Below are positions 1 through 64,000 of a stretch of 64,000 bases of DNA, in pieces (position 1 is the first letter of the stretch; each line of letters opens with the position of its first letter). The position numbers were made by a program, and so were the translations under genes. The notes under the pieces are model-generated. The model had not been told where the DNA came from. It made no database searches and saw nothing but the letters and a program-made list of their open reading frames with translations. Source of the stretch: Streptomyces sp. RPA4-2 (lineage in GTDB: Bacteria > Actinomycetota > Actinomycetes > Streptomycetales > Streptomycetaceae); NCBI RefSeq assembly GCF_012273515.2, contig NZ_CP050975.2, forward strand, positions 868,001 through 932,000, read 5' to 3'.

Positions 1-324
1 GCCCCTGAGGTCACCCATGTGATGGCCTGGGCCGAGTACGGCTACGGGGCCAACCTCCGCCTCGCGGACTTCACGACCGCGCAGACCCTGTTGGCCACCC
101 ACCACAACGGTGAGCCGCTCACCGCCGAGCACGGTTTCCCGCTGCGCCTGGTCGTACCGCACCTCTACGGCTACAAGAGCGCCAAATGGCTGCGCGGCAT
201 CGAGTACATGACCGCGGACCGACGCGGATTCTGGGAGGAGCGCGGCTACCACAACCTCGCGGACCCCTGGAAGGAACAGCGCTACTCCCACCAGGAGCGG
301 GAGGGCGACGGCCCGACCACGTGA
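1..324 (+). CDS. Molybdopterin-dependent (sulfite oxidase family) oxidoreductase, 3' part
   Basis: The reading frame is open from base 1, so the gene begins upstream of the window and only its last 107 residues are seen. They match the C-terminal part of the oxidoreductase molybdopterin-binding domain: NGEPLTAEHGFPLRLVVP, then YGYKSAKWLRGIEYM, then a GFWEERGYH segment and a short basic and acidic tail. Proteins of this fold carry a molybdenum cofactor and oxidise small substrates; the substrate here cannot be told. There is no room for the C-terminal dimerisation domain that sulfite oxidases have, so this is probably the shorter, membrane-associated or YedY-like type. A second relative lies at 61608-62727. 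The stop codon sits inside a 17-base tandem duplication. Confidence 0.85.
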   Translation, partial: APEVTHVMAWAEYGYGANLRLADFTTAQTLLATHHNGEPLTAEHGFPLRLVVPHLYGYKSAKWLRGIEYMTADRRGFWEERGYHNLADPWKEQRYSHQEREGDGPTT

Positions 325-342
325 CCGGCCCGACCACGTGAC
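309..342. repeat. 17-bp perfect tandem duplication across a stop codon
   Basis: CGGCCCGACCACGTGAC occurs twice head to tail (309-325 and 326-342). The first copy contains the TGA of the oxidoreductase. It looks like a slippage duplication just after the gene; no function is implied. Confidence 0.9.
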
Positions 343-387
343 CGGCCCGGCGGCGTCCGGAGCGCGGGGCGCCGTCGGCGGGAGGTC

Positions 388-406
388 ATCATCATGGGGA
401 GATGAT
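388..406. promoter_or_regulatory. Inverted repeat upstream of lysR gene (candidate autoregulatory site)
   Basis: ATCATC-N7-GATGAT is a perfect 6-bp inverted repeat that ends 20 bases before the ATG of the LysR gene. LysR proteins usually repress their own promoter through such dyads, and related GATGA/TCATC half-sites recur before the MFS gene at 1371-1393. That it is a LysR site is inference. Confidence 0.45.
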
Positions 407-426
407 CCGCGGCATCGGGAGAGCAC

Positions 427-1296
427 ATGGATCTGCGGCAGATGGAGGTCGTGGTCGCGGTGGCCGAGGAGGGCGGCTTCACCGCGGCGGCGCAGCGGCT
501 GCACGTGGTGCAGTCCGCCGTGTCGAGCACGGTGCGCGCGCTGGAGCGTGAGCTGGGCACGGCGCTGTTCGACCGCACCACGCACCGGGTGTCGCTGACC
601 CCGGCCGGTGAGGCCTTCGTACCGGCGGCGCGCGCGACCCTGCGGGCCGCCGAACAGGCCCGGTCGGCGGTCGACGTCGTCCAGGGACGGCTGCGGGGAC
701 GGGTGACGGTCGGCACGATGCAGGGTGTGTGGGCCGATCTTCACCTGCCGCTGGCCGCGCTGCGGGCGGAGCATCCGGAGGTGTCGGTGCGGCTGCGGCA
801 GGCGGCGGTGACCGACATCCGCCAGGCGCTGCGGGAGGGGACGGTGGATCTGGCCGTGGTCGCCCTCGACCGCCAGCAGCAGCGCGGGCTGGTCACCAGG
901 CTGCTGTCCCACGAGGAGATGGTGCTGGTGTCCGCGCCGGAGCGGGCGCTGGCCGGGTCCGGCGCGGAGGGGACGGTCACGCTCGCCGAGGCCGCCCGGC
1001 TGCCGCTGGTCGACTTCACGCCCGGCTGGGCGATCCGGCTCTCCGTCGACCGGGCGTTCCGTGCCGCCGCCGTCGAGCGCGAGCCGACCTTCGAGGTCAA
1101 CGACATCGTGGCGGCGTCCGAGCTGGTCCGCAACGACCTGGGCGTCTGCGTCATGCCCGGCTCGATCGCCACCCGTTTCCCCGACCTGCGGACGCACCGG
1201 TTCGACCGGCACGCGCCGAGCTGGAAGGTGATGGTGGTCCGGCCGCGGGGCGAGGCGCCGCCGGCCGTCGCCGCGCTGCTGCGGCACATGACCTGA
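427..1296 (+). CDS. LysR-family transcriptional regulator
   Basis: This 289-residue protein has the full LysR layout. An N-terminal winged helix-turn-helix covers about residues 1-60, with FTAAAQRLHVVQSAVSSTVR as the recognition region and the usual LGTALFDR and LTPAGEAF motifs. A periplasmic-binding-like effector domain follows from about residue 90. The start ATG follows GGGAGAG. The next gene on the same strand, 228 bases downstream, is an MFS exporter, and the gap between them holds a T-N11-A dyad typical of LysR targets. It therefore most likely controls that transporter. The inducer cannot be read from sequence. Confidence 0.92.
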   Translation: MDLRQMEVVVAVAEEGGFTAAAQRLHVVQSAVSSTVRALERELGTALFDRTTHRVSLTPAGEAFVPAARATLRAAEQARSAVDVVQGRLRGRVTVGTMQGVWADLHLPLAALRAEHPEVSVRLRQAAVTDIRQALREGTVDLAVVALDRQQQRGLVTRLLSHEEMVLVSAPERALAGSGAEGTVTLAEAARLPLVDFTPGWAIRLSVDRAFRAAAVEREPTFEVNDIVAASELVRNDLGVCVMPGSIATRFPDLRTHRFDRHAPSWKVMVVRPRGEAPPAVAALLRHMT

Positions 1297-1358
1297 GCGA
1301 AGACCGAGCCGCTCGTCCCGCCGCGCGCACCCGTCCCGCGCGCGCCGTGGACGCACCC

Positions 1359-1393
1359 ATCTCAGTCGGAGATGACAGACATCTTCGATCATC
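1359..1393. promoter_or_regulatory. Candidate LysR binding region (T-N11-A dyads) before the MFS gene
   Basis: ATCTC-N5-GAGAT (1359-1373) is a perfect dyad that satisfies the T-N11-A LysR consensus (T1360, A1372). It overlaps a second dyad, GATGA-N13-TCATC (1371-1375 and 1389-1393). The block lies about 150 bases before the transporter start and 60 bases after the LysR stop. Sequence shows the dyads; the assignment to the adjacent LysR protein is inference. Confidence 0.55.
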
Positions 1394-1523
1394 GTCTTGG
1401 CGGGGGAAGCAAAGGGGCTGCCACGGCGCTGAGGCAACCATGCGAGCGACAAGGAAGCCGTTCCGCCGCCCGCCGGTCCGTCCCCGAACCGTCCAACCGG
1501 TTCCCCTGCCCGAGAAGGTGCCC

Positions 1524-2762
1524 GTGTCCGTATCCCCCGAACTGAAGCGCTCGGACCCGACCGCCACCGGCACGGCCGCGCACGGCGTCCCGGGATGGCT
1601 GGTCGCGCTCTTCGCGGTCGCCTCCGGTATGACGGTGGCCAACCTGTACTACGCCCAGCCGCTGCTGTCCTCGCTGCGCGACGTCTTCCACGTCGGCACG
1701 GCGGCCGCCGGCGGACTCATCACCCTCACCCAGGTCGGCTACGTCCTGGGCATGCTCTTCCTGGTGCCGCTCGGCGACCGGCTGGAGAAGCGCAAGCTGA
1801 TCACCGTGCTGCTGACGGTGACCACCCTCGCCCTGGTCGCGGCAGGCCTCGCCACGAACTTCCCGATGCTGCTGATCGCGTCCCTGATCAGCGGAGGCAC
1901 CTCGGTCGTCGCCCAGATACTGATCCCCTTCGCGGCGAGCCTCGCCCCCGATCACGCCCGCGGCCGGATCGTCGGCCGGGTGATGAGCGGTCTGCTCACC
2001 GGCATACTGCTCTCCCGCACCCTGAGCAGTCTGGTCTCCGACGTGGCCGGCTGGCGCGTGGTCTACCTCGGCTCCGCCGTCCTGATGGCGCTGCTGGCCC
2101 TCGCGCTGCGCGCCGCCCTGCCGCAGCACGCGCCGACCACGACCATCCCGTACACCCGTGTACTGCGCTCCACGCTGCAACTGGTGCGCACCCACCCCGT
2201 GTTGCTGCGCCGCGGTCTCTACCAGGCGGCGATGTTCGGTGCGTTCAGCGCGTTCTGGACGACCGTGTCATACGTCCTGACGGGCCCTCACTTCCACTAC
2301 TCCCCCGTCGGAGTGGGCCTGTTCGCCCTGGTGGGTGCCGCCGGTGCGGCCATCGCCCCGTTCGCCGGGCACTGGGCGGACCGGGGACACGTGCGTCCCG
2401 TGACCGGCGTCGCGTTCGTCGTCGCGGCCGTGGCCTTCGCGGCGGCGGGCTTCGGCCAGGAGCACGTGGCCCTGCTCGCGGTGGCCGCGATCCTGATCGA
2501 CATGGCCGTCCAGACCACCCTGATCCTCGGCCAGCACACCATCTATCAGCTCGACGCGAACGCCCGTGCCCGGCTCAACAGCGCCTTCATCGCGACGTTC
2601 TTCGTCGGAGGGGCGCTCGGGTCCCAGTTCGGCTCGATCGCGTACCACGCGGCGGGCTGGACCGCCGTCAGTGTCCTCGGCGCCGTCCTGCCCGTGCTGG
2701 CTCTCCTCTACTGGACGACGGAGCGCCGTGCCGCCCGCCGTACCGCCGCCCGCACCGCCTGA
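1524..2762 (+). CDS. MFS transporter (drug/metabolite efflux type)
   Basis: A 412-residue integral membrane protein with about 12 predicted helices. It opens with GWLVALFAVASGMTVANLYY, then QPLLSSL, as in the small DHA-type exporters. It carries the MFS loop motif GDRLEKRKL between helices 2 and 3 and a second copy, GHWADRGHVRP, in the middle loop. The frame stays open for 265 codons upstream, but the GTG at 1524 has GAGAAGG five bases before it and gives the usual family length, so that start was chosen; an ATG at 1440 is the alternative. The LysR gene and dyad sites upstream suggest substrate-induced expression. The substrate is unknown. Confidence 0.88.
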   Translation: MSVSPELKRSDPTATGTAAHGVPGWLVALFAVASGMTVANLYYAQPLLSSLRDVFHVGTAAAGGLITLTQVGYVLGMLFLVPLGDRLEKRKLITVLLTVTTLALVAAGLATNFPMLLIASLISGGTSVVAQILIPFAASLAPDHARGRIVGRVMSGLLTGILLSRTLSSLVSDVAGWRVVYLGSAVLMALLALALRAALPQHAPTTTIPYTRVLRSTLQLVRTHPVLLRRGLYQAAMFGAFSAFWTTVSYVLTGPHFHYSPVGVGLFALVGAAGAAIAPFAGHWADRGHVRPVTGVAFVVAAVAFAAAGFGQEHVALLAVAAILIDMAVQTTLILGQHTIYQLDANARARLNSAFIATFFVGGALGSQFGSIAYHAAGWTAVSVLGAVLPVLALLYWTTERRAARRTAARTA

Positions 2763-2831
2763 CCGCCATGTCACGGCCGACCGGACGGGCCGGCCGACCG
2801 GAGAACCCGGCGACGCCGTTCGCACCGCCTC

Positions 2832-3350
2832 TCAGGAACCGGCTTCCTTCCTGAGGAAGTTGCTCACCTGGCAGGCGAGGGTGTCCCCGCCGAGATCGGC
2901 GCGGGTGTCGGCGTCGGCCAGGCGCTCGGAAAGATCGATACCGCCCGCCCAGAGGTACCGGTCGGTCCACTCGTCGTCGACCTTCAGCTGGATCTGGATG
3001 TCCACCCGGGGCAGCGAGGCCTCCGGACCCGCGGCGTAGAGGACCGCGGTGGCCCGGCGCAGCGGGTAGACGTCATAGCCCTCGATGAACTGGGAGTTGC
3101 GCCAGTCCAGGAAGGCGCTCTCGCCGTCGGGGCCGATACGGATGTCGATCTGGCCGTCCTCCAGGTGGATACCGAAGTGTTCACCGGCGCGGTTCTCGAC
3201 GGTCACACGGCAGCGGAAGTAGGCCAGGCCTTCGGCGGCGTCGTCGCGTCCCCGCGGCGGCTCCGCCGTCTCCACGCCGTGGACGCGGACACGCAGGCCG
3301 GCATGCTCGTCGTACTCCTGCCAGTCCCCGACCACGTTCGGCTCGTGCAC
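2832..3350 (-). CDS. Conserved hypothetical protein, 172 aa
   Basis: A soluble, acidic protein with no signal peptide or membrane segment, rich in beta-strand-like stretches (for example ILEDG-type turns near GIHLEDGQIDIRIGPDGE and the C-terminal IQIQLKVDDEWTD). I do not recognise a named family. The GTG at 3350 was chosen because GGAGAGG lies six bases upstream; the GTG at 3365 lacks a ribosome binding site. A good -35/-10 pair lies just upstream. It converges with the MFS gene and is separated from mmsA by about 280 bases, so it is probably expressed alone. Confidence 0.72.
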   Translation of the reverse strand: MHEPNVVGDWQEYDEHAGLRVRVHGVETAEPPRGRDDAAEGLAYFRCRVTVENRAGEHFGIHLEDGQIDIRIGPDGESAFLDWRNSQFIEGYDVYPLRRATAVLYAAGPEASLPRVDIQIQLKVDDEWTDRYLWAGGIDLSERLADADTRADLGGDTLACQVSNFLRKEAGS

Positions 3351-3378
3351 AGTCCACCTCTCCACCTCAGAGAGCTGT

Positions 3379-3408
3379 TTCCTATCTGTGCCCTCAACTG
3401 GGTGTCAA
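3379..3408 (-). promoter_or_regulatory. Candidate housekeeping promoter for the 172-aa protein
   Basis: On the minus strand TTGACA (3408-3403) is followed after 18 bases by TAGGAA (3384-3379), close to the HrdB consensus. The -10 ends 28 bases before the GTG at 3350, which leaves room for a short leader with its ribosome binding site. Confidence 0.5.
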
Positions 3409-3631
3409 ATGAGTGGAACATGCCGTGGCCAGCGTTTTTGCCCTCGTTGATCGGCGATCAAGCCGTGCCCAGCCAGAACCCGCGCCCGCGCCTTCGCGGG
3501 ACAATTCCGCGCGTGCTGCACATCACGTTTCTCAGGGGTCGCGGCGCACCGCCCGTGTCCGCTCCTCCACCGGCGCCGGACCGCCGTGACGGTGTCGATC
3601 GCCGGGGCCGGTGGGTGCCGCCTTGTGACGG

Positions 3632-5140
3632 TCAGCGGGACGTGGGGAATCCCAGGTCCGGCCCGGTCGCGGTCTCGGCCGGGTCGGGCCAGCGGCTCGT
3701 GATGACCTTGCCACGCGTGTAGAAGTGCACGGCTTCGCCGCCGTACATGCGGTGGTCGCCGAAGGCCGAGTCCTTCCAGCCGCCGAAGGAGTGGTAGCCC
3801 ACCGGCACCGGCATCGGCACGTTCACGCCGACCATGCCGGTCTCGACCTCCAGCTGGAAGCGGCGGGCCGCGCCGCCGTCGCGGGTGAAGACCGAGCTCG
3901 CGTTGCCGAACGGAGAGCCGTTGATGATGTCCATGGCCTCCTCGTAGGTCTCCGCGCGCAGCACGCACAGGACGGGGCCGAAGATCTCGTTCCGGTAGGC
4001 GTCCGAGTCGGTGCTGACCTTGTCGAGGAGCGATATGCCCATCCAGTGCCCGTTCTCGAAGCCCTCGACGGTGAAGTCCCTGCCGTCGAGCACCACGTCG
4101 GCTCCCTGGGCGGCCGCGCCCGCGACGTAGTCCGCGACCTCGTCGCGGTGCGCCCTGGTGACGAGCGGGCCCATCTCGGACGCCGGGTCGTCGCCCGGGC
4201 CGATCCTGACCTTCGCGGCCCGCTCGGCGATCCGGGGCACCAGCGCGTCTCCCGCCGAGCCGACCGCGACCACCACGGAGACGGCCATGCAGCGCTGGCC
4301 CGCGGACCCGTAGGCGGCGGTCACCGCGGCGTCGGCGGCCGCGTCGAGGTCGGCGTCGGGCAGGACCAGCATGTGGTTCTTCGCGCCGCCGAGGGCCTGG
4401 ACACGCTTGCCGCTGGCGGACGCCCTGCCGTAGACGTGACGGGCGACCGGTGTGGAGCCCACGAACGACACGGCCGCCACGTCAGGGTGGTCCAGCAGCG
4501 CGTTCACCGCGACCTCGTCGCCGTGCACGATGTTGAGCACACCGTCGGGCACACCGGCCTCGGCCGCGAGTTGCGCGAGGAGCATGGACGCGGACGGGGC
4601 CTTGCTGCTCGGCTTGTGGACGAAGGTGTTCCCGCAGGCGATCGCCATGGGGAACATCCACATGCTGATCATGGCGGGGAAGTTGAACGGTGAGATGCCG
4701 ACGATCACACCGAGCGGCTGGCGGACCGACGTCACGTCGACGCTGCTCGACACCTCCGTGGACATGTCGCCCTTGAGCGCCGTGCCGAGTCCGCAGGCCA
4801 GTTCGACGATCTCCAGGCCCCGGGCCACCTCGCCCAGCGCGTCCGCGTGGACCTTGCCCTGCTCGGCGGTGATCAGCGCGGCGAGGTCGTCGCGGCGCGC
4901 GTTCAGCAGTTCGCGGTAGCGGAAGAGGATCGCGGTCCGCTGCGCGAGCGAGGACGTGCGCCAGGTGGCGTAGGCCTCCTTCGCCGCGGCGACCGCTGTG
5001 TCGACCTCGTCGGTGCCCGCCATCGCGACCCGTGTGGTGACCTCTCCGCTCGCCGGATCGGTCACCGGGCCCCAGGCACCGAAGGCCCTCGAACCATCCC
5101 CGTAGGGCTTGCCACCGATCCAGTGGGTGACGGTCTTCAT
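3632..5140 (-). CDS. mmsA: CoA-acylating methylmalonate-semialdehyde dehydrogenase
   Basis: This 502-residue aldehyde dehydrogenase oxidises methylmalonate semialdehyde (valine, thymine and inositol breakdown) to propionyl-CoA with NAD+ and CoA. It belongs to the MmsA/IolA branch, shown by the N-terminal HWIGGK, ISPFNFPAMISMWMFP, IVHGDEVAVNALLDHPDV and SFVGSTPVARHVYGRA. The catalytic cysteine is C284 in GSAGQRCMA, and the C-terminal NVPMPVPVGYHSFGGWKDS is diagnostic. The ATG has AAGGAG about eight bases upstream. In many actinomycetes mmsA sits with valine-catabolic genes or a PucR regulator; none is seen here, and 768 bases without a credible gene lie upstream. Confidence 0.95.
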   Translation of the reverse strand: MKTVTHWIGGKPYGDGSRAFGAWGPVTDPASGEVTTRVAMAGTDEVDTAVAAAKEAYATWRTSSLAQRTAILFRYRELLNARRDDLAALITAEQGKVHADALGEVARGLEIVELACGLGTALKGDMSTEVSSSVDVTSVRQPLGVIVGISPFNFPAMISMWMFPMAIACGNTFVHKPSSKAPSASMLLAQLAAEAGVPDGVLNIVHGDEVAVNALLDHPDVAAVSFVGSTPVARHVYGRASASGKRVQALGGAKNHMLVLPDADLDAAADAAVTAAYGSAGQRCMAVSVVVAVGSAGDALVPRIAERAAKVRIGPGDDPASEMGPLVTRAHRDEVADYVAGAAAQGADVVLDGRDFTVEGFENGHWMGISLLDKVSTDSDAYRNEIFGPVLCVLRAETYEEAMDIINGSPFGNASSVFTRDGGAARRFQLEVETGMVGVNVPMPVPVGYHSFGGWKDSAFGDHRMYGGEAVHFYTRGKVITSRWPDPAETATGPDLGFPTSR

Positions 5141-5908
5141 CGGCGGAACTCCTTCAATGATGGCGGCGGACTGCGAGGCTCACGTCGTCGGGCCTCGCGG
5201 GCCTCGATCGCGGCCGGACGGCCCCACGGTCTCGGCCACGGGCACGTCCCACCACGTCTGCGGGCGGGACCGCTGGTTCAGCATCCTCCGCGCAGAGGCA
5301 GGATGCGGCCTCGGAGTCCCTCCCGGCCCGAAGTGCCTCACCCAGGTCCCGTTCCGTCGTGGCGCGGATCACTCGTACGCCGGGCGCCGCCTCCTCTCCC
5401 CGTCAGCACGAAGGACATGAAGGGCGGCCGCGGCGGTGTCCTGGACGGGACGCTGCCCGCCCGGCAGCGTGCGCGTACGACGGCTACAGCCGCGAGGAAG
5501 CCAGAACGGGGTGTCCTGGGGGTGTCGCAGAGGGGTGCCGTACGGCCCGATCCCGACGGACAAAAGCAGACTTTCTTGCGCAATTCCGCCCTCCGGTTCT
5601 ACCCTTGGCCGGAATGAGGCTCCGCACGCCAGGGCGTCCCGAGCCGCCTGCAACCCGGCGGCCCGGACAGCGCGGGCTCACCCTGTGGTTCCTGGTGTAC
5701 GCGTGCCTCGCAAGGGCGCTCGCCCCCACACCGGAGCGGTCCGAGGGCCGTTTCGTCAGTGGTCGTGCGGGACGAACGCAGCGGCCGCGGTCGGGCAGCA
5801 GCGCACAGGAAACGCTGCCGCTCCTCCGGTCGCCCAGACGCAAGGCCATGTGCACACGGTTGTCTGCGCAGGCCAGTCGTCCCGAGGATCGCCGTAGCGG
5901 AGATGCAG
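5141..5908. other. 768-bp stretch without a credible gene
   Basis: Several overlapping reading frames occur on both strands, but all are Arg/Pro/Ala-rich shadows without recognisable domains. The region separates divergent mmsA and the PP2C gene, so it must hold both promoters. I see no strong inverted repeat and no RNA gene. The coding start of the PP2C gene could extend further upstream into it. Confidence 0.5.
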
Positions 5909-7276
5909 ATGGTGGACCAGTCCGGGCCGCGTCGTGTGCTCAGGGCCCGCGAGAGCCGCTCTGAGCACCGCCAGAGCCGCACCGGGACCGCGCCCTTCGA
6001 CGACACTCCGCGGTTCGCCACACCGACCGCCTGGTTCCTGCGCCTCGGCCGCACGCTGCGCCGTACGGCTCCGCCCCGCACGGCGCGATCGGCGCGGATC
6101 AGGGCGGCGGGGCACAGGGTGACCGCCAGCCGCTACGGGCCGTTCCTTTTCGCGATCGCCATGATCGCGACGATCCTGGGCTTCGGCTTCATGCTGCCCA
6201 CGTCGGAACACCTCGGCTCACTCATGGCCACGGTTCCCGCGGCCACGGCCGCACTCGCCGGAGCACGGGTCACGGCGACCATCGCCGGTCTCTCCTGTGC
6301 GGCGTGCGTCGCGCTCGACGGGCACGACGGGCTCTTCGGTACCTCCACGTTCGTCGTGCACCTCGTGGCGATCGCTCTCGTCTCGTTGTGCGTCATCACC
6401 TTCCGCACCCTGCGGGAACGGTCCACCCGTGAACTGCTCGGAGTACGGGCCGTCGCCGAGGCCGTTCAGCGAGTCCTGATACGCCCGATGCCCCCGTCCA
6501 TCGGTTCGCTGCGCATTCGGGCGGAGTACCGGGCCTCCCACCCCCAGGCACGCGTGGGGGGCGACCTGTACGCCGTCGCCTCCTCCGACGACGCTGTCCG
6601 CTTCCTCATCGGAGACGTCAAGGGAAAGGGCCTCGCGGCGGTGGACGATGCGGCCGCGCTTCTCGGGGCATTCCGCAGTTCAGCCCGCCGGACACCCTCA
6701 CTGGCCGACCTCATGGCCCTCCTCGAAGAAGCCGTGCAGGCCCATTTCGAAGAAGTGGCCGCCACCGACCCCGATGTCGCGGAGCGCTTCATCACCGCGC
6801 TCCTGCTGGAGATACCCGCGGACGGTTCGTGCGTCAGGATGATCAACTGCGGCCACCCTCCCCCCTATCTCGTCGAGGGAGACACGGTCCGGCCCGTGCC
6901 GGCCCGGTGGCCCGCGCCGCCCCTCGGACTGAACAGCACCGGCACGCAGAGTTACACCATGACCGTGCTGCCCCTGGCCGAGGAAGCGCTGTTGCTTCTC
7001 TACACCGACGGCGTCATCGAAGCCCGTGACCCGAAAGGCCACTTCTTCGACCTCGAGGACCGGATCACCGCATGGCCGCACAGGGACCTGGATGAGCTGC
7101 TCCCGTACATTCTCGACGGTCTGACCGCTCATGTGGGCGGGAACATGCGGTTCAACGACGACGCCGCCATGGTCACGGTCCAGCGCCTGAGCGACAGCAG
7201 GGTTCGGCGGCAACGTGCCGGCGGGGACGACGGCCTGGCCACCCTGGAGGACCCCGCCCGGGTGGGATGCGGCTGA
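5909..7276 (+). CDS. Membrane-anchored PP2C (SpoIIE-type) serine/threonine phosphatase
   Basis: A 455-residue protein. After a basic N-terminus come about three transmembrane segments (near YGPFLFAIAMIATILGFGF, an Ala-rich MATVPAATAALAG segment, and VVHLVAIALVSLCVITF). A cytosolic SpoIIE/PP2C domain follows, with VGGDLYAV, FLIGDVKGKG, NCGHPPPY, LLLYTDGVIEA and FNDDAAMV. Such enzymes dephosphorylate anti-anti-sigma factors (SpoIIAA type) and so release sigma factors. The residue after GGDLY is Ala rather than the commoner Asp. The ATG at 5909 has GGAG six bases upstream; an upstream ATG (5903) and a later GTG (6119, just before the membrane part) are alternatives. Confidence 0.85.
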   Translation: MVDQSGPRRVLRARESRSEHRQSRTGTAPFDDTPRFATPTAWFLRLGRTLRRTAPPRTARSARIRAAGHRVTASRYGPFLFAIAMIATILGFGFMLPTSEHLGSLMATVPAATAALAGARVTATIAGLSCAACVALDGHDGLFGTSTFVVHLVAIALVSLCVITFRTLRERSTRELLGVRAVAEAVQRVLIRPMPPSIGSLRIRAEYRASHPQARVGGDLYAVASSDDAVRFLIGDVKGKGLAAVDDAAALLGAFRSSARRTPSLADLMALLEEAVQAHFEEVAATDPDVAERFITALLLEIPADGSCVRMINCGHPPPYLVEGDTVRPVPARWPAPPLGLNSTGTQSYTMTVLPLAEEALLLLYTDGVIEARDPKGHFFDLEDRITAWPHRDLDELLPYILDGLTAHVGGNMRFNDDAAMVTVQRLSDSRVRRQRAGGDDGLATLEDPARVGCG

Positions 7277-7425
7277 CTCGGCGCGGCGTGGGGACCCTGC
7301 GATGCTGAGATCATGCCGAGAGCTCGACTGCAGCCCTTGATGACCGCGGTGGGCCAGGTCGTCGTGTGTGAGGTCGACGGACCGGACAGCGCCCCGCACA
7401 CCCACGTCCACGTGGCCGTGGTCAC

Positions 7426-7448
7426 CGAACCCGAGCCCCTCGGGTTCG
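7426..7448. terminator. 10-bp GC-rich hairpin, likely terminator
   Basis: CGAACCCGAG-CCC-CTCGGGTTCG forms a perfect 10-bp stem with a 3-base loop, about 150 bases after the PP2C stop and 80 before the next gene. There is no T-run, as is common in Streptomyces. The sequence that follows, GGTTCGACTCC, resembles a tRNA T-loop, but no tRNA can be folded around it. Confidence 0.45.
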
Positions 7449-7528
7449 GGGTTCGACTCCTGGGCAGAACGCGAACTGGACAGGTTGGAGCGGCAGTCGT
7501 GGTGGCATGATCTGTAGGGGGAGGTGCC

Positions 7529-7936
7529 GTGAGAATCACCGGCGACCAACGTGACTGGCTGTTCTTCACCGGATGGCTCCTGACCGGGTCCGGCTACTTG
7601 CTCGCCCTGCTGACCGTGCTGTCGATCGGGGTCTTCATCCTGCCGATCCCCCTGATCGCCACCGTGGCGCTGGCGACGCGGCGCGGGGCCCTTCGCTGCC
7701 TGCCCGGTCTGATATCGAGTGCGAGCCTGCCGCTGTTCCTTCTCACCTACCTCAATCGAGAGGGTCCCGGTACCCACTGCACCGCCTCCGCCGGCGGCGG
7801 GAGCTGCACCGAGGGTCTGCTCGACCCATGGATCCTGCTGGCCGTCGGCCTGCTCGTCCTCGCTGCTGGAGTCGCCCTGTTCCTCAGGATTCGGCGTCGG
7901 CCGGCCGTCACCGGCGTGCCGAGTCACTCCCCGTAG
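7529..7936 (+). CDS. Small membrane protein of unknown function, 135 aa
   Basis: The GTG start follows a strong GGGGGAGG. The protein has about four hydrophobic helices: one near WLFFTGWLLTGSGYLLALL, the next through IGVFILPIPLIATVALA, the third around LISSASLPLFLLTYL, the last near WILLAVGLLVLAAGVALFL. It ends in a basic RIRRRP tail. Between helices 3 and 4 lies an outside-type loop with two cysteines (THCTASAGGGSCTE) that could form a disulfide. No family is recognised. It stands alone between a hairpin and a degraded HIT gene. Confidence 0.7.
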   Translation: MRITGDQRDWLFFTGWLLTGSGYLLALLTVLSIGVFILPIPLIATVALATRRGALRCLPGLISSASLPLFLLTYLNREGPGTHCTASAGGGSCTEGLLDPWILLAVGLLVLAAGVALFLRIRRRPAVTGVPSHSP

Positions 7937-8007
7937 CCTCGGCACAGGATTCCCGCGCGGGAGCGCTCGATTCCGTGACGGCACGGTCAGATCTACGATC
8001 CCGGTCC

Positions 8008-8256
8008 ATGACGACTCCCGACTGCTACGCGTGCGGCATGGAAGCAGGGTTCGACCAGTTCGCCGAGGCGGAGGGTTTCGCGCACGTGCACTTCCACATC
8101 GTGCCGCGCATGGCGGATCTGCGACCGGAGCACCGCGGGCCGGGCATTTTCGAGTTGCTTCGGGGGCCGGAGCAGGAGCGGGTGACGGCTGAACAGGCGG
8201 ATCACCTGGCCCTCGCGCTACGAGCTCACCTTCACCTGCACCGGACCGCTCAGTAG
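8008..8256 (+). pseudogene. HIT-family protein with the central part deleted
   Basis: The frame encodes 82 residues. The first ten, MTTPDCYACG, match the start of actinobacterial HIT (histidine-triad nucleotide hydrolase) proteins, including the CxxC zinc pair. After MEAGF it jumps directly to DQFAEAEGFAHVHFHIVPRM, the end of the domain with the catalytic HxHxH triad. In normal family members about 60-70 residues separate these, forming most of the nucleotide-binding fold. The join is in frame and the stop is intact, so a short peptide could be made, but it should not fold as a HIT domain. The call as a decayed gene rests on family knowledge; the joined ends are visible in the sequence. Confidence 0.7.
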
Positions 8257-8619
8257 CCCGAGGTGACGCCGTGGAGCGCGAGGTGGCGCCGTGGAGGCGG
8301 CGGCGCTCGCCTGGGAGCACGTGCTGTCACGGGGGCCGTCGGGCGCAGCGGATGCGGACACCTGCGTCCGCGTGCGCAGCGGGATGTTCGGCCCTTTCGC
8401 GGACGTCGGCTCTTGAGGGGGAGACCCTCCTCAGACACCGTTACTTGTCCCTCACATCGAACGACAGTTGTCACAACGCCACTTGCTCTGATCACGACCG
8501 GGTCACTAGAGTTCACATCCGAACCTTTGCTCGGGTGTTCGCTCGTTGGGAGTGACGGCGGAGGGACACCGCTTGTTGACGTATCGGCAGGCGGCCGGAG
8601 GAAGAAGGAGCTCGCCTTC
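8257..8619. promoter_or_regulatory. Long leader/promoter region of the NlpC/P60 gene
   Basis: This 363-bp gap is noticeably less GC-rich around 8440-8560 (runs such as CTCACATCGAACGACAG and ACTAGAGTTCACATCCGAAC) than its surroundings, as expected for a promoter. It contains GTTAC and GTCAC elements reminiscent of MtrA-type sites, but no clean direct repeat. I looked for a cyclic-di-AMP (ydaO) riboswitch, common before such genes, and did not find its conserved blocks. Confidence 0.35.
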
Positions 8620-9654
8620 GTGGCGTCCCACCGTCGACCCAAGCAGCCGAGCCGCACCCGTGTGACCGTGCTCACCACCGTCGCGGCGGCCGCCGTGGCC
8701 CTCAGCGCCAACGCCGCCAACGCCGCGCCCAGCGAGAAGCCGAGCAAGGACGAGGTCAAGTCGAAGGTCGACGCCCTCTACCAGGAGGCGGAGCAGGCCA
8801 CCGAGAAGCTCGACGGGGCCAAGGAGAAGCAGGACAAGCTGGAGAAGCAGATCAGCGCCCTGCAGGACAACGTCGCCCGCGGCCAGGAAGACCTCAACCA
8901 GCTGCGCGACGCCCTCGGTTCGATGGCCAGTGCCCAGTACCGCACCGGCGGCATCGACCCCTCCGTGGCACTGTTCCTCTCCTCGAACCCGGACGACTAC
9001 CTGGACAAGGCGTCCGCGATGGACCAGCTGAGCGGTCAGCAGGTCGAGGCGCTGAAGAAGGTCCAGGAGAAGCAGCGCGAGCTCGCCCAGCAGCGCCAGG
9101 AAGCGTCCGCGAAGCTCAAGGACCTCTCCGACACCCGCGCCGAGCTCAAGAAGAAGAAGCAGGAAGTCCAGGGCAAGCTCGCCTCGGCGCAGAAGCTCCT
9201 CAACTCCCTGACGGCGAAGGAGAAGGCGGCTCTCGCGGCCCAGGACCAGGAGCGCGCCACCCGCGCCAGCGAGCGTGTCGACCTCGGCAACACCAAGGCC
9301 GCCTCCGGACGCGCGGCCGCCGCGTTCGCCGCCGCGGAGAGCGTGATCGGCGCCCCGTACGACTACGGCCACGCCGGCCCCAGCACCTTCGACTGCTCGG
9401 GCCTCACCTCCTGGGCCTACGCCCAGGCCGATGTCTCCATCCCGCGCACCTCGGAGGTCCAGGCCAACGCGGGCACCCGCATCTACTCGCAGAGCGATCT
9501 CCGGGTCGGTGACCTGGTCATCTTCTACGGGGACCACCACCACGTCGGGCTGTACGCGGGCGGCGGCCAGGTGCTGCACGCCCCGCACAGCGGCGCGCTC
9601 GTCCGCTACGAGTCGATCGGCAACATGCCTTTCCAGTTCGGCGTCCGCATCTGA
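8620..9654 (+). CDS. Secreted NlpC/P60 peptidoglycan endopeptidase (RipA-like)
   Basis: A 344-residue exported cell-wall hydrolase. It has a basic start and hydrophobic core (TVLTTVAAAAVALSANAANA) as signal peptide. A long charged coiled coil follows (about residues 45-215, many EKQ/KEKQ repeats), and a C-terminal NlpC/P60 domain (about 230-344) cleaves D-Glu-mDAP links in the peptide stem. Catalytic Cys259 lies in TFDCSGLTSWAY and His308 in HHHVGLYAG; the third polar residue is H320 in VLHAPHSG. The GTG start has AAGGAG nine bases upstream. The coiled coil often autoinhibits or positions such enzymes at division sites. It appears monocistronic. Confidence 0.92.
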   Translation: MASHRRPKQPSRTRVTVLTTVAAAAVALSANAANAAPSEKPSKDEVKSKVDALYQEAEQATEKLDGAKEKQDKLEKQISALQDNVARGQEDLNQLRDALGSMASAQYRTGGIDPSVALFLSSNPDDYLDKASAMDQLSGQQVEALKKVQEKQRELAQQRQEASAKLKDLSDTRAELKKKKQEVQGKLASAQKLLNSLTAKEKAALAAQDQERATRASERVDLGNTKAASGRAAAAFAAAESVIGAPYDYGHAGPSTFDCSGLTSWAYAQADVSIPRTSEVQANAGTRIYSQSDLRVGDLVIFYGDHHHVGLYAGGGQVLHAPHSGALVRYESIGNMPFQFGVRI

Positions 9655-9730
9655 GCGGTGCCGCTGCTCGAGCGGGTGGCGTCGATGACCCTCTTCGGGG
9701 CTGTCAGGCCGCCCAGGGGAGTTCGGCCGC

Positions 9731-10183
9731 TCAGGTCTGGCATTGCCTCGTGGACGCGGGAGACCAGTTGCTCCAGGCGGCACCGTCCGCCCGAGCGTGT
9801 ACACGGATCTCGACCTTCACGGGGCCGCAGACCCGGGTCGTGCTTCCCACTTCGGCAGGGCCGATGGCTTCGCCTGCCCCGACATAGGCGCGACCGCTGC
9901 CCAGCTTCACCCAGTGGCCACCGTCGACAACGCGGAAGAATGCCTCGTAGGAGACGTTCAGTCCTTTCGTTCCCGTGTTACGCGCCTTGATGTGTGCCGT
10001 GATCTCCCGGGTGGGGATTCTGCCGACAGATCCCCGCTGTGCGCTGATACAGCCATTGATGGCCACACGGCCGGTCGACACTCCTCCGCCGCAGGCGACC
10101 GCCGCGGCGTGAGCGCCGACGGTGGTTGCCGGCACGGTGAGTGCGACTGTGCCCAGAATCGTTCCGATACGCCTCAACCGCAA
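9731..10183 (-). CDS. Small secreted protein of unknown function (TTG start)
   Basis: A 150-residue protein with an export signal (LRRIGTILGTVALTVPATTVGAHA). The mature part has four cysteines (ACGGG, NGCIS, RVCGP, RQCQT), probably two disulfides, and ends in ASTRQCQT. A TTG at 10183 is the best start: GGAGGG lies about nine bases before it and it places the signal peptide correctly. The in-frame GTG at 10282 would put 33 extra residues before the signal. The core (ITAHIKARNTGTKGLNVSYEAFF) reads like a beta-sandwich, but no family is recognised. It converges with the NlpC/P60 gene. Confidence 0.6.
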   Translation of the reverse strand: MRLRRIGTILGTVALTVPATTVGAHAAAVACGGGVSTGRVAINGCISAQRGSVGRIPTREITAHIKARNTGTKGLNVSYEAFFRVVDGGHWVKLGSGRAYVGAGEAIGPAEVGSTTRVCGPVKVEIRVHARADGAAWSNWSPASTRQCQT

Positions 10184-10482
10184 TGCCCCGTTCCCTCCGT
10201 CAGGCCTTCTTCCTTGCAAGGACCATGGCTCGCGCGGGGGCACGGTGAGCGGTTTCGTCGAGCTTTTCACCCTAATGGGCACGGGTAGCCGTTGATATGA
10301 CTGTCGCGTACACCGGTGCGGCGTTCACGCTCCCCCGCTCGGGACCGGCCACTCGGATCGCGGTTGTCCCCGCGACCAGGTGAAGCTGGTACGCGGTGCA
10401 TGCTGCCGGCGGAGACACTGAACAGGGCCTTTCGCCTGGGCACTTCGGCCAGCCCACCGCCGTGACTCGGTCGGCGATCCCC

Positions 10483-10760
10483 TCACGGCATACCGTGGAG
10501 CACCAGCGTGAACCACACCTTCTTGCCCGTGGTGCCGGGGTCGGACGGTGCGATGCCCCAGTCGTCGGACAGCGCGGCCACGATGGCCAGACCGCGTCCC
10601 GGCTCCGTGGCCGGGTCCGTCGTCCATGGCCGCGGCAGGGCGGCGGAGGCGTCGGCGACCGTCACGCGCAGTTCGTGCCCGGTGCGCTCGAGGTGACGGT
10701 GATCTTGTCGGCGGGGCCCGAACTGCCGTGTCCGACCGCGTTGGCGAACAGTTCACCGGC
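10483..10760 (-). pseudogene. Remnant of an RsbW-like ATP-binding regulatory protein (frameshifted)
   Basis: Two minus-strand frames together give the ATP-binding core of a Streptomyces HATPase_c_2 anti-sigma-like protein. The first has the N-box GELFANAVGHG and continues to KITVT near 10692. The second carries LRVTVADASAALPRP, then the G2 box GRGLAIVAALSDDWG and the final KKVWFTLVL. One missing C near 10692 (ACCTCGAG instead of ACCCTCGAG) separates them. No convincing N-terminal third lies upstream of the N-box, so besides the frameshift the gene seems truncated. The indel alone could be an assembly error; the missing N-terminus could not. Confidence 0.65.
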
Positions 10761-10950
10761 CGGACCGCACGGGGCGTCGTGCGGCGGCTCAGCTTCGGCG
10801 CCGCGAGCGGGGAACCCGGCCGTGCGCCCGATACGGCCGATCCCGTGCGGCCCCCTCCGCCTCCCCGCGCGCCCGCACGACTCCCCGACACCGACGCCAA
10901 GATCGCCAAACAGTAGGCTCGTTGCGCAACACGACGCGAAGGGGAGTTCA

Positions 10951-12324
10951 GTGGCGCGGGTTGCGGTGATCGGTGGGGGTATCAGCGGGCTGGGGACGGC
11001 GCTCATGCTCGGTCGGCGCGGCCACGCGGTCACGTTGTTCGAGCAGGACGCGAGGCAGGCCGGAGAGGACCTGAACCAGGACTTCTTCCACTGGGACAGG
11101 CCTCGATGCCCGCAGGCCGTCCAGCCCCACTCGCTCCTCGCGCCCGTGCGCACCGTCCTGCGCGCCGAGACCCCGGATGTCTACGCGGACCTGCTGGCAC
11201 GTGGAGCCCGGGAGTACCACGAGTTCGACTGGTTCGGCGCGCATCCGCCGCATCGGGCCGGCGACGAGGACTTGGTGACCCTGCGCACCCGTCGCATCGT
11301 GCTGGAGGCCGCCTTGACCGCGGCCGTGCGGAGGGAGCGCACCGTTGTGGTGCGAGGAGGCCGCCGGGTGCGCGGTCTCCTCATGAGGGAGGGCCGGCCG
11401 GCCCGGGTGACCGGCGTGCGGGTGGGAGCGGAAACGCACCGGGCGGACCTCGTCGTCGATGCGTCCGGGCGCCGCTCACCGGTGCCAGGGTGGCTGATCG
11501 CGGCCGGTTGCCGCCCGCCGGTGGTCGACAGCCATCGCACCGGGATCGCCTACCTGTGCCGCTGGTACCGCCTGCGTGCCGAGGGCCCCCATGACCCCGG
11601 GCGGGTGAAGACCGGCTCGGCGGCACCGTTCGCGCTCGCCGGTGTCTTCCCTTCCGACAACGACACCTTCGCGGTGAGCCTGGTGCTCTCCACGGGTGAT
11701 CCGACCCGCGGCGCGCTCACCGACCCCGCCGTGTTCGAGGCCGTCGCCCGCCGCTTCCCCGCCACCGCCGCGTGGCTCGACCTGGCCCCCGAACCACGGT
11801 CGGCGGTCCTGCCGATGGCCGGCCTGGACAACCGCTGGACCGGCCTCGCCGACGATGAAGGACCTGTCGTCACCGGCCTGGTCAACGCCGGGGACAGCCT
11901 CATCCACACCAACCCCACCTTCGGCCATGGCGTGGCCCTCGGCCTGCGCGCCGCCCAGCACCTCGCCACCCATGCCGACCGGATAGCCGCGGACCCCCTC
12001 GGGTACCACACCTGGACAGCACAGGCCCTCCGCCCGTGGTTCGACGCGCAGGTGGCGGCCGACCGGGCCGACGGGCAACGCCTCGCCGAGAGCTCGCCGC
12101 TCTCGGATCGGCGGGCCGCCGCCCGGGCGGCCTGCGCCTTCGACGATCCCGTCGTCATGAGAGCCCGGGCCCAGGTACGCCATCTCCTGCGGCCGGCCCA
12201 GGACGCCTACGGCACCGACGAAGTGGAGCGGCACGTCTCCGCCTGGCTGGCCGCCCACCCCGACTTCTCGCCGAAGCACGACGGTCCGACCCGTGATCAG
12301 TGGGATGCGCTCATCCCGGGCTGA
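10951..12324 (+). CDS. FAD-dependent oxidoreductase (flavin hydroxylase/halogenase-like)
   Basis: A 457-residue flavoprotein starting at a GTG with GGGGAG about six bases upstream. The N-terminus VAVIGGGISGLGTALMLGRR is the dinucleotide-binding beta-alpha-beta fold, with acidic E33 in LFEQD gripping the ribose. The second FAD motif appears as ADLVVDASGRRSPVP and the third, pyrophosphate-binding, as GLVNAGDSLIHTNPTFGHG. This layout fits group A flavin monooxygenases and their relatives; the WxWxIP halogenase motif is not seen. The substrate is unknown. It is flanked on both sides by remnants of regulatory genes, suggesting it arrived by or survived a rearrangement. Confidence 0.82.
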   Translation: MARVAVIGGGISGLGTALMLGRRGHAVTLFEQDARQAGEDLNQDFFHWDRPRCPQAVQPHSLLAPVRTVLRAETPDVYADLLARGAREYHEFDWFGAHPPHRAGDEDLVTLRTRRIVLEAALTAAVRRERTVVVRGGRRVRGLLMREGRPARVTGVRVGAETHRADLVVDASGRRSPVPGWLIAAGCRPPVVDSHRTGIAYLCRWYRLRAEGPHDPGRVKTGSAAPFALAGVFPSDNDTFAVSLVLSTGDPTRGALTDPAVFEAVARRFPATAAWLDLAPEPRSAVLPMAGLDNRWTGLADDEGPVVTGLVNAGDSLIHTNPTFGHGVALGLRAAQHLATHADRIAADPLGYHTWTAQALRPWFDAQVAADRADGQRLAESSPLSDRRAAARAACAFDDPVVMRARAQVRHLLRPAQDAYGTDEVERHVSAWLAAHPDFSPKHDGPTRDQWDALIPG

Positions 12325-12351
12325 GCGCTTGCCCGGCATCCCGTCCCCGGC

Positions 12352-12588
12352 GCTCCGGTGTACGGCGGCGATCAACCCCGGTGTGGTGCCGCGCGGTTGC
12401 TGGCCCTGTAACCAGCGGGTGACCGACGCCTTGTCGTAGTGGGAGTCGCTGCCCTGGCGGCGGCCCAGTTCGTTGACCCGCAGGGCGAGGGAGGCGTAGG
12501 AGCAGCCCGCGTCCTTCAGGGCGGCCGCCAGTGCCGTGTTGGCCCCGGCGGGGCCCTTGGCCGCGCCGCTCGGTCGTCCGTCGGTCAC
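12352..12588 (-). pseudogene. 5' fragment of a Streptomyces helix-turn-helix regulator
   Basis: Starting at a GTG, 79 residues match the conserved N-terminus of large Streptomyces transcriptional regulators (the type with NTALAAALKDAGCSYASLA, then DKASVTRWLQGQQPRGTTP). In these proteins a helix-turn-helix precedes a long helical repeat region of several hundred residues. Here the similarity ends at about 12352, and the frame runs on into sequence antisense to the FAD oxidoreductase. The downstream part of the regulator is therefore gone. If expressed, only a DNA-binding stub would be correct. Recognition is from family memory, not a search. Confidence 0.6.
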
Positions 12589-13005
12589 GGTGACGGTGCA
12601 GGTCTCGCATCACGGTCGCCTGCGGTGCCGCGCCCCGTCTGTCGGCAGGTCAATTCCCTTACGAGGAAGCGCAGTTGTGCGGTCTTCGCTGCTGCCTGTG
12701 CGGCGGTCACTCGATCACTATGGTGTCCGCCGGGCTCGGCACGCAACCGGCGATCCGATGTATTCGTCCGGTCCGCGAGGCGGGCTGGGCCCGCCTCCGT
12801 GAACCCCCCTGTGGGCCGTACCTGTTGCCGACCTACGAGTACGTCAACGCGCTGGAGCGCGTCCGCCGGGGCCGCACCACTACGTCCGCACAACCGGACA
12901 TCCCGCCCGCACACTCCCGCCGCGCGGGCTGTCCGGCGACACTGGGGGGATCGGTCCTCCTGGAGGGAGCGGCATGCGCACCGGCCCTTGTTCCGAGGTG
13001 CGGGA
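12589..13005. other. 417-bp intergenic stretch
   Basis: No credible coding frame. A relatively AT-rich patch (about 12645-12730, with CAATTCCCTTACGAGG and CTCGATCACTATGG) may hold promoters for the downstream plus-strand gene or for the truncated regulator. I see no strong hairpin except GC-rich self-complementary GGGCTGGGCCCGCC at about 12782. Confidence 0.4.
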
Positions 13006-13530
13006 ATGACCTTCCACCAGGTTCCGCACCAGGCCCTCCACCACACTCTCCGCCACGCCCTCGCGCAGTGCCGGACCCTCGTCGTCGAAGGCCCCGACGG
13101 CATCGGCCGGGGCGCCCTGATCGCCGGACTGGCCCGCCAGGGGTTCCTCGTCCGGCGTGCCCGCGGACCGCTGCACCATGTGGACCCCACCCAGCCGTAC
13201 CGTGAACTCCTCGCCGCACCGGGCCGGTTGGCCGTCGACGGAAGTCTCGTCCATGAACTGGTCTACGGTCCGCTGCGCCGCGGGCGTTCCCGGGTGACCT
13301 GGATCCAGGCCCTCGATTTCGCCGAGGCGGTGGCGGAACGCGACGGCGCCCTCCTCCATGTGACGGGCGAGACGGACGACGCCGAGGCCGTGGAGGGATT
13401 CGGGCGCGCTCTGCGCACCCTCGGCCGGCACGTCCCCGTCATCACCCTCGACGCCCGTGACAGTGGCCTCCCGGTCCGCGAACCCGCGCCCGCGCCCACC
13501 AGCAACCAGGCGCGCCCACAGGTGAACTGA
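13006..13530 (+). CDS. P-loop kinase-like protein with degenerate Walker A, 174 aa
   Basis: The ATG follows GAGG at a seven-base distance. The N-terminal CRTLVVEGPDGIGRGALIAG resembles the thymidylate/deoxynucleoside kinase P-loop (EGPDGxGK[ST]). Here the invariant Lys is Arg and the following Ser/Thr is Gly, so ordinary ATP hydrolysis is doubtful. The middle contains HVDPTQPYRELLA and the C-terminal half WIQALDFAEAVAERDGALLHVTG, which resemble phage and plasmid dNMP-kinase-like proteins. The family match is loose. It could be an inactive homologue, a nucleotide sensor or a decaying gene. It stands alone and is not in an obvious operon. Confidence 0.55.
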   Translation: MTFHQVPHQALHHTLRHALAQCRTLVVEGPDGIGRGALIAGLARQGFLVRRARGPLHHVDPTQPYRELLAAPGRLAVDGSLVHELVYGPLRRGRSRVTWIQALDFAEAVAERDGALLHVTGETDDAEAVEGFGRALRTLGRHVPVITLDARDSGLPVREPAPAPTSNQARPQVN

Positions 13531-13631
13531 CGGCCGGTCGGCGGCCGATCGCCTGCCGAACGGCGGGAGACACCGAGTGGCGGACAATCGGCCGTACCCC
13601 GGCCAGGACGGTGTGGTCCGCAGGCCCTGCC

Positions 13632-15029
13632 TCAGGCCCCTTGCACCGGCTGGATGTTCTGGTTGACGCGGAAGAGATTGGCCGGGTCGTAGGCGGCCTT
13701 GGTCCGGGCGAGGCGGGGGTGGTTCCCGCGGTAGCCGGCCCGCACCCTCTCCTGTCCTTCGTCCATCATCATGTTCACATAGGCCCCGCCCGCGGAGTAC
13801 GGGTGCAGTGCGTCGGAGTACTCGACGCTCCAGTTCTTCACGAGTTCCGCGTTGGCCGGGTCGGAGTCGACGCCCGCGAAGACGGAGGCCCAGCCCGTGT
13901 CGCGGTAGCCCCAGGCGGTGTCCGTCGGCGCGACGTCGTGGACAGCGCCGTCGATCGGGTACAGGTGCATCCCCGATTTCCAGGTCGGCGGTTCGGCACC
14001 GAACCTGGCGTGCAGTGCGACGGCCTCGTCGGGGATCTCGTCGACGAAGTCCGCGCGCCAGTACCACTGGTCACCGGGGGGATAGACCGCGTCGAAGGCC
14101 GACTGCAGTACGGGGTGGGGCATCGGCGCCGGTGCGTGCAGCAGCGGTGCGGGCAGCGCGGAGAGGAGGGGCGCCATCTCCGTGGCCGCGAGCTCCGTGT
14201 CGTCCCCGACGCGGCACCACATGACGCCGCAGACACCGCGTAGACGGAGCTCCTCGGGGAACGGCGGGGCGGGCGGGACGGATCCGAACATGAAGAAGCC
14301 GTTCAGCTCGCGGGGCGCGTGCGGGATGAAGTCGCGGTAGGCGGCCAGGACGTCGGCGCCGAGTTCGGCGGGCCAGAAGGTGGGTCCGGCGACGACCGTG
14401 CTCACCTCGTGCAGCCGGAAGAGGAACGAGGTGACGACTCCGAAGTTGCCGCCGCCCCCGCGGATCGCCCAGTACAGATCGGGATTCTCGGTGGCGCTCG
14501 CCCGCACCTGATCACCGCTCGCCAGGACGAGGTCGGCCTCCAGGAGGTTGTCGACGGTCAGCCCGTGGGCGCGGGTGAGGTGCCCGAGGCCTCCGCCCAG
14601 CGTGAGACCGCCGACTCCCGTCGTGGAGACGATGCCGGCGGGCGTGGCCAGGCCGTGCTCGTGGGTGGCACGGTCGACCTCGCTCCACACACAGCCGCCG
14701 CCGACGCGTGCCGTGCGGGCCTTCGGGTCCACCTCGACGTCCTTCAGCGGTGCGAGGTCGAGCACCACGCCGTCGTCGCAGACTCCCAGGCCCGCGCCGT
14801 GATGCCCCCCGCCGCGCACGGCGAGGGGCAGCCCGTGGTCGCGGGCGAAGCCGACGACCGACGAGACGTCCTCGGGTGCGGTGCAGCGCGCCACCAGGGC
14901 GGGCCGCCGGTCGATCATCGCGTTGTAGACCGTGCGCGCCCGGTCGTACCCGGGGTCGTCGGGTCCGGTCAGCCGACCCTCGAATCCGGTCAGCTCCTGT
15001 CGCGCTGCCTGTGCCGGCGTGATGGACAT
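13632..15029 (-). CDS. BBE-type FAD-linked oxidase
   Basis: A 465-residue PCMH-fold flavoprotein. The FAD domain shows the histidine that binds FAD covalently (AVRGGGHHGAGLGVCDDG), then TPAGIVSTTGVGGLTLGGG and IRGGGGNFGVVTSF. The C-terminal berberine-bridge segment is present (YDPANLFRVNQNIQP). At the place where bicovalent relatives have Cys (the C of FGxCxxVG) this protein has Ile-Val-Ser, so a single His-FAD link is expected. Such enzymes oxidise sugars, alcohols or natural-product intermediates using oxygen. The ATG at 15029 was chosen over 15035 because GGGGGA is correctly spaced. It is not clearly linked to the adjacent glgX. Confidence 0.88.
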   Translation of the reverse strand: MSITPAQAARQELTGFEGRLTGPDDPGYDRARTVYNAMIDRRPALVARCTAPEDVSSVVGFARDHGLPLAVRGGGHHGAGLGVCDDGVVLDLAPLKDVEVDPKARTARVGGGCVWSEVDRATHEHGLATPAGIVSTTGVGGLTLGGGLGHLTRAHGLTVDNLLEADLVLASGDQVRASATENPDLYWAIRGGGGNFGVVTSFLFRLHEVSTVVAGPTFWPAELGADVLAAYRDFIPHAPRELNGFFMFGSVPPAPPFPEELRLRGVCGVMWCRVGDDTELAATEMAPLLSALPAPLLHAPAPMPHPVLQSAFDAVYPPGDQWYWRADFVDEIPDEAVALHARFGAEPPTWKSGMHLYPIDGAVHDVAPTDTAWGYRDTGWASVFAGVDSDPANAELVKNWSVEYSDALHPYSAGGAYVNMMMDEGQERVRAGYRGNHPRLARTKAAYDPANLFRVNQNIQPVQGA

Positions 15030-15138
15030 GCGCATCCCCCGGGTCCGGGGCCGGTTGCGGGGACCCCGGTGGCCGGGGTCCTCGCTCCAGTGTCACTCCG
15101 ATGGGTGCACGGCGCCCGTTCTGCTCGGCGCACCCGGC

Positions 15139-17274
<2,136 letters not shown>

Positions 17275-17276
17275 CT

Positions 17277-17294
17277 GATCACCGTACGGTGATC
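17277..17294. promoter_or_regulatory. 18-bp perfect palindrome at the ATP-binding gene/glgX junction
   Basis: GATCACCGTACGGTGATC is fully self-complementary. It contains the stop codon of the ATP-binding gene and ends three bases before the glgX GTG. It could be an operator, or an mRNA hairpin that controls coupling to glgX. It does not occur elsewhere in the window that I could see. Confidence 0.5.
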
Positions 17295-17794
17295 GCGGCC
17301 TCCGTGTCGTTTCGTGCCGCCGCGAAGGCGGGCACGGGCAACGACAGCGCCCGGGGTGTCCGGCACGCCTCCCGCAGGCTCGGCACGGGGCCGACCGGGA
17401 CCAGGGGGGCGCGTTCGGCGGAACGGGCCCGCCAGGAGAACCAGATGATCTTTCCGCCCGCGCCCGTGGCACAGCAGCCCCAGTTGTCACTCAGGGCGGC
17501 GATTCGTGCGAGACAGCCCTGGGGTGCGTTGTGCGGGCGGATGTCCTGGTCGTTGTCCGAGACGGCGGTGATGAGGTGTTTGCCGTTCCACCACATCTCG
17601 ACGGTCGTGTTCTTGTCGGCCGAGTGCTGGGCGATGGTGTCCAGCAGCGATTCGGCGCAGTGGCAGACGGACTCGACGAGGAACTCGAGGTTCCAGTACC
17701 GGAGATGGGCGGCCATAATGCGTCTGACCTGTCCCACTCGGTCCGGATTGACCTCGACGTCGAGGTGGTAGTAGCAGGGAACTGCAGATTTCAT
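17279..17794 (-). CDS. RsbW-like ATP-binding regulatory protein
   Basis: A 171-residue protein of the HATPase_c_2 (anti-sigma/serine kinase-like) group. The G1-type aspartate region is VSDNDQDIRPHNAPQG and the G2-like part is CLARIAALSDNWGCCATGAGGKIIWF. The N-box, normally with an Asn that binds Mg-ATP (for example LLxNAVRH), reads ESLLDTIAQHS with no Asn at that place, so catalysis is uncertain. A C-terminal tail of about 45 residues is unusual. The ATG has GAGGAG nine bases upstream. It is translationally coupled to glgX and divergent from DUF5133 and glgE, hinting at a signalling role in alpha-glucan metabolism. Confidence 0.72.
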   Translation of the reverse strand: MKSAVPCYYHLDVEVNPDRVGQVRRIMAAHLRYWNLEFLVESVCHCAESLLDTIAQHSADKNTTVEMWWNGKHLITAVSDNDQDIRPHNAPQGCLARIAALSDNWGCCATGAGGKIIWFSWRARSAERAPLVPVGPVPSLREACRTPRALSLPVPAFAAARNDTEAAITVR

Positions 17795-18098
17795 CTTCGT
17801 TGGCTCCTCACCGGCGAAGCTCCTGCTCCCTCTCGTCCTTTCCGGACGAGCCCCGAATACGAAGCGTGAGTGTTGGTCGCTCCTGAGTAAGTCCAAGGAT
17901 GCGAGTGCTACTCCGTTCGTGCAACACGAGAGCACTCCTGACCGCTCCTGGTGTAGTTGAACAGCCAACAAGACGCTTCGTGGTGACACAGGCACCATGA
18001 GTGAGGGCGCCGGCCTCGATGACAGGCCGGTGCCCCTCTGTACACGCCCGCCCCGCACCAGCCGGACGGGCCCGTGCGCAGTCCTGGAGAGTGGAAAG
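17795..18098. promoter_or_regulatory. Divergent regulatory region of the alpha-glucan locus
   Basis: About 300 bases between the minus-strand ATP-binding gene/glgX unit and the plus-strand DUF5133/glgE unit. It contains a 7-bp stem hairpin CTCGTCC-N5-GGACGAG (17832-17850), close to the minus-strand start, and a spaced inverted repeat GAGTGCT-N21-AGCACTC (17903-17937). Either could bind a regulator of both units. No riboswitch was recognised. Confidence 0.4.
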
Positions 18099-18479
18099 GT
18101 GACCAGCGCCATGCTGCTGCCTGCCAAAGCCGAGGTCGCCAGGCACCTGGAGGAATACCGGGCCTGGGAACGTCTGCTGCTCGTGGCCCCCATGGACCAC
18201 GCGGTGCGGGACGACTTCGAGAACTCGGGGTACACCCTGTGCGTCCTGATGGGGAAGCGCTGCGCGCGGGAGGCCGTGGACGCCGCCGAGCAGTATCTGC
18301 GCGGCGGTGCGCGGGCTTTGGGCACTTCGAAGGCGCAGGCCGCCCCCTCGGCGGCGTCGGCTTCGGCCACCACGTACGGGACGGGAGCACGCCGTCCGCG
18401 GACTCCCGGGACGGTCACGGCCTTCAGGCCGGCTGAACGGGCCGTACGGCCGGGGGGTGTCCCTGAGACGGGGCAGTGA
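18099..18479 (+). CDS. DUF5133 domain protein
   Basis: A 126-residue protein with the short Streptomyces DUF5133 signature in its first 70 residues: MLLPAKAEVARHLEEYRAW, then SGYTLCVLMGKRCAREAV and DAAEQYL. The rest is an Ala/Pro/Thr-rich, probably disordered tail. Members of this family are small cytosolic proteins without known activity, often found near regulatory ATPases. The GTG at 18099 has GGAGAG seven bases upstream; the ATG at 18111 is equally compatible with the domain, while an ATG at 17997 would add residues unrelated to the family. It lies 62 bases before glgE on the same strand and may be co-transcribed with it. Confidence 0.7.
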   Translation: MTSAMLLPAKAEVARHLEEYRAWERLLLVAPMDHAVRDDFENSGYTLCVLMGKRCAREAVDAAEQYLRGGARALGTSKAQAAPSAASASATTYGTGARRPRTPGTVTAFRPAERAVRPGGVPETGQ

Positions 18480-18541
18480 TCGGGACGTTCCCGGACAGCT
18501 GTGAACGGCAGGCGCGATCGAGAACGGCGGAGGCGAACGAC

Positions 18542-20560
18542 ATGGACGCACACCCGGCCGACGGCCGTGACCCGGTCGACCCCACTCCGGTCGACCGGAT
18601 CCCGGTCGTCGACGTCCACCCGGTGGTCGAGTGCGGGCGTCGCCCCGCCAAGGCGGTCTGCGGGGAGAGCTTCCAGGTCACCGCGACCGTCTTCGGTGAG
18701 GGCCACGACGTGGTCGGCGCCAATGTCGTCCTGCGCGATCCGACGGGGCTGGCCGGCCCCTGGACCCCGATGCGCGAGCTCGCTCCCGGTACCGACCGGT
18801 GGGGCGCCGAGGTCACGCCGGATTCCGTGGGCCACTGGACGTACCTGGTGGAGTCCTGGAGCGACCCGGTGGCCGCCTGGCGCCTGGCCGCCGGCATCAA
18901 GGTCCCGGCCGGCATCGACACGGAGCTGATCCTGGAAGAGGGCGCCGCGCTGTTCGAGCGCGCCGCGGCCGGTGTACCGGACCCGGACGGACGGTCGGCG
19001 GTACGGGCCTCGGCCGAAGGCCTGCGCGACGCGTCGCAGCCACCGGCCACCCGTCTCGCGGCCGCCCTGACCCCTGAGGTGACCTCCGTTCTGTCCGCCC
19101 ACCCACTGCGCGAACGGGTCTCCCGCTCGCTGCCGCTGCCTCTGCTCGTGGAGCGCGAGCGGGCGCTGTACGGCTCCTGGTACGAGTTCTTCCCGCGTTC
19201 GGAGAGCGGACAGCTGGACCCGTCCGCCCACGGCACGTTCCGCACCGCCGCCGAACGCCTGCCCGCCATCGCGGAGATGGGCTTCGACGTCGTCTACCTC
19301 CCGCCGGTCCACCCCATCGGCACGACCTTCCGCAAGGGCCCCAACAACAGCCTGTCGGCGAGCCGTCGGGACGTCGGTGTGCCGTGGGCGATCGGCTCTC
19401 CGGAGGGCGGCCACGACGCGATCCACCCGGCTCTCGGCACCATCGACGACTTCGACGCGTTCGTCCGCCGGGCGGCGGATCTGCGTCTCGAGGTCGCCCT
19501 CGATTTCGCGCTCCAGTGCTCCCCCGACCACCCGTGGGTGGAGAAGCATCCGGAGTGGTTCCAGCACCGCGCCGACGGCACGATCGCGTACGCGGAGAAC
19601 CCGCCGAAGAAGTACCAGGACATCTACCCGATCGCCTTCGACCAGGACATGCCGGGGCTGATCGCCGAGTGCGTGCGGCTGCTGCGCTTCTGGATGGATC
19701 ACGGTGTCCGGATCTTCCGCGTGGACAACCCGCACACCAAGCCGGTGGTCTTCTGGGAGCGGGTCATCGCCGAGATCAACCGCAGGGACCCGGACGTGAT
19801 CTTCCTGGCCGAGGCGTTCACCCGGCCCGCGATCATGGAGAGGCTGGCGACGGTCGGTTTCCAGCAGTCGTACACGTACTTCACCTGGCGCAACACCAAG
19901 CAGGAGCTGACCGACTACCTCACCGAGCTGTCGGGCGAGAGCGCCGCCTTCATGCGGCCCAACTTCTTCGTCAACACCCCCGACATCCTGCCCGGCTACC
20001 TCCGGCGCGGCGGACGGCCCGCTTTCGAGGCACGGGCCGTGCTGGCCGCCACCCTGTCACCCGCCTGGGGCGTCTACGCGGGGTACGAGCTGTGCGAGAA
20101 CACCGCGGCCGGGCCGGACAGCGAGGAGTACCTCGACTCGGAGAAGTACCAACTGCGGCCGCGTGACTGGGAGTCGGCCGCGCGCGAGGGCAGGACGATC
20201 GCCCCGCTGATCACCAGCCTGAACCGGATCCGAAGGCGCCACGACGCCCTGCGCGCACTGCGCAACCTTCACTTCCACCAAGCCGACAACGATGCCCTGA
20301 TCGCGTACAGCAAGCGCACGGGCTCGAACACGGTTGTGGTGGTGGTCAACCTCGACCCCCACCACACCCAGGAGGCCACGGTCTCGTTGGACATGCCGCG
20401 CATCGGCCTGGACCGGGACGAGCGCGTGCCGGTGCATGACGAGCTGACCGGCGAGACGTACCACTGGGGCAGGACCAACTTCGTCCGACTGGAGCCGGGC
20501 CGTGCGCATGTGCTCGCCGTCGGACCGGCACCGCACATCGGAGGGTCACCCACCATATGA
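18542..20560 (+). CDS. glgE: Alpha-1,4-glucan:maltose-1-phosphate maltosyltransferase GlgE
   Basis: A 672-residue GH13 subfamily 3 enzyme that transfers maltosyl units from alpha-maltose-1-phosphate to the non-reducing end of alpha-1,4-glucan in the cytosol. Diagnostic blocks are FFPRSE, the barrel segment [19 protein letters not shown] and [16 protein letters not shown]. The nucleophile is Asp395 in [10 protein letters not shown] and the acid/base is Glu424 in FLAEAFT, nearly the numbering known for Streptomyces coelicolor GlgE (D394/E423). The ATG follows GGAGGCG. The stop overlaps the treS start (ATGA). It is the first enzyme gene of the glgE-treS-pep2-glgB operon. Confidence 0.97.
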
Positions 20561-22278
20561 TCGTCAACGAGCCCGTACCGGACACCTTCGAGGACACCCC
20601 GGCCAAGGACCGCGACCCCGAATGGTTCAAACGCGCCGTCTTCTACGAGGTCCTGGTCCGCTCCTTCCAGGACAGCAACGGCGACGGCGTCGGTGACCTC
20701 AAGGGCCTCACCGCGAAACTCGACTACCTCCAATGGCTCGGCGTCGACTGCCTCTGGCTGCCCCCGTTCTTCAAGTCCCCCCTGCGGGACGGCGGTTACG
20801 ACGTCTCCGACTACACCGCCGTACTCCCCGAATTCGGCGACCTCGCCGACTTCGTCGAATTCGTCGACGCCGCCCACCAGCGCGGCATGCGCATCGTCAT
20901 CGACTTCGTCATGAACCACACCAGCGACCAGCACCCGTGGTTCCAGGAGTCCCGCGCCAACCCCGACGGACCCTACGGCGACTACTACGTCTGGGCCGAC
21001 GACGACAAGCAGTACCAGGACGCCCGGATCATCTTCGTCGACACCGAGGCCTCCAACTGGACCTTCGACCCGGTCCGCAAGCAGTACTACTGGCACCGCT
21101 TCTTCTCCCACCAGCCCGACCTCAACTACGAGAACCCCGCCGTCCAGGAGGAGATTCTCGCGGCCCTCCGCTTCTGGCTGGATCTCGGCATCGACGGGTT
21201 CCGCCTCGACGCCGTGCCGTACCTGTACCAGGTCGAGGGAACCAACTGCGAGAACCTTCCGCCAACGCACGAGTTCCTGAAGCGGGTGCGCAAGGAGATC
21301 GACACGCACTACCCGGACACGGTGCTGCTGGCCGAGGCGAACCAGTGGCCCGAGGACGTCGTCGACTACTTCGGCGACTTCCCCTCCGGCGGCGACGAGT
21401 GCCACATGGCCTTCCACTTCCCCGTCATGCCCCGCATCTTCATGGCCGTCCGCCGCGAATCCCGCTACCCCGTCTCGGAGATCCTCGCCAAGACCCCCGC
21501 GATCCCCAACAACTGCCAGTGGGGCATCTTCCTGCGCAACCACGACGAGCTCACCCTCGAAATGGTCACCGACGAGGAACGCGACTACATGTACGCGGAG
21601 TACGCCAAGGACCCGCGCATGCGCGCCAACATCGGCATCCGCCGTCGGCTGGCCCCCCTGCTCGACAACGACCGCAACCAGATCGAACTCTTCACCGCCC
21701 TGCTCCTGTCCCTCCCGGGCAGCCCGATCCTCTACTACGGGGACGAGATCGGCATGGGCGACAACATCTGGCTCGGCGACCGCGACGCCGTCCGCACCCC
21801 CATGCAGTGGACCCCCGACCGCAACGCCGGATTCTCCTCCAGCGACCCCGGCCGCCTCTTCCTGCCCACGATCATGGACCCCGTCTACGGCTACCAGGTC
21901 ACCAACGTCGAAGCGTCGATGTCCTCACCCTCGTCGCTCCTGCACTGGACCCGCCGCATGATCGAGATCCGCAAACAGAACAAGGCCTTCGGCCTCGGCT
22001 CCTACACCGAACTCCCCTCCTCCAACCCCGCAGTCCTCGCCTTCCTGCGGGAGTACAAGGACGACCTGGTGCTGTGCGTGCACAACTTCTCCCGCTTCGC
22101 CCAGCCCACCGAACTCGACCTGGGGACGTTCAACGGCCGGCACCCCGTCGAGCTCATCGGCGGGGTCCGCTTCCCCGCCATCGGTGAACTCCCCTACCTG
22201 CTCACCCTCGCAGGCCACGGCTTCTACTGGTTCCGGCTTCGCCGCGCGGTCGCCCCGGGCGCCGTCAATCGGCCCTGA
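20557..22278 (+). CDS. treS: Trehalose synthase (maltose alpha-D-glucosyltransferase) TreS
   Basis: A 573-residue GH13 enzyme that interconverts trehalose and maltose and so feeds Pep2 and GlgE. The family start is [20 protein letters not shown]. Catalytic regions are [15 protein letters not shown], the nucleophile Asp in [13 protein letters not shown], the acid Glu in LLAEANQWP and [13 protein letters not shown]. The [18 protein letters not shown] block is also typical. Its length equals that of single-domain TreS; the maltokinase is separate here rather than fused. It overlaps glgE by four bases (ATGA) and precedes pep2 by 46 bases, as in known Streptomyces glg operons. Confidence 0.97.
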
Positions 22279-22324
22279 GCCATCGCCCGGCAAAGATCGC
22301 CTGCCTCTGAAAGGACGTGTCGCC

Positions 22325-23698
22325 ATGCCGAAGACCGCGTTGCACCGTCCGGGCCGCCACGCCCCCGCCGCGCTGCTCACCTCCCTCGGTGATCTGCTGC
22401 GGGAGTGGCTGCCGCGGCAACGCTGGTTCGCGGGCAAGGGACGCCCGGTCACCGGCCTGAGCGTGGCGTCGTCGACCGAGCTGTATCCGGGATGTCTGCA
22501 TCTCCTGGTACACACCGAACACCTGGGCCGGACCACCCACAGCGGATCCGGCACTCCCCCGGCCGACGACTGCTATCAGCTCCTCCTCGGCGCGCGGAAG
22601 GTCCTGCCGCCCCGGCTCGCCCATGCCTTCATCGGCCGCGCGAGCGCGGGACCGCTGGCCGACATGAGTGTCTACGACGCGCTCCACGACCCGCGGGCGA
22701 CGGGGCTGCTCCTGGAACGGCTGCGTACTCCGGGGGCAGCGGGGCCGCTGCTCTTCGAGCGCGACGCGCGCGTGACGGTCCCGGCCGGCCTCGCTCCGCG
22801 GCTGCTCGACGCCGAGCAGTCGAACTCCTCGCTCGTGTACGGGGACTCCTTCATCCTGAAGTTCTTCCGCCGCGTCCAGCCGGGCATCAACCCGGACCTG
22901 GAACTGCCGTGGGCACTGGCCCGGCAGGGCTGTACCCGGGTACCCGCCCCCGCGGCGTGGTTCGGCACCTCGCAGCCCCGGGAGGCGACGCTGGGGGTGC
23001 TCCAGCCGTTCCTGCCGGGCGCCGCCGACGGCTGGACCCTGGCGCTGAAGTCACTCGCCTCGGACCGGGAGTTCACCGAGGAGGCGTACGAACTGGGACG
23101 AGCCACCGCCGAGGTGCATCTGGCACTGGCGACAGCCTTCCCCGTCGACGCGCCGAGCCCGCTCCAGCACGAACGGCTCGCCGCCGCGATGAGTGAGCGC
23201 CTCGAGGCCACGGCCCAGGCGGTACCCCAACTCTGCCGATATGTACCGGGATTGCGTTCCGCCTTCGACGCCCTCGCGTCACTCGACGTCGCGGCGCGGC
23301 CGTCTCAGCGGATCCACGGCGACCTCCACCTCGGCCAGGTACTGAGGGCCGGGCGCCAGTGGTCCGTCATCGACTTCGAGGGCGAGCCGGCCCGTCCGGT
23401 CCTCGAGCGACGGCGCCTGCAGTCGCCCGTCCGCGATGTCGCGGGCATGCTGCGCTCCTTCGACTACGCCGCGCGTTCCCGCCGTCCCTGGCGCCCGGAG
23501 TGGGCGCACCGCTGCCGGGAGGCGTACGGGGCCGGCTACGCCGCCGCGGCTGCCTGGGATCCGCACGAGGAGCCCGAGCTGCTGCGCGCGTACGAGACGG
23601 ACCGGGCCGTGTACGAAGTGCTGTACGAGGCCCGCCACCGGCCCGACTGGCTGCCTGTTCCGATGGCGGCGGTCGCTCGTCTCTCCGAGGGTCTCTGA
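22325..23698 (+). CDS. pep2: Maltokinase Pep2
   Basis: A 457-residue kinase that uses ATP to make alpha-maltose-1-phosphate, the donor for GlgE. It has an N-terminal cap (LREWLPRQRWFAGKGRPV) followed by an aminoglycoside-phosphotransferase-like fold with SNSSLVYGDSFILKFFRR, the catalytic loop RIHGDLHLGQVL, and VIDFEGEPARP, which supplies the metal-binding Asp. VRDVAGMLRSFDYAA follows as expected. The ATG has AAAGGA about nine bases upstream. Its TGA overlaps the glgB start (TGATG), so the four genes form one tightly coupled unit. Confidence 0.95.
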   Translation: MPKTALHRPGRHAPAALLTSLGDLLREWLPRQRWFAGKGRPVTGLSVASSTELYPGCLHLLVHTEHLGRTTHSGSGTPPADDCYQLLLGARKVLPPRLAHAFIGRASAGPLADMSVYDALHDPRATGLLLERLRTPGAAGPLLFERDARVTVPAGLAPRLLDAEQSNSSLVYGDSFILKFFRRVQPGINPDLELPWALARQGCTRVPAPAAWFGTSQPREATLGVLQPFLPGAADGWTLALKSLASDREFTEEAYELGRATAEVHLALATAFPVDAPSPLQHERLAAAMSERLEATAQAVPQLCRYVPGLRSAFDALASLDVAARPSQRIHGDLHLGQVLRAGRQWSVIDFEGEPARPVLERRRLQSPVRDVAGMLRSFDYAARSRRPWRPEWAHRCREAYGAGYAAAAAWDPHEEPELLRAYETDRAVYEVLYEARHRPDWLPVPMAAVARLSEGL

Positions 23699-25941
23699 TG
23701 ACCCAGCCCTGTTCCGTGTTCGCTCTCGAGGAGGATGAAGCCGTGGCCGTTTCCACCACCACTGTCGGCGCGGGGCCGGTGGCCCCGTTGGAGGCGGCGG
23801 ACCGCGCGCGTCTGTTGTCGGGCACCCACCACGATCCGCACGCAGTGCTCGGAGCCCACGAGGTGCCGGGCGGTGTCGTGTTCCGCGTGCTGCGTCCGTA
23901 CGCCGAGGCCGTGGCCGTGGTGGTCGGCGGGCGGCGTACCGCGCTGACGGACATCGGCGACGGCCTCTTCGCCGCCGTGCTGCCTCTCGACACGATCCCC
24001 GAGTACGGGGTGTCGGTGACGTACGCGGGCCGCGAGTCCGAGGTGCATGACCCGTACCGATTCCTGCCCGCGTTGGGTGAGACGGACCTGCATCTGATCG
24101 GCGAGGGCCGACACGAGGAACTCTGGCGGGCGCTGGGCGCTCACCCCATGACCCATCAGGGCGTGACCGGCACCCGCTTCACCGTGTGGGCCCCGAACGC
24201 CCAGGGGGTCAGGGTCTGCGGACCGTTCTCGCACTGGGACGGCACGGGGTATCCGATGCGGTCGCTCGGCTCCACGGGCGTCTGGGAGCTGTTCGTGCCC
24301 GGCATCGGCGAGGGCGAGCTCTACAAGTTCGAGATCACCCGCCCCGACGGCACCCGCACCCTGCGCGCCGACCCGATGGCCCGCCGCACCGAGGTCCCGC
24401 CGCGCACATCGTCGATCGTGCACACCTCGCACCACACCTGGCACGACGAGGAGTGGATGGCGGGCCGGGGCGAGCGCCCCGCCCACGAGGCGCCGTTCTC
24501 CGTCTACGAGGTGCATCTGGCGTCCTGGCGACCCGGCCTGACGTACCGTCAATTGGCCCAGCAGCTCCCCGCCTACGTCGCCGACCTCGGCTTCACCCAC
24601 GTCGAACTCATGCCCGTCGCCGAACACCCCTTCGGCGGCTCCTGGGGATACCAGGTCACCGGCTTCTACGCCCCCACCGCCCGCCTCGGCACCCCCGACG
24701 ACTTCAAACACCTCGTCGACGCCCTCCACCAGGTAAGCATCGGCGTCCTCATGGACTGGGTCCCCGCCCACTTCCCCCGCGACGAATGGGCCTCGCCGCA
24801 TTCGACGGACGCCCCTCTACGAACACGCCGACCCCCAACGCGCCGCCCACCCCGACTGGGGCACCCTCGAATTCGACTTCGGACGCCGCGAGGTCCGCAA
24901 CTTCCTCGTCGCCAACGCCGTCTACTGGTGCCAGGAATTCCACATCGACGGACTCCGCGTCGACGCCGTCGCCTCCATGCTCTACCTCGACTACTCCCGC
25001 GAACCCGGCCAGTGGACACCCAACGAACACGGCGGCCGGGAGAACCTCGACGCCGTCGCCTTCCTCCAGGAGATGAACGCCACCGTCTACCGCCGCAACC
25101 CCGGCGTCGTCACCATCGCCGAGGAATCCACCGCCTGGGACGGCGTCACCCGGGCGACCTCGGACGGGGGGCTGGGATTCGGGCTGAAGTGGAACATGGG
25201 GTGGATGCACGACTCACTGGAGTATCTCCAGCACGAGCCCGTCCACCGCAAATACCACCACCACGAGATGACGTTCTCGATGGTCTACGCCTACAGCGAG
25301 AACTACGTCCTGCCCATCTCCCACGACGAGGTCGTCCACGGCAAGAAGTCACTCGCTTCCAAGGCGCCCGGCGACTGGTGGCAGCAACGCGCCACCAGTC
25401 GGGCCTACCTCGGCTTCATGTGGGCCCACCCCGGCAAACAACTCCTCTTCATGGGACAGGAGTTCGCCCAGGGCGCCGAATGGTCCGAAGCCCAGGGGCC
25501 CGACTGGTGGCTCCTGGACCCCGGGTACGGGGCCGAGGCCGACCACCGCGGGGTCAAGGACCTGGTCCGCGACCTCAACACCGTCTACCGCCACACGCCC
25601 GCGCTCTGGCAGCGCGACACGGACCCCGCCGGCTTCGCCTGGATCACCGGTGACGCCGCCGACGACAACGTCTTCGCCTTCCTGCGTCACGACGGCGACG
25701 GCAACCCTCTCCTCGCCGTGAGCAACTTCTCCCCGGTCGTCCGCCACGCCTACCGCCTCGGCGTCCCCGATTCCGTCCCCGGTTGGCGTGAGACCCTCAA
25801 CACCGACAGCGCCCGGTACGGCGGAAGCGACGTCACCAACCCCGACGTCGTCAAGGCCGAATCCCGGCCCGCGCACGGCCGTGAAGCGAGCATCCGGCTG
25901 ACGCTCCCCCGCTCAGCACGGTCTGGCTGCGCCCCGCCTGA
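23698..25941 (+). pseudogene. glgB: 1,4-alpha-glucan branching enzyme GlgB, interrupted by three single-base deletions
   Basis: All domains of a GlgB of about 748 residues are present. An N-terminal extension and CBM48 domains (GTHHDPHAVLGAHE, TRFTVWAPNAQGV) precede the barrel with VELMPVAEHPFGGSWGYQVT, the nucleophile in [14 protein letters not shown], the acid in VTIAEEST and [12 protein letters not shown]. It branches the GlgE product. Three losses of one C break the frame: near 24792 (GCCTCGCC where GCCCTCGCC is expected), near 24816 (a run of four C where five are expected) and near 25905-25910 (five where six are expected). After the third, the frame returns to that of the start and ends in STVWLRPA and TGA at 25939. 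Equal shifts in C-runs with full conservation between them suggest sequencing error; true inactivation would stop branching from this operon. Confidence 0.85.
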
Positions 25942-26027
25942 CCCCGGCCGCGACCCGCCCGCCCGAAGGGCTCGTCGCCGTGCACCGGACGCGACGGAAG
26001 CCCTCGGGGGGTGGGGGAAAGCGTGGT

Positions 26028-27452
26028 TCAGGGAGAGGACGGCTTGCCCGCCGTGCCGATCCAGGTGTGGAACAGCGGGTGGAGGTCCTTGCCGGACAAC
26101 CGCTCGGAGAGCCGGACGAACTCGGCGGTGGTGCCGTGCCCGGCACGGTGCTCGGTGGCCCAGGTGCGCAGGATGCGCAGGAAGGTCCTGTCGCCGACGG
26201 CCGTGCGCAGCTTCTGCAGGGCCATGGCACCACGCGAGTAGACGGGCGTCTCGAAGATGTGCGCGCCGCTGCCGGGATCGGCCGGTGCGAACGCCCACAG
26301 GTCGTTGCCGGCCGGCTTGGCGTACAGGGCGTCGAAGGCCTGCTGGGCACTCCTGCCACCGTGCTGCTCGGTGTACAGCCACTCGGCGTACGTCGCGAAG
26401 CCCTCGTTGAGCCAGATGTCCTTCCAGGTGGTGAGGGCGACGGAGTCCCCGAACCACTGGTGCGCGCTTTCGTGGACGAGAGTGCTCAGGTCCGGCGCCG
26501 AGTCGTACAGGGGCCGCGTCTGGGTCTCCAGCGCGTACCCGACCTGCGGAGCCCGGTCGACGATGGCACCCGCGGCGCGGAACGGGTAGGGGCCGAAGAC
26601 GCCGCTCTCCCAGGCGAGCACGGAGGGCAGTTTTTTCAGTACGGGTGCCGCGGCACTCGCCTCGCGGGGGTCGACGGCGTTGTAGACCTTGAGACCGTCG
26701 GCGGTGGTGTACTCCTCGACCTTGAACTTGCCGATCGTCGCCGTCGCGAGGTAGGAGGCCATCGGCTCGGACTGCCGCCAACGGAAGGTGGTACGGCCGT
26801 GGCTGGTCGTCCGCCCGCGCAGAACGCCGTTGGCCACGGCGGTGGTTCCGTCGGGAACGGTGATCGTGAAGTCGTAGGAGGCCTTGTCCTTGGGGTGGTT
26901 GTCGGCGGGGAACCACGTCATGGCCCCCTGCGGTTCACCGGCCACGAACGCGCCGTCGTCGGTGGGGATCCAGCCGTCCGGGGAGCCGTCCGGGTCGGTG
27001 ACCGGCTTGGGGGTGCCCGAGTAGGTGACGGCGACCCGGAACTCCTGGTTCCTGCGCAGGGAGTGACGGGGGGTGATCACCAGTTCCTGTCCGGCCCGGC
27101 GGTAGGACGCCTTGACGTGGTCGACGGTGACACCGGTGACCTTCAGCCCCGAGAGGTCGAGGTCGAAGCGGGTCAGCCGCTCGGTGGCCCGGGCGGTGAC
27201 CACCGCTGTGCCGTCGAGGTGGCCGCTTCGAGGGTCGTAGCCGAGGGTCAGGCCGTAGTGTCCGACGTCGTAACCGCCGTTGCCCGCGAGCGGGAAGTAC
27301 GGGTCCCCCGCGCCGGAGGTGCCCACGGGACCGGCCGCCGCCGGACCGGCCGCGACGAGCAGGGCCGCGACGGCGGCCGGGATCGCGGCCACGACGGCCT
27401 CCCGGCGAAGGACGCTGCTGCGTCTGGTGACCTGCTGCGGGCGTGACGTCAC
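26028..27452 (-). CDS. Secreted M1-family zinc aminopeptidase
   Basis: A 474-residue exported metallopeptidase. The signal peptide includes [18 protein letters not shown] and a long Ala-rich core ending near AGPAAA. The N-terminal beta domain ([20 protein letters not shown]) resembles that of aminopeptidase N. The zinc site is HESAH (residues 327-331) in [14 protein letters not shown], with the third ligand in [12 protein letters not shown], as in gluzincins. The exopeptidase GAMEN motif is not evident, so peptide specificity is open. The GTG at 27452 has GGAGGA six bases upstream. It converges on glgB and is functionally unrelated. Confidence 0.9.
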
Positions 27453-27578
27453 GTTGACTCCTCCTGGGCGACGGTGATCACTGGCGCACAGCCTATGAGG
27501 CCGCCCGGCCGGATACCCTCTCCATCCGGTCAAGTTACGTGGCGTGGCCGACCGTTGGAGGTTCCGGTTCCCCGGCGG

Positions 27579-28439
27579 TCAGCGGGCCAGGCGGCCCAGC
27601 AGCGACGAGGCGGACAGGATGCCGAGGGCCGCGGCGACGACGAGGACGCCGTAGTCGAGGGCCAGGTGCGCGTGGGTGCCGAGCAGAAGGCCCCGCAACG
27701 CGTCCACCTGGTAACTCAGGGGGTTGACCTTGCTGACGGCCTGAAGCCAGCCGGGCATGACGGCCACCGGATAGAGGGCGTTGGAGCCGAAGAACAGCGG
27801 CATCGTGATGGCCTGGCCGATCCCCATCAGCCGGTCCCGGGTGAGCACGATGCCGGCGATGGTCATCGAGAGGCAGGAGAAGAAGGCGGAACCGAGGACG
27901 ACGGCCACCGCGACGCCGAGCAGCCGCAGCGGATTCCACGTCATCGCGACCCCGAGCAGCGCGGCGATGACGACGACCACGAGCGCCTGGATCAGTGCCT
28001 TCACCCCGGCGGCGAAGGCCTTGCCCGTGATGAGCGCCGACCGCGGGGTCGGTGTGACGAGGAGTTTGGTGAGGATTCCGGCGTCCCGTTCCCAGATGAT
28101 CATGATGCCGTAGAAGATGGCGATGAACATCGCGGACTGGGCGATGATGCCGGGCGCCAGATAGTCGAGGTAGGGGATGCCCCCGGTCGGTATGGCCTTG
28201 ATCCGGGTGAAGGTCTCGCCGAAGATCAGCAGCCACAGCGCGGGCTGCACCGCCCGGGTGTACAACTCGGTGCGGTCGTGCCGGAGTTTCTGCAGCTCGA
28301 CCGCGCACATCGCGCCGACCCGGGCGGGCAGCACCCGCCAGCCGGTACGGGCCCGGGGCGGGACCACGAGCAGGTCGAGGCCGCCCGGGTGCGCGAGGTC
28401 AGCCGACGCGGGACGCGGTACGGCGGGTGCTTCGGACAT
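27579..28439 (-). CDS. ABC-2 type exporter permease (DrrB-like)
   Basis: A 286-residue membrane protein of the ABC-2 family with about six helices (WLLIFGETFTRIK, FIAIFYGIMIIWERD, LIQALVVVVIAALLGV, FSCLSMTIAGIVLTRDR, MPLFFGSNALYPVAVMPGWL, and a C-terminal LVVAAALGILSA). The central GAGILTKL-like ERDAGILTKLLVTPTPR loop and the NPLSYQVDALRGLLLG region are characteristic of drug and antibiotic exporters. Its ATG lies 41 bases inside the end of the ATPase gene, so the two are translated together. With the MarR regulator it forms a marR-ATPase-permease operon, probably giving inducible drug export. Confidence 0.92.
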   Translation of the reverse strand: MSEAPAVPRPASADLAHPGGLDLLVVPPRARTGWRVLPARVGAMCAVELQKLRHDRTELYTRAVQPALWLLIFGETFTRIKAIPTGGIPYLDYLAPGIIAQSAMFIAIFYGIMIIWERDAGILTKLLVTPTPRSALITGKAFAAGVKALIQALVVVVIAALLGVAMTWNPLRLLGVAVAVVLGSAFFSCLSMTIAGIVLTRDRLMGIGQAITMPLFFGSNALYPVAVMPGWLQAVSKVNPLSYQVDALRGLLLGTHAHLALDYGVLVVAAALGILSASSLLGRLAR

Positions 28440-29364
28440 CGCTGAAGTCTCCTGACTTGTCGTCGAGGCCGCTGCCGGCGATGTCACGGAAGACGTCCTC
28501 CAGCGTGGGCCGTTCACCGCTCCCGGCGCCGCGCCGTTCGGCGAGGCCCGTCCTCAGTTCGTCGGGGGTGCCGAGGGCGCGGACCCGGCCGCGGTGCATC
28601 AGCGCGACCCGGTCGCAGTACTGGTCGGCCTCGTCCATGTAGTGGGTCGTCACGAGGACGGTCATCCCGGTGGCGGCGCGTACGGCGTTGATGTGCTCCC
28701 ACACGCTCGTCCGGGCGATCGGGTCGAGGCCGATGGTCGGCTCGTCGAGGATGAGCAGGCGGGGCGCGCTGACCAGTGCCTGGGCGAGTTCGAGGCGGCG
28801 GACCATGCCTCCCGAGTACGTCTTGGCCAGCCGGTCGGCCGCGTCGACGAGGTCGACCGCCGCGAGCGCCTGGCCGACGCGTGCCGCGCGCTCCCGGCGG
28901 GAGACGTCGAAGACGCGCGCGAACAGCTCCACGTTCTCCCGGCCGGTGAGCCCGGAGTCGGCGGAGAGCTGTTGCGGTACGTAGCCCAACAGGCGGCGCA
29001 CCGCCATGCGTTCACGGGCGGCGTCGTGTCCGAAGACACGGACCGTGCCGGCCGGAACGGGCAGCAGTGTGGTGATGCAGCGGATCGCCGTCGTCTTGCC
29101 GGCGCCGTTGGGCCCGAGCAGTCCGAACACCTCGCCGTCGCGGACGGAGAGTTCGAGTCCGTCCACCGCGGTCGTGTCACCGAAGGCGTAGGCGAGCCCC
29201 GTGCAGGTCACCGCGTCCGTCCGGGAGGCCGCCCCGGTGTCCGTCACGGCGGCCTGCGTCCCGGGCCCGCCCGGCACGGCCGGGGCGCTCCCGGCGTCCG
29301 GTCCGGCGGCGGTCGATTCCCCGTCGCCCCCCGGGCCCTTGTCACCGGTCGTGTGGCGCGTCAT
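28399..29364 (-). CDS. ABC exporter ATP-binding protein (DrrA-like)
   Basis: A 321-residue ATPase with a low-complexity N-terminal extension of about 50 residues and then the nucleotide-binding domain. Walker A is GLLGPNGAGKTTAIR, the Q-loop YVPQQLSAD, the signature TYSGGMVRRLELA, Walker B LLILDEPTIGLD, and the switch His is in LVTTHYMDEAD. DrrA-type C-terminal GERPTLEDVFRDI follows. It energises the permease encoded immediately downstream. The start ATG overlaps the stop of the MarR gene by four bases (ATGA), showing a single transcript. Confidence 0.93.
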   Translation of the reverse strand: MTRHTTGDKGPGGDGESTAAGPDAGSAPAVPGGPGTQAAVTDTGAASRTDAVTCTGLAYAFGDTTAVDGLELSVRDGEVFGLLGPNGAGKTTAIRCITTLLPVPAGTVRVFGHDAARERMAVRRLLGYVPQQLSADSGLTGRENVELFARVFDVSRRERAARVGQALAAVDLVDAADRLAKTYSGGMVRRLELAQALVSAPRLLILDEPTIGLDPIARTSVWEHINAVRAATGMTVLVTTHYMDEADQYCDRVALMHRGRVRALGTPDELRTGLAERRGAGSGERPTLEDVFRDIAGSGLDDKSGDFSDVRSTRRTASRVG

Positions 29365-29816
29365 GTCTCCTCCGCCTCCTCGTGCAGGTTCGCCGCCAGC
29401 TCGCGCAGGGCCGGAAGAGCGGCCTCCAGGGCCGCGCGGTCGGCTTCGTCGAGACGGGCGACCTGGTTCCGTACGAGGGCCGCGCGCCGCTCTCGCCAGT
29501 CGCGCAGCCGTGCGTCCGCCGCCGGTGTGGGCATGAGCCGCGCGGCACGCCGGTCGGCCGGGTCCGTCTCCCGGATCAGATAGCCGTCCCGCGCCAGTTG
29601 GTTGACCAGCGTCGAGACCGAATTGCCCGCCAGGTAGAGCTCCTTGGCGGCCTCGGACACGCCGATGCCCGGGCGTGCCATGACCAGGCGCAACAGGTCG
29701 ACCTCGGCGCCGCGCAGCCGCGGGGCGGTCATGCCGCCGCGCAGCCGTCGCCGGATCAGCCGCTGCACCCCGGCCAGGGTGTCGGCGAGTGCCTCGGGAA
29801 AGCTCTCCGGTTCCAC
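29361..29816 (-). CDS. MarR-family transcriptional regulator
   Basis: A 151-residue winged-helix repressor. The DNA-binding region is RGAEVDLLRLVMARPGIGVSEAAK, with recognition helix AGNSVSTLVNQL and wing GYLIRETDPADRRAARL. Long helices at both ends form the dimer. It is the first gene of the operon with the DrrAB-like exporter, and a perfect inverted repeat spans its own GTG start. It therefore most likely represses the operon until a transported compound binds it. Confidence 0.92.
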   Translation of the reverse strand: MEPESFPEALADTLAGVQRLIRRRLRGGMTAPRLRGAEVDLLRLVMARPGIGVSEAAKELYLAGNSVSTLVNQLARDGYLIRETDPADRRAARLMPTPAADARLRDWRERRAALVRNQVARLDEADRAALEAALPALRELAANLHEEAEET

Positions 29817-29837
29817 AGAGACGAGAATAGCTCTGTG
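29814..29837. promoter_or_regulatory. Candidate MarR operator overlapping the start codon
   Basis: CACAGAG-N10-CTCTGTG is a perfect 7-bp inverted repeat with centre spacing suitable for a MarR dimer. It includes the GTG start of the MarR gene, so binding would block transcription elongation or initiation at once. The short gap also contains the AT-rich GAATAG. Confidence 0.65.
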
Positions 29838-30052
29838 TCAGAGGTAATTCGGGAAAGGGAGGGTCAAGAAGAAGCGCGGGAGCGCCTCGTCCTTGCGGAG
29901 GTGCGCCTCATCCTTGCGGAGGTGCGCCACGTCCTGATTCCGCGCGCAGCCGCCTCCCGGCCAACCCGGTGGCCGTTCCCCCTGGTCGACAGGGCCGCCT
30001 CGTGATGGAGTTTCCCCACCCGACGCCGGGCACCAGCCGAAGGAGAACCTCA

Positions 30053-30958
30053 GTGACCGCGACAGCTACCGGCACCTCGCTTCCGTGGCCCCATGAACCC
30101 GTCAGGGTCAGTCTGGTCGGCGCCGGGCCCTGGGCGCGGGCCGTGCACGCCCGCGTCCTCGCCGCCGGACCCGAGACGCGACTGACGGCGGTGTGGGCGC
30201 GGCGCGCCGAAGCAGCCCGTGAGACGGCGTCGCCCCACGGAGCGGCCACGGCTGCCCGTTTCGAAGAGCTGCTCGACGGCTGCGAGGCTGTCGCGTTCGC
30301 CGTTCCGCCCGCGGTGCAGGCGGAACTCGCGCCCCTGGCCGCGAAGGCGGGCAAGGCTCTGCTGCTCGAGAAGCCGCTCGGGGTGGATCTGGCGTCGGCG
30401 CGGCGGGTCGCCGACGCCGTCGCCGAGGCGGGCGTCGTCTCCCAGCTCGTCCTGAGCAACCGCTACCACCCGGCCACCCGGGAGTTCCTGAGCGCGGCGC
30501 GGGCGATCGAGATCACCGGAGCGCGTTCGTGTCTCCTGCACGGAGCCTTCCTGGGCGGCGAGTTCGCCACGCCCTGGCGGCTGGAGCACGGCGCCCTGCT
30601 CGACCTCGGTCCCCACCTGCTGGATCTCCTGGACGCGGCCGTCGGCACGATCGTCCGCGTCCGCGGTACCGGCGACCCCCGCCGGTGGATCGAGCTGACC
30701 TGCGAGCACGCCAACGGGGCCGTCAGTCAGGCGTCGTTGTCGGGGTCGGTCGACCTGGAACCCGGCAGCACCCGTATCGAGCTCTTCGGGCCGCAGCCGC
30801 CGCTGGTGTTCGACGCCGCGGGACTCGACGGCGAGGAGATCTGGCCGGTACTGCGCCGGGAGTTCGCGACGGCCGTACGTACGGGGGTGTCCGGACCGCT
30901 GGACGCTCGCCGGGGTCTGCACCTGCAGAAACTGATGGACCAGGCGACATCGGGCTGA
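30053..30958 (+). CDS. Gfo/Idh/MocA-family oxidoreductase
   Basis: A 301-residue NAD(P)-dependent dehydrogenase-like protein. The Rossmann start is VRVSLVGAGPWARAVHARVL. The EKPLGVDL motif, whose Lys is catalytic in the family, lies in LLLEKPLGVDLASARR. The C-terminal alpha/beta domain contains LEHGALLDLGPHLLDLLDA, where the usual GGGxLxDxGxH appears as HGALLDLGPH. Substrates in this family are sugars, inositols or amino-acid derivatives; none can be specified. The GTG at 30053 has AAGGAG seven bases upstream. It stands alone, followed by a terminator hairpin. Confidence 0.87.
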   Translation: MTATATGTSLPWPHEPVRVSLVGAGPWARAVHARVLAAGPETRLTAVWARRAEAARETASPHGAATAARFEELLDGCEAVAFAVPPAVQAELAPLAAKAGKALLLEKPLGVDLASARRVADAVAEAGVVSQLVLSNRYHPATREFLSAARAIEITGARSCLLHGAFLGGEFATPWRLEHGALLDLGPHLLDLLDAAVGTIVRVRGTGDPRRWIELTCEHANGAVSQASLSGSVDLEPGSTRIELFGPQPPLVFDAAGLDGEEIWPVLRREFATAVRTGVSGPLDARRGLHLQKLMDQATSG

Positions 30959-30961
30959 CGT

Positions 30962-30994
30962 CGCTCGGCGCGGACCCGGGGCGGGCGCCGAGCG
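30962..30994. terminator. Terminator hairpin between convergent genes
   Basis: CGCTCGGCGC-N13-GCGCCGAGCG gives a perfect 10-bp stem four bases after the Gfo/Idh stop. It lies between convergent genes and may serve both. Confidence 0.65.
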
Positions 30995-31062
30995 GACCGA
31001 CCGGGTGTCCCGCCGGGTCCCCGGCCGGAGGACCGGCCCAGGTACCCCGGGGCGCTCGTCGG

Positions 31063-32415
31063 TCAGGCCGTGTACCGGCGCAGTGCCGGCGTCGCGGCGG
31101 CCAGGCCCAGCGTGGCGGCGATCACCAGCAGACCGCCGCCCGCGACGGCCGTGCGGGCCCCCAGGAGGGAACCGGCCGTTCCGTGCAGGACGTCGGCGAG
31201 GCGCGGGCCGCCCGCGACCACCACGGTGAACACTCCCTGCATCCGGCCGCGCATCTCGTCGGTGGCGGCCGACAGCAGGATCGCCCCGCGGAAGACCATG
31301 GAGACCATGTCGGCGACTCCGGCGGCCGCGAGGAACGCCACGGCCACCCACAGGCTGTCGCTGAGGCCGAACCCGGTGATGGCGGCGCCCCAGGCCAGGA
31401 CCGCGACGATCACCATGAGGCCGTGCCGGCGCGCACGGGAGAACGTGCCCGACATCAGTCCGCCGATCACCGCGCCGATGGGGATCGCCGCGAACAGCAG
31501 CCCGAGCGCGAGACCTTCACCGTAGGGCGCGTACGTCTCGGCGGCGAGTTGCGGGAACAGCGCCCGGGGCATGCCGAAGACCATGGCGATGATGTCGGCG
31601 AGGAAGGACAGCAGCAGCACCTTGTGCAGGGCGATGTAGCGGAACCCCGCGACGACCTCGCGCCAGCCCGCGCGGCGGCCCGCCGCTCCCGTCAGAGGCG
31701 GCAGCGAGGGCAGCTGTACGACCGCCCACACGGTGACGCACAGCGCGAGCGCGTCGATCAGATACAGCTCGCTCAGGCCGATCACCGGAATCAGGGCACC
31801 GGCGAGCAGGGGTCCGGCCACCAGGCCCGTCTGCATGACGGTCGAGCCGAGCGCGTTCGCCGCGGGAAGTTCCTCCTCGGGGACCAGCCGGGCGATCGAC
31901 GCGTTGCGGGCCGGTGCGTTCAGGCCGAAGAAGGCCTGCTGGAGGGCGAGCAGGACCATCAGGACCAGGACGGAGCCGAGTCCGGTGACGGCCTGTATCC
32001 AGAAGAGCAGCGAGGTGACGGCTATCCCGGTGTTGGTGACGAGGAGCAGCTTGCGCCGGTCCATGCTGTCGGCGACGGCGCCGCCCCAGAGAGCGAAGAC
32101 CACGAGCGGCAGCAGGCCGGCGAGGCTCGCGTAGCCGACCCAGGCCGAGGACCCGGTGATGTCGTAGATCTGCTTGGGGACGGCGACGGCGGTGAGCTGG
32201 CTGCCCACCGACGTGACGATGGTGGAGGACCAGAGCCTCCGGTACGCCGGACGCCGCAACGGGCGGGTGTCCATCGTCCAGCGGCGCCAGCCACTCCGGT
32301 CCGGCTGGCCGCGGTCCACCGCACCGGCCGGCCCGTCCACCGGTGCCGGTGCGCCGTCCGTGCCGTCCGTACTGCTCTTGCTCGTGTCCACGACCGTCCT
32401 GGCTGCTCGATACAT
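31063..32415 (-). CDS. MFS transporter (EntS/multidrug type)
   Basis: A 450-residue protein with about 12 membrane helices after a hydrophilic, low-complexity N-terminus of 50 residues. LWSSTIVTSVGSQLTAVAVP starts helix 1 as in the EntS/MFS_3 group. The loop motif appears as GGAVADSMDRRKLLLV, and NAPARNASIARLVPEEELPAANAL is typical of that group. The MFS repeat in the second half is GGLMSGTFSRARRHGLM. Substrate may be a siderophore or drug, but nothing nearby decides this. The ATG at 32415 has a weak ribosome binding site; a later GTG (VVDTSK) is possible. Confidence 0.87.
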   Translation of the reverse strand: MYRAARTVVDTSKSSTDGTDGAPAPVDGPAGAVDRGQPDRSGWRRWTMDTRPLRRPAYRRLWSSTIVTSVGSQLTAVAVPKQIYDITGSSAWVGYASLAGLLPLVVFALWGGAVADSMDRRKLLLVTNTGIAVTSLLFWIQAVTGLGSVLVLMVLLALQQAFFGLNAPARNASIARLVPEEELPAANALGSTVMQTGLVAGPLLAGALIPVIGLSELYLIDALALCVTVWAVVQLPSLPPLTGAAGRRAGWREVVAGFRYIALHKVLLLSFLADIIAMVFGMPRALFPQLAAETYAPYGEGLALGLLFAAIPIGAVIGGLMSGTFSRARRHGLMVIVAVLAWGAAITGFGLSDSLWVAVAFLAAAGVADMVSMVFRGAILLSAATDEMRGRMQGVFTVVVAGGPRLADVLHGTAGSLLGARTAVAGGGLLVIAATLGLAAATPALRRYTA

Positions 32416-32531
32416 CTTTCGGTGTCAGGGTTCACTATCGCTGAACAGGAGCGTGCGGAGTCCCCATGGGTCCCGTGCGGCCCGTCACGCCCGTTCCCCG
32501 GGGTCCGTCACGGGCGCGTGACGTACGTCGC

Positions 32532-33143
32532 TCAGGCTCCGGCGATCAGCAGGGTCCCCATGCCGATCATCGTCGCGGCGACCAGGGCGTCCAGCACCCG
32601 CCACGACGAGGGCCGGGCCAGGAAGCGGCCGAGCAGCCTGGCGCCGAAGCCCAGCGCGGCGAACCAGCACAGGCTCGCCAGCGCCGCCCCGAGTCCGAAG
32701 GTCCAGCGGAACGGGCCGCGGTCGGCCGCGAGGGAGCCGAGCAGGAAGACGGTGTCGAGATAGACGTGCGGGTTGAGCCAGGTCAGCGCCAGGCAGGTGA
32801 GCACGGTCCGCCGCCACGAACCCGTGGAACCGCCCGCCGCCTCCAGCGCCGCGGGACGCAGCACCCTACGGGCGGCGAGGACTCCGTAGACCAGGAGGAA
32901 TCCACCGCCGACCAGGCCGACGACCGTGAGTGCCTCCGGCCGGGCCACGACCAGCGCGCCGACGCCGCCCACGCCCAGCGCGATGAGCGCCGCGTCGGAG
33001 ACCGCGCAGATGCCCACCACCGCGAACACCGCGTCGCGGCGGATGCCCTGGCGCAGCACGAAGGCGTTCTGCGCGCCGATGGCGACGATGAGCGAGAGGC
33101 CGGTGCCGAACCCGGCGGCCGCGGCGGTGAGGGCGTTGGTCAT
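32532..33143 (-). CDS. LysE/ArgO-family amino acid exporter
   Basis: A 203-residue membrane protein with about six helices. The start FGTGLSLIVAIGAQNAFVLRQG is diagnostic of LysE/ArgO basic amino acid exporters, as is TWLNPHVYLDTVFLLGS in the middle. It expels excess lysine or arginine. It is divergently transcribed from a LysR-type gene of the ArgP/LysG group, the usual genetic partnership. No ribosome binding site precedes the ATG, so a very short or absent leader is possible. Confidence 0.93.
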   Translation of the reverse strand: MTNALTAAAAGFGTGLSLIVAIGAQNAFVLRQGIRRDAVFAVVGICAVSDAALIALGVGGVGALVVARPEALTVVGLVGGGFLLVYGVLAARRVLRPAALEAAGGSTGSWRRTVLTCLALTWLNPHVYLDTVFLLGSLAADRGPFRWTFGLGAALASLCWFAALGFGARLLGRFLARPSSWRVLDALVAATMIGMGTLLIAGA

Positions 33144-33212
33144 GGCGACGACGTTAAGAAGACGACTGTCAAGAGTACAGCTAAAGATTCTTACGTATCA
33201 TTAGCGCTCGTG
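33144..33212. promoter_or_regulatory. Divergent lysE/lysR control region
   Basis: This 69-bp gap is distinctly AT-rich for the window. It contains TTGACA on the minus strand (33172-33167), GTTAAGAA (33153-33160) and TTCTTACG (33188-33195); the last two form a wide inverted pair AAGAA/TTCTT. ArgP/LysG proteins bind such regions and activate the exporter gene when basic amino acids are abundant. Confidence 0.5.
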
Positions 33213-34130
33213 ATGACGGAACTCCCCCTCGACCAGGTGCGCACCCTGCTGGCGGTGGTCGACGAGGGCACCTTCGACGCGGCGGCCACCGCCCTGCATG
33301 TGACGCCCTCGGCGGTCAGCCAACGCGTCAAGGCCCTCGAACAGCGCACCGGACGGGTCCTTCTGACGCGGACGAAACCGGTGCGCCCGACCGAGTCCGG
33401 CGAGATCGTCGTGCGGTTCGCGCGCCGGCTGGCCCGGCTGGAGCGCGACGCCCGGGCCGAGCTCGGCATGAGCGACTCCGGGGAGCCGACACGGCTGTCG
33501 ATCGCGGTGAACGCCGACTCGCTCGCCACCTGGTTCCTGCCCGCGCTCACCCGCGTCCCGCGCGAGCTGCGGCTCTGCTTCGAACTGCGCCGCGAGGACG
33601 AGGACCACACGGCCACCCTGCTGCGCGAGGGGGCGGTGATGGCGGCGGTGACCTCGTCGCCCGACCCGGTGGCGGGCTGCTCCGTCCGGCCGCTGGGCCG
33701 GATGCGCTACTTGGCGGCTGCGAGTCCCGCCTTCGCCGGGCGATGGCTCGGCGCCGGGACGGACACGGCGCTGCACGACCTGCTCGCCGACGCTCCGGTG
33801 GTCGTCTTCGACCGGAACGACGACTTCCAGGACGGCTTCGCCGCGCGAATGCTCGGTGGCCGCGGCGCGAGCCCGCTGCGGCACTCCGTGCCCACGTCGG
33901 AGGGGTTCGTCGACGCTGTCGCCGCCGGGCTCGGCTGGGGCATGGTGCCCGAGGCGCAGGCCGGGCCGCTGCTGCGCGCCGGGCGGCTGGTCGGCCTCGC
34001 CCCGGACCGGGCCGTCGACGTCCCCCTGTACTGGCAGCAGTGGAAGCTCGACTTCCCGGCGCTCGCCGTGGTCGCCGAGGCCGTGGCGTCCGCCGCCGCG
34101 GACGCGCTGGGGCCCGCGCCGCCCTCCTGA
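33213..34130 (+). CDS. LysR-family regulator, ArgP/LysG type
   Basis: A 305-residue regulator with LysR winged helix (LAVVDEGTFDAAATALHVTP, then SAVSQRVKALEQRTGRVLLTR) and the KPVRPTESGE that is typical of ArgP/IciA/LysG members. The effector domain includes IAVNADSLATWFLPAL, also conserved in this group. It very likely controls the divergent LysE-type exporter in response to lysine or arginine. GTG at 33210 directly precedes the ATG at 33213; either could be used, and no clear ribosome binding site is present. Confidence 0.92.
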   Translation: MTELPLDQVRTLLAVVDEGTFDAAATALHVTPSAVSQRVKALEQRTGRVLLTRTKPVRPTESGEIVVRFARRLARLERDARAELGMSDSGEPTRLSIAVNADSLATWFLPALTRVPRELRLCFELRREDEDHTATLLREGAVMAAVTSSPDPVAGCSVRPLGRMRYLAAASPAFAGRWLGAGTDTALHDLLADAPVVVFDRNDDFQDGFAARMLGGRGASPLRHSVPTSEGFVDAVAAGLGWGMVPEAQAGPLLRAGRLVGLAPDRAVDVPLYWQQWKLDFPALAVVAEAVASAAADALGPAPPS

Positions 34131-34424
34131 CCCGCCGCCCGATCGCCCCCACCGAGTCGGCCGCCTGACCGCCACGGTCCGAAAAAGCGCCGCTTCCGAC
34201 CGAGGACACGGGGCACATCGGCCGGGAGCGGGCCGACGACATCGTCCCGGGACTCCTCGCCGGGGCGCGGGCGCGGTATCTTTCGCGCTGGGTGAAGCCG
34301 ATACGGCTGAGTGAAACCAAGGCCAACGAAAGGCGATCGGCGCGGGAGGCGTCGAGGTGCGGGCTGGTGCCGGTGCGGCGCATTCGCTCTGGTCACCTGA
34401 CGGCAGGCGGACGAGGACAGACCG
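34131..34424. other. Intergenic region without a gene
   Basis: About 290 bases between the LysR gene and the multidomain phosphatase. Nothing coding is credible. A moderately AT-rich patch (34275-34345, containing GGTATCTTTCGC and GATACGGCTGAGTG) is the likely promoter zone for the phosphatase. Confidence 0.4.
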
Positions 34425-36971
34425 ATGACTGGGAGCGCCGAGCCGGCGGACCACGCGCTGGATGGCCTGGCCGTCCTGCTCAACGGGGCCGTGGCGGACG
34501 CGATCCGCGCGGCCCGCGGCTTCGCGGGGGGCGTGTACCTGCGCACGTCCACGCCCGGCCTGCTGAGACTGGCCGTACTCGCGGGCCTGCCCCACCAGTT
34601 GTTCCGTTCCTGGTGGCGACTGCCCCTGGACCGGCCCTTCCCCGCCGCCGACTGCTACCGGCAGGGCAGGGAGGTGCTGCTCGCCGACGCCACGGAGACG
34701 ATGCGCCGCTATCCGCAGCTCGCGGCCGGTCTGCCGTTCCAGTTCGGCTCACTGTACGTACCCGTGACGGGCTCCTCGGCCTCCTTCGGCGTCCTGACGG
34801 TGCTGCGCCCCTCGGCCTCGGACGCCACCGACGTGCTGCCGGACCGCGACCGGATGACGGCGGTGGCGGAGAGTCTGGGCGCCGCGCTCTCGGCCCGGGA
34901 GAAGGACGGGTCCGAAGTCACGTGGGACAGCGAACCGTTGTGCGTGCGCCCGCCCGCCGACGGTCCTTCCCCGCGGTGCGCCGGACGGTTCGCCTGGGAT
35001 CCGGTCGGCGGCACGGTCACCGCGGACGACGCGTTGTGGTCCCTGCTCGGTACCGGTGCGGGGGCCTTCCCCGGGACACCGGAGGCGCTCGCTAGAAGGC
35101 TGTCCCCGCGGGATCCGCACGCCCTGCTGGCCGCGCTGCACGAGACGGCCGCCGGTCACCCGCCCGCCCATCCGCTGCCCCTGCGCACGTCGAGCGGCGG
35201 CCTGTGCCTGCTGCACCTGTCCCCCGGACACGACGCGCCCGCCCCGCCGTTCCGGGTCTGTGGGACGGTCGTCGACCCGGGACCGGGACCGGCCGCGGCC
35301 GATGCGGCCGACCTCCTCCCGGAGGGCGTGTTCGCACTGGACCGGCTCGGACTGATCACCTACGTCAATCCGCGCGCCGCCGAGCTCCTCGGCCGGCCGC
35401 ACGGGGAACTGCTCGGGCGACCGCTGTGGCAGGCCGTGCCCTGGCTGGACCAGCCGTCCTACGAGGACCATCTGCGCGGCGCGCTGCTGTCGCCTGAGCC
35501 GGTGCACTTCCAGGTCGCCCGCCCGCGCGAAGGACGCCGGACCGCCCTGGCGGGCCGCGGCGACACCTGGCTGACCCTCTCGGTGTATCCCGGCCCCCGC
35601 GGCCTGACGTGCAAGCTGATCCCGATGGGGCGTCTCGCCGACACCACCAGGGCCGCGGAGGCCGCGCCGCTCGACGAGGGCCGGCGGGCGGAGACGGCAC
35701 CCGGCCCCGGAGCATCCGTGTCGAGCGTCACCACGGCCGGGCTCTACCACCCCATCGTCCTCGCCATCGCCCTGTCCGAGGCCGTGACCGCCCGTCAGGT
35801 GTCCGAGGTGGTCATGCGGGAGCTGCTGCCCGCGTTCGGCGGACGGCAGCTCGCCATCTACCTGTTGCAGGAGCAGCGGCTGTACCTCGCGTGGGAGACC
35901 GGCTTCCCTCAAGGCTTCCTCGCCCCCTTCGACGGGGTGGGGCTGGACGCCGAGCTGCCCGGAGTGGAGACCCTCACCTCCGGGCGGGCCCTGTTCTTCG
36001 AGTCGATGCCCCGGCTCGAGTCCGCCTATCCCGGGATCGCCCTGGACGCCAAGGTGGGCGCGCGGGTCTTCCTGCCGCTGATCGCCTCGGGCCGGCCGGT
36101 CGGTTCCTGCATCCTCGGCTTCGACCGTCCGCGCGACTTCGGCACCGAGGAGCGTGCGGTGCTGACGGCACTCGCCGGACTCATCGCACAGGCCCTGGAA
36201 CGAGCGCGGCGCTACGACTCCGAGGCCGCCCTCGCCCGTGGCCTGCAGGAGGCACTGCTCCCCCACCGGCTGTCGGCACACCCCCAGGTGGAAACGGCCG
36301 GACGCTATCTGCCCGGCACCGAGGGCATGGACGTGGGCGGCGACTGGTACGACGTGGTGGAGGCGGGCGACGGACTCGCCCTGGTCATCGGCGACGTCCA
36401 GGGACACGGCGTCCAGGCGGCCGCCACCATGGGCCAACTGCGCAGTGCCGTCCGGGCGTTCGCTCTCGGCGACCACGCTCCGGACGAGGTGATGAGCGGC
36501 ACCAACCGGCTGCTCATCGACCTCGATCCCGGTCAGTTCGCCAGTTGCTGCTACATCCGGCTCGACCCGGTGACCGGCATCGCCCGTGCCGCGCGCGCCG
36601 GACATCCGCAGCCCCTGTTGCGCCACCCCGACGGCCGCGCCGAGGTCCTGAACCTGCCCGGCGGTGTGGTGCTCGGCGTGGACCCGCACGCCCGCTACCC
36701 GGTGACGGATCTGCGCCTGGAGCCGGGCGCCGTCCTGGCCCTCTACACGGACGGCCTGGTCGAGAAGCCCGGTACCGACATCGACGACGGTATCGAGAGG
36801 GTGCGCGCGAAGCTGTCCGGGGCGGGCACCCCGCACGCCCGCCCCGGCGCCTCCTCGCTGTCCCGCGCGGCCGATCTGCTGACCGAGGAGGCCCGGCAGG
36901 CCGCCGAACGCCCCGACGACATCGCCCTGCTGCTCACCACCCGCCGGTCCCTGCGCGACCCTCGCCCCTGA
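34425..36971 (+). CDS. Multidomain GAF/PAS/PP2C (SpoIIE-type) phosphatase
   Basis: An 848-residue cytosolic signalling protein. Residues about 10-160 form a GAF-like sensor (GGVYLRTSTPGLLRLAVLAG, then FGSLYVPV). A PAS-like domain spans about 290-410 (LLPEGVFALDRLGLITYVNP, then RAAELLGRP). A second GAF follows at about 440-590 (LPAFGGRQLAIYLLQEQRLY, then SCILGFDRPRDFG). The C-terminal third is the SpoIIE phosphatase, with GGDWYDVVE, VIGDVQGHGVQAA, ARAGHPQPLL, LALYTDGLVE and RPDDIALLL. It has no membrane helices and no kinase domain. Such proteins set sigma-factor activity by dephosphorylating STAS antagonists; no partner is adjacent. Confidence 0.9.
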   Translation: MTGSAEPADHALDGLAVLLNGAVADAIRAARGFAGGVYLRTSTPGLLRLAVLAGLPHQLFRSWWRLPLDRPFPAADCYRQGREVLLADATETMRRYPQLAAGLPFQFGSLYVPVTGSSASFGVLTVLRPSASDATDVLPDRDRMTAVAESLGAALSAREKDGSEVTWDSEPLCVRPPADGPSPRCAGRFAWDPVGGTVTADDALWSLLGTGAGAFPGTPEALARRLSPRDPHALLAALHETAAGHPPAHPLPLRTSSGGLCLLHLSPGHDAPAPPFRVCGTVVDPGPGPAAADAADLLPEGVFALDRLGLITYVNPRAAELLGRPHGELLGRPLWQAVPWLDQPSYEDHLRGALLSPEPVHFQVARPREGRRTALAGRGDTWLTLSVYPGPRGLTCKLIPMGRLADTTRAAEAAPLDEGRRAETAPGPGASVSSVTTAGLYHPIVLAIALSEAVTARQVSEVVMRELLPAFGGRQLAIYLLQEQRLYLAWETGFPQGFLAPFDGVGLDAELPGVETLTSGRALFFESMPRLESAYPGIALDAKVGARVFLPLIASGRPVGSCILGFDRPRDFGTEERAVLTALAGLIAQALERARRYDSEAALARGLQEALLPHRLSAHPQVETAGRYLPGTEGMDVGGDWYDVVEAGDGLALVIGDVQGHGVQAAATMGQLRSAVRAFALGDHAPDEVMSGTNRLLIDLDPGQFASCCYIRLDPVTGIARAARAGHPQPLLRHPDGRAEVLNLPGGVVLGVDPHARYPVTDLRLEPGAVLALYTDGLVEKPGTDIDDGIERVRAKLSGAGTPHARPGASSLSRAADLLTEEARQAAERPDDIALLLTTRRSLRDPRP

Positions 36972-37064
36972 CTCCACCGGGGCGGCGGCCGCGCTGTCTC
37001 CCTTGACCCAACCAGGGGGGTGGCCGCCCTGCCGCCCCCGACACGGCCGGGGCGACCGGTCACC

Positions 37065-38051
37065 TCAGTGCGCGCTGTCGAGGCGCTCCCGCTGATCCGG
37101 CGTCAGTTCCAGGTCCACGGCCGCCAGGTTCTCCTCCAGTTGTGCCACGGACGACATCCCGACCAGCGGGATCACCGGAAGGTCGGCACCCAGCTGCCAG
37201 GCGAGCACCACCTGGTTCGGACTCGCTCCGGTCTCCCGCGCGACCGCTCGCAGCGCGGCGAGCCGGGGCGGTGTCCCCGGGTGGTCGTAGTCCGCGGGCA
37301 GCGGCTTGTCCGCGCGGACGTAGGCGCCGCGCAGCAGGGGCGAGTAGGCGACCAGGGTCAAGGTGGGCTCGGCGCGCAGATAGCCGAGGAGTTCGCCGGT
37401 CGTGCCGCCGAGGCTGCCGTCCCGGAAGAGCGCGTCGGGTATGTCGGTACGGGGCCGCAGCAGGCTGTGCTGGTATTGCAGCACCTCGTAGCCGGGAAGC
37501 CCCGCGGCGGCGGCGACGGCGCGGGCCCGCTCGACCCGCCAGACGGCGTGGTTGCTCGCGCCGAGCAGACCCACGGCCCCCTCCGCGACCAGCTCGCCGA
37601 ACCCCTCGACGGTCTCCCGTATGTCGACGGTCCGGTCCTCGATGTGCGCGTAGAGCAGGTCGATCCGCTCCAGTCCGAGCCGTTCCCGGCTGCGCTCGGA
37701 GGCTTCGCGGATCGTCTTGGCCGACAGCCCCTCCGGGTTGTCGGTGTACCCGGTGCCGACGGCCAGCGGCCGGGCACCGAGCTTGGTCGCGAAGACGATC
37801 TCGTCGCCGACGCCCCGGCTGCGGCGCCAGCGTCCGAGCAGTTCCTCGCTCTGGCCGCCCTGGCCGCCGTCGACCCAGAAGGCGTAGTTGTCGGACGTGT
37901 CGATGAAGTTGCCGCCGGCCTCGACATAGCGGTCGAGTACGGCGAAGGAGGTCTTCTCGTCCGTCACCGAGCCGAACAGCATCGCGCCGAGCGCGAGCAC
38001 GCTCACCTCACGGCGGTTGTCCGGATCGGCGCCGATGGAACGGTACTTCAT
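37065..38051 (-). CDS. Aldo/keto reductase
   Basis: A 328-residue NADPH-dependent carbonyl reductase with TIM-barrel fold. The catalytic set is visible: Asp in FIDTSDNYAFW with Tyr three residues on, Lys in FATKLGARP and His in DLLYAHIEDRT. The C-terminal cofactor region is LPVIPLVGMSSVAQLEENL. The ATG at 38051 has GGAGGG six bases upstream; an upstream in-frame start would add residues unrelated to the family. Substrate unknown. The gene is preceded on its strand by the Nudix gene, whose stop lies 72 bases away, so they may share a transcript. Confidence 0.92.
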   Translation of the reverse strand: MKYRSIGADPDNRREVSVLALGAMLFGSVTDEKTSFAVLDRYVEAGGNFIDTSDNYAFWVDGGQGGQSEELLGRWRRSRGVGDEIVFATKLGARPLAVGTGYTDNPEGLSAKTIREASERSRERLGLERIDLLYAHIEDRTVDIRETVEGFGELVAEGAVGLLGASNHAVWRVERARAVAAAAGLPGYEVLQYQHSLLRPRTDIPDALFRDGSLGGTTGELLGYLRAEPTLTLVAYSPLLRGAYVRADKPLPADYDHPGTPPRLAALRAVARETGASPNQVVLAWQLGADLPVIPLVGMSSVAQLEENLAAVDLELTPDQRERLDSAH

Positions 38052-38123
38052 GCTGGTCCCTCCTGTTCGGGCCCGGCATCCGCGGGCCCGAACGGGAGTC
38101 TGCGACTTGAAGAGCACTTCAGG

Positions 38124-38828
38124 TCAAGTGCCTGCGAACGGGCCCTCCAGAGCGGCCCACTGCAACAGCATGATCGTCTTGGCGTCGGCGATCTGCCCGC
38201 CGCGGATCATGGCCAGGGCGTCACGGAAGGGCAGTTCGACGACCTCGATGTCCTCGCCCTCCTCCTCCAGCCCGCCACCCTCGTGAGTGCGGGTGGACGG
38301 CCCGTAGTGGGCGGCGTAGAAACTCACCCGCTCGGTGACCGAGCCCGGGCTCATGTAGACGTCGAAGACATGCTGGACCTCGCCGACGGTGTGCCCGGTC
38401 TCCTCGACGACCTCACGGCGCACGGCGACCTCGGGGTGCTCGTCCGCCTCGTCGAGCAGTCCGCCCGGTGTCTCGACGAGCATCCCGTCCGGGTGCCCGT
38501 TGGTGTACACCGGGTAGCGGAACTGCCTGGTCAGCAAGACGGTTCGGCGCTCGGTGTCGTACAGCAGGAGGGTGGCTCCGTTGCCGCGGTCGTGCGTCTC
38601 GCGCTCCTGGGTGCTCCAGGTACCGTCGGCGTGCCGGAAGTCGAAGGTGGTGGTGCGCTCCACGTACCAGTGGCTGGACAGGAGTTTCACGTCCCGGACC
38701 CTGACCCGGGGGTTGCCGGTCAGGCCCAGGCCCGTCCGGTCGAGCCCGGTGCGGCCCCGGCGGTCCGGGGTGTCGATGCCGGCGGTCATCGAGCGCTGTG
38801 CGCGCTCCGCACGGGAGTGGTCGTTCAT
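38124..38828 (-). CDS. Nudix hydrolase, NudK (GDP-mannose pyrophosphatase)-like
   Basis: A 234-residue protein whose first 45 residues are a low-complexity extension; the rest follows NudK closely: RDVKLLSSHWYVERTTTFDF, RGNGATLLLYDTERRTVLL, RQFRYPVYTNGH, VFDVYMSPGSVTERVSFY, and GGGLEEEGEDIEVVELPF. The Nudix box GGLLDEADEHPEVAVRREV, then VEETGHT, has the one-residue insertion seen in NudK. NudK hydrolyses GDP-mannose and related nucleotide sugars. GTG-GCC-ATG occurs at the start; the ATG at 38828 was chosen, and an ATG at 38789 is possible. Confidence 0.85.
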   Translation of the reverse strand: MNDHSRAERAQRSMTAGIDTPDRRGRTGLDRTGLGLTGNPRVRVRDVKLLSSHWYVERTTTFDFRHADGTWSTQERETHDRGNGATLLLYDTERRTVLLTRQFRYPVYTNGHPDGMLVETPGGLLDEADEHPEVAVRREVVEETGHTVGEVQHVFDVYMSPGSVTERVSFYAAHYGPSTRTHEGGGLEEEGEDIEVVELPFRDALAMIRGGQIADAKTIMLLQWAALEGPFAGT

Positions 38829-38897
38829 GGCCACTGTCTATCATCGCGGCACGAACATCGAGGCCACAGCGGGGCTTCGCCCGTCTAGGCTCTCGGC

Positions 38898-39251
38898 ATG
38901 GAACAGACGGAGATCATCCTGCGCGCCATCGGCGTGCTCACCGAGACCAACGCGATGGTCCGCAGGATCGCCCAGGACGAGGACGCCGAGGCCGAATCGA
39001 CCGAGACGCAACTCGGTGCGCTCGTCACCGAGGTCTTCCCCCGTGTCGAGGTGCCCGCCGACGCCGGGCCCGCGGAGGCCGGACAGGCCGTCGCGGACGC
39101 CTATCTGCCCGCCACGATCTCCCTCGTGGGTGCCTTCGCCTTCCTCTTCTCGGAGCTCGCCGACGTCCACGACTCCGGACAGACCGACATCAAGACCGCC
39201 GATCTGCTCCAGGACCTCGCTCTGCGGATGTCCAGGGCCGAGAACGAGTAG
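38898..39251 (+). CDS. Conserved small acidic protein, 117 aa
   Basis: A short acidic protein, mostly helical, with no signal peptide. A moderately hydrophobic segment (YLPATISLVGAFAFLFSELA) could pack into a helix bundle rather than a membrane. It is divergent from the Nudix gene and followed by a strong terminator. I recognise no family. Codon use is normal for the genome (strong GC at third positions), which supports it as a real gene. Confidence 0.68.
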   Translation: MEQTEIILRAIGVLTETNAMVRRIAQDEDAEAESTETQLGALVTEVFPRVEVPADAGPAEAGQAVADAYLPATISLVGAFAFLFSELADVHDSGQTDIKTADLLQDLALRMSRAENE

Positions 39252-39263
39252 CCGCCGCCGACC

Positions 39264-39299
39264 GCCTCGCCGTGGCACCGGCCGTCGGCACGGCGAGGC
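39264..39299. terminator. Terminator hairpin after the 117-aa gene
   Basis: GCCTCGCCGTG-N14-CACGGCGAGGC forms a perfect 11-bp stem 13 bases after the stop, between convergent genes. Confidence 0.7.
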
Positions 39300-39300
39300 A

Positions 39301-39339
39301 GCACGGCCAGGCGGCACGGCCGGGCGGCACGGCCGGGCG
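39301..39339. repeat. 13-bp tandem repeat, three copies
   Basis: GCACGGCCRGGCG is repeated at 39301, 39314 and 39327 (first copy A, others G at the variable base). It lies directly behind the terminator stem and before the end of the stress-protein gene. It is probably a slippage product without function. Confidence 0.85.
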
Positions 39340-39367
39340 GCAGTGGGTCTTCGCGCCCGCCCGGGGC

Positions 39368-40246
39368 TCAGGAGTGCGGGACCACCGCCACCGGACACGG
39401 AGCATGGTGGATCACCGCGTGCGCGACCGAACCGATCCGTGAACCCAGCGCGGAGCGGTGCGCCCGGCGTCCGACGACGATCAACTGAGCGCCGGCGGTC
39501 TGCTCGAGGAGGACCTGGCCTGCGCTCCCCATCTCGACGTGCGGGGTGACGGGTACGCCGGGAAACCGCTCACGCCACGGCCGCAACGCCTCGGCGAGCG
39601 CCTTCGTCTCGTACGGTTCCAGACCGCCGGCCTCGTCCAGCAGTCTCAGTGAACCCGGGCTGTAGGCGAACACCGGCGGCAGACTCCAGGCACGTACCGC
39701 GCGTACCCCGGCGCCACGGACCGCCGCCGTCTCGAACGCGAACTCCAGGGCGGCCGCGCTGTCCTCGGGCTCGCCCTGCTGACCCACGACGATCTCCCGG
39801 CCCGCCGCCTCGGGCGCCGCCCGGTCGTCGGCGCGCACCAGCACGACGGGGCAGCCGGCCTCGGCGATCACCTGCTGCCCGACCGAACCGAGCAGGAACC
39901 CCACGACGGCGCCGTGGCCGCGCGAACCGAGCACCAGCGCGCGGGCACCGGCCGCCTCGGCGACCAGGGTGTCCACGGCCGGGCCCACCACCACCTCGTC
40001 GGAGACCGGCAGGTCCGGGTGCGCGTCGGCGACCTTACGGGCGACGTCGCGGACCATCTCCCGGGCCCAGCGGGCCTGATCGTCCCGGTCGGGGCCGGCG
40101 CCGTCCAGCATGCCGTGGGGCGGCCAGTGCCACGCGGACATCACGCGCAGGGGCACGCCGCGGCGGACGGCTTCCCTGCCCGCCCACGCCGCCGCGGCCC
40201 TGCTCTCGGGTGATCCGTCCACGCCCACGGTGATCGGGTGGGTCAT
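39368..40246 (-). CDS. Tandem universal stress protein (two UspA domains)
   Basis: A 292-residue protein of two UspA folds. Domain 1 (about 1-140) opens with ITVGVDGSPESRAAAAWAGR and has the complete ATP motif, GSRGHGAVVGFLLGSVGQQV (G-2x-G-9x-GS). Domain 2 (about 150-292) opens with EIVVGQQGEPEDSAAALEFA and ends in ALGSRIGSVAHAVIHHAPCP, where the first glycine of the motif is replaced (GRRAHRS), so ATP binding may be limited to domain 1. In actinomycetes such proteins are induced by hypoxia, redox or starvation stress. No operon partner is seen. Confidence 0.93.
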   Translation of the reverse strand: MTHPITVGVDGSPESRAAAAWAGREAVRRGVPLRVMSAWHWPPHGMLDGAGPDRDDQARWAREMVRDVARKVADAHPDLPVSDEVVVGPAVDTLVAEAAGARALVLGSRGHGAVVGFLLGSVGQQVIAEAGCPVVLVRADDRAAPEAAGREIVVGQQGEPEDSAAALEFAFETAAVRGAGVRAVRAWSLPPVFAYSPGSLRLLDEAGGLEPYETKALAEALRPWRERFPGVPVTPHVEMGSAGQVLLEQTAGAQLIVVGRRAHRSALGSRIGSVAHAVIHHAPCPVAVVPHS

Positions 40247-40412
40247 TCGCCTGCCTTCCCGCCGCCGGCCGGTCGTCCTGCCGGCTCGCTCCGCAACCTG
40301 ACGCTCCAGTGTCCGTCATCATCGGCGACGCACGGCGCGGGCGGGGCCGGACCCCTCCGTCGGGCACAGCCATGCGTCGTCGCGCGTCGTGCGAGCGGGC
40401 ACGTAGGGGTCC

Positions 40413-41453
40413 CTACGCGGACTCTCTCACCACGAGTTCCGGGTCGAAGATCACCGAGGTGGGCTCGGTGCGCAGGCCCTGGATGTGCTCGTCGAGGAGA
40501 CCGGCCATCGTCGAGGCCATCTCCTCGACCGGCTGACGCACGGTGGTCAGCGCGGGCCTGCAGGTCGCCGCCACGCTGGAGTCGTCGAAGCCGACGACCG
40601 CGACATCGTCCGGCACCCGTCTGCCGCGCTCCCGCAGCACCTGGCAGGCGCCCTGGGCCATCAGGTCGTTGGCGGCGAACACCCCGTCCACGTCCGGGTG
40701 TTCGGCCAGCAGTCCGGACATGGCGGCCATTCCGCTGTCCAGGGTGAACCCGCCCTCGGCGACCGGCACGTACGGATGCCCGCTGCGCGCCATCGTGTCG
40801 CGGAACCCGGCGAGCCGGTCCTGACTCGCGCCCAACCGTAGCGGTCCCGTGACCGTGACGATCCGTCGGCAGCCCCGCTTCAGCAGATGCTCGGCGGCCT
40901 GTCGCGCGCCGTCCCGGTGCGCGAGGTCGACGTAGCTCAGGGGGACGGGCCGCGACGGCCGGGCGAAGAGGACGGCGGGCACGCCGGCGTCGGCGAGCAG
41001 CGCCGGCATCGGGTCGTCGGCGTGGGTGGAGACGACGAGAGCGCCGTCCGCGCTGCCCTGCCGCAGGTCCGACAGCACTTGCTGTCTGGCTTCGGGGGAT
41101 TCGGCGAACATCAGCAGCGGATGCATCGAGCGGGGCCGCAGATAGCCCACCACGCCGGCGACGACCCGTCCGAAGAACGGGTCCGCGAACACCCGTGCCG
41201 TGAAGGCGTTCTGCTCGCCGTCCGAGGTGTCGCCCGCGCCGGAGACGATCAGCGCGACCGTCTGGGTCCGTCGGGTCACCAGTGATCTGGCGGCCCGGTT
41301 GGGGGCGTATCCGGTCCGCTCGACCGCCTGGCGCACCACTTCCTGAATACCGGGATCGACGTTGCGGACACCGTTGATGACCCGGGAAACCGTCGCGCGG
41401 GAGACACCGGCCTCCCGCGCGACATCCTCCAGCGTGGGGGCCTGTCTGCTCAT
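40413..41453 (-). CDS. LacI-family repressor, probable controller of beta-1,3-glucan genes
   Basis: A 346-residue regulator. The LacI helix-turn-helix and hinge are TLEDVAREAGVSRATVSRVI, then NGVRNVDPGIQEVVRQAV. The ligand domain contains VALIVSGAG, VDGVFAANDLMAQGACQVL and DDVAVVGFDDSSVAATCRPAL. The ATG at 41453 fits the family start (MSRQAPTLEDV). A 10-bp palindromic core AGAGCGCTCT lies 36 bases upstream, and the same core in longer palindromes precedes the nearby DUF1996, GH55 and GH64 genes. It is therefore inferred to repress itself and these genes until an oligosaccharide binds, in the manner of CebR. Confidence 0.9.
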   Translation of the reverse strand: MSRQAPTLEDVAREAGVSRATVSRVINGVRNVDPGIQEVVRQAVERTGYAPNRAARSLVTRRTQTVALIVSGAGDTSDGEQNAFTARVFADPFFGRVVAGVVGYLRPRSMHPLLMFAESPEARQQVLSDLRQGSADGALVVSTHADDPMPALLADAGVPAVLFARPSRPVPLSYVDLAHRDGARQAAEHLLKRGCRRIVTVTGPLRLGASQDRLAGFRDTMARSGHPYVPVAEGGFTLDSGMAAMSGLLAEHPDVDGVFAANDLMAQGACQVLRERGRRVPDDVAVVGFDDSSVAATCRPALTTVRQPVEEMASTMAGLLDEHIQGLRTEPTSVIFDPELVVRESA

Positions 41454-41485
41454 GCCCCGCACCCTAACCGCCGCGTACTGCGCCG

Positions 41486-41504
41486 GGATAGAGCGCTCTC
41501 CCAT
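41486..41504. promoter_or_regulatory. LacI-type box upstream of the lacI-family gene
   Basis: GGGATAGAGCGCTCTCCCA has a perfect 10-bp core AGAGCGCTCT (41490-41499), with one extra base disturbing the left flank. It lies between the repressor and the end of the TIM-barrel hydrolase gene, so it most likely serves autoregulation. Confidence 0.6.
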
Positions 41505-41515
41505 CGAGCTCCGAA

Positions 41516-43264
41516 TCAGCGGTAGACACCGAACTCGTAGAGCGAGTAGCCCCATCCGGTCCCGCGGGCGGTGCCGTTGACGCGCACATAGCGGCCGGTG
41601 CCCGAGACGTCGAGGTCGTCGACGCCGCCGTTGCCGTCGGTGACCGAGCGGACGGTCGTCCAGTTCTGTCCGTCGTCCGACGTCTGCACGGTGTAGGCCT
41701 TCGCGTACGAGGTCTCCCACACCAGTTGCACGTGCCGGAACGAGGTGCGGGTGCCGAGGTCGACGCGGAGCCACTGGGGGTCGCTCCAGTCGCCGGCCCA
41801 GCGGGTGGTGAGGTTGCCGTCGACGGCGCCCGCGGCGGTGCAGGGGCAGTCACCGCCGCCCGCCTGGGACGAGGACGCCGTGGCAGGCTTTCCGAGAGCG
41901 ACGTTCGTACCGCTCGGCACGGGCGGCACCACCCGCACGGAGTGGGACTCGACACCGACGTTGCCCTTGCCGTCCTTGGCCTTGACGTAGATCTTCCAGA
42001 CGCCGGGCCGGTCCGGTGCGGTCACCCTGAGGCGGCCGCCGCCGAGGTCGGTGGAGGGCAGCGGGATCAACTGCTTGCTCTGGTCGAGGTAATTGCTGTT
42101 GTCCAGGACCTCGTACGTGATCGGATCGCCGTTGGGGTCCGTGGCCTTGACCGAGAGGGTGAGGTCACCCCCGGCGGGCACCTTGGCCGCGTCGCCCTCG
42201 ACGGTCAGGGCGGAGATGACGGGCGGGGTGTTGTCGTGGGAGGTGTCCGCGCCGTACGCCCTCTTCACGGCGTAGTACGACAGCCTCTTCTCGCCCGCGG
42301 GCAGCAGGTTGAACCAGATGCCGCCGAAGTCGTACTCGGTTCCGTAGTGGAACATCGTGGCTCCGAGCGCGACACCCCGGTGCCCGGTGACGCAGTTCCA
42401 CGCCCGGGTGTATCCGTCGGCCTTGGCCGGGTCGGTGGGTTCGGCGGGGATGCCGTTGGCGTCGTCCGGTACCTCCCACTCGCCCGCCGGGCCGGTCTCG
42501 GTGATGATGTAGGGCTTGGTGTAACCGCCCTGTTGCCAGGCCGACTTCACGTCGCAGACGGCGTTGTAGGCGTTCACGGCGTACAGGTCGAGGTCGGGCG
42601 CGTTCTTCTTGTAGTAGGGCCACGCGCCGGTCCACGCGTCGGTCGAGGTGACCGGGTGGTTGGGGTCGACGACGTGGATCTTCTTGGTGATGTCGTTGAC
42701 GAGCGTGGTGTAGGCGTCGCGCTGGCGCTCCAGTTCGTCGCCGCTGTAGCAGTTCTGCAGTCCGAGCACGGACTCGTTGCCGACGTTCCACATCAGGACA
42801 CCGGGGTTGTCCTTGTAGGTGGCTGCCCATTGGGGGAACTCGTCGAGCACCTGGTTCTTGTAGGCGGTGTCCGTCAGGTAGTTCACGCAGCCGCCGCTGC
42901 CGGGGCCGCCGCCGGGCTGCAGCCAGAAGCCGGCGATCACCTTGATGCCCTGAGCGGCCGCCGCGTCGAAGAGCGGCTTGCTGGAGGCGTCGGTGCCCCA
43001 GGTGCGGACGGTGTTGACACCCATCGACTTCAGGTCGGGCATGTAGCGCCCGGCGTCGGCGGTGGACGGCCCCCAGGTGAGGCCCTTGATCTGGTACGGG
43101 CTTCCGTCGACGGTCAGTTGCCAGTTGCCCTGCGAGCCGGTGACCTTGACGACGCTGCTTACCGCCTGTGCGGGGTGGGACGGCAGGGCGAGGGCCCCCG
43201 CGGCGAGCAGGGCCGCGGTGACGGGCGCCGCGATACGGCGCCGGGTGGTTCGGGATCCGGTCAT
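41516..43264 (-). CDS. Secreted TIM-barrel glycoside hydrolase with C-terminal CBM32 (F5/8 type C)
   Basis: A 582-residue exported protein. Signal peptide: TRRRIAAPVTAALLAAGALALP. The barrel (about 40-340) starts with SPYQIKGLTWGPSTADAGRY and has the GH clan-A features: acid/base Glu in MWNVGNESVLG and nucleophile Glu in YIITETGPAGEWE. A linker beta-domain with ATDPNGDPITYEV follows (about 350-440). A discoidin/CBM32 domain ends the protein (NVALGKPATASSSQ, AVDGNLTTRWAGDWSDPQWL). The barrel resembles GH2-type and beta-1,3-glucanosyltransferase-like enzymes, so exact family and substrate are uncertain. It precedes the LacI gene on the same strand. CBM32 suggests galactose- or glucan-containing polymers. 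Confidence 0.82.
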   Translation of the reverse strand: MTGSRTTRRRIAAPVTAALLAAGALALPSHPAQAVSSVVKVTGSQGNWQLTVDGSPYQIKGLTWGPSTADAGRYMPDLKSMGVNTVRTWGTDASSKPLFDAAAAQGIKVIAGFWLQPGGGPGSGGCVNYLTDTAYKNQVLDEFPQWAATYKDNPGVLMWNVGNESVLGLQNCYSGDELERQRDAYTTLVNDITKKIHVVDPNHPVTSTDAWTGAWPYYKKNAPDLDLYAVNAYNAVCDVKSAWQQGGYTKPYIITETGPAGEWEVPDDANGIPAEPTDPAKADGYTRAWNCVTGHRGVALGATMFHYGTEYDFGGIWFNLLPAGEKRLSYYAVKRAYGADTSHDNTPPVISALTVEGDAAKVPAGGDLTLSVKATDPNGDPITYEVLDNSNYLDQSKQLIPLPSTDLGGGRLRVTAPDRPGVWKIYVKAKDGKGNVGVESHSVRVVPPVPSGTNVALGKPATASSSQAGGGDCPCTAAGAVDGNLTTRWAGDWSDPQWLRVDLGTRTSFRHVQLVWETSYAKAYTVQTSDDGQNWTTVRSVTDGNGGVDDLDVSGTGRYVRVNGTARGTGWGYSLYEFGVYR

Positions 43265-43336
43265 GGGTGTCCGTCCGGTGTGCGGGTGAGGGGGCGGGGC
43301 GAGGGGAAGTCAGAGGAGGCGGGGCGAAGGGCGAGG

Positions 43337-43377
43337 GCGTCCCGCCTACCGGGCCGTGTTCCGGACCGGCGGGACGC
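43337..43377. terminator. Hairpin between DUF1996 gene and TIM-barrel hydrolase gene
   Basis: GCGTCCCGCC pairs perfectly with GGCGGGACGC across a 21-base loop that has further self-complementarity (CCGGGCC/GGACCGG-like). It starts eight bases after the stop of the minus-strand DUF1996 gene, so it is most likely its terminator. Confidence 0.55.
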
Positions 43378-43384
43378 GACCGCG

Positions 43385-44479
43385 TCAGGGGAGCCGGTAG
43401 TTCGCGTCCAGCGCCGCGCCCGCCTCGGGGTGCGTCTGGTCGTAGCCGCGGGCGTCGCACTGGAGTCCGCCGACGACACAGTGGTCGACGAGCGCCTTGA
43501 GGGTCGGCGCGTCCCACGCGTTGAAGAAGTCGTAGTGGAACGAGTAGCCGGCGCCGCTCGCCAGCCTGACCTGGGACATGTCACCGTTGACCGGGAAGGC
43601 CATCTTGAACTCGATCATCGGCAGGGCGACCGGGTGGTCGTCCGGGCAGATGTTGTTGTTGGTGCCGGGGTTGACGACCGGATACGCCATGTGGCTCTGG
43701 TGGTTGGGGGTGTCCAGGTATTTTCCGTCCCAGCAACTGGGGGCCTGGAAACGGATGTTGAGCTGGACGTCCTGCCTGTCCGGGCACTGCTGCGGGAAGT
43801 CGATGTTGAAGAAGCTGTCGCCGCACTCCCACCCCTCCACGAAACCACGGTGGTTGCGGAAGTCGGCCGCCGACTGCATGGGATTGCCGACGACGAAGCG
43901 CAGCCCCTTCGGGAAGGGCCGCACGCTGGTGTAGTCGGTGACGCCGGCCTTGTAGTAGATGACCTGCGGACCCACCGGAAGCACCGGCGTGCTGCCCTTG
44001 AGCAGGGTCGGCATCCAGTAGGCCGACCTGTCGCCGGGCGCCTTGCAGGTGGTGCCACCGGCGTCGAGCGAGGCGGTGGTGCTGGCCGCGTTCGTCGTGG
44101 TGTTGCCCATGAAGGTGTGGTCGTGCGACTTGCCGGGCTGGCCCGGGTAGACGATCGGGTCGTCGGGCCGGGTGTGGGACACCGAACAGTTCGCCTGGAA
44201 CTCGTGGAAGTAGCGGTGCGCCGGCTCCGCCTTGGAAGGGACGACCCCGGTCACCGGCGGGTTCGCCGGGATGTAGCCGTCGCCGTCCGGGTCCTCGGGC
44301 GAGGCGAGCGTCGAGGCCGGCATCGCGTGACCCGTGTGCACGGTCGTCGACACGGCCACGGACGATGCCGGGCCGGCCGCCGGGTCGGCGCTCATCGCCA
44401 CTCCGGCCAGGCCTAGCGAGGTCAGAACCAGCGCGCTGGACATCAGGATTCCTGAGACGATCTTCGATCTCCGTGCCAT
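43385..44479 (-). CDS. Secreted DUF1996 protein
   Basis: A 364-residue exported protein. After the signal (KIVSGILMSSALVLTSLGLAGVAMSA) and a Ser/Thr/Pro linker comes DUF1996, recognised by FHEFQANCSVSHTRPDDPIV, the histidine motif GKSHDHTFMGNTTTNAAST, SAYWMPTLL and the C-terminal GYSFHYDFFNAWD. The many conserved His, Asp and Cys residues suggest a metal site and disulfides, but no activity is established for the family. The ATG has GGAGGG five bases upstream. A perfect 18-bp LacI-type palindrome lies about 120 bases upstream, tying it to the beta-glucan genes around it. Fungal DUF1996 proteins are also secreted in plant-biomass settings. Confidence 0.88.
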   Translation of the reverse strand: MARRSKIVSGILMSSALVLTSLGLAGVAMSADPAAGPASSVAVSTTVHTGHAMPASTLASPEDPDGDGYIPANPPVTGVVPSKAEPAHRYFHEFQANCSVSHTRPDDPIVYPGQPGKSHDHTFMGNTTTNAASTTASLDAGGTTCKAPGDRSAYWMPTLLKGSTPVLPVGPQVIYYKAGVTDYTSVRPFPKGLRFVVGNPMQSAADFRNHRGFVEGWECGDSFFNIDFPQQCPDRQDVQLNIRFQAPSCWDGKYLDTPNHQSHMAYPVVNPGTNNNICPDDHPVALPMIEFKMAFPVNGDMSQVRLASGAGYSFHYDFFNAWDAPTLKALVDHCVVGGLQCDARGYDQTHPEAGAALDANYRLP

Positions 44480-44597
44480 GGAGACCCTCCTGCCACGTCG
44501 ATGGGGGCGGTGGGGGTCGGGCGGCCGTGAGCGGCGTGGGGTGCACGGTGCTGCCGCGGTCGCCCGCGTGACGGACCATCACATGTGCCGGGATGCA

Positions 44598-44615
44598 TGG
44601 GAGAGCGCTCTCCCA
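44598..44615. promoter_or_regulatory. Perfect 18-bp LacI-type operator (DUF1996 side)
   Basis: TGGGAGAGCGCTCTCCCA is a perfect palindrome. It shares the GAGAGCGCTCTC core with the boxes at 60278 and 41490 and resembles the CebR operator TGGGAGCGCTCCCA with one extra base pair per arm. Confidence 0.75.
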
Positions 44616-44854
44616 GCCAGGAGTGTTGTGGCGGTGACACAGGAGTGTCAAGGGAAATGGACGGAGGATCACTCCCGGCCCTTCGCGCACCTCTTGAACG
44701 CAGGCACGACTCGGAACGCCCGCCGAATGGGGTCCATATGCTCGCGAACTACCGCATCGACAGGCCGAGTTGACTGTTCACTCCGCAACAACATCCGGGA
44801 CTCCGGTCACAACTCTTGACGCGTCGTTCACCTGGATGAAGCATGCATCGGCAA

Positions 44855-44866
44855 GAGAGCGCTCCC
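44855..44866. promoter_or_regulatory. LacI-type box before the GH55 gene
   Basis: GAGAGCGCTCCC has the GAGCGCTC core and one mismatch to the GAGAGCGCTCTC palindrome. It lies 45 bases before the GH55 ATG, a position suited to repression. Confidence 0.6.
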
Positions 44867-44910
44867 CGTACCTCCCACCGTTCACTTCCTGAACCAGGAG
44901 AGTCGCCCCC

Positions 44911-46719
44911 ATGCCTTCAACCCCCACAGAGGCCCAGGACTCGGGCCGGTCGCCGGTGGCACGGCGTTCCGTACTCGGCGCGATGGCCGCCGCTGCCGCC
45001 GCTCCCGGGCTGCTCGGACTGTCCTCGCCGGCATCCGCCGCCCCCGCCGCGCCCGTGAAACAGCCGCAGGCCCTGCCGGGCGGCGGCGACCTCGGCCCCA
45101 ACGTCATCGTCTTCGACCCATCCACCGCCGGTATCCAGTCCAGGCTGGACCAGGTCTTCCGGCAGCAGGAGTCGGCCCAGTTCGGCACGGGACGCTTCGC
45201 GCTGCTGTTCAAGCCGGGCACCTACAACGGGCTCAATGCCCAGCTCGGCTTCTACACCTCGATCGCGGGCCTCGGGCTGTCCCCTGACGACACCACCATC
45301 AACGGCGACGTGACCGTCGACGCGGGGTGGTTCAACGGCAACGCGACCCAGAACTTCTGGCGCTCGGCGGAGAACCTCGCCCTCAGCCCGGTCAACGGCA
45401 CCAACCGGTGGGCGGTCGCGCAGGCCGCCCCCTTCCGTCGGATGCACATCAAGGGCGGCCTCAATCTGGCGCCCAGCGGCTACGGCTGGGCCAGCGGCGG
45501 CTACATCGCCGACAGCCGCGTCGACGGCTCGGTCGGACCGTACTCGCAGCAGCAGTGGTACACCCGCGACAGTTCGGTGGGCGGCTGGACCAACGCCGTC
45601 TGGAACATGGTGTTCTCCGGTGTCCAGGGCGCACCCGCGCAGTCCTTCCCGAACCCGCCCTACACCACGCTCGACACCACACCGGTCTCGCGGGAGAAGC
45701 CGTTCCTCTACCTGAGCGGCAGCGAGTACCGCGTCTTCCTGCCGGAGAAGCGGACCAACGCGCGCGGCACCACCTGGGGCAGCGGCACCCCGCGCGGAAC
45801 GTCGCTGCCGCTCAGCCAGTTCTACGTGGCCAAACCGGGCGTCTCCGCCGCCACCCTGAACGCCGCGCTCACTCAGGGCCTCCATCTGCTGCTGACGCCG
45901 GGCATCTACCACCTCGACCAGCCGATCCAGGTCAATCGCGCGGGCACCGTGGTCCTGGGCCTCGGTTACGCCACCCTGATCCCGGACAACGGCGTCACCG
46001 CGCTCAGGACGGCGGACGTCGACGGGGTACGGCTGGCCGGCTTCCTGATCGACGCCGGTCCCGTCAACTCCTCCACCCTCCTGGAGGTCGGGCCGGCCGG
46101 GGCCTCCGCGGACCACTCCGCCAACCCGACCACCGTGCAGGACGTCTTCGTCCGGATCGGCGGCGCGGGCGCCGGCAAGGCCACCACCAGCATGGTCATC
46201 AACAGCCGTCACACGATCATCGACCACACCTGGGTCTGGCGCGCCGACCACGGCACCGGCGTCGGCTGGGAGACCAACCGGGCCGACTACGGGATCCGCG
46301 TCAACGGCTCCGACGTCCTGGCCACCGGCCTGTTCGTCGAGCACTTCAACAAGTACGACGTCCAGTGGTACGGCGAGCGCGGGCGCACGATCTTCTTCCA
46401 GAACGAGAAGGCGTACGACGCGCCGAACCAGGCCGCCATCCAGAACGGCGGGATCAAGGGGTACGCGGCCTACAAGGTCGCCGACTCCGTGACCACGCAC
46501 GAGGGATGGGGCCTGGGCAGCTACTGCTACTACAACGTCGATCCGACGATCGTCCAGCACCACGGGTTCGCGGCACCGAACAAACCGGGGGTGAAGTTCC
46601 ACAACCTCCTGGTCGTCTCACTGGGCGGCAACGGGCAGTACGAGCGGGTCGTCAACGACACCGGGGCACCCACCTCAGGGACCTCCACCGTGCCGTCCAC
46701 GGTGGTCTCCTACCCCTGA
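44911..46719 (+). CDS. Secreted GH55 exo-beta-1,3-glucanase-like protein
   Basis: A 602-residue exported enzyme with a Tat-type signal (ARRSVLGAMAAAAAAPGLLG). The mature part follows Streptomyces GH55 laminarinases such as SacteLam55A: FALLFKPGTYNG, AQAAPFRRMHIKGG, SGGYIADSRVDG, GAPAQSFPNPPYTTLDTTPV, and LLLTPGIYHLD. Two beta-helix modules are joined as in that family. The proposed acid is Glu499 in FFQNEKAYD, matching Glu502 of SacteLam55A. It would release glucose from laminarin or fungal wall glucan. The ATG has GGAGAG eight bases upstream and a LacI-type box 45 bases upstream. Databases often label such genes adenylyl cyclase or coagulation factor 5/8 protein, wrongly. Confidence 0.88.
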   Translation: MPSTPTEAQDSGRSPVARRSVLGAMAAAAAAPGLLGLSSPASAAPAAPVKQPQALPGGGDLGPNVIVFDPSTAGIQSRLDQVFRQQESAQFGTGRFALLFKPGTYNGLNAQLGFYTSIAGLGLSPDDTTINGDVTVDAGWFNGNATQNFWRSAENLALSPVNGTNRWAVAQAAPFRRMHIKGGLNLAPSGYGWASGGYIADSRVDGSVGPYSQQQWYTRDSSVGGWTNAVWNMVFSGVQGAPAQSFPNPPYTTLDTTPVSREKPFLYLSGSEYRVFLPEKRTNARGTTWGSGTPRGTSLPLSQFYVAKPGVSAATLNAALTQGLHLLLTPGIYHLDQPIQVNRAGTVVLGLGYATLIPDNGVTALRTADVDGVRLAGFLIDAGPVNSSTLLEVGPAGASADHSANPTTVQDVFVRIGGAGAGKATTSMVINSRHTIIDHTWVWRADHGTGVGWETNRADYGIRVNGSDVLATGLFVEHFNKYDVQWYGERGRTIFFQNEKAYDAPNQAAIQNGGIKGYAAYKVADSVTTHEGWGLGSYCYYNVDPTIVQHHGFAAPNKPGVKFHNLLVVSLGGNGQYERVVNDTGAPTSGTSTVPSTVVSYP

Positions 46720-46740
46720 CCGTGCCCCGGGGGCCGGCTC

Positions 46741-48012
46741 TCAGCAGGCGGTCAGGCTCCCGAGGTCGACCGCGTCGGCCATCGCCTGCATCCCCTTGTC
46801 GTTGGGGTGCAGGTGGTCGCCGCCGTCGAAGAAGGGCAGGATGCGCTGCGGGTCGTAGGGACTGCGGGTGATCCTGTCGAAGTCCGTCACGCCGTCGAGC
46901 GCGCCGCTGGTCCTGATCCACTCGTTGACGCCCTGCCGCACCGCCTCGGAGGCGGCGTCGTACTCGGACCAGTCCTTGAACGGCATGACGGTCGCTCCGA
47001 CGACACACTTGCCCGCCGCGTGCGCCCGGTCGATGATCTGGCGGTAGCCGGCGATCATGTCGTCCACCGTGACGCCGGTGTGGGCCTTGATGTCGTTGAT
47101 CCCTTCGAACAGGAACACCGTCCGCACCCCGGGCTGGGAGAGCACATCGCGGTCCAGCCGGTTCAGCGCGGCCTGTCCGGCACCGTCCGCGAGCACCTTG
47201 TTGCCCGAGATCCCCTCGTTCGCCACTCCCTTCACGGGGATGCCGGGCGCCGCCTGCAGCCGCTGGGACAGGTAGTCGGGCCAGCGACGGTTGCCGTCCG
47301 TGGTCGAGGCCCATCCGTCGGTGATGGAGTCACCGAGGGTCACCACCGAGCCGACCGCCGTGGGCGTCTCCACGTCGACGGCGTCCAGCCAGTACCAGGA
47401 GCCCATCGGATCGGTCCAGTTGGCCGCGCCCTCCTCGGCGGCGTGGTCGCCCGCGGTCGCGTAGTTGGTCTGCATGGCCATGCCGTGACCGGTCGTGGGT
47501 CCCTCGGCGCCCGTCACGTACAGGCTGATCACCAGATCGCTCCGGGCGGCCAGCTTCCCGGGCAGCGGATCGCTCAGCACCACCTGTCCGGCGGGGACGG
47601 TCACGGACGGGGCTCCACCGTTGAAGGAGAGCCGCCGGTTGGAGCCGTGGACCAGCTCCGCACCCTGTCTGCGCAACCCGGCGTACGCGCTGGCGAAGGT
47701 CACCGGGTGCTCGCCGAAGGCGTTGGACAGCCGGATCCGCAGGCCGGTGCCGCCGACGCTGGTGCGCACGATCAGGCGGTAGCTGCGGTCGGCGGGCCCG
47801 GCGCCCTGCCGGTCGGCGCCGGCACCCCAGGTGACGACGGAGTGTCTGCCCTTGGCGGCGGCAGGGTTCGCCACCGTGCTCGGAACCTTCGCCGGCGGCT
47901 GGGTCACCTGCTGCGCCTGCGCCGTCGACGAGGCGGCCAGGGGTCCGCACAGGGCCATGACGAGGGCCGAGAAGACGCCCACCGCACGGCGGCGGTACGA
48001 GACGGCGCTCAT
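46741..48012 (-). CDS. Secreted SGNH/GDSL esterase
   Basis: A 423-residue exported hydrolase. Signal: RRAVGVFSALVMALCGPLAA. A beta-rich N-terminal domain (about 55-200) is followed by the SGNH domain (about 210-423): nucleophile Ser in VVTLGDSITDGW, block II Gly in NEGISGNKVL, Asn in FLFEGINDIKAH, and Asp/His in FFDGGDHLHPND. Enzymes of this layout remove acyl groups such as acetyl from polysaccharides. Its ATG overlaps the stop of the GH95 gene by four bases, so it is the last gene of the GH27-GH95-esterase operon and probably deacylates the same polymer. Confidence 0.9.
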   Translation of the reverse strand: MSAVSYRRRAVGVFSALVMALCGPLAASSTAQAQQVTQPPAKVPSTVANPAAAKGRHSVVTWGAGADRQGAGPADRSYRLIVRTSVGGTGLRIRLSNAFGEHPVTFASAYAGLRRQGAELVHGSNRRLSFNGGAPSVTVPAGQVVLSDPLPGKLAARSDLVISLYVTGAEGPTTGHGMAMQTNYATAGDHAAEEGAANWTDPMGSWYWLDAVDVETPTAVGSVVTLGDSITDGWASTTDGNRRWPDYLSQRLQAAPGIPVKGVANEGISGNKVLADGAGQAALNRLDRDVLSQPGVRTVFLFEGINDIKAHTGVTVDDMIAGYRQIIDRAHAAGKCVVGATVMPFKDWSEYDAASEAVRQGVNEWIRTSGALDGVTDFDRITRSPYDPQRILPFFDGGDHLHPNDKGMQAMADAVDLGSLTAC

Positions 48013-50426
48013 CCGAGGTTCCGGAGCGTGACGGACTCACCCGGCGTAAGCGTGATCTTCCGTGCGGTGCCGCCCGCGACGACCGTGGTGGCACGGCCGC
48101 CGACGCTCTTCACCGTCGCCCGGGTGACCTTGCCGTTCTTCCAGCTGAGGTCGACGACGAAGCCTCCGCGGACACCCACACCGGCCACCGAGCCGGATGC
48201 CGACCAGGCGGCGGGCAGCGCGGGCAGCAGTTCGACGTGGCCGGGGCGCGAGTAGACCAGCATCTCCACGATCGCGGCCGGGGTGCCGAAGTTCGCCTCG
48301 ATCTGGAAGATGCCGCGGCCCTGCTCGACCTCGTAGATGTCGAAGAGGTTCATCGCGCTGCCGTTGCTGCCGTCCGACGACGGCTTGAGGTTGTTGACGA
48401 CGAGCTGGTAGGCCTTCTCCGCGTCCTTGAGCCGCGCCCAGCACAGACTGCGCCAGGCGTTGGCCCAGCCGAAGCTGTTCATACCGCGCGCGGTGAGGAG
48501 AGCCGTCGCGCCGGCGACGATGTCCTTCGGCGTGGAGTCGTCCGGACGGATCCGGTCGCCGGGGAAGAGCCCGATGAGCGGGGAGAGGTGCCGGTGCGTG
48601 GTCTCGCCGAGGTTGTCGGGCGACATCCACTCCTCCAGCCAGCCGGTCTTGGGACTGACCACGGGCAGGTACAGGCGCTTACGGAGACCGTCGACGGCCT
48701 TGCTGTAGGCGGCGTCCCTGGCGAGTACCTCGGTCGCGGTGCGGAAGTTGCCGAAGAGGTTCCACACGAGTTCCTGGGCGTAGGTGATGCCCTTGGCGTC
48801 CAGTGGACCCTGCTCGGGCGACCAGTCGCTGTCCGCGACCAGGACCTCACGCGACGCGCCGGACGCGTCGGTGACGGTCGTGGTGACGAGACGGGCCTCC
48901 CAGAACTCCACGGCGCCCTTGAGGAGCGGGTAGATCTTCTTCAGGTAGGTACGGTCCTGAGTATACTCGTAGTGCTCGAACAGGCTCTGGCAGAGCCAGG
49001 CGTTGCCCGCCGGATGCCACCACCAGCCGCCCCCGCCGTACGGGTTGGTGGAGATCGCCACGGTCCAGCCGGCGATCTTCCCGCTGGAGTTCCGGTAGCG
49101 GTTGGACGGGTCGTTGAACAGCCGCTGGGTGACGTCCGTCCACGAGGACAGCTGCGCGAGGCAGTAGTCCGTGAGGGCGTCGAAGCAGTCGGACAGACCC
49201 GCCCGGTCGGCCATCCAGTAGTTCATCTGGATGTTGATGTCGGTGTGGTAATCGGCCATCCAGTCCGGGTCGTTGCCGTCCAGCCAGGGACCCTGAAGGC
49301 CCATCGGCAGACTGCCCCGCGATCCGGAGATCATCAGGTAGCGGCCGAACTGCAGGTAGGCGGCCTCCAGTTCCGGGTCCGGGACGTCGTCCCGGTGGCG
49401 TGCCTGTATCCGCTCCCAGGTGTCCAGTTCGCGCTGCGCGGCTGACGACGTACCGAGGTTGATGTCCAGCTGTCCGAACACGTTCCGGAAGTCCGCGACA
49501 TGGGTGTGGAGCAGGGTGCTCGCCGAGTGGCCCGCCGCGTTCAGGACCTTGGTCCTGGCGAGACGCTCCGGGGCCAGGGACGGGTCGCGGAACTTCTTCG
49601 CCGCATCGGGCGCGTAGTCGGTGCCGCCGCTGACGACGACCGTGAGGTCCTTGCAGCCGTTGAAGGCGATCGACGTACCGTCGACGCGGACCCGGCCCGT
49701 GCTGCTGTACGCGGTGACGGCGGCGCCGTACTTGAGGCCGTTGGCGAGGGAGGCGCCGAACGACGCGTAGCGTCCGGCGCTGTTGGCGGTGGTGGACTCG
49801 CCATGGGTGCCGGCGAGGGAGACGGTACCGGTGTAGGAGCCGCCGCCCCGCTGGGAGAAGTACAGGACGATGGCGTCGTCGGGGCGGCTGGCGAAGATCT
49901 CCCGCCGGTAGGTCACGCCCGCGACGTCGTACGAGGTGGTGACCAGGCCCTGGGCCAGGTCGAGGGTGCGACGGTAGTTGTCGACGCCGCCCAGGTCGTG
50001 GTCCGGGATGGTCACGTCGAGCCTGGCCAGCAGGGTGAGTGACCCGAAGTCGTCGCGCCCGTAGGGGAACTGGCCGTCGCTCTGCAGCTTGTCGTTGAGA
50101 TGGCCGGTCCACAGCGTGGCGTCGGTGATCATCAGGAGTTCGTCGGCGGGGTCGTTGCTCACGAGCGCCCCGAGACGTCCGTTCCCCACCGGCAGCCCCT
50201 GCTCGATCATCGAGTGGGCGGAGCCGGGAGCCTGCCACCACAGCTGGTTCCGCGCGGCGTCGGCCGGGGACAACAAAGGTGACTCGGTGGGACGCCGGGG
50301 AGCCGCCGACGCGGTGAAGGCGGGCAGCGCTCCGAGAGCGGTGGCCGCGCCGGCAGCGGCGGCGAGGGCGAGGAAGCCCCTGCGACTGGGCGTGTTGTCG
50401 CGTGGTTCGGTGTGCTGGATGTCCAC
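48009..50426 (-). CDS. Secreted GH95 alpha-L-fucosidase/alpha-L-galactosidase
   Basis: An 805-residue exported enzyme with a Tat signal (SRRGFLALAAAAGAATALGA). It has the GH95 N-terminal beta domain (WWQAPGSAHSMIEQGLPVGN, GRLGALVS, ATLWTGHLND) and the helical barrel with DYHTDINIQMNYWMA (Asn catalytic-network region), SPEQGP and the C-terminal NLFDIYEVEQGRGIFQIEAN and FGTPAAIVEML. Inverting cleavage of alpha-1,2-linked L-fucose or L-galactose is expected. The GTG at 50426 has GGAG nine bases upstream and places the twin Arg properly; a longer frame would add a repeat-encoded FPHEP stretch. It follows GH27 in the same operon. Confidence 0.92.
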   Translation of the reverse strand: MDIQHTEPRDNTPSRRGFLALAAAAGAATALGALPAFTASAAPRRPTESPLLSPADAARNQLWWQAPGSAHSMIEQGLPVGNGRLGALVSNDPADELLMITDATLWTGHLNDKLQSDGQFPYGRDDFGSLTLLARLDVTIPDHDLGGVDNYRRTLDLAQGLVTTSYDVAGVTYRREIFASRPDDAIVLYFSQRGGGSYTGTVSLAGTHGESTTANSAGRYASFGASLANGLKYGAAVTAYSSTGRVRVDGTSIAFNGCKDLTVVVSGGTDYAPDAAKKFRDPSLAPERLARTKVLNAAGHSASTLLHTHVADFRNVFGQLDINLGTSSAAQRELDTWERIQARHRDDVPDPELEAAYLQFGRYLMISGSRGSLPMGLQGPWLDGNDPDWMADYHTDINIQMNYWMADRAGLSDCFDALTDYCLAQLSSWTDVTQRLFNDPSNRYRNSSGKIAGWTVAISTNPYGGGGWWWHPAGNAWLCQSLFEHYEYTQDRTYLKKIYPLLKGAVEFWEARLVTTTVTDASGASREVLVADSDWSPEQGPLDAKGITYAQELVWNLFGNFRTATEVLARDAAYSKAVDGLRKRLYLPVVSPKTGWLEEWMSPDNLGETTHRHLSPLIGLFPGDRIRPDDSTPKDIVAGATALLTARGMNSFGWANAWRSLCWARLKDAEKAYQLVVNNLKPSSDGSNGSAMNLFDIYEVEQGRGIFQIEANFGTPAAIVEMLVYSRPGHVELLPALPAAWSASGSVAGVGVRGGFVVDLSWKNGKVTRATVKSVGGRATTVVAGGTARKITLTPGESVTLRNLG

Positions 50427-50448
50427 GGTGGTGCACTCCAAATCCGAG

Positions 50449-50493
50449 AACGGCTCATGCGGGAACGGCTCGTGCGGGAACGGCTCGTGCGGG
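50449..50493. repeat. 15-bp tandem repeat, three copies
   Basis: AACGGCTCRTGCGGG is repeated at 50449, 50464 and 50479 (first copy with A), followed by a degenerate fourth copy. It fills the 5' leader of the GH95 gene between it and the GH27 stop. Its position in the leader could affect mRNA folding; otherwise it may be simple slippage. Confidence 0.85.
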
Positions 50494-50572
50494 AACGACG
50501 GCTGCGGACCGTCGGCGTCGGGCTGGTCCCCGCGGGGCCCGGGGCGTGTCACCGGGCCCCGCGGGAAGCAGG

Positions 50573-52396
50573 TCAGACGGACTGCGGAACGACGATCCTG
50601 TCGATGTCGGGTGCGTACCCGCTGCCGCTGTCGAAGGTGATGGTGTTGGAGCCCGCCTTCAGTGCCAGCTGCACACTGACGGTCTCGGCCGTGCCCCAGT
50701 CACCCGTGGACGGGAACTTCAGACTGGTGCCGTTGCCGCTGTTGGACAGGACGGTCACCGAGCGGGGGTCGCCGCTGACGTAGGCCACCTGGACGGTGTA
50801 GATCCCGTCCTTCTTCACCGTGACGTCGTTGATCCGCACCTTGCCGCCGGTGTACAGGTTGCCGACCTTCTTGCCGCCGGAGCAGGCGTCGCATCCGGCG
50901 ACGGAGGCGTTGCCCGACAGGGTGTTGGCGGTCGCCTCGGCCTCGTAGCTCGTGGTCGTGAGCGCGCCGCCACCGGGCTTGACGGTGAACAGCCGCGAGC
51001 CGTGGGCCGGGAGCGCCTCGGTGATCTTGTTCTTGTGGGTCCCGAGGTCCGCCTTGTTCCACAAGTCGCGCACGGAGGCGTTCCCGCTGAATCCGAAGGA
51101 CGCCCAGTCCGCGGTGACGGAGGCCGGCGAGTCGCCGAGGTTGAACAGGGCGACGGTGTAACTGCCGTCGGGGTTCTTGGTGCCCCAGACCTGCTGGTCG
51201 CCGACCGGGGTGACCGGACGCGCGACGGGCGAGTCGTTCTGGTCGACGGCGATGACCTCCTTGTTGGTCAGCAGGGAGACGCCGTAGCTGTCCAGCTTGG
51301 TGATGTCGTCACCGGTGAACAGCGGCGACTTGTTGATGGCCCACAGGGTCATGTAGCTCTGCCGCTCGGCCTTGGTGAGGCCGTCCATCTCGCCGTTGCC
51401 GACGTCGATGGCGTCCAGGTCGTTCCAACCGCCCGGGGCCGCCTTGCGGCTCCACGCCGGCGCGTCGTCCCACCGGTCGTTGACCGAGTTCTCCCAGGTG
51501 ACCAGGGTGTTGCAGTAGCACTCGACATCGGTGTCGATGCGCCAGCCGTTGGAGTACTGCTTCCAGTCGGCGGCGTGGCCGATGTCGAGCGACCAGGAGA
51601 GTTCGAGGTGGATCGGGCGCCCGGCGGTGGCGATGGCCTTCTGCCAGGCGGCGACGTCGGCGACGTTGTTGTAGTTGTCACCGGACTTGAACGAGCCCGG
51701 ACCGACTCCGTCCAGCTTGAGGAAGTCGTAGCCCCAGTCGGCGAACTGCTGGGCCTGCGAGTCGATGTACTTCTGCGCACACGGGTTGTCGAAGTCCAGC
51801 TTGTAGGCGTTGTCCCAGCCGTTGGTGGTGCGCAGGTCCGAGTAGACGACGTCGGCGGTCGTGCAGCCCGGGGCGTTCCAGACCGGGACCTTGCCGTCGC
51901 CGTAGGCCCCCTTCTCCAGGCCGACCGGCAGGTAGATGCCGGCCTTGAGGCCCTTGGAGTGGATGTGGTCGGCGACCGACTTCATGCCGTGCGGAAAACG
52001 GACGGGGTCGGGGGTCTGCCGGCCGTACTGGTCGAAGCCGGTCTTCCAGCTCTTGTCCATCCACCAGCCGGCGTCGATGTTGACGTGGTCGTAGCCGTAC
52101 TTCTTGAGCTTGGCGGCGAGGGCGTCCGTCTGCTTCAGGACGTTCGCCTCGGTGAGGTAGCTGTAGTCGCCGTCCGGGTTGAGGCCCGGGTACTTCGACG
52201 ACTGCATGCTCCAACTCGACCAGCCCATGTAGGGCTTGGCGGCCACGGCGGGGGCTGCCTTGGCGGGGGCCGGGCCGGCTGCTGCCGGACCGGCGTGCGC
52301 GGCCGGGGCGGTGGTCGCGATGCCCGCGGTGAGCGCGAGGACGACCATGGCTCTCAGAGCGCGGGTGGGCAGGACGGGGTACGAGGATGACCGCAT
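50573..52396 (-). CDS. Secreted GH27 enzyme (alpha-galactosidase or beta-L-arabinopyranosidase) with CBM35-like domain
   Basis: A 607-residue exported enzyme. Signal: RALRAMVVLALTAGIATTAPA. The GH27 barrel starts at PYMGWSSWSMQSSKYPGL, has nucleophile Asp229 in YDFLKLDGVG and the acid in NGWRIDTDVECYCN. A beta domain and a C-terminal CBM35-like module (SYEAEATANTLSGNASVAG, CSGGKKVGNLY) follow. Alpha-galactosidases keep a D-D-x-W pair that holds O4 and O6 of galactose; here the motif is NIDAGWW (D108, A109). Loss of the second Asp fits enzymes that accept L-arabinopyranose, which lacks C6, as described for Streptomyces avermitilis Arap27A. Substrate call remains inference. It follows the importer genes by 39 bases. 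Confidence 0.87.
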   Translation of the reverse strand: MRSSSYPVLPTRALRAMVVLALTAGIATTAPAAHAGPAAAGPAPAKAAPAVAAKPYMGWSSWSMQSSKYPGLNPDGDYSYLTEANVLKQTDALAAKLKKYGYDHVNIDAGWWMDKSWKTGFDQYGRQTPDPVRFPHGMKSVADHIHSKGLKAGIYLPVGLEKGAYGDGKVPVWNAPGCTTADVVYSDLRTTNGWDNAYKLDFDNPCAQKYIDSQAQQFADWGYDFLKLDGVGPGSFKSGDNYNNVADVAAWQKAIATAGRPIHLELSWSLDIGHAADWKQYSNGWRIDTDVECYCNTLVTWENSVNDRWDDAPAWSRKAAPGGWNDLDAIDVGNGEMDGLTKAERQSYMTLWAINKSPLFTGDDITKLDSYGVSLLTNKEVIAVDQNDSPVARPVTPVGDQQVWGTKNPDGSYTVALFNLGDSPASVTADWASFGFSGNASVRDLWNKADLGTHKNKITEALPAHGSRLFTVKPGGGALTTTSYEAEATANTLSGNASVAGCDACSGGKKVGNLYTGGKVRINDVTVKKDGIYTVQVAYVSGDPRSVTVLSNSGNGTSLKFPSTGDWGTAETVSVQLALKAGSNTITFDSGSGYAPDIDRIVVPQSV

Positions 52397-52435
52397 GGGT
52401 CGTGCCTCCTGGGAGTGGGTTCAGGGTGGGGCGGC

Positions 52436-53356
52436 TCAGCCCTTGCCCGAGCCGATGGTGAGTCCGCTGATGAACTGGCGCTGGAGCGCGAAGTACACCA
52501 GCAGCGTGGGGATCGCGGTCATCAGGGCGCCGGCCGCGATGAGGTTGGGATTGGTGAAGTACTGGCCCTGCAGGTTGGCCAGGGCGGAGGTGACGGGGCG
52601 CTTGTCGCCGGTCTCGATCAGCGCGAGCGGCCAGAAGAAGTCGTTGTAGATCCAGATCGATTCGAGGGTCGCCAGGGCCGCGAACGCGGGGCGGCACAGC
52701 GGCAGGACGATCTGGAAGAACTGTCGCCAGACCGGGGCGCCGTCCACGAGCGCCGCCTCGGAGATCTCCTTGGGGATCGTCTTCATGTAGTTGCTGAGGA
52801 CGAAGGTGCAGAAACCCGACTGGTAGGCGATGTGGATGGCGATGATGCCCCACACCGAGTTGTAGAGCAGCAGCGAGTCGCTCATCCACTGCGGCAGCGG
52901 GACCAGGAGGTAGAGGCGGTACAGGGGGGTGATGAGGACCTGCGCCGGGAGCAGGTTGCCCGCGGTGAACAGCATGAGCAGGACGATGTTCCAGCGGAAG
53001 TCGAAGCGGGAGACGAAGAAGGCGACCGCCGCCGAGAACAGCAGCGTGCCCAGGACCGCGGGGACGGTGATGAGGACGGAGTTCCAGAAGAAGTGCGGCA
53101 TCCCGGACTGCTGCCAGGCGTCCGTGAAGTTGCCGAGGCTCAAACTGCGGGGCCAGGACAGGTAGCCGTGCTTCGCGGTGTCCGAGTAGGGCCGCAGCGA
53201 GGTGTACACGGCCCAGAGCAGCGGGACGAGCCAGAGCAGGGCGATGCCGGCGAGCATCACGTGGCGGCCGGTCTGGCGGCGGGGCCCCTTGCCGGTCCTC
53301 GGCGGCTCGTGCCGGGCCGTGGTCCCAGCGCCCGGCCGCGTCATGGTCGTGGTCAC
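52436..53356 (-). CDS. Carbohydrate ABC transporter permease (MalG type)
   Basis: A 306-residue inner membrane protein with six helices and the CUT1 permease EAA motif EISEAALVDGAPVWRQFFQI, followed by VLPLCRPAFAALA. Other typical segments are FDFRWNIVLLMLFTAGNLLP and NSVWGIIAIHIAYQ. The GTG at 53356 overlaps the stop of the other permease (GTGA) and has GGAGG five bases upstream. It pairs with that permease and the lipoprotein to import oligosaccharides. No ATPase gene is nearby; in Streptomyces the shared ATPase MsiK usually serves such importers. Confidence 0.93.
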   Translation of the reverse strand: MTTTMTRPGAGTTARHEPPRTGKGPRRQTGRHVMLAGIALLWLVPLLWAVYTSLRPYSDTAKHGYLSWPRSLSLGNFTDAWQQSGMPHFFWNSVLITVPAVLGTLLFSAAVAFFVSRFDFRWNIVLLMLFTAGNLLPAQVLITPLYRLYLLVPLPQWMSDSLLLYNSVWGIIAIHIAYQSGFCTFVLSNYMKTIPKEISEAALVDGAPVWRQFFQIVLPLCRPAFAALATLESIWIYNDFFWPLALIETGDKRPVTSALANLQGQYFTNPNLIAAGALMTAIPTLLVYFALQRQFISGLTIGSGKG

Positions 53357-54327
53357 TGGTCCTCCTTGCGGAAGGTCTGGACGAGGAAGGTCCCGATGGC
53401 GGCGAGGGAGACCAGGAGCAGGACGACCGCGAGGGCGGAGCCGTAACCGATGTGGCTGGACTCGCCGATGATGTTGTCGGTGATGAGCAGCGAGAGCAGC
53501 TCCATGCCGGGTTTGCTGCCGACGCCGCCGCCGAGGACGTAGACGATGTCGAAGGCCCGCAGGGACTCCATGACCGTGACGACCAGGATGATGATGTTGA
53601 CCGGTTTCATGGCGGGGAACACCACGCGCAGGAAGGTCTGGCGGCCGTTGGCGCCGTCGAGTGCGGCGGCCTCCTTGAGCGCCGGGTCGAAGCCCTTCAG
53701 GCCGGCCAGGTACAGGATCATGATGTAGCCGGTGTGCCGCCAGCCCGAAGCGACGAGGACGGCCCACAGGTTGAGGTCGGCGTTACCGAGCCAGTCGATG
53801 TGGTGACTCGAACCGGCCGCGCTCAGAAGGCCGTTGAGGAGTCCGGTGTCGGGGTTGTAGATGATCTCCCAGATGAAGCCGACGACGGCCAGGGAGAGCA
53901 CCATCGGCAGGAAGATCGCGGTCTGGTAGATCCGGGTGAAACGGATCTTCCGGTCGAGCTGATAGGCGAGGAAGATGCCGAACGGTGTGGGCAGCAGGGC
54001 CGTGAACAGCAGCCAGATCACGTTGTGCCGCACCGCGGGCCAGAACGGCGGGTAGTTGGTGAAGATCTGCTGGTAGTTGTCCAGGCCGATCCAGTGGATG
54101 TCGGCCAGGTCGATGCCGTCCCAGGTGGTGAAGGACAGCCCCAGGGAGGCCAGCGCGGGCAGCCAGACGAAGAAGAGCAGGGCGGCGAGCGGGATGCCGA
54201 TGGCGACGGTCAGGAAGATCCGGTCGCCGGGGCCGAGACGGCGGGGACGCGTGGGGGGACGCGTACGGGGACGGTGCGGCACGTCGGGGGTGACGGGTGC
54301 GGCGGGCGTGACAGGGGTGGAGGACAC
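53353..54327 (-). CDS. Carbohydrate ABC transporter permease (MalF type)
   Basis: A 324-residue membrane protein with a Pro/Arg-rich cytosolic N-terminus and six helices (IFLTVAIGIPLAALLFFVWL first). The EAA motif is ALKEAAALDGANGRQTFLRV, followed by VFPAMKPVNIIILVV. WDGIDLADIHWIGLDNYQQI after helix 1 is typical of MalF/UgpA proteins. The GTG at 54327 was chosen; AAAGG lies 11 bases upstream. It lies 26 bases after the binding-protein stop and overlaps the second permease by four bases, so the importer genes form one transcript. Confidence 0.92.
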   Translation of the reverse strand: MSSTPVTPAAPVTPDVPHRPRTRPPTRPRRLGPGDRIFLTVAIGIPLAALLFFVWLPALASLGLSFTTWDGIDLADIHWIGLDNYQQIFTNYPPFWPAVRHNVIWLLFTALLPTPFGIFLAYQLDRKIRFTRIYQTAIFLPMVLSLAVVGFIWEIIYNPDTGLLNGLLSAAGSSHHIDWLGNADLNLWAVLVASGWRHTGYIMILYLAGLKGFDPALKEAAALDGANGRQTFLRVVFPAMKPVNIIILVVTVMESLRAFDIVYVLGGGVGSKPGMELLSLLITDNIIGESSHIGYGSALAVVLLLVSLAAIGTFLVQTFRKEDQ

Positions 54328-54353
54328 GGTGCGGGAGACCTTTCCGGTCCTGG

Positions 54354-55667
54354 TCAGGCCGTGAAGAATCGCGAGCGCTGCGATTCGATCTTCTTCAGCG
54401 TTCCCGTGCCGTCGTCGGGGTGGCCGAGCCACTGGGTCAGTCCGGGGAGCACGACGGTGGAGATGAAACCGGGATCGCTGTCACGGTCCGCGAACTGGCT
54501 GATGTGCTTGGCGGAGGCGATGAGCTCCGCGGACTTCTTCTGCAGCGCGTTGTAAGAGCCGGTGTTCGCCTGCTCGTTGACGGCGAGGTTGCTCGGGTCG
54601 ACCCCCATGTACAGCTCCTCGGCGTGGGCACCCCCGAGGAACTCCAGGAACTTCTTGGCCCCGTCCGCGTTCTTGGGCCTGCGGCTGAGCATGAAGCCGT
54701 CGGTGGGGGCCTCGACGGCGTCCTGGCCGTGGGCGGAGTCGATCTCGGGGAAGGGGAAGAAGTCGATGTCGGCCCGGATCGCCTCGTCGGTGATCTGCTG
54801 GCCGAGGAAGAGACCGATGACGGCCATGCCCGACTTCTTGTCGAGCAGCGACTGCGCGGCGTCCTGCCAGGACCGGCCGCCCGCGCCCTGCTGGTAGTAG
54901 GGCGTGAGTTCGCGCCAGTGGTCGAGGGTGGCGACGGCGCGCGGGTCGGTCCAGGAGACCTTGCCGCGCATCAGCGACATGTGGAAGTCGTAGCCGTTGG
55001 TGCGCAGGTTGAGGTAGTCGAAGGCGCCGAGGATGCTCCAGCTGTCGCCGCCGCCGTATCCGGAGGCGATCGGGGACAGGCCGTCCCGCTTCATGCGCTT
55101 GGCGAGAGCGACGAACTCGCTCCACTTCTGCGGGACTTGGTAGCCGCGTTCCTTGAAGAGGCTCTTTCGGTAGAAGACGGCCCACGGGTAGTTGTACAGC
55201 GGAACGAAGTAGAACTTTCCGTCCTCGCCGCGGGAGAGCTGCTTGGTGGCGTCGCTGAAGCCGGCGCCTATCTTGTCCCACACGTCGTCGAGCGGCGTGC
55301 AGAGCTTCTTCTTGGCGAAGTACTGCATGCGGTATCCGGCGAACCAGGTGAAGACGTCGTCCGGGGTGCCCTGCAGATAGGTGGAGATGCTCTTCTGGAA
55401 GGTGTCGTGGTCGACGGTGTTCGTCTTCACCGTGAGACCGCTGTCCTTGCCGAACGCCTTGGTCAGGCCGGCGTAGGCGGATTTGGGGGTGGCGTCGGCG
55501 CCGTTGGAGCCGAAGGTGACCGTCTTCGGGTCGGCCCCCGCTCCCCCGCCGCACGCGGTCAGTACGGGCGCGGCCAGTGCGGCGGCGCCGAGTCCGAACA
55601 GCCCGCCGACGACTCTGCGCCGGCCGGGGTCACGCGCAGCCAGGGGATTGCGGCTCTGCTGCGTCAT
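54354..55667 (-). CDS. Sugar ABC transporter substrate-binding lipoprotein
   Basis: A 437-residue exported binding protein of the CUT1 extracellular type. Signal and lipobox: VVGGLFGLGAAALAAPVLTAC, with lipidated Cys in LTACGGG. Mature motifs include DVFTWFAGYRMQYFAKKK, FYFVPLYNYPWAVFYRKSLF, DSWSILGAFDYLNLR and MAVIGLFLGQQITDEA. The ATG has GAGGAG three bases upstream of its spacer. It captures an oligosaccharide for the two permeases encoded downstream; the operon continues with GH27, GH95 and an esterase, so the ligand is probably a galactoside-, arabinoside- or fucoside-containing fragment. Confidence 0.94.
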   Translation of the reverse strand: MTQQSRNPLAARDPGRRRVVGGLFGLGAAALAAPVLTACGGGAGADPKTVTFGSNGADATPKSAYAGLTKAFGKDSGLTVKTNTVDHDTFQKSISTYLQGTPDDVFTWFAGYRMQYFAKKKLCTPLDDVWDKIGAGFSDATKQLSRGEDGKFYFVPLYNYPWAVFYRKSLFKERGYQVPQKWSEFVALAKRMKRDGLSPIASGYGGGDSWSILGAFDYLNLRTNGYDFHMSLMRGKVSWTDPRAVATLDHWRELTPYYQQGAGGRSWQDAAQSLLDKKSGMAVIGLFLGQQITDEAIRADIDFFPFPEIDSAHGQDAVEAPTDGFMLSRRPKNADGAKKFLEFLGGAHAEELYMGVDPSNLAVNEQANTGSYNALQKKSAELIASAKHISQFADRDSDPGFISTVVLPGLTQWLGHPDDGTGTLKKIESQRSRFFTA

Positions 55668-55741
55668 CGTCGCTCCTCATGCGTGTCAGTACGTGGTGAT
55701 CTTCGGTGCGTGTCTGCTGTCGTACGGTCGGGACCTGGTAC

Positions 55742-55792
55742 GAGTCGGTGGTCGATGCGAGTCCGTGGTCGATGCGGGTGCGTGGCTGATGC
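55742..55792. repeat. 17-bp imperfect tandem repeat, three copies, before the importer operon
   Basis: Three 17-base units, GAGTCGGTGGTCGATGC, GAGTCCGTGGTCGATGC and GGGTGCGTGGCTGATGC, lie head to tail between the ROK gene and the binding-protein gene. The unit length is near one and a half helical turns. They may be regulator sites or slippage products. Confidence 0.8.
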
Positions 55793-55836
55793 GGGGACGG
55801 CACGTGCGCGGGTGGTCCTCGGTGCGCGCTCCGTCC

Positions 55837-57015
55837 TCAGTGCGCTTCCGATGTGATGAAGGACTGGATCGCGGTGGCCGCGGCCCCGCGCGCCCACTCC
55901 TCGAAGGGCAGCGGGCGGGTCTGTACGTCGCACATCGCGGCCGACCCGAAGGCGGCCGCGCCGAACGCGTCGCGGATCTGTTCGGCGAACAGGTCGTAGG
56001 CGGCGAGCCCTTCGCCGGAGATGATCACCCGCTCGGGGCCGAGGAGGTTGGCCACGGTGGCGATGCCCCGGCCGATCGCCTCGCCCGCGCGGGCGTACAC
56101 CTCGCGCGCTCCGGGGTCGCCGTCGTGGGCCAGGTCCAGCGCCGCTGCGGCGTCGGCCACCCGTACACCCGTCACCTCCCGGACCTGGGCGACGATCGCC
56201 GAGTCCGAGGCGATCGCCTCGACGCAGCCGCGGTTGCCGCAGTGGCAGAGCGGACCGGCCGGGTCGATGGCGACATGCCCGATCTCACCGGCCACGCCGT
56301 GGGCTCCCGCGACCACCTGGCCGTGCACGACCAGACCGCAGCCGATGCCCGCGCCGACCGTCACCAGGGCGAAGTCGGACAGCCCCACTCCGGCGCCGAA
56401 CCACTGCTCGGCCACGGTCAGGGCCCGTACGTCGTTGTCCACGGTGACCGGAAGTCCGGTGGTCATCCCGGCCAGTTCGGCGAGCGGCACGTCGCGCCAT
56501 TCCAGGAACGGCGAGTAGCGCACCACTCCGGCCGAGCGGTCCACGTCGCCGGAGACGGCGATGCCGATGCCCTGGACCCGGACCCCGAAGCCGTCCGCCT
56601 CCGTCAGCAACTCCTGGACGAGCGCCGCGGTCGAGGCCAGCACCGACCTGGGCGCCCGGGACGTGAGCGACACGTGCCGGGCGACCCTGATGCGGCAGCA
56701 CAGGTCCGTGAGAACGGCGATGAGTTCGTCGCCCGTCATCTTGATCCCGATGAACAGGGCCCTGCCTCCGTCGACCCGCACCGGGTTGGCGGGCCGCCCG
56801 AGAGCGGGCTGCCGCCCGTCCTCGGCGACGTCCTCCAGGAGGTAGCCCGCCTCGATGAGGGGACGGACCGCCTTGGTGACCGCCGCGGCCGACAGCCGGG
56901 TCCGCCCCGCTATCTCCGACCGCGTGAGCGGACCGTGGGACAGCACGGTGGTGAAGATCTGGGAAGCGGCCGGCGTATGGGCCGGGAACGCCTCGGGGGG
57001 AGAGGTCGAGCGCAT
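55837..57015 (-). CDS. ROK-family transcriptional repressor
   Basis: A 392-residue regulator. An N-terminal winged helix (LTRSEIAGRTRLSAAAVTKA, then VRPLIEAGYLLE) is joined to a ROK sugar-kinase-like domain with IGIKMTGDELIAVLTDL, VTVGAGIGCGLVVHGQ and GAHGVAGEIGHVAID. The zinc-binding CHCGNRGCVEAIAS is intact. It lies immediately upstream of the importer operon on the same strand and divergent from the GH36 gene, so it probably represses both until a sugar binds. A strong promoter overlaps its start with no leader. Confidence 0.93.
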   Translation of the reverse strand: MRSTSPPEAFPAHTPAASQIFTTVLSHGPLTRSEIAGRTRLSAAAVTKAVRPLIEAGYLLEDVAEDGRQPALGRPANPVRVDGGRALFIGIKMTGDELIAVLTDLCCRIRVARHVSLTSRAPRSVLASTAALVQELLTEADGFGVRVQGIGIAVSGDVDRSAGVVRYSPFLEWRDVPLAELAGMTTGLPVTVDNDVRALTVAEQWFGAGVGLSDFALVTVGAGIGCGLVVHGQVVAGAHGVAGEIGHVAIDPAGPLCHCGNRGCVEAIASDSAIVAQVREVTGVRVADAAAALDLAHDGDPGAREVYARAGEAIGRGIATVANLLGPERVIISGEGLAAYDLFAEQIRDAFGAAAFGSAAMCDVQTRPLPFEEWARGAAATAIQSFITSEAH

Positions 57016-57021
57016 GGCCGG

Positions 57022-57050
57022 AACCTAGGGTCATTATTTTCTGCTGTCAA
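57022..57050 (-). promoter_or_regulatory. Strong promoter of the ROK gene, apparently leaderless
   Basis: On the minus strand a perfect TTGACA (57050-57045) and TAGGTT (57027-57022) are separated by exactly 17 bases. The -10 ends six bases before the ATG, so transcription should begin at or within a base or two of the start codon. No ribosome binding site is present. The surrounding CATTATTTTCTGCTGTCAA is the most AT-rich patch in the area. Confidence 0.7.
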
Positions 57051-57197
57051 TGAAAGAAACAGGATTCGTCTGAGGATGCTTGAGGAGATGCCTGTGACCT
57101 GCGAATGCAAAACCTGGATGGGGCATTGACACGTGATCCATGGTCGGGGTTGGCTTTCGCTCGTCTCGTACGTGGCACCGTCTGAACGTGAGGACCC

Positions 57198-59306
57198 ATG
57201 TCGCCGATCTCCTTCGCCCCGGACACCGGGCTCTGGCTGCTGTCCACCCCGCGCACCTCGTACGCGCTGCGGGTCGACGAGACCGGGGCGCCGTGCCACG
57301 TCGCGTGGGGCCCGCGGCTGACCCTCGAAGAGGCCGAGCGGATCGCCGCCGTCCCCCCGGCCGTCGCGGCCAGCAGCTTCGAGGGCAGGCCCGGGGTCGG
57401 GGAGGAACTCCCCGTCGACGGCGGGACCCGTTACGGACCGCCGTCCCTGCAGGTCAGGTTCGAGGACGGGTCCCGCGCCTTCGAGTGGCAGCCGGCCGGC
57501 CACGACGTGCGCGAGGGCGAGCTGACCCTGTCGTTCCGTGACCGCCGCTACCCCCTGCGGGTGGAGCTCCACTACCAGGTGCGCGACAACACGGACGTCA
57601 TCGAGCGCTGGACGGTCGTGCGCAACCTGGGCGACGAGCCGGTCACCCTGCTGCGCGCCGACTCAGCCGCGTGGACCCTGCCGCTGCTGCGGGACTACCG
57701 GCTCGGCCATGTCACGGGCCAGTGGTCCGCGGAGAGCCGGCTCCACCGGGACCGACTGGCCCACGGCGAAACGGTGTTGACCAGCCGCCGCGGGATCACC
57801 AGCCATCACGCGAATCCTTGGGTGATGCTCGACTCGGGCGAGGCGACGGAGGACCACGGCCGGGTGTGGAGCGCCGCCCTCGCGTGGAGCGGGAGTTGGC
57901 GCGTCACCGTGCAGCGCACCCCCGACGGGCGGGCCGGGTTCACCGGCGGGATCGGCCACGACGGTACGACCGTGCCGCTGGCGCCGGGCGAGGAGTTCAC
58001 CGCTCCCCCGTTCGCGGGCCTGTGCACCGACGGCGGCTTCGGCGCGGCCAGCCGCGCCTGGCACGCGTACGTCCTGTCCCATGTGCTGCCACACGCGCGG
58101 GAGGACGCGCCGGTGCTCTACAACTCCTGGGAGGCGACCGGCTTCGACGTCGACGAGGTCGGGCAGAAGGGACTGGCGGAACGGGCCGCCGCGCTCGGGG
58201 TGGAGCTGTACGTCGTCGACGACGGGTGGTTCGGGGCGCGCCGCAGCGACCACGCGGGACTGGGCGACTGGACGCCGTCGGCCGACCGGTTCCCGGACGG
58301 GCTCGCCCCCCTGGTCCGCGCGGTGCACGGTCTCGGGATGCGCTTCGGCCTCTGGGTGGAGCCCGAGATGGTGAATCCGGACAGCGACCTGTACCGCCAA
58401 CACCCCGACTGGGTCCTGCACTTCCCCGGCCGGCCCCGCTCCGAGCTGCGCAACCAACTGGTCCTCAACTTCGCCCGCCGCGAGGTCGCCGACTGGGCCT
58501 ACGAGTGGCTGACGCGGCTGGTCGGCGACCACGGCATCGACTTCCTCAAGTGGGACATGAACCGCGCGTTCAGCGAGGCGGGCTGGCCCGGGCAGCAGGA
58601 CGGCACGGACCGCCTCGGACCGCAGTACGTGCGCAATCTCTACGGTGTTCTCGACCGTCTGCGCGCGGATCATCCGGCGCTGCGGATCGAGTCGTGCAGC
58701 GGCGGGGGCGGGCGGGTCGACCTGGGCATTCTCGCCCGTACGGACCAGGCGTGGGCCTCGGACAACACCGACGCCGCCGACCGGATGTGGATCCAGCACG
58801 GCTACGGCCAGGTCTACCCCGCGCGCACCATGGGCGCGTGGGTGACGGACGTGCCCAACCAGCTCACCGGACGTACGGTCCCGCTGCGATTCCGTTTCCA
58901 TGTCGCGATGGCCGGAGCGCTGGGCATCGGAGGTGACCTCACCCGCTGGTCCGAGGACGAACTGCGGGACGGTGCCGCCCTGGTGGCCGACTACAAGGCG
59001 GTGCGCCACCTGGTGCAGCACGGCCGGCTGGACCGGCTCGCGCCGCCCGCGGACTCCGACGCCGTGCTGCAGTACACCGCCGGGGACGCCTCGGAGACGC
59101 TGCTGCTGGCGTACCGGCGGGTGGCCCGGCACGGCAGCCCGCATCCGCCGGTCCGGCTGCGCGGCCTGACCCCGTCGGCCCGCTACCGCGACACGCACAC
59201 CGGCGCCGTGCACCACTCGACCGTGCTCGGGGAGTACGGGATCGTCCTCGATCTGCCGCCGGGCGACTGGTCGAGCACGACGGTGCACCTGGTCCGGGAG
59301 GCCTGA
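57198..59306 (+). CDS. Cytosolic GH36 alpha-galactosidase
   Basis: A 702-residue enzyme without signal peptide. The N-terminal beta-sandwich (WTVVRNLGDEPVTLLRADS) precedes the barrel, with VLYNSWEATGFDVDE, YVVDDGWFGARR and MRFGLWVEPEMVNPDSDLYR. The nucleophile is Asp453 in FLKWDMNR and the acid/base is Asp522 in WASDNTDAADRMWIQHGY. Its RIESCSGGGGRVDLGIL is typical of GH36 subgroup I. It would hydrolyse imported alpha-galactosides such as raffinose-type sugars inside the cell. It is divergent from the ROK repressor and ends at a strong terminator. Confidence 0.95.
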   Translation: MSPISFAPDTGLWLLSTPRTSYALRVDETGAPCHVAWGPRLTLEEAERIAAVPPAVAASSFEGRPGVGEELPVDGGTRYGPPSLQVRFEDGSRAFEWQPAGHDVREGELTLSFRDRRYPLRVELHYQVRDNTDVIERWTVVRNLGDEPVTLLRADSAAWTLPLLRDYRLGHVTGQWSAESRLHRDRLAHGETVLTSRRGITSHHANPWVMLDSGEATEDHGRVWSAALAWSGSWRVTVQRTPDGRAGFTGGIGHDGTTVPLAPGEEFTAPPFAGLCTDGGFGAASRAWHAYVLSHVLPHAREDAPVLYNSWEATGFDVDEVGQKGLAERAAALGVELYVVDDGWFGARRSDHAGLGDWTPSADRFPDGLAPLVRAVHGLGMRFGLWVEPEMVNPDSDLYRQHPDWVLHFPGRPRSELRNQLVLNFARREVADWAYEWLTRLVGDHGIDFLKWDMNRAFSEAGWPGQQDGTDRLGPQYVRNLYGVLDRLRADHPALRIESCSGGGGRVDLGILARTDQAWASDNTDAADRMWIQHGYGQVYPARTMGAWVTDVPNQLTGRTVPLRFRFHVAMAGALGIGGDLTRWSEDELRDGAALVADYKAVRHLVQHGRLDRLAPPADSDAVLQYTAGDASETLLLAYRRVARHGSPHPPVRLRGLTPSARYRDTHTGAVHHSTVLGEYGIVLDLPPGDWSSTTVHLVREA

Positions 59307-59333
59307 GCCGGGAGCGGGCAGCTCTGAGCCGGT

Positions 59334-59366
59334 CCCCGCCCGGGTCGGAAACGGACCCGGGCGGGG
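59334..59366. terminator. Strong terminator hairpin after GH36
   Basis: CCCCGCCCGGGTC-N7-GACCCGGGCGGGG forms a perfect 13-bp stem 28 bases after the GH36 stop. It lies between convergent genes and may work both ways. Confidence 0.75.
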
Positions 59367-59395
59367 ATCACCCGCGGGGCCGGAACCGCGGAACC

Positions 59396-59430
59396 GGCTG
59401 CGGGCTGCGGGCTGCGGGCTGCGGGCTGCG
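59396..59430. repeat. 7-bp tandem repeat, five copies
   Basis: GGCTGCG is repeated five times without error (59396-59430), between the GH36 terminator and the lipoprotein stop. Such short G-rich runs vary by slippage and can also form G-quadruplexes. Confidence 0.9.
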
Positions 59431-59444
59431 GGTCGGCTACCCGG

Positions 59445-60083
59445 TCAGTAGCGCTGGGCCTTCGTCAGACGCGGGGTCAGCTGGGGTGTGGTGGGCTGCC
59501 TGCTGATGGCGACGGGCTGGGCTCGCTTGCCCGGTTCGAGGTTCTCCGCACCCACGAACCGGGTCTCGACGACCTTGCCCTTCGCGTCCTCGAAGTCGAC
59601 CTGCACGGCGTACGACGCCTTCTTGTCCGTCTTGTTGGTGATGCTCACGAGCACCGCGAGCAGCCCGCCGGTCTGTCCCCTGGGCAGACCGGTCATCGCG
59701 ACCTCGGACCTCGCGTTCCCGCCGCCGTGAACCTTCTTCAGCTCGGCCTCCGCCGCCGCGCTCGCACGGGCGGTGTCGGCCGAGACGGACGCCGCGAACT
59801 CCGACGCCGCGGCGGACAGGGACGAGGCCGCCGCCGACGCCGAGGACTGGGCGGAGGCCACGGCCGACGAGGCGGCCGACGCCATGGCGGACGGCGCGCT
59901 GCCGGAGAACGACCCCGTGACCGGCGCCGAGGGGCGGGCGCTCGCCGAGGCCGTGCCGTTGTCGTTGCCGCTGCCCGTGCCGCACGAGACGAGCGCGGCG
60001 CCGCAGGTCAAAGTGGCCAGGAAGGCCGCGCCCGTACGGGTTCGGCTGCCCCGTCGGGGGTCACCGTAGGTGCGTCTGCTCAT
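59445..60083 (-). CDS. Ala/Ser-rich lipoprotein of unknown function
   Basis: A 212-residue exported lipoprotein. Signal with lipobox: GAAFLATLTCGAALVSCGTG, lipidated Cys at VSC. Residues about 45-115 are a low-complexity Ala/Ser stretch (SAMASAASSAVASAQSSASA), predicted helical and perhaps spanning the cell wall. The C-terminal 90 residues form a compact beta domain (GGLLAVLVSITNKTDKKASY, then AVQVDFEDAKGKVVE) that resembles the FxLYD/DUF-type immunoglobulin-like modules of actinobacterial lipoproteins. The ATG follows GAGGACGAG. It is divergent from the GH64 gene; whether it belongs to the beta-glucan system is unclear. Confidence 0.8.
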   Translation of the reverse strand: MSRRTYGDPRRGSRTRTGAAFLATLTCGAALVSCGTGSGNDNGTASASARPSAPVTGSFSGSAPSAMASAASSAVASAQSSASAAASSLSAAASEFAASVSADTARASAAAEAELKKVHGGGNARSEVAMTGLPRGQTGGLLAVLVSITNKTDKKASYAVQVDFEDAKGKVVETRFVGAENLEPGKRAQPVAISRQPTTPQLTPRLTKAQRY

Positions 60084-60251
60084 GAAGCTCGTCCTCTTCC
60101 TGCCGGTCCGGAACCCGGTCCACGGGCCTGTTCCATGCTCCGTGCCCGCCTCCGCGTCCGCGATCGGTGCTGACCCGTTGGGGTGCTCCGCCCAGCGGAG
60201 GTCCGGGTCCTGGCCGCCCGCGGTTGGACCAGACCAGTTCTGCGTGAATCG

Positions 60252-60280
60252 TTGACATGTACTCCACCCGCCGCAATTCT
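60252..60280 (+). promoter_or_regulatory. Candidate promoter of the GH64 gene
   Basis: TTGACA (60252-60257), a 17-base spacer and AATTCT (60275-60280) precede the GH64 gene. The -10 directly overlaps the left arm of the LacI-type palindrome, an ideal arrangement for repression. Confidence 0.55.
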
Positions 60281-60295
60281 GAGAGCGCTCTCAGA
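60278..60295. promoter_or_regulatory. Perfect 18-bp LacI-type operator of the GH64 gene
   Basis: TCTGAGAGCGCTCTCAGA is a perfect palindrome with the same GAGAGCGCTCTC core as the box at 44598, 15.7 kb away. It lies 67 bases before the GTG start. Confidence 0.75.
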
Positions 60296-60361
60296 GAATC
60301 CGGACGGCTTCCGTCCGCAGTGATCCACCTCGTTGGAACCCCCACGTCAAGGAGGAAGAGA

Positions 60362-61558
60362 GTGCAGAGAAAACGCACATGGCGAGCCTTGGCGGTGGCC
60401 GCGGCCACCCTCACCGCGGCGCTGCTGACCTTCGGAGCGCCGTCCGGGGCCGAAGCAGCCGTCCCGGAGACGATCCCGCTCAAGGTCACCAACAACTCCG
60501 GCCGCGGCGACCCGGTCTACCTCTACGACCTCGGCACCCTGCTGTCGACGGGACAGCAGGGCTGGGCCGACGCGAACGGCACGTTCCACGCCTGGCCCGC
60601 CGGAGGCAATCCGCCGACACCGGCTCCGGACGCGTCGATCCCCGGACCGGCGAACGGCCAGACGAAGACGATCCGCATCCCCAAGTTCTCCGGCCGGATC
60701 TACTTCTCCTACGGCCAGAAGCTCGACTTCCGGCTGACGACCGGCGGCCTGGTCCAGCCGGCCGTGCAGAACCCGAGCGACCCCAACCGCAACATCCTCT
60801 TCAACTGGTCCGAGTACACGCTCAACGACTCAGGGCTGTGGATCAACAGCACCCAGGTCGACATGTTCTCGTCCCCCTACGCCGTGGGGGTCCAGCTCGC
60901 CGACGGGAGCACGAAGAACACCGGTCACCTCAAGGCCGGCGGCTACACCGGGTTCTTCAACGCCCTCCGGGGGCAGCCGGGCGGCTGGGCGAACCTGATC
61001 CAGACCCGGTCCGACGGCACGGTCCTGCGGGCTCTCGCCCCGGGCCACGGCATCGAGTCGGGCGCGCTCCCGGCGACCGTCATGGACGACTACGTCAACC
61101 GTGTGTGGCAGAAGTACAGTTCGTCGACGCTGACGGTGACCCCGTTCGGCGACCAGCCGAACACGAAGTACTTCGGGCGCGTCTCCGGCGGCGTCATGAA
61201 CTTCACCAACAGTGCCGGAGCGGTCGTCACCAGCTTCCAGAAGCCCGACTCCGACAGCATCTTCGGCTGCTACAAGCGGCTCGACGCCCCCAACGACCTG
61301 GTGCGCGGACCGATCTCACGCACCCTGTGCGCGGGCTTCAACCGTTCCACGCTGCTGACCAATCCCAACCAGCCGGACACCGGTTCGGCCGGCTTCTACC
61401 AGGACACGGTGACCAACCAGTACGCCCGCAAGATCCATGCGCAGATGGCCGACGGCAAGGCCTACGCGTTCGCCTTCGACGACGTCGGCAACTACGAGTC
61501 GCTCGTCCACGACGGCAACCCCCAACAGGCCTACCTCACACTGGATCCGTTCAACTGA
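60362..61558 (+). CDS. Secreted GH64 beta-1,3-glucanase
   Basis: A 398-residue exported enzyme of the thaumatin-like GH64 family, which cuts beta-1,3-glucan to laminaripentaose. Signal: RKRTWRALAVAAATLTAALL, ending near GAEAA. The mature start IPLKVTNNSGRGDPVYLY is typical. The catalytic pair known from LPHase (Glu154 and Asp170) appears as Glu151 in FNWSEYTL and Asp167 in STQVDMFSSPYA, with identical spacing. The C-terminal half contains IFGCYKRLDAPND and NQYARKIHAQMADGKAYAF. The GTG has GGAGGA five bases upstream. With GH55 it can break fungal or callose-type glucan: GH64 makes oligomers, GH55 releases glucose. Confidence 0.93.
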   Translation: MQRKRTWRALAVAAATLTAALLTFGAPSGAEAAVPETIPLKVTNNSGRGDPVYLYDLGTLLSTGQQGWADANGTFHAWPAGGNPPTPAPDASIPGPANGQTKTIRIPKFSGRIYFSYGQKLDFRLTTGGLVQPAVQNPSDPNRNILFNWSEYTLNDSGLWINSTQVDMFSSPYAVGVQLADGSTKNTGHLKAGGYTGFFNALRGQPGGWANLIQTRSDGTVLRALAPGHGIESGALPATVMDDYVNRVWQKYSSSTLTVTPFGDQPNTKYFGRVSGGVMNFTNSAGAVVTSFQKPDSDSIFGCYKRLDAPNDLVRGPISRTLCAGFNRSTLLTNPNQPDTGSAGFYQDTVTNQYARKIHAQMADGKAYAFAFDDVGNYESLVHDGNPQQAYLTLDPFN

Positions 61559-61607
61559 CCGTGCTCCGGTCGGCCGGTGGCACACCAGCCCCCGGCCGTC
61601 CGGGAGT

Positions 61608-62727
61608 TCAGTCCTGCTCCACGCACAGGACGGGAACGTTCTGGACGAGGTTGTTGGCGAACCCGCCGCGGTTCCAGGGCTGTCGCAACGGCTGGGTGTT
61701 GCCCTCGGCGTCGGTGGCCCGCACGCTCAGCGTGTGCTGCCCGGGCGCGGCCGTCCAGGCGAACCGCCAGCGCCGCCAGGCCCAGCTGTGGCCGCCGACG
61801 GGTTCCAGCTCCGCCTCCCGCCACTCCCGGCCCCCGTCCGTGCTCACCTCCACGCCAAGCCACCGGCGCCCACCCCGACCAGGCTCGCCCCTCCAGGGGC
61901 ACGGCTCCCTCCCGGACCACCCGGGCCCGGGACATGAAGTCGGGAAAGCCGGGCGGCACCAGCAGGGCCCGCGGGGCGATCCGGGTGACCGGCTCCCCCA
62001 CCTCACCGGCGTCCTGGCGCAGCCGATAGGCCGCCACCTGCTGGAAGCCCTCGAACGGTATGTCGATCACCGTGATCCCGCGCAGCCACTTCACCTGGGC
62101 CATCCCGTACCAGCCGGGGACGACCAGCCGCAGCGGGAACCCGTGCTGCGGCGGCAGCGGGCCGCCGTTCATCGCGTACGCCACCAGCGCCTCGGGGTCC
62201 TCCCCCAGGGCCGCGGCCACGGGCAGCGCCCGCTGGTAGTCCTGCTCCACCCCGCGCTCGACCCCGTGGTCGGCGCCGGTGAACACCACGTCCACGGCGC
62301 CGGCTCCCACCCCGGCCTCGGTGAGCAGCACCCGCAGCGGCACGCCCGTCCACTCGGCCGTGGACACCGCCTCGACCAGCCACGGCTGGCTCACCGGCCG
62401 GGGGGTCAGCAGGGCCCGCCCGTTGCCCGCGCACTCCATGGTCACCCGTCGGGTGACGGCGGGATACGAGGTCAGCTCGGCCGTCCCGAGCACCCGCGGC
62501 CTCCGTACCCGCCCGCCGATCGAGAGCGTCCAGGGGGAGCCTTCGGCGTACGGGATGTCGTAGTGCGTCTGCACGTAGTGCAGGCCGGGCGGGGTGACGT
62601 CGTAGCGCAGGGCCTCCAGGGGCAGCCCGTGGTTCCGGGCGGCGAGAGCCAGCTCCTGCCGGCTGATGTCCTCGCCGGGGCCGGCCACCCTCGCGGGTCC
62701 GCTCACCTCGTCAAGGTGATGTCCCAT
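61608..62727 (-). pseudogene. Sulfite oxidase-family molybdopterin enzyme, frameshifted
   Basis: Both parts of a 372-residue enzyme are present. The first frame holds the molybdopterin domain with the cofactor-binding Cys in VTMECAGNGR, QHGFPLRLVVPGWYGMAQVK and WLRGITV. The second frame holds the C-terminal dimerisation domain (VEVSTDGGREWREAEL, SWAWRRWRFAW, NRGGFANNLVQ). They join near 61862, where GTGGCTTGGCGTGGAG carries one base too many (or lacks two) relative to a continuous VAGVEVSTDGG reading. There is no signal peptide. The domain sequences are well kept, so either the mutation is recent or it is an assembly error. Another family member lies at the window start. Confidence 0.82.
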
Positions 62728-62819
62728 GCCCGTATTCTCCGCCCGGACGGCGGGTGGGGCCAGGTCATGACCGCCTCCTCCCTCCGGTGGACGCGAAGTG
62801 ACGTATTACGGGACAGTCC

Positions 62820-63485
62820 TCAGGCCCGGAACGGCACCGGGCAGGTGCTCCGCTCCACCAGGTCGTGCCAGCCCGACTCCAGCCGCTCCACCGTCATCCC
62901 GCGCTGCCGGGTCAGATGGAGGATCAGCGCGGGTTCGAGATAGCCCATGAGCGTCTGCGCGAGCAGTTCGCCGTCCGCGGCGGGGACGGCCTCGCGCAGC
63001 AGCATGGCGACGTGGGTGAAGCGGACGCGGTACGGGGCGGAGTTGAAGCGGCGGGAGGCGTCCGGTTCGGCGGCGATGTACAGATCCAGCCGGTCGCAGG
63101 TCTGGCGCAGCGCCCCGCAGCCGAAGGCGTGCAGCCGGTCCGCCGGTGAGGCTCCCGGGCCCAGCGGCGGGGGGCCCTGGAAGAAGGCGGCCTGGAACTG
63201 CCGCTCCGTGTGGTCGAGCAGCGCCATCAGGAGGCCGGTGCGGTCGCCGAAGCGCCGGAAGACGGTCCCCTTGCCCACGGACGCGGCGGCGGCGACGGCC
63301 TCCATCGTCACGTTGGCGACGCCGCGCTCCTCCACGAGGCGGGTCGCCGCCTCCAGCAGCCGGGCGCGGTTGCGCGCCGCGTCGGCGCGCAGCTGCGGGC
63401 CCTCGGGCCCGGAGGTCAGCTCCAGCAGCACGGGCTGGGTGGCCGGTTCCGGTCCCTTCGGGAAGGGCGGCAGCGGGGTGGACAT
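62820..63485 (-). CDS. TetR-family transcriptional regulator
   Basis: A 221-residue repressor. After a Pro-rich lead of about 35 residues the TetR helix-turn-helix reads ARLLEAATRLVEERGVANVT, then MEAVAAAASVGKGTVFRRFG. The effector domain contains HAFGCGALRQTCDRLDLYIA. GTG-TTC-ATG occurs at the start; the ATG at 63485 was chosen. It is divergent from an FMN reductase gene, and two identical palindromes lie in the gap, so it very likely represses both genes and responds to a quinone, oxidant or xenobiotic. Confidence 0.92.
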   Translation of the reverse strand: MSTPLPPFPKGPEPATQPVLLELTSGPEGPQLRADAARNRARLLEAATRLVEERGVANVTMEAVAAAASVGKGTVFRRFGDRTGLLMALLDHTERQFQAAFFQGPPPLGPGASPADRLHAFGCGALRQTCDRLDLYIAAEPDASRRFNSAPYRVRFTHVAMLLREAVPAADGELLAQTLMGYLEPALILHLTRQRGMTVERLESGWHDLVERSTCPVPFRA

Positions 63486-63516
63486 GAACACAGCGTAACG
63501 GCAACCGGGGACAACT

Positions 63517-63528
63517 GGACCCTGGTCC
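63517..63528. promoter_or_regulatory. TetR operator candidate 1
   Basis: GGACC-CT-GGTCC, a perfect 5-bp inverted repeat with 2-base centre, lies 32 bases before the TetR start. It matches operator candidate 2 in both arms and spacing. Confidence 0.65.
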
Positions 63529-63562
63529 GCTTGAGTGATACAACCTTGAACAGACCAACAAA

Positions 63563-63576
63563 CGGACCTCGGTCCG
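63563..63576. promoter_or_regulatory. TetR operator candidate 2
   Basis: CGGACC-TC-GGTCCG, a perfect 6-bp inverted repeat, lies 38 bases before the reductase ATG. Its centre is 47 bases from that of candidate 1. Flanking AAA and TTTA extend the symmetry. Confidence 0.7.
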
Positions 63577-63613
63577 GTTTATTACGGCATTATTTCGTCC
63601 CCGGGAGTTCCCC

Positions 63614-64000
63614 ATGTCCGTACGTATCCTCGCGCTCGTCGGCAGCCTGCGCGCCGGCTCCCACAACCGTCAGCTCGCGGAGGCGGCCGTCAAGCTGGCC
63701 CCCGAGGGCACGGAGATCGAGCTGTTCGAGGGCCTCGCCGAGGTCCCCTTCTACAACGAGGACCTCGACGTCGAAGGCGGTGTCCCGGCCGCCGCCGTGG
63801 CACTGCGCGAGGCCGCGGGCCGCGCCGACGCCTTCCTGCTCTTCTCGCCGGAGTACAACGGCACGATCACGGCCGTCCTGAAGAACGCCATCGACTGGCT
63901 GTCCCGCCCCTACGGTGCCAGCGCCTTCACCGGTAAGCCGGTCGCCGTGGTCGGCACCGCCTACGGCCAGTTCGGCGGCGTGTGGGCGCAGGACGAGGCC
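63614..64000 (+). CDS. NAD(P)H-dependent FMN reductase, 5' part
   Basis: The first 129 residues are present and the gene runs out of the window. The flavodoxin-like fold is clear: RILALVGSLRAGSHNRQLAE binds the FMN phosphate, FYNEDLDVEGGVP follows, and LLFSPEYNGTITAVLKNAID is the family signature. These dimeric enzymes reduce quinones, azo dyes or metals with NADPH. The ATG at 63614 follows GGGAG. Divergence from the TetR gene with paired operators suggests induction by its substrates. Confidence 0.9.
   Translation, partial: MSVRILALVGSLRAGSHNRQLAEAAVKLAPEGTEIELFEGLAEVPFYNEDLDVEGGVPAAAVALREAAGRADAFLLFSPEYNGTITAVLKNAIDWLSRPYGASAFTGKPVAVVGTAYGQFGGVWAQDEA

Follow-up and report, generated by a model that had tools for sequence, protein, structure and literature searches.

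Two operator classes and two LacI-family repressors predicted for beta-1,3-glucanase genes in Streptomyces

Two interlocking regulons of LacI-family repressors, and not one, probably account for a group of palindromic boxes found before putative beta-1,3-glucanase genes. The window, i.e., the whole stretch of 64,000 nt that was analyzed, represents bases 868001–932000 of a single-contig 9.86-Mb genome and encodes one of the two repressors (the window LacI). The other, L032, is a LacI-family protein encoded at 7.52 Mb, 6.6 Mb from the window LacI, beside ligD-like and glyoxalase genes. The two proteins are 49% identical over the aligned part. A sequence-only reading of the window had proposed a beta-1,3-glucan set governed by one LacI-family protein through four boxes. 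Such sites do exist, and in other species too the DUF1996, GH158-like, lacI and GH55 genes often travel with them, but the ownership of all four boxes by a single LacI is not upheld. The 12-bp core GAGAGCGCTCTC, by which that reading delimited the regulon, is common to both operator classes, and some cross-binding is possible.

The genes and boxes are listed in Table 1. On the minus strand the order is DUF1996, GH158-like gene and lacI, and the GH55 gene is divergent from DUF1996. The window LacI is assigned to the LacI family by PF00356 and PF13377 matches over the cut-off. The TIM-barrel/CBM32 enzyme resembles GH158 in sequence over its catalytic domain (PDB sequence 9oro, 1.6e-33, residues 38–445), and residues 454–581 match the glucanase 2rv9. 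A Pfam search gave no family for the GH55-type enzyme. Its PDB match 4pew, an entry titled just "putative secreted protein", is one we take to be the GH55 laminarinase SacteLam55A. For GH64, a start at GTG 60362, with AAGGAGG directly 5', appears more likely than one at ATG 60257 and would leave approximately 67 bp between the gene and the end of the palindrome that precedes it. The GH27/GH95 block located between the boxes encodes an ABC transporter and a ROK-family regulator of its own and has a single match to the motif, with 3 mismatches, at 55433; it is skipped by the boxes, as noted before.

Table 1. Genes and predicted operators (window positions) and exact copies of the core (genome positions)
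Feature	Position	Strand	Evidence or remark
Window LacI, LacI-family repressor, 346 aa, putative CebR/CelR paralogue	40413..41453	-	Pfam LacI and Peripla_BP_3; best PDB match 5ysz, 270.8 bits
GH158-like TIM-barrel enzyme, C-terminal CBM32-like (F5/8 type C) domain	41516..43264	-	PDB and Pfam F5_F8_type_C
DUF1996 protein, N-terminus signal-like by eye	43385..44479	-	PF09362, 5.4e-49
GH55-type enzyme	44911..46719	+	PDB 4pew, 1047 bits, residues 52-602
GH64 laminaripentaose-producing beta-1,3-glucanase, 398 aa from GTG 60362	60362..61558	+	PF16483, 4.8e-110; PDB 3gd0 (laminaripentaose-producing enzyme), 654.7 bits
Box of lacI, probably auto-regulatory, with one imperfect half; GGGAGAGCGCTCTATC on gene strand	41487..41502	.	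Place and broken half recur in orthologues
Predicted operator, G.C class, TGGGAGAGCGCTCTCCCA	44598..44615	.	Perfect 18-bp palindrome, before DUF1996
Imperfect box before GH55, AAGAGAGCGCTCCCCG	44853..44868	.	One half resembles CebR half-site
Predicted operator, T.A class, TCTGAGAGCGCTCTCAGA	60278..60295	.	Perfect 18-bp palindrome, before GH64; assigned to L032
Exact core before GH64-CBM32	587798		
Exact core before DUF1996	912601		
Exact core before GH64	928281		
Exact core before GH16-CBM6	7441067		
Exact core before three-CBM32 GH16	9327788		
Exact core before protease with alpha-lytic prodomain	9394731		

The window has three perfect 18-bp palindromes. Two of these are the boxes before DUF1996 and GH64, both exactly where the sequence-only reading had placed them. 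The one-mismatch forms reported there for lacI and GH55 are also present, at 41489–41500 (TAGAGCGCTCTC, 36–47 bp before the lacI ATG at 41453) and at 44855–44866 (GAGAGCGCTCCC, before the GH55 ATG at 44911). A consensus scan shows no sigma-70-like promoter in 60000–60500, and the earlier description of the GH64 palindrome as touching the -10 is therefore unproven. The sequence GGAGAGCGCTCTCC has one copy in this genome, the DUF1996 box, and the 18-mer of the GH64 box is repeated before a GH16 gene at 7.44 Mb.

The genome-wide search that had been suggested for these boxes bears them out. There are 6 copies of the core in the genome compared with 0 for the reversed control, 43 sites compared with 15 when one mismatch at most is allowed, and 603 compared with 18 in 121 Streptomyces genomes. 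The six genomic cores precede two GH64 genes, two GH16 genes, DUF1996 and an alpha-lytic-type protease gene, and the N-termini of the six products are signal-peptide-like as judged by eye. The best solved relatives of the protease are chymotrypsin-like serine proteases, including alpha-lytic protease. From the 43 sites, 20 places outside the window were fetched (4 exact and 16 others). Pfam analysis of the genes beside 7 of the 16 one-mismatch sites revealed no beta-1,3-glucanase; one of the seven is the promoter of L032 itself and one is between GH2-type and sugar-binding-protein genes. As assigned by sequence, the genes that follow boxes include several beta-1,3-glucanase families, i.e., GH64, GH55, GH16, GH81 and GH158-like, which is consistent with a beta-1,3-glucan regulon.

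The GH64-type operator differs from the DUF1996-type in having T.A instead of G.C at half-site position 7, i.e., TGAGAGCGCTCTCA (TG..CA) instead of GGAGAGCGCTCTCC (GG..CC). The presence or absence of each operator and each repressor was compared by Fisher tests in 121 Streptomyces genomes. A window-LacI orthologue was defined by at least 60% identity (two genomes with just a 52–55% paralogue were scored as without), and the protein searches scored the best 17 candidates per genome. GG..CC is present in 48 genomes, TG..CA in 102, window-LacI orthologues in 49 and L032 orthologues in 103. GG..CC is found in 45 of the 49 genomes with the window LacI and in 3 of the 72 without ([[45,4],[3,69]], p 8.7e-25), and TG..CA in 99 of the 103 genomes with L032 and in 3 of the 18 without ([[99,4],[3,15]], p 5.3e-13); these p-values ignore kinship among the 121 genomes and overstate independence because genomes share ancestry. 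Exceptions are thus three genomes with GG..CC and no window LacI and four with the reverse, and likewise three with TG..CA and no L032 and four with the reverse. The crossed comparisons in the 121 genomes show no association (GG..CC with L032, p 0.31; TG..CA with the window LacI, p 0.45); the GH64 box, which had been given to the window LacI, tracks L032 instead. When the three genomes less than 90% complete are dropped, the values are 5e-24 and 1e-13 for the matched pairs and 0.18 and 0.45 for the crossed pairs.

The two classes also divide by target. A collection of 214 distinct boxes was assembled from 180 loci, of which 80 were chosen for their flank, 80 for lacI and 20 for the core alone; five repeated boxes were removed from 219, and a box between two genes is counted for both. 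The flanks are 129 G.C, 55 T.A and 30 mixed, where the picking of 80 loci by flank removes mixed sites and some near-identical species may remain. Genes were labelled with tblastn and a simple gene picker based on frame composition, and 14 of the 214 boxes are unlabelled. There are no T.A boxes before DUF1996 (55 G.C, 9 mixed), lacI (20 G.C, 7 mixed), GH55 (24 G.C, 2 mixed), GH3 (19 G.C, 1 mixed) or GH158 (6 G.C, 1 mixed). Conversely, no G.C boxes are found before GH16-CBM6 (15 T.A, 2 mixed), the protease (13 T.A, 1 mixed), the two groups of GH64 without CBM32 (16 T.A, 1 mixed), GH81 (4 T.A, 2 mixed) or GH101 (3 T.A, 0 mixed). GH64-CBM32 has 2 G.C and 5 mixed boxes. In this genome the boxes of GH64-CBM32 and GH16-CBM32 have mixed flanks (A.A, G.T), and either repressor may therefore read them. 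The label GH16CBM32x3 with G.C flanks represents the CBM32 domain of other genes, with GH55 near in 21 of 27 cases. Twenty regions picked by core from six genomes without the window LacI display 12 T.A, 8 mixed and 0 G.C boxes; their targets are GH64, GH55, GH16-CBM6, the protease, a 470-aa gene and L032 itself. Three of these six genomes have a box before a LacI gene whose product is 86–89% identical to L032 of this genome.

Boxes near the repressor genes also recur in orthologues. The 80 relatives of the window LacI found in named records are from 79 Streptomyces and one Lentzea. Their lacI-centred loci, some of which are cut by contig ends, contain DUF1996 (58), GH158 (54), GH55 (37) and GH64-CBM32 (14). 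Boxes recur before lacI (at about 48–49 or 64 bp), DUF1996 and GH55; the same broken half of the lacI box is seen in many orthologues, and hybrid boxes similar to that of GH55 recur before GH55 in many of the loci. A near-symmetric box is absent from 10 of the 80 lacI loci (L076, L090, L095, L109, L120, L122, L129, L130, L134 and L141), three of which (L076, L090 and L134) do carry a one-mismatch box. A wider survey covered 296 genomes of the class, and loci were retrieved for the best matches only. Of 12 window-LacI orthologues from this survey (64–89% identity; five genera, two families), 11 have GGAGAGCGCTCT before the gene and 7 have the full 14-mer. Among relatives at 49–58% identity, 13 of 17 have no box within the fetched stretch, as would be expected if they are other paralogues. 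For L032, the box is 79 bp upstream in this genome. Among 27 orthologues, 18 have a GAGCGCTC-cored box at most 130 bp upstream, in no case with the G.C pair, and 9 have no box upstream. The L032 box is frequently a hybrid in which one half reads GGGAGC.

The window LacI can be placed in the CebR/CelR subfamily, as its nearest solved relative is 5ysz, presumably the Thermobifida CelR, and it is near CebR in a tree. The tree has 64 rows, including 30 of 83 window-type rows. Support is 100/100 for the window clade, 100/98 for the L032 orthologues (10 rows) and 97/91 for the CebR rows (8), all under a common fork (100/99) in which the order of the three is left open. The labels L032 and L017 are not single clades because the best-of-three-queries rows include distant LacIs. 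L017 has the exact CebR box GTGGGAGCGCTCCCAC together with SBP, permease and GH1 genes, and by this context is CebR. Neither the window LacI nor L032 has the arrangement of CebR proper, with TGGGAGCGCTCCCA beside a sugar transporter and GH1. Both are relatives of CebR, whose box is TGGGAGCGCTCCCA, and the three would therefore be paralogues with operators one base per half-site apart. The half-sites are TGGGAGC (CebR), TGAGAGC (L032) and GGAGAGC (window LacI); compared with the CebR operator, those of the two new regulators have A instead of G at position 5, and that of the window LacI also has G instead of T at position 7. In the protein, LacI position 29 is occupied by N in the window clade (76 of 80 rows), by G in L032 (10 of 10 rows with at least 60% identity) and by R or K in CebR. 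The recognition region is GRGT in CebR versus SRAT in the window LacI and L032. With the position-29 numbering and its residue-to-base link taken as we assume them to be, these differences fit a one-base operator shift.

In a different explanation, every GAGCGCTC-cored site is bound to some degree by both paralogues, and perhaps by CebR as well; the flank would then only tune the strength, and the regulons would overlap broadly. The single-base distance between operators is in keeping with this, as are the hybrid sites before GH55 and L032 and the mixed-flank GH55 boxes that persist in two genomes without the window LacI. This is possible but doubtful, given that the main target classes show no G.C/T.A overlap and that each operator class co-occurs cleanly with one repressor. 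Control of all four boxes, including that of GH64, by the window LacI alone through the 12-bp core is unlikely. The core is common to all boxes, GH64 is 19 kb from lacI and DUF1996, GH158-like and GH55 genes often accompany the window LacI; however, the GH64-type box does not track this protein, five of six genomes examined that have no window LacI still show a box before GH64, and the flank class divides the main targets with no G.C/T.A overlap. L033, a LacI beside the second GH64 gene at 587 kb, has an exact core box between itself and GH64-CBM32 and might regulate the GAGAGCGCTCTC boxes, but this is very improbable since the palindrome of its own promoter, CTAAACCGGTTTAG, is not of this type and its recognition helix, SRSAVSFVLND, is also distinct. 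Chance palindromes in GC-rich DNA can be dismissed almost entirely: the loose motif with up to 3 mismatches is insignificant in the window alone (5 matches versus 3.6 expected), but the excess of cores over the control in the 121 genomes, and places that recur before the same genes in named species, argue against it.

For the preferred two-repressor reading, we infer binding, repression, a ligand and a fungal-wall purpose as follows. The window LacI would repress its own gene, the DUF1996 and GH158-like genes and the divergent GH55 through GGAGAGCGCTCTCC-type operators, and would probably be released by a beta-1,3-gluco-oligosaccharide. GH64 carries TGAGAGCGCTCTCA, the predicted operator of the sister repressor L032. 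L032 would hold back dispersed enzymes, here GH64, GH16-CBM6 and the alpha-lytic-type protease, and in other species additionally GH81, GH101 and further GH64, an enzyme mix that could breach the wall of a fungus or yeast. Each repressor would stay on its promoters until its affinity is lowered by a beta-1,3-gluco-oligosaccharide. GH64, GH16 and GH81 would then cut the glucan, GH55 and GH158 would trim it and the protease would strip wall protein. Zymolyase-type mixtures consist of a laminaripentaose-producing glucanase and a protease; by analogy only, GH64 and a lytic-type protease would here share one operator class.

CebR of Streptomyces and CelR of Thermobifida, repressors of cellulose and cello-oligosaccharide use, are similar to the regulators described here in subfamily, in the GAGCGCTC centre and in having glycoside hydrolases as targets. 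TGGGAGCGCTCCCA, the CebR box, is published (Book et al. 2016, PMC4898821; PMC3377646), and cellobiose is reported to lower the affinity of CelR (PMC3377646). In contrast, the targets here are beta-1,3-glucanases, DUF1996 and a protease, and no ceb-type transporter is seen beside the window lacI or the L032 gene. Both palindromes have already been published from other actinobacteria by Anderson et al. 2012 (PMC3377646). In Catenulispora acidiphila, that study reports TGAGAGCGCTCTCA before an ABC transporter, before two GH16 possible endo-1,3-beta-glucanases and before a LacI gene accompanied by a GH5-family gene. In Streptosporangium roseum, it reports GGAGAGCGCTCTCC before a group of five neighbouring genes, among them a LacI gene, GH3 and the genes of two CBM32 proteins. 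Section 8 of that paper presents these as CelR-like sites, species by species, and does not divide them between two repressors; no target in Streptomyces, no DUF1996 and no protease is named there, and its main text mentions neither GH55 nor GH64 nor laminarin. GlyR3 of the distant bacterium Clostridium thermocellum is likewise a LacI-family regulator of a glycoside-hydrolase cluster, in a paper that mentions laminaribiose 63 times (PMC5483248). In excerpts of a SirexAA-E study a GH64 protein is reported as secreted on xylan and a GH55 protein as found on glucose; the two behave differently, and these excerpts show no sign of laminarin induction. A literature listing on DUF1996 describes no role in bacterial beta-glucan breakdown.

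We lean toward the view that Streptomyces keep a dedicated regulon for fungal-wall lysis, composed of beta-1,3-glucanases and a lytic-type serine protease, under an orphan CebR paralogue (L032, in 103 of 121 genomes), and that a further paralogue gained a one-base-shifted operator together with the GH55/GH158/DUF1996 island. The three-step ladder of CebR, L032 and window LacI would allow separate responses to beta-1,4- and beta-1,3-glucan, and DUF1996 would have an as yet undescribed part in beta-1,3-glucan breakdown, with a context in which it can be tested. If this is true, a protease and beta-1,3-glucanases would be linked under one operator, and a genus known for antifungal compounds would have a testable genetic switch for attack on fungal walls. 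It would also represent a natural example of repressor paralogues that single operator bases keep cleanly separate.

The predicted lacI self-box occupies an equivalent position in many orthologues (see table). In the nearer orthologues among the lacI-centred loci, one half of it is repeatedly broken and reads CTCTAT or CTCTAC; the box is perfect in many of the more distant ones. The box with a broken half may represent a deliberately weak auto-regulatory site. In one branch (locus L103) the lacI box region is common to lacI and a gene for a transglycosylase-LysM-M23 protein, a peptidoglycan hydrolase.

The predicted GH55 box is a hybrid of a GGGAGC half and a GAGAGC half, a form that is recurrent among the lacI-centred loci. 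Because the GGGAGC half is CebR-like, CebR, the paralogous cello-oligosaccharide regulator, might also read this box.

L033, the LacI encoded beside the second GH64 gene, has an ABC transporter and the GH64-CBM32 protein as gene neighbours. The palindrome upstream of it, CTAAACCGGTTTAG, is by its sequence a predicted operator distinct from the boxes under study.

Upstream of genes for GH101 (endo-alpha-N-acetylgalactosaminidase) and GH81, other species also carry boxes whose flanks are T.A (the class attributed to the sister LacI, L032) or mixed; in L191 the GH81 gene and a sugar-binding protein gene are divergent. A family of 460–470 aa found behind T.A boxes is a candidate new enzyme. Its L171 and L201 members have no Pfam match, and the L171 member has none in PDB or NCBIfam.

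Locations of predicted boxes and associated genes
Feature	Location
lacI self-box	window 41487-41502
GH55 box	window 44853-44868
L033 upstream palindrome	L045:6210-6290
Transglycosylase-LysM-M23 gene	L103:5842-7368
GH101/GH81 box and gene regions	L188:1-2490; L191:1-2349
460–470 aa family	L171:2604-4016; L201:2495-3895; L216:1144-2523

A second LacI paralogue, mostly 54–58% identical, is present in G005, G044, G052, G053, G056, G065, G070 and other Streptomyces genomes. Core boxes average 11.9 in 15 genomes with this paralogue versus 4.9 in 34, and this larger number hints at further duplication of the regulon.
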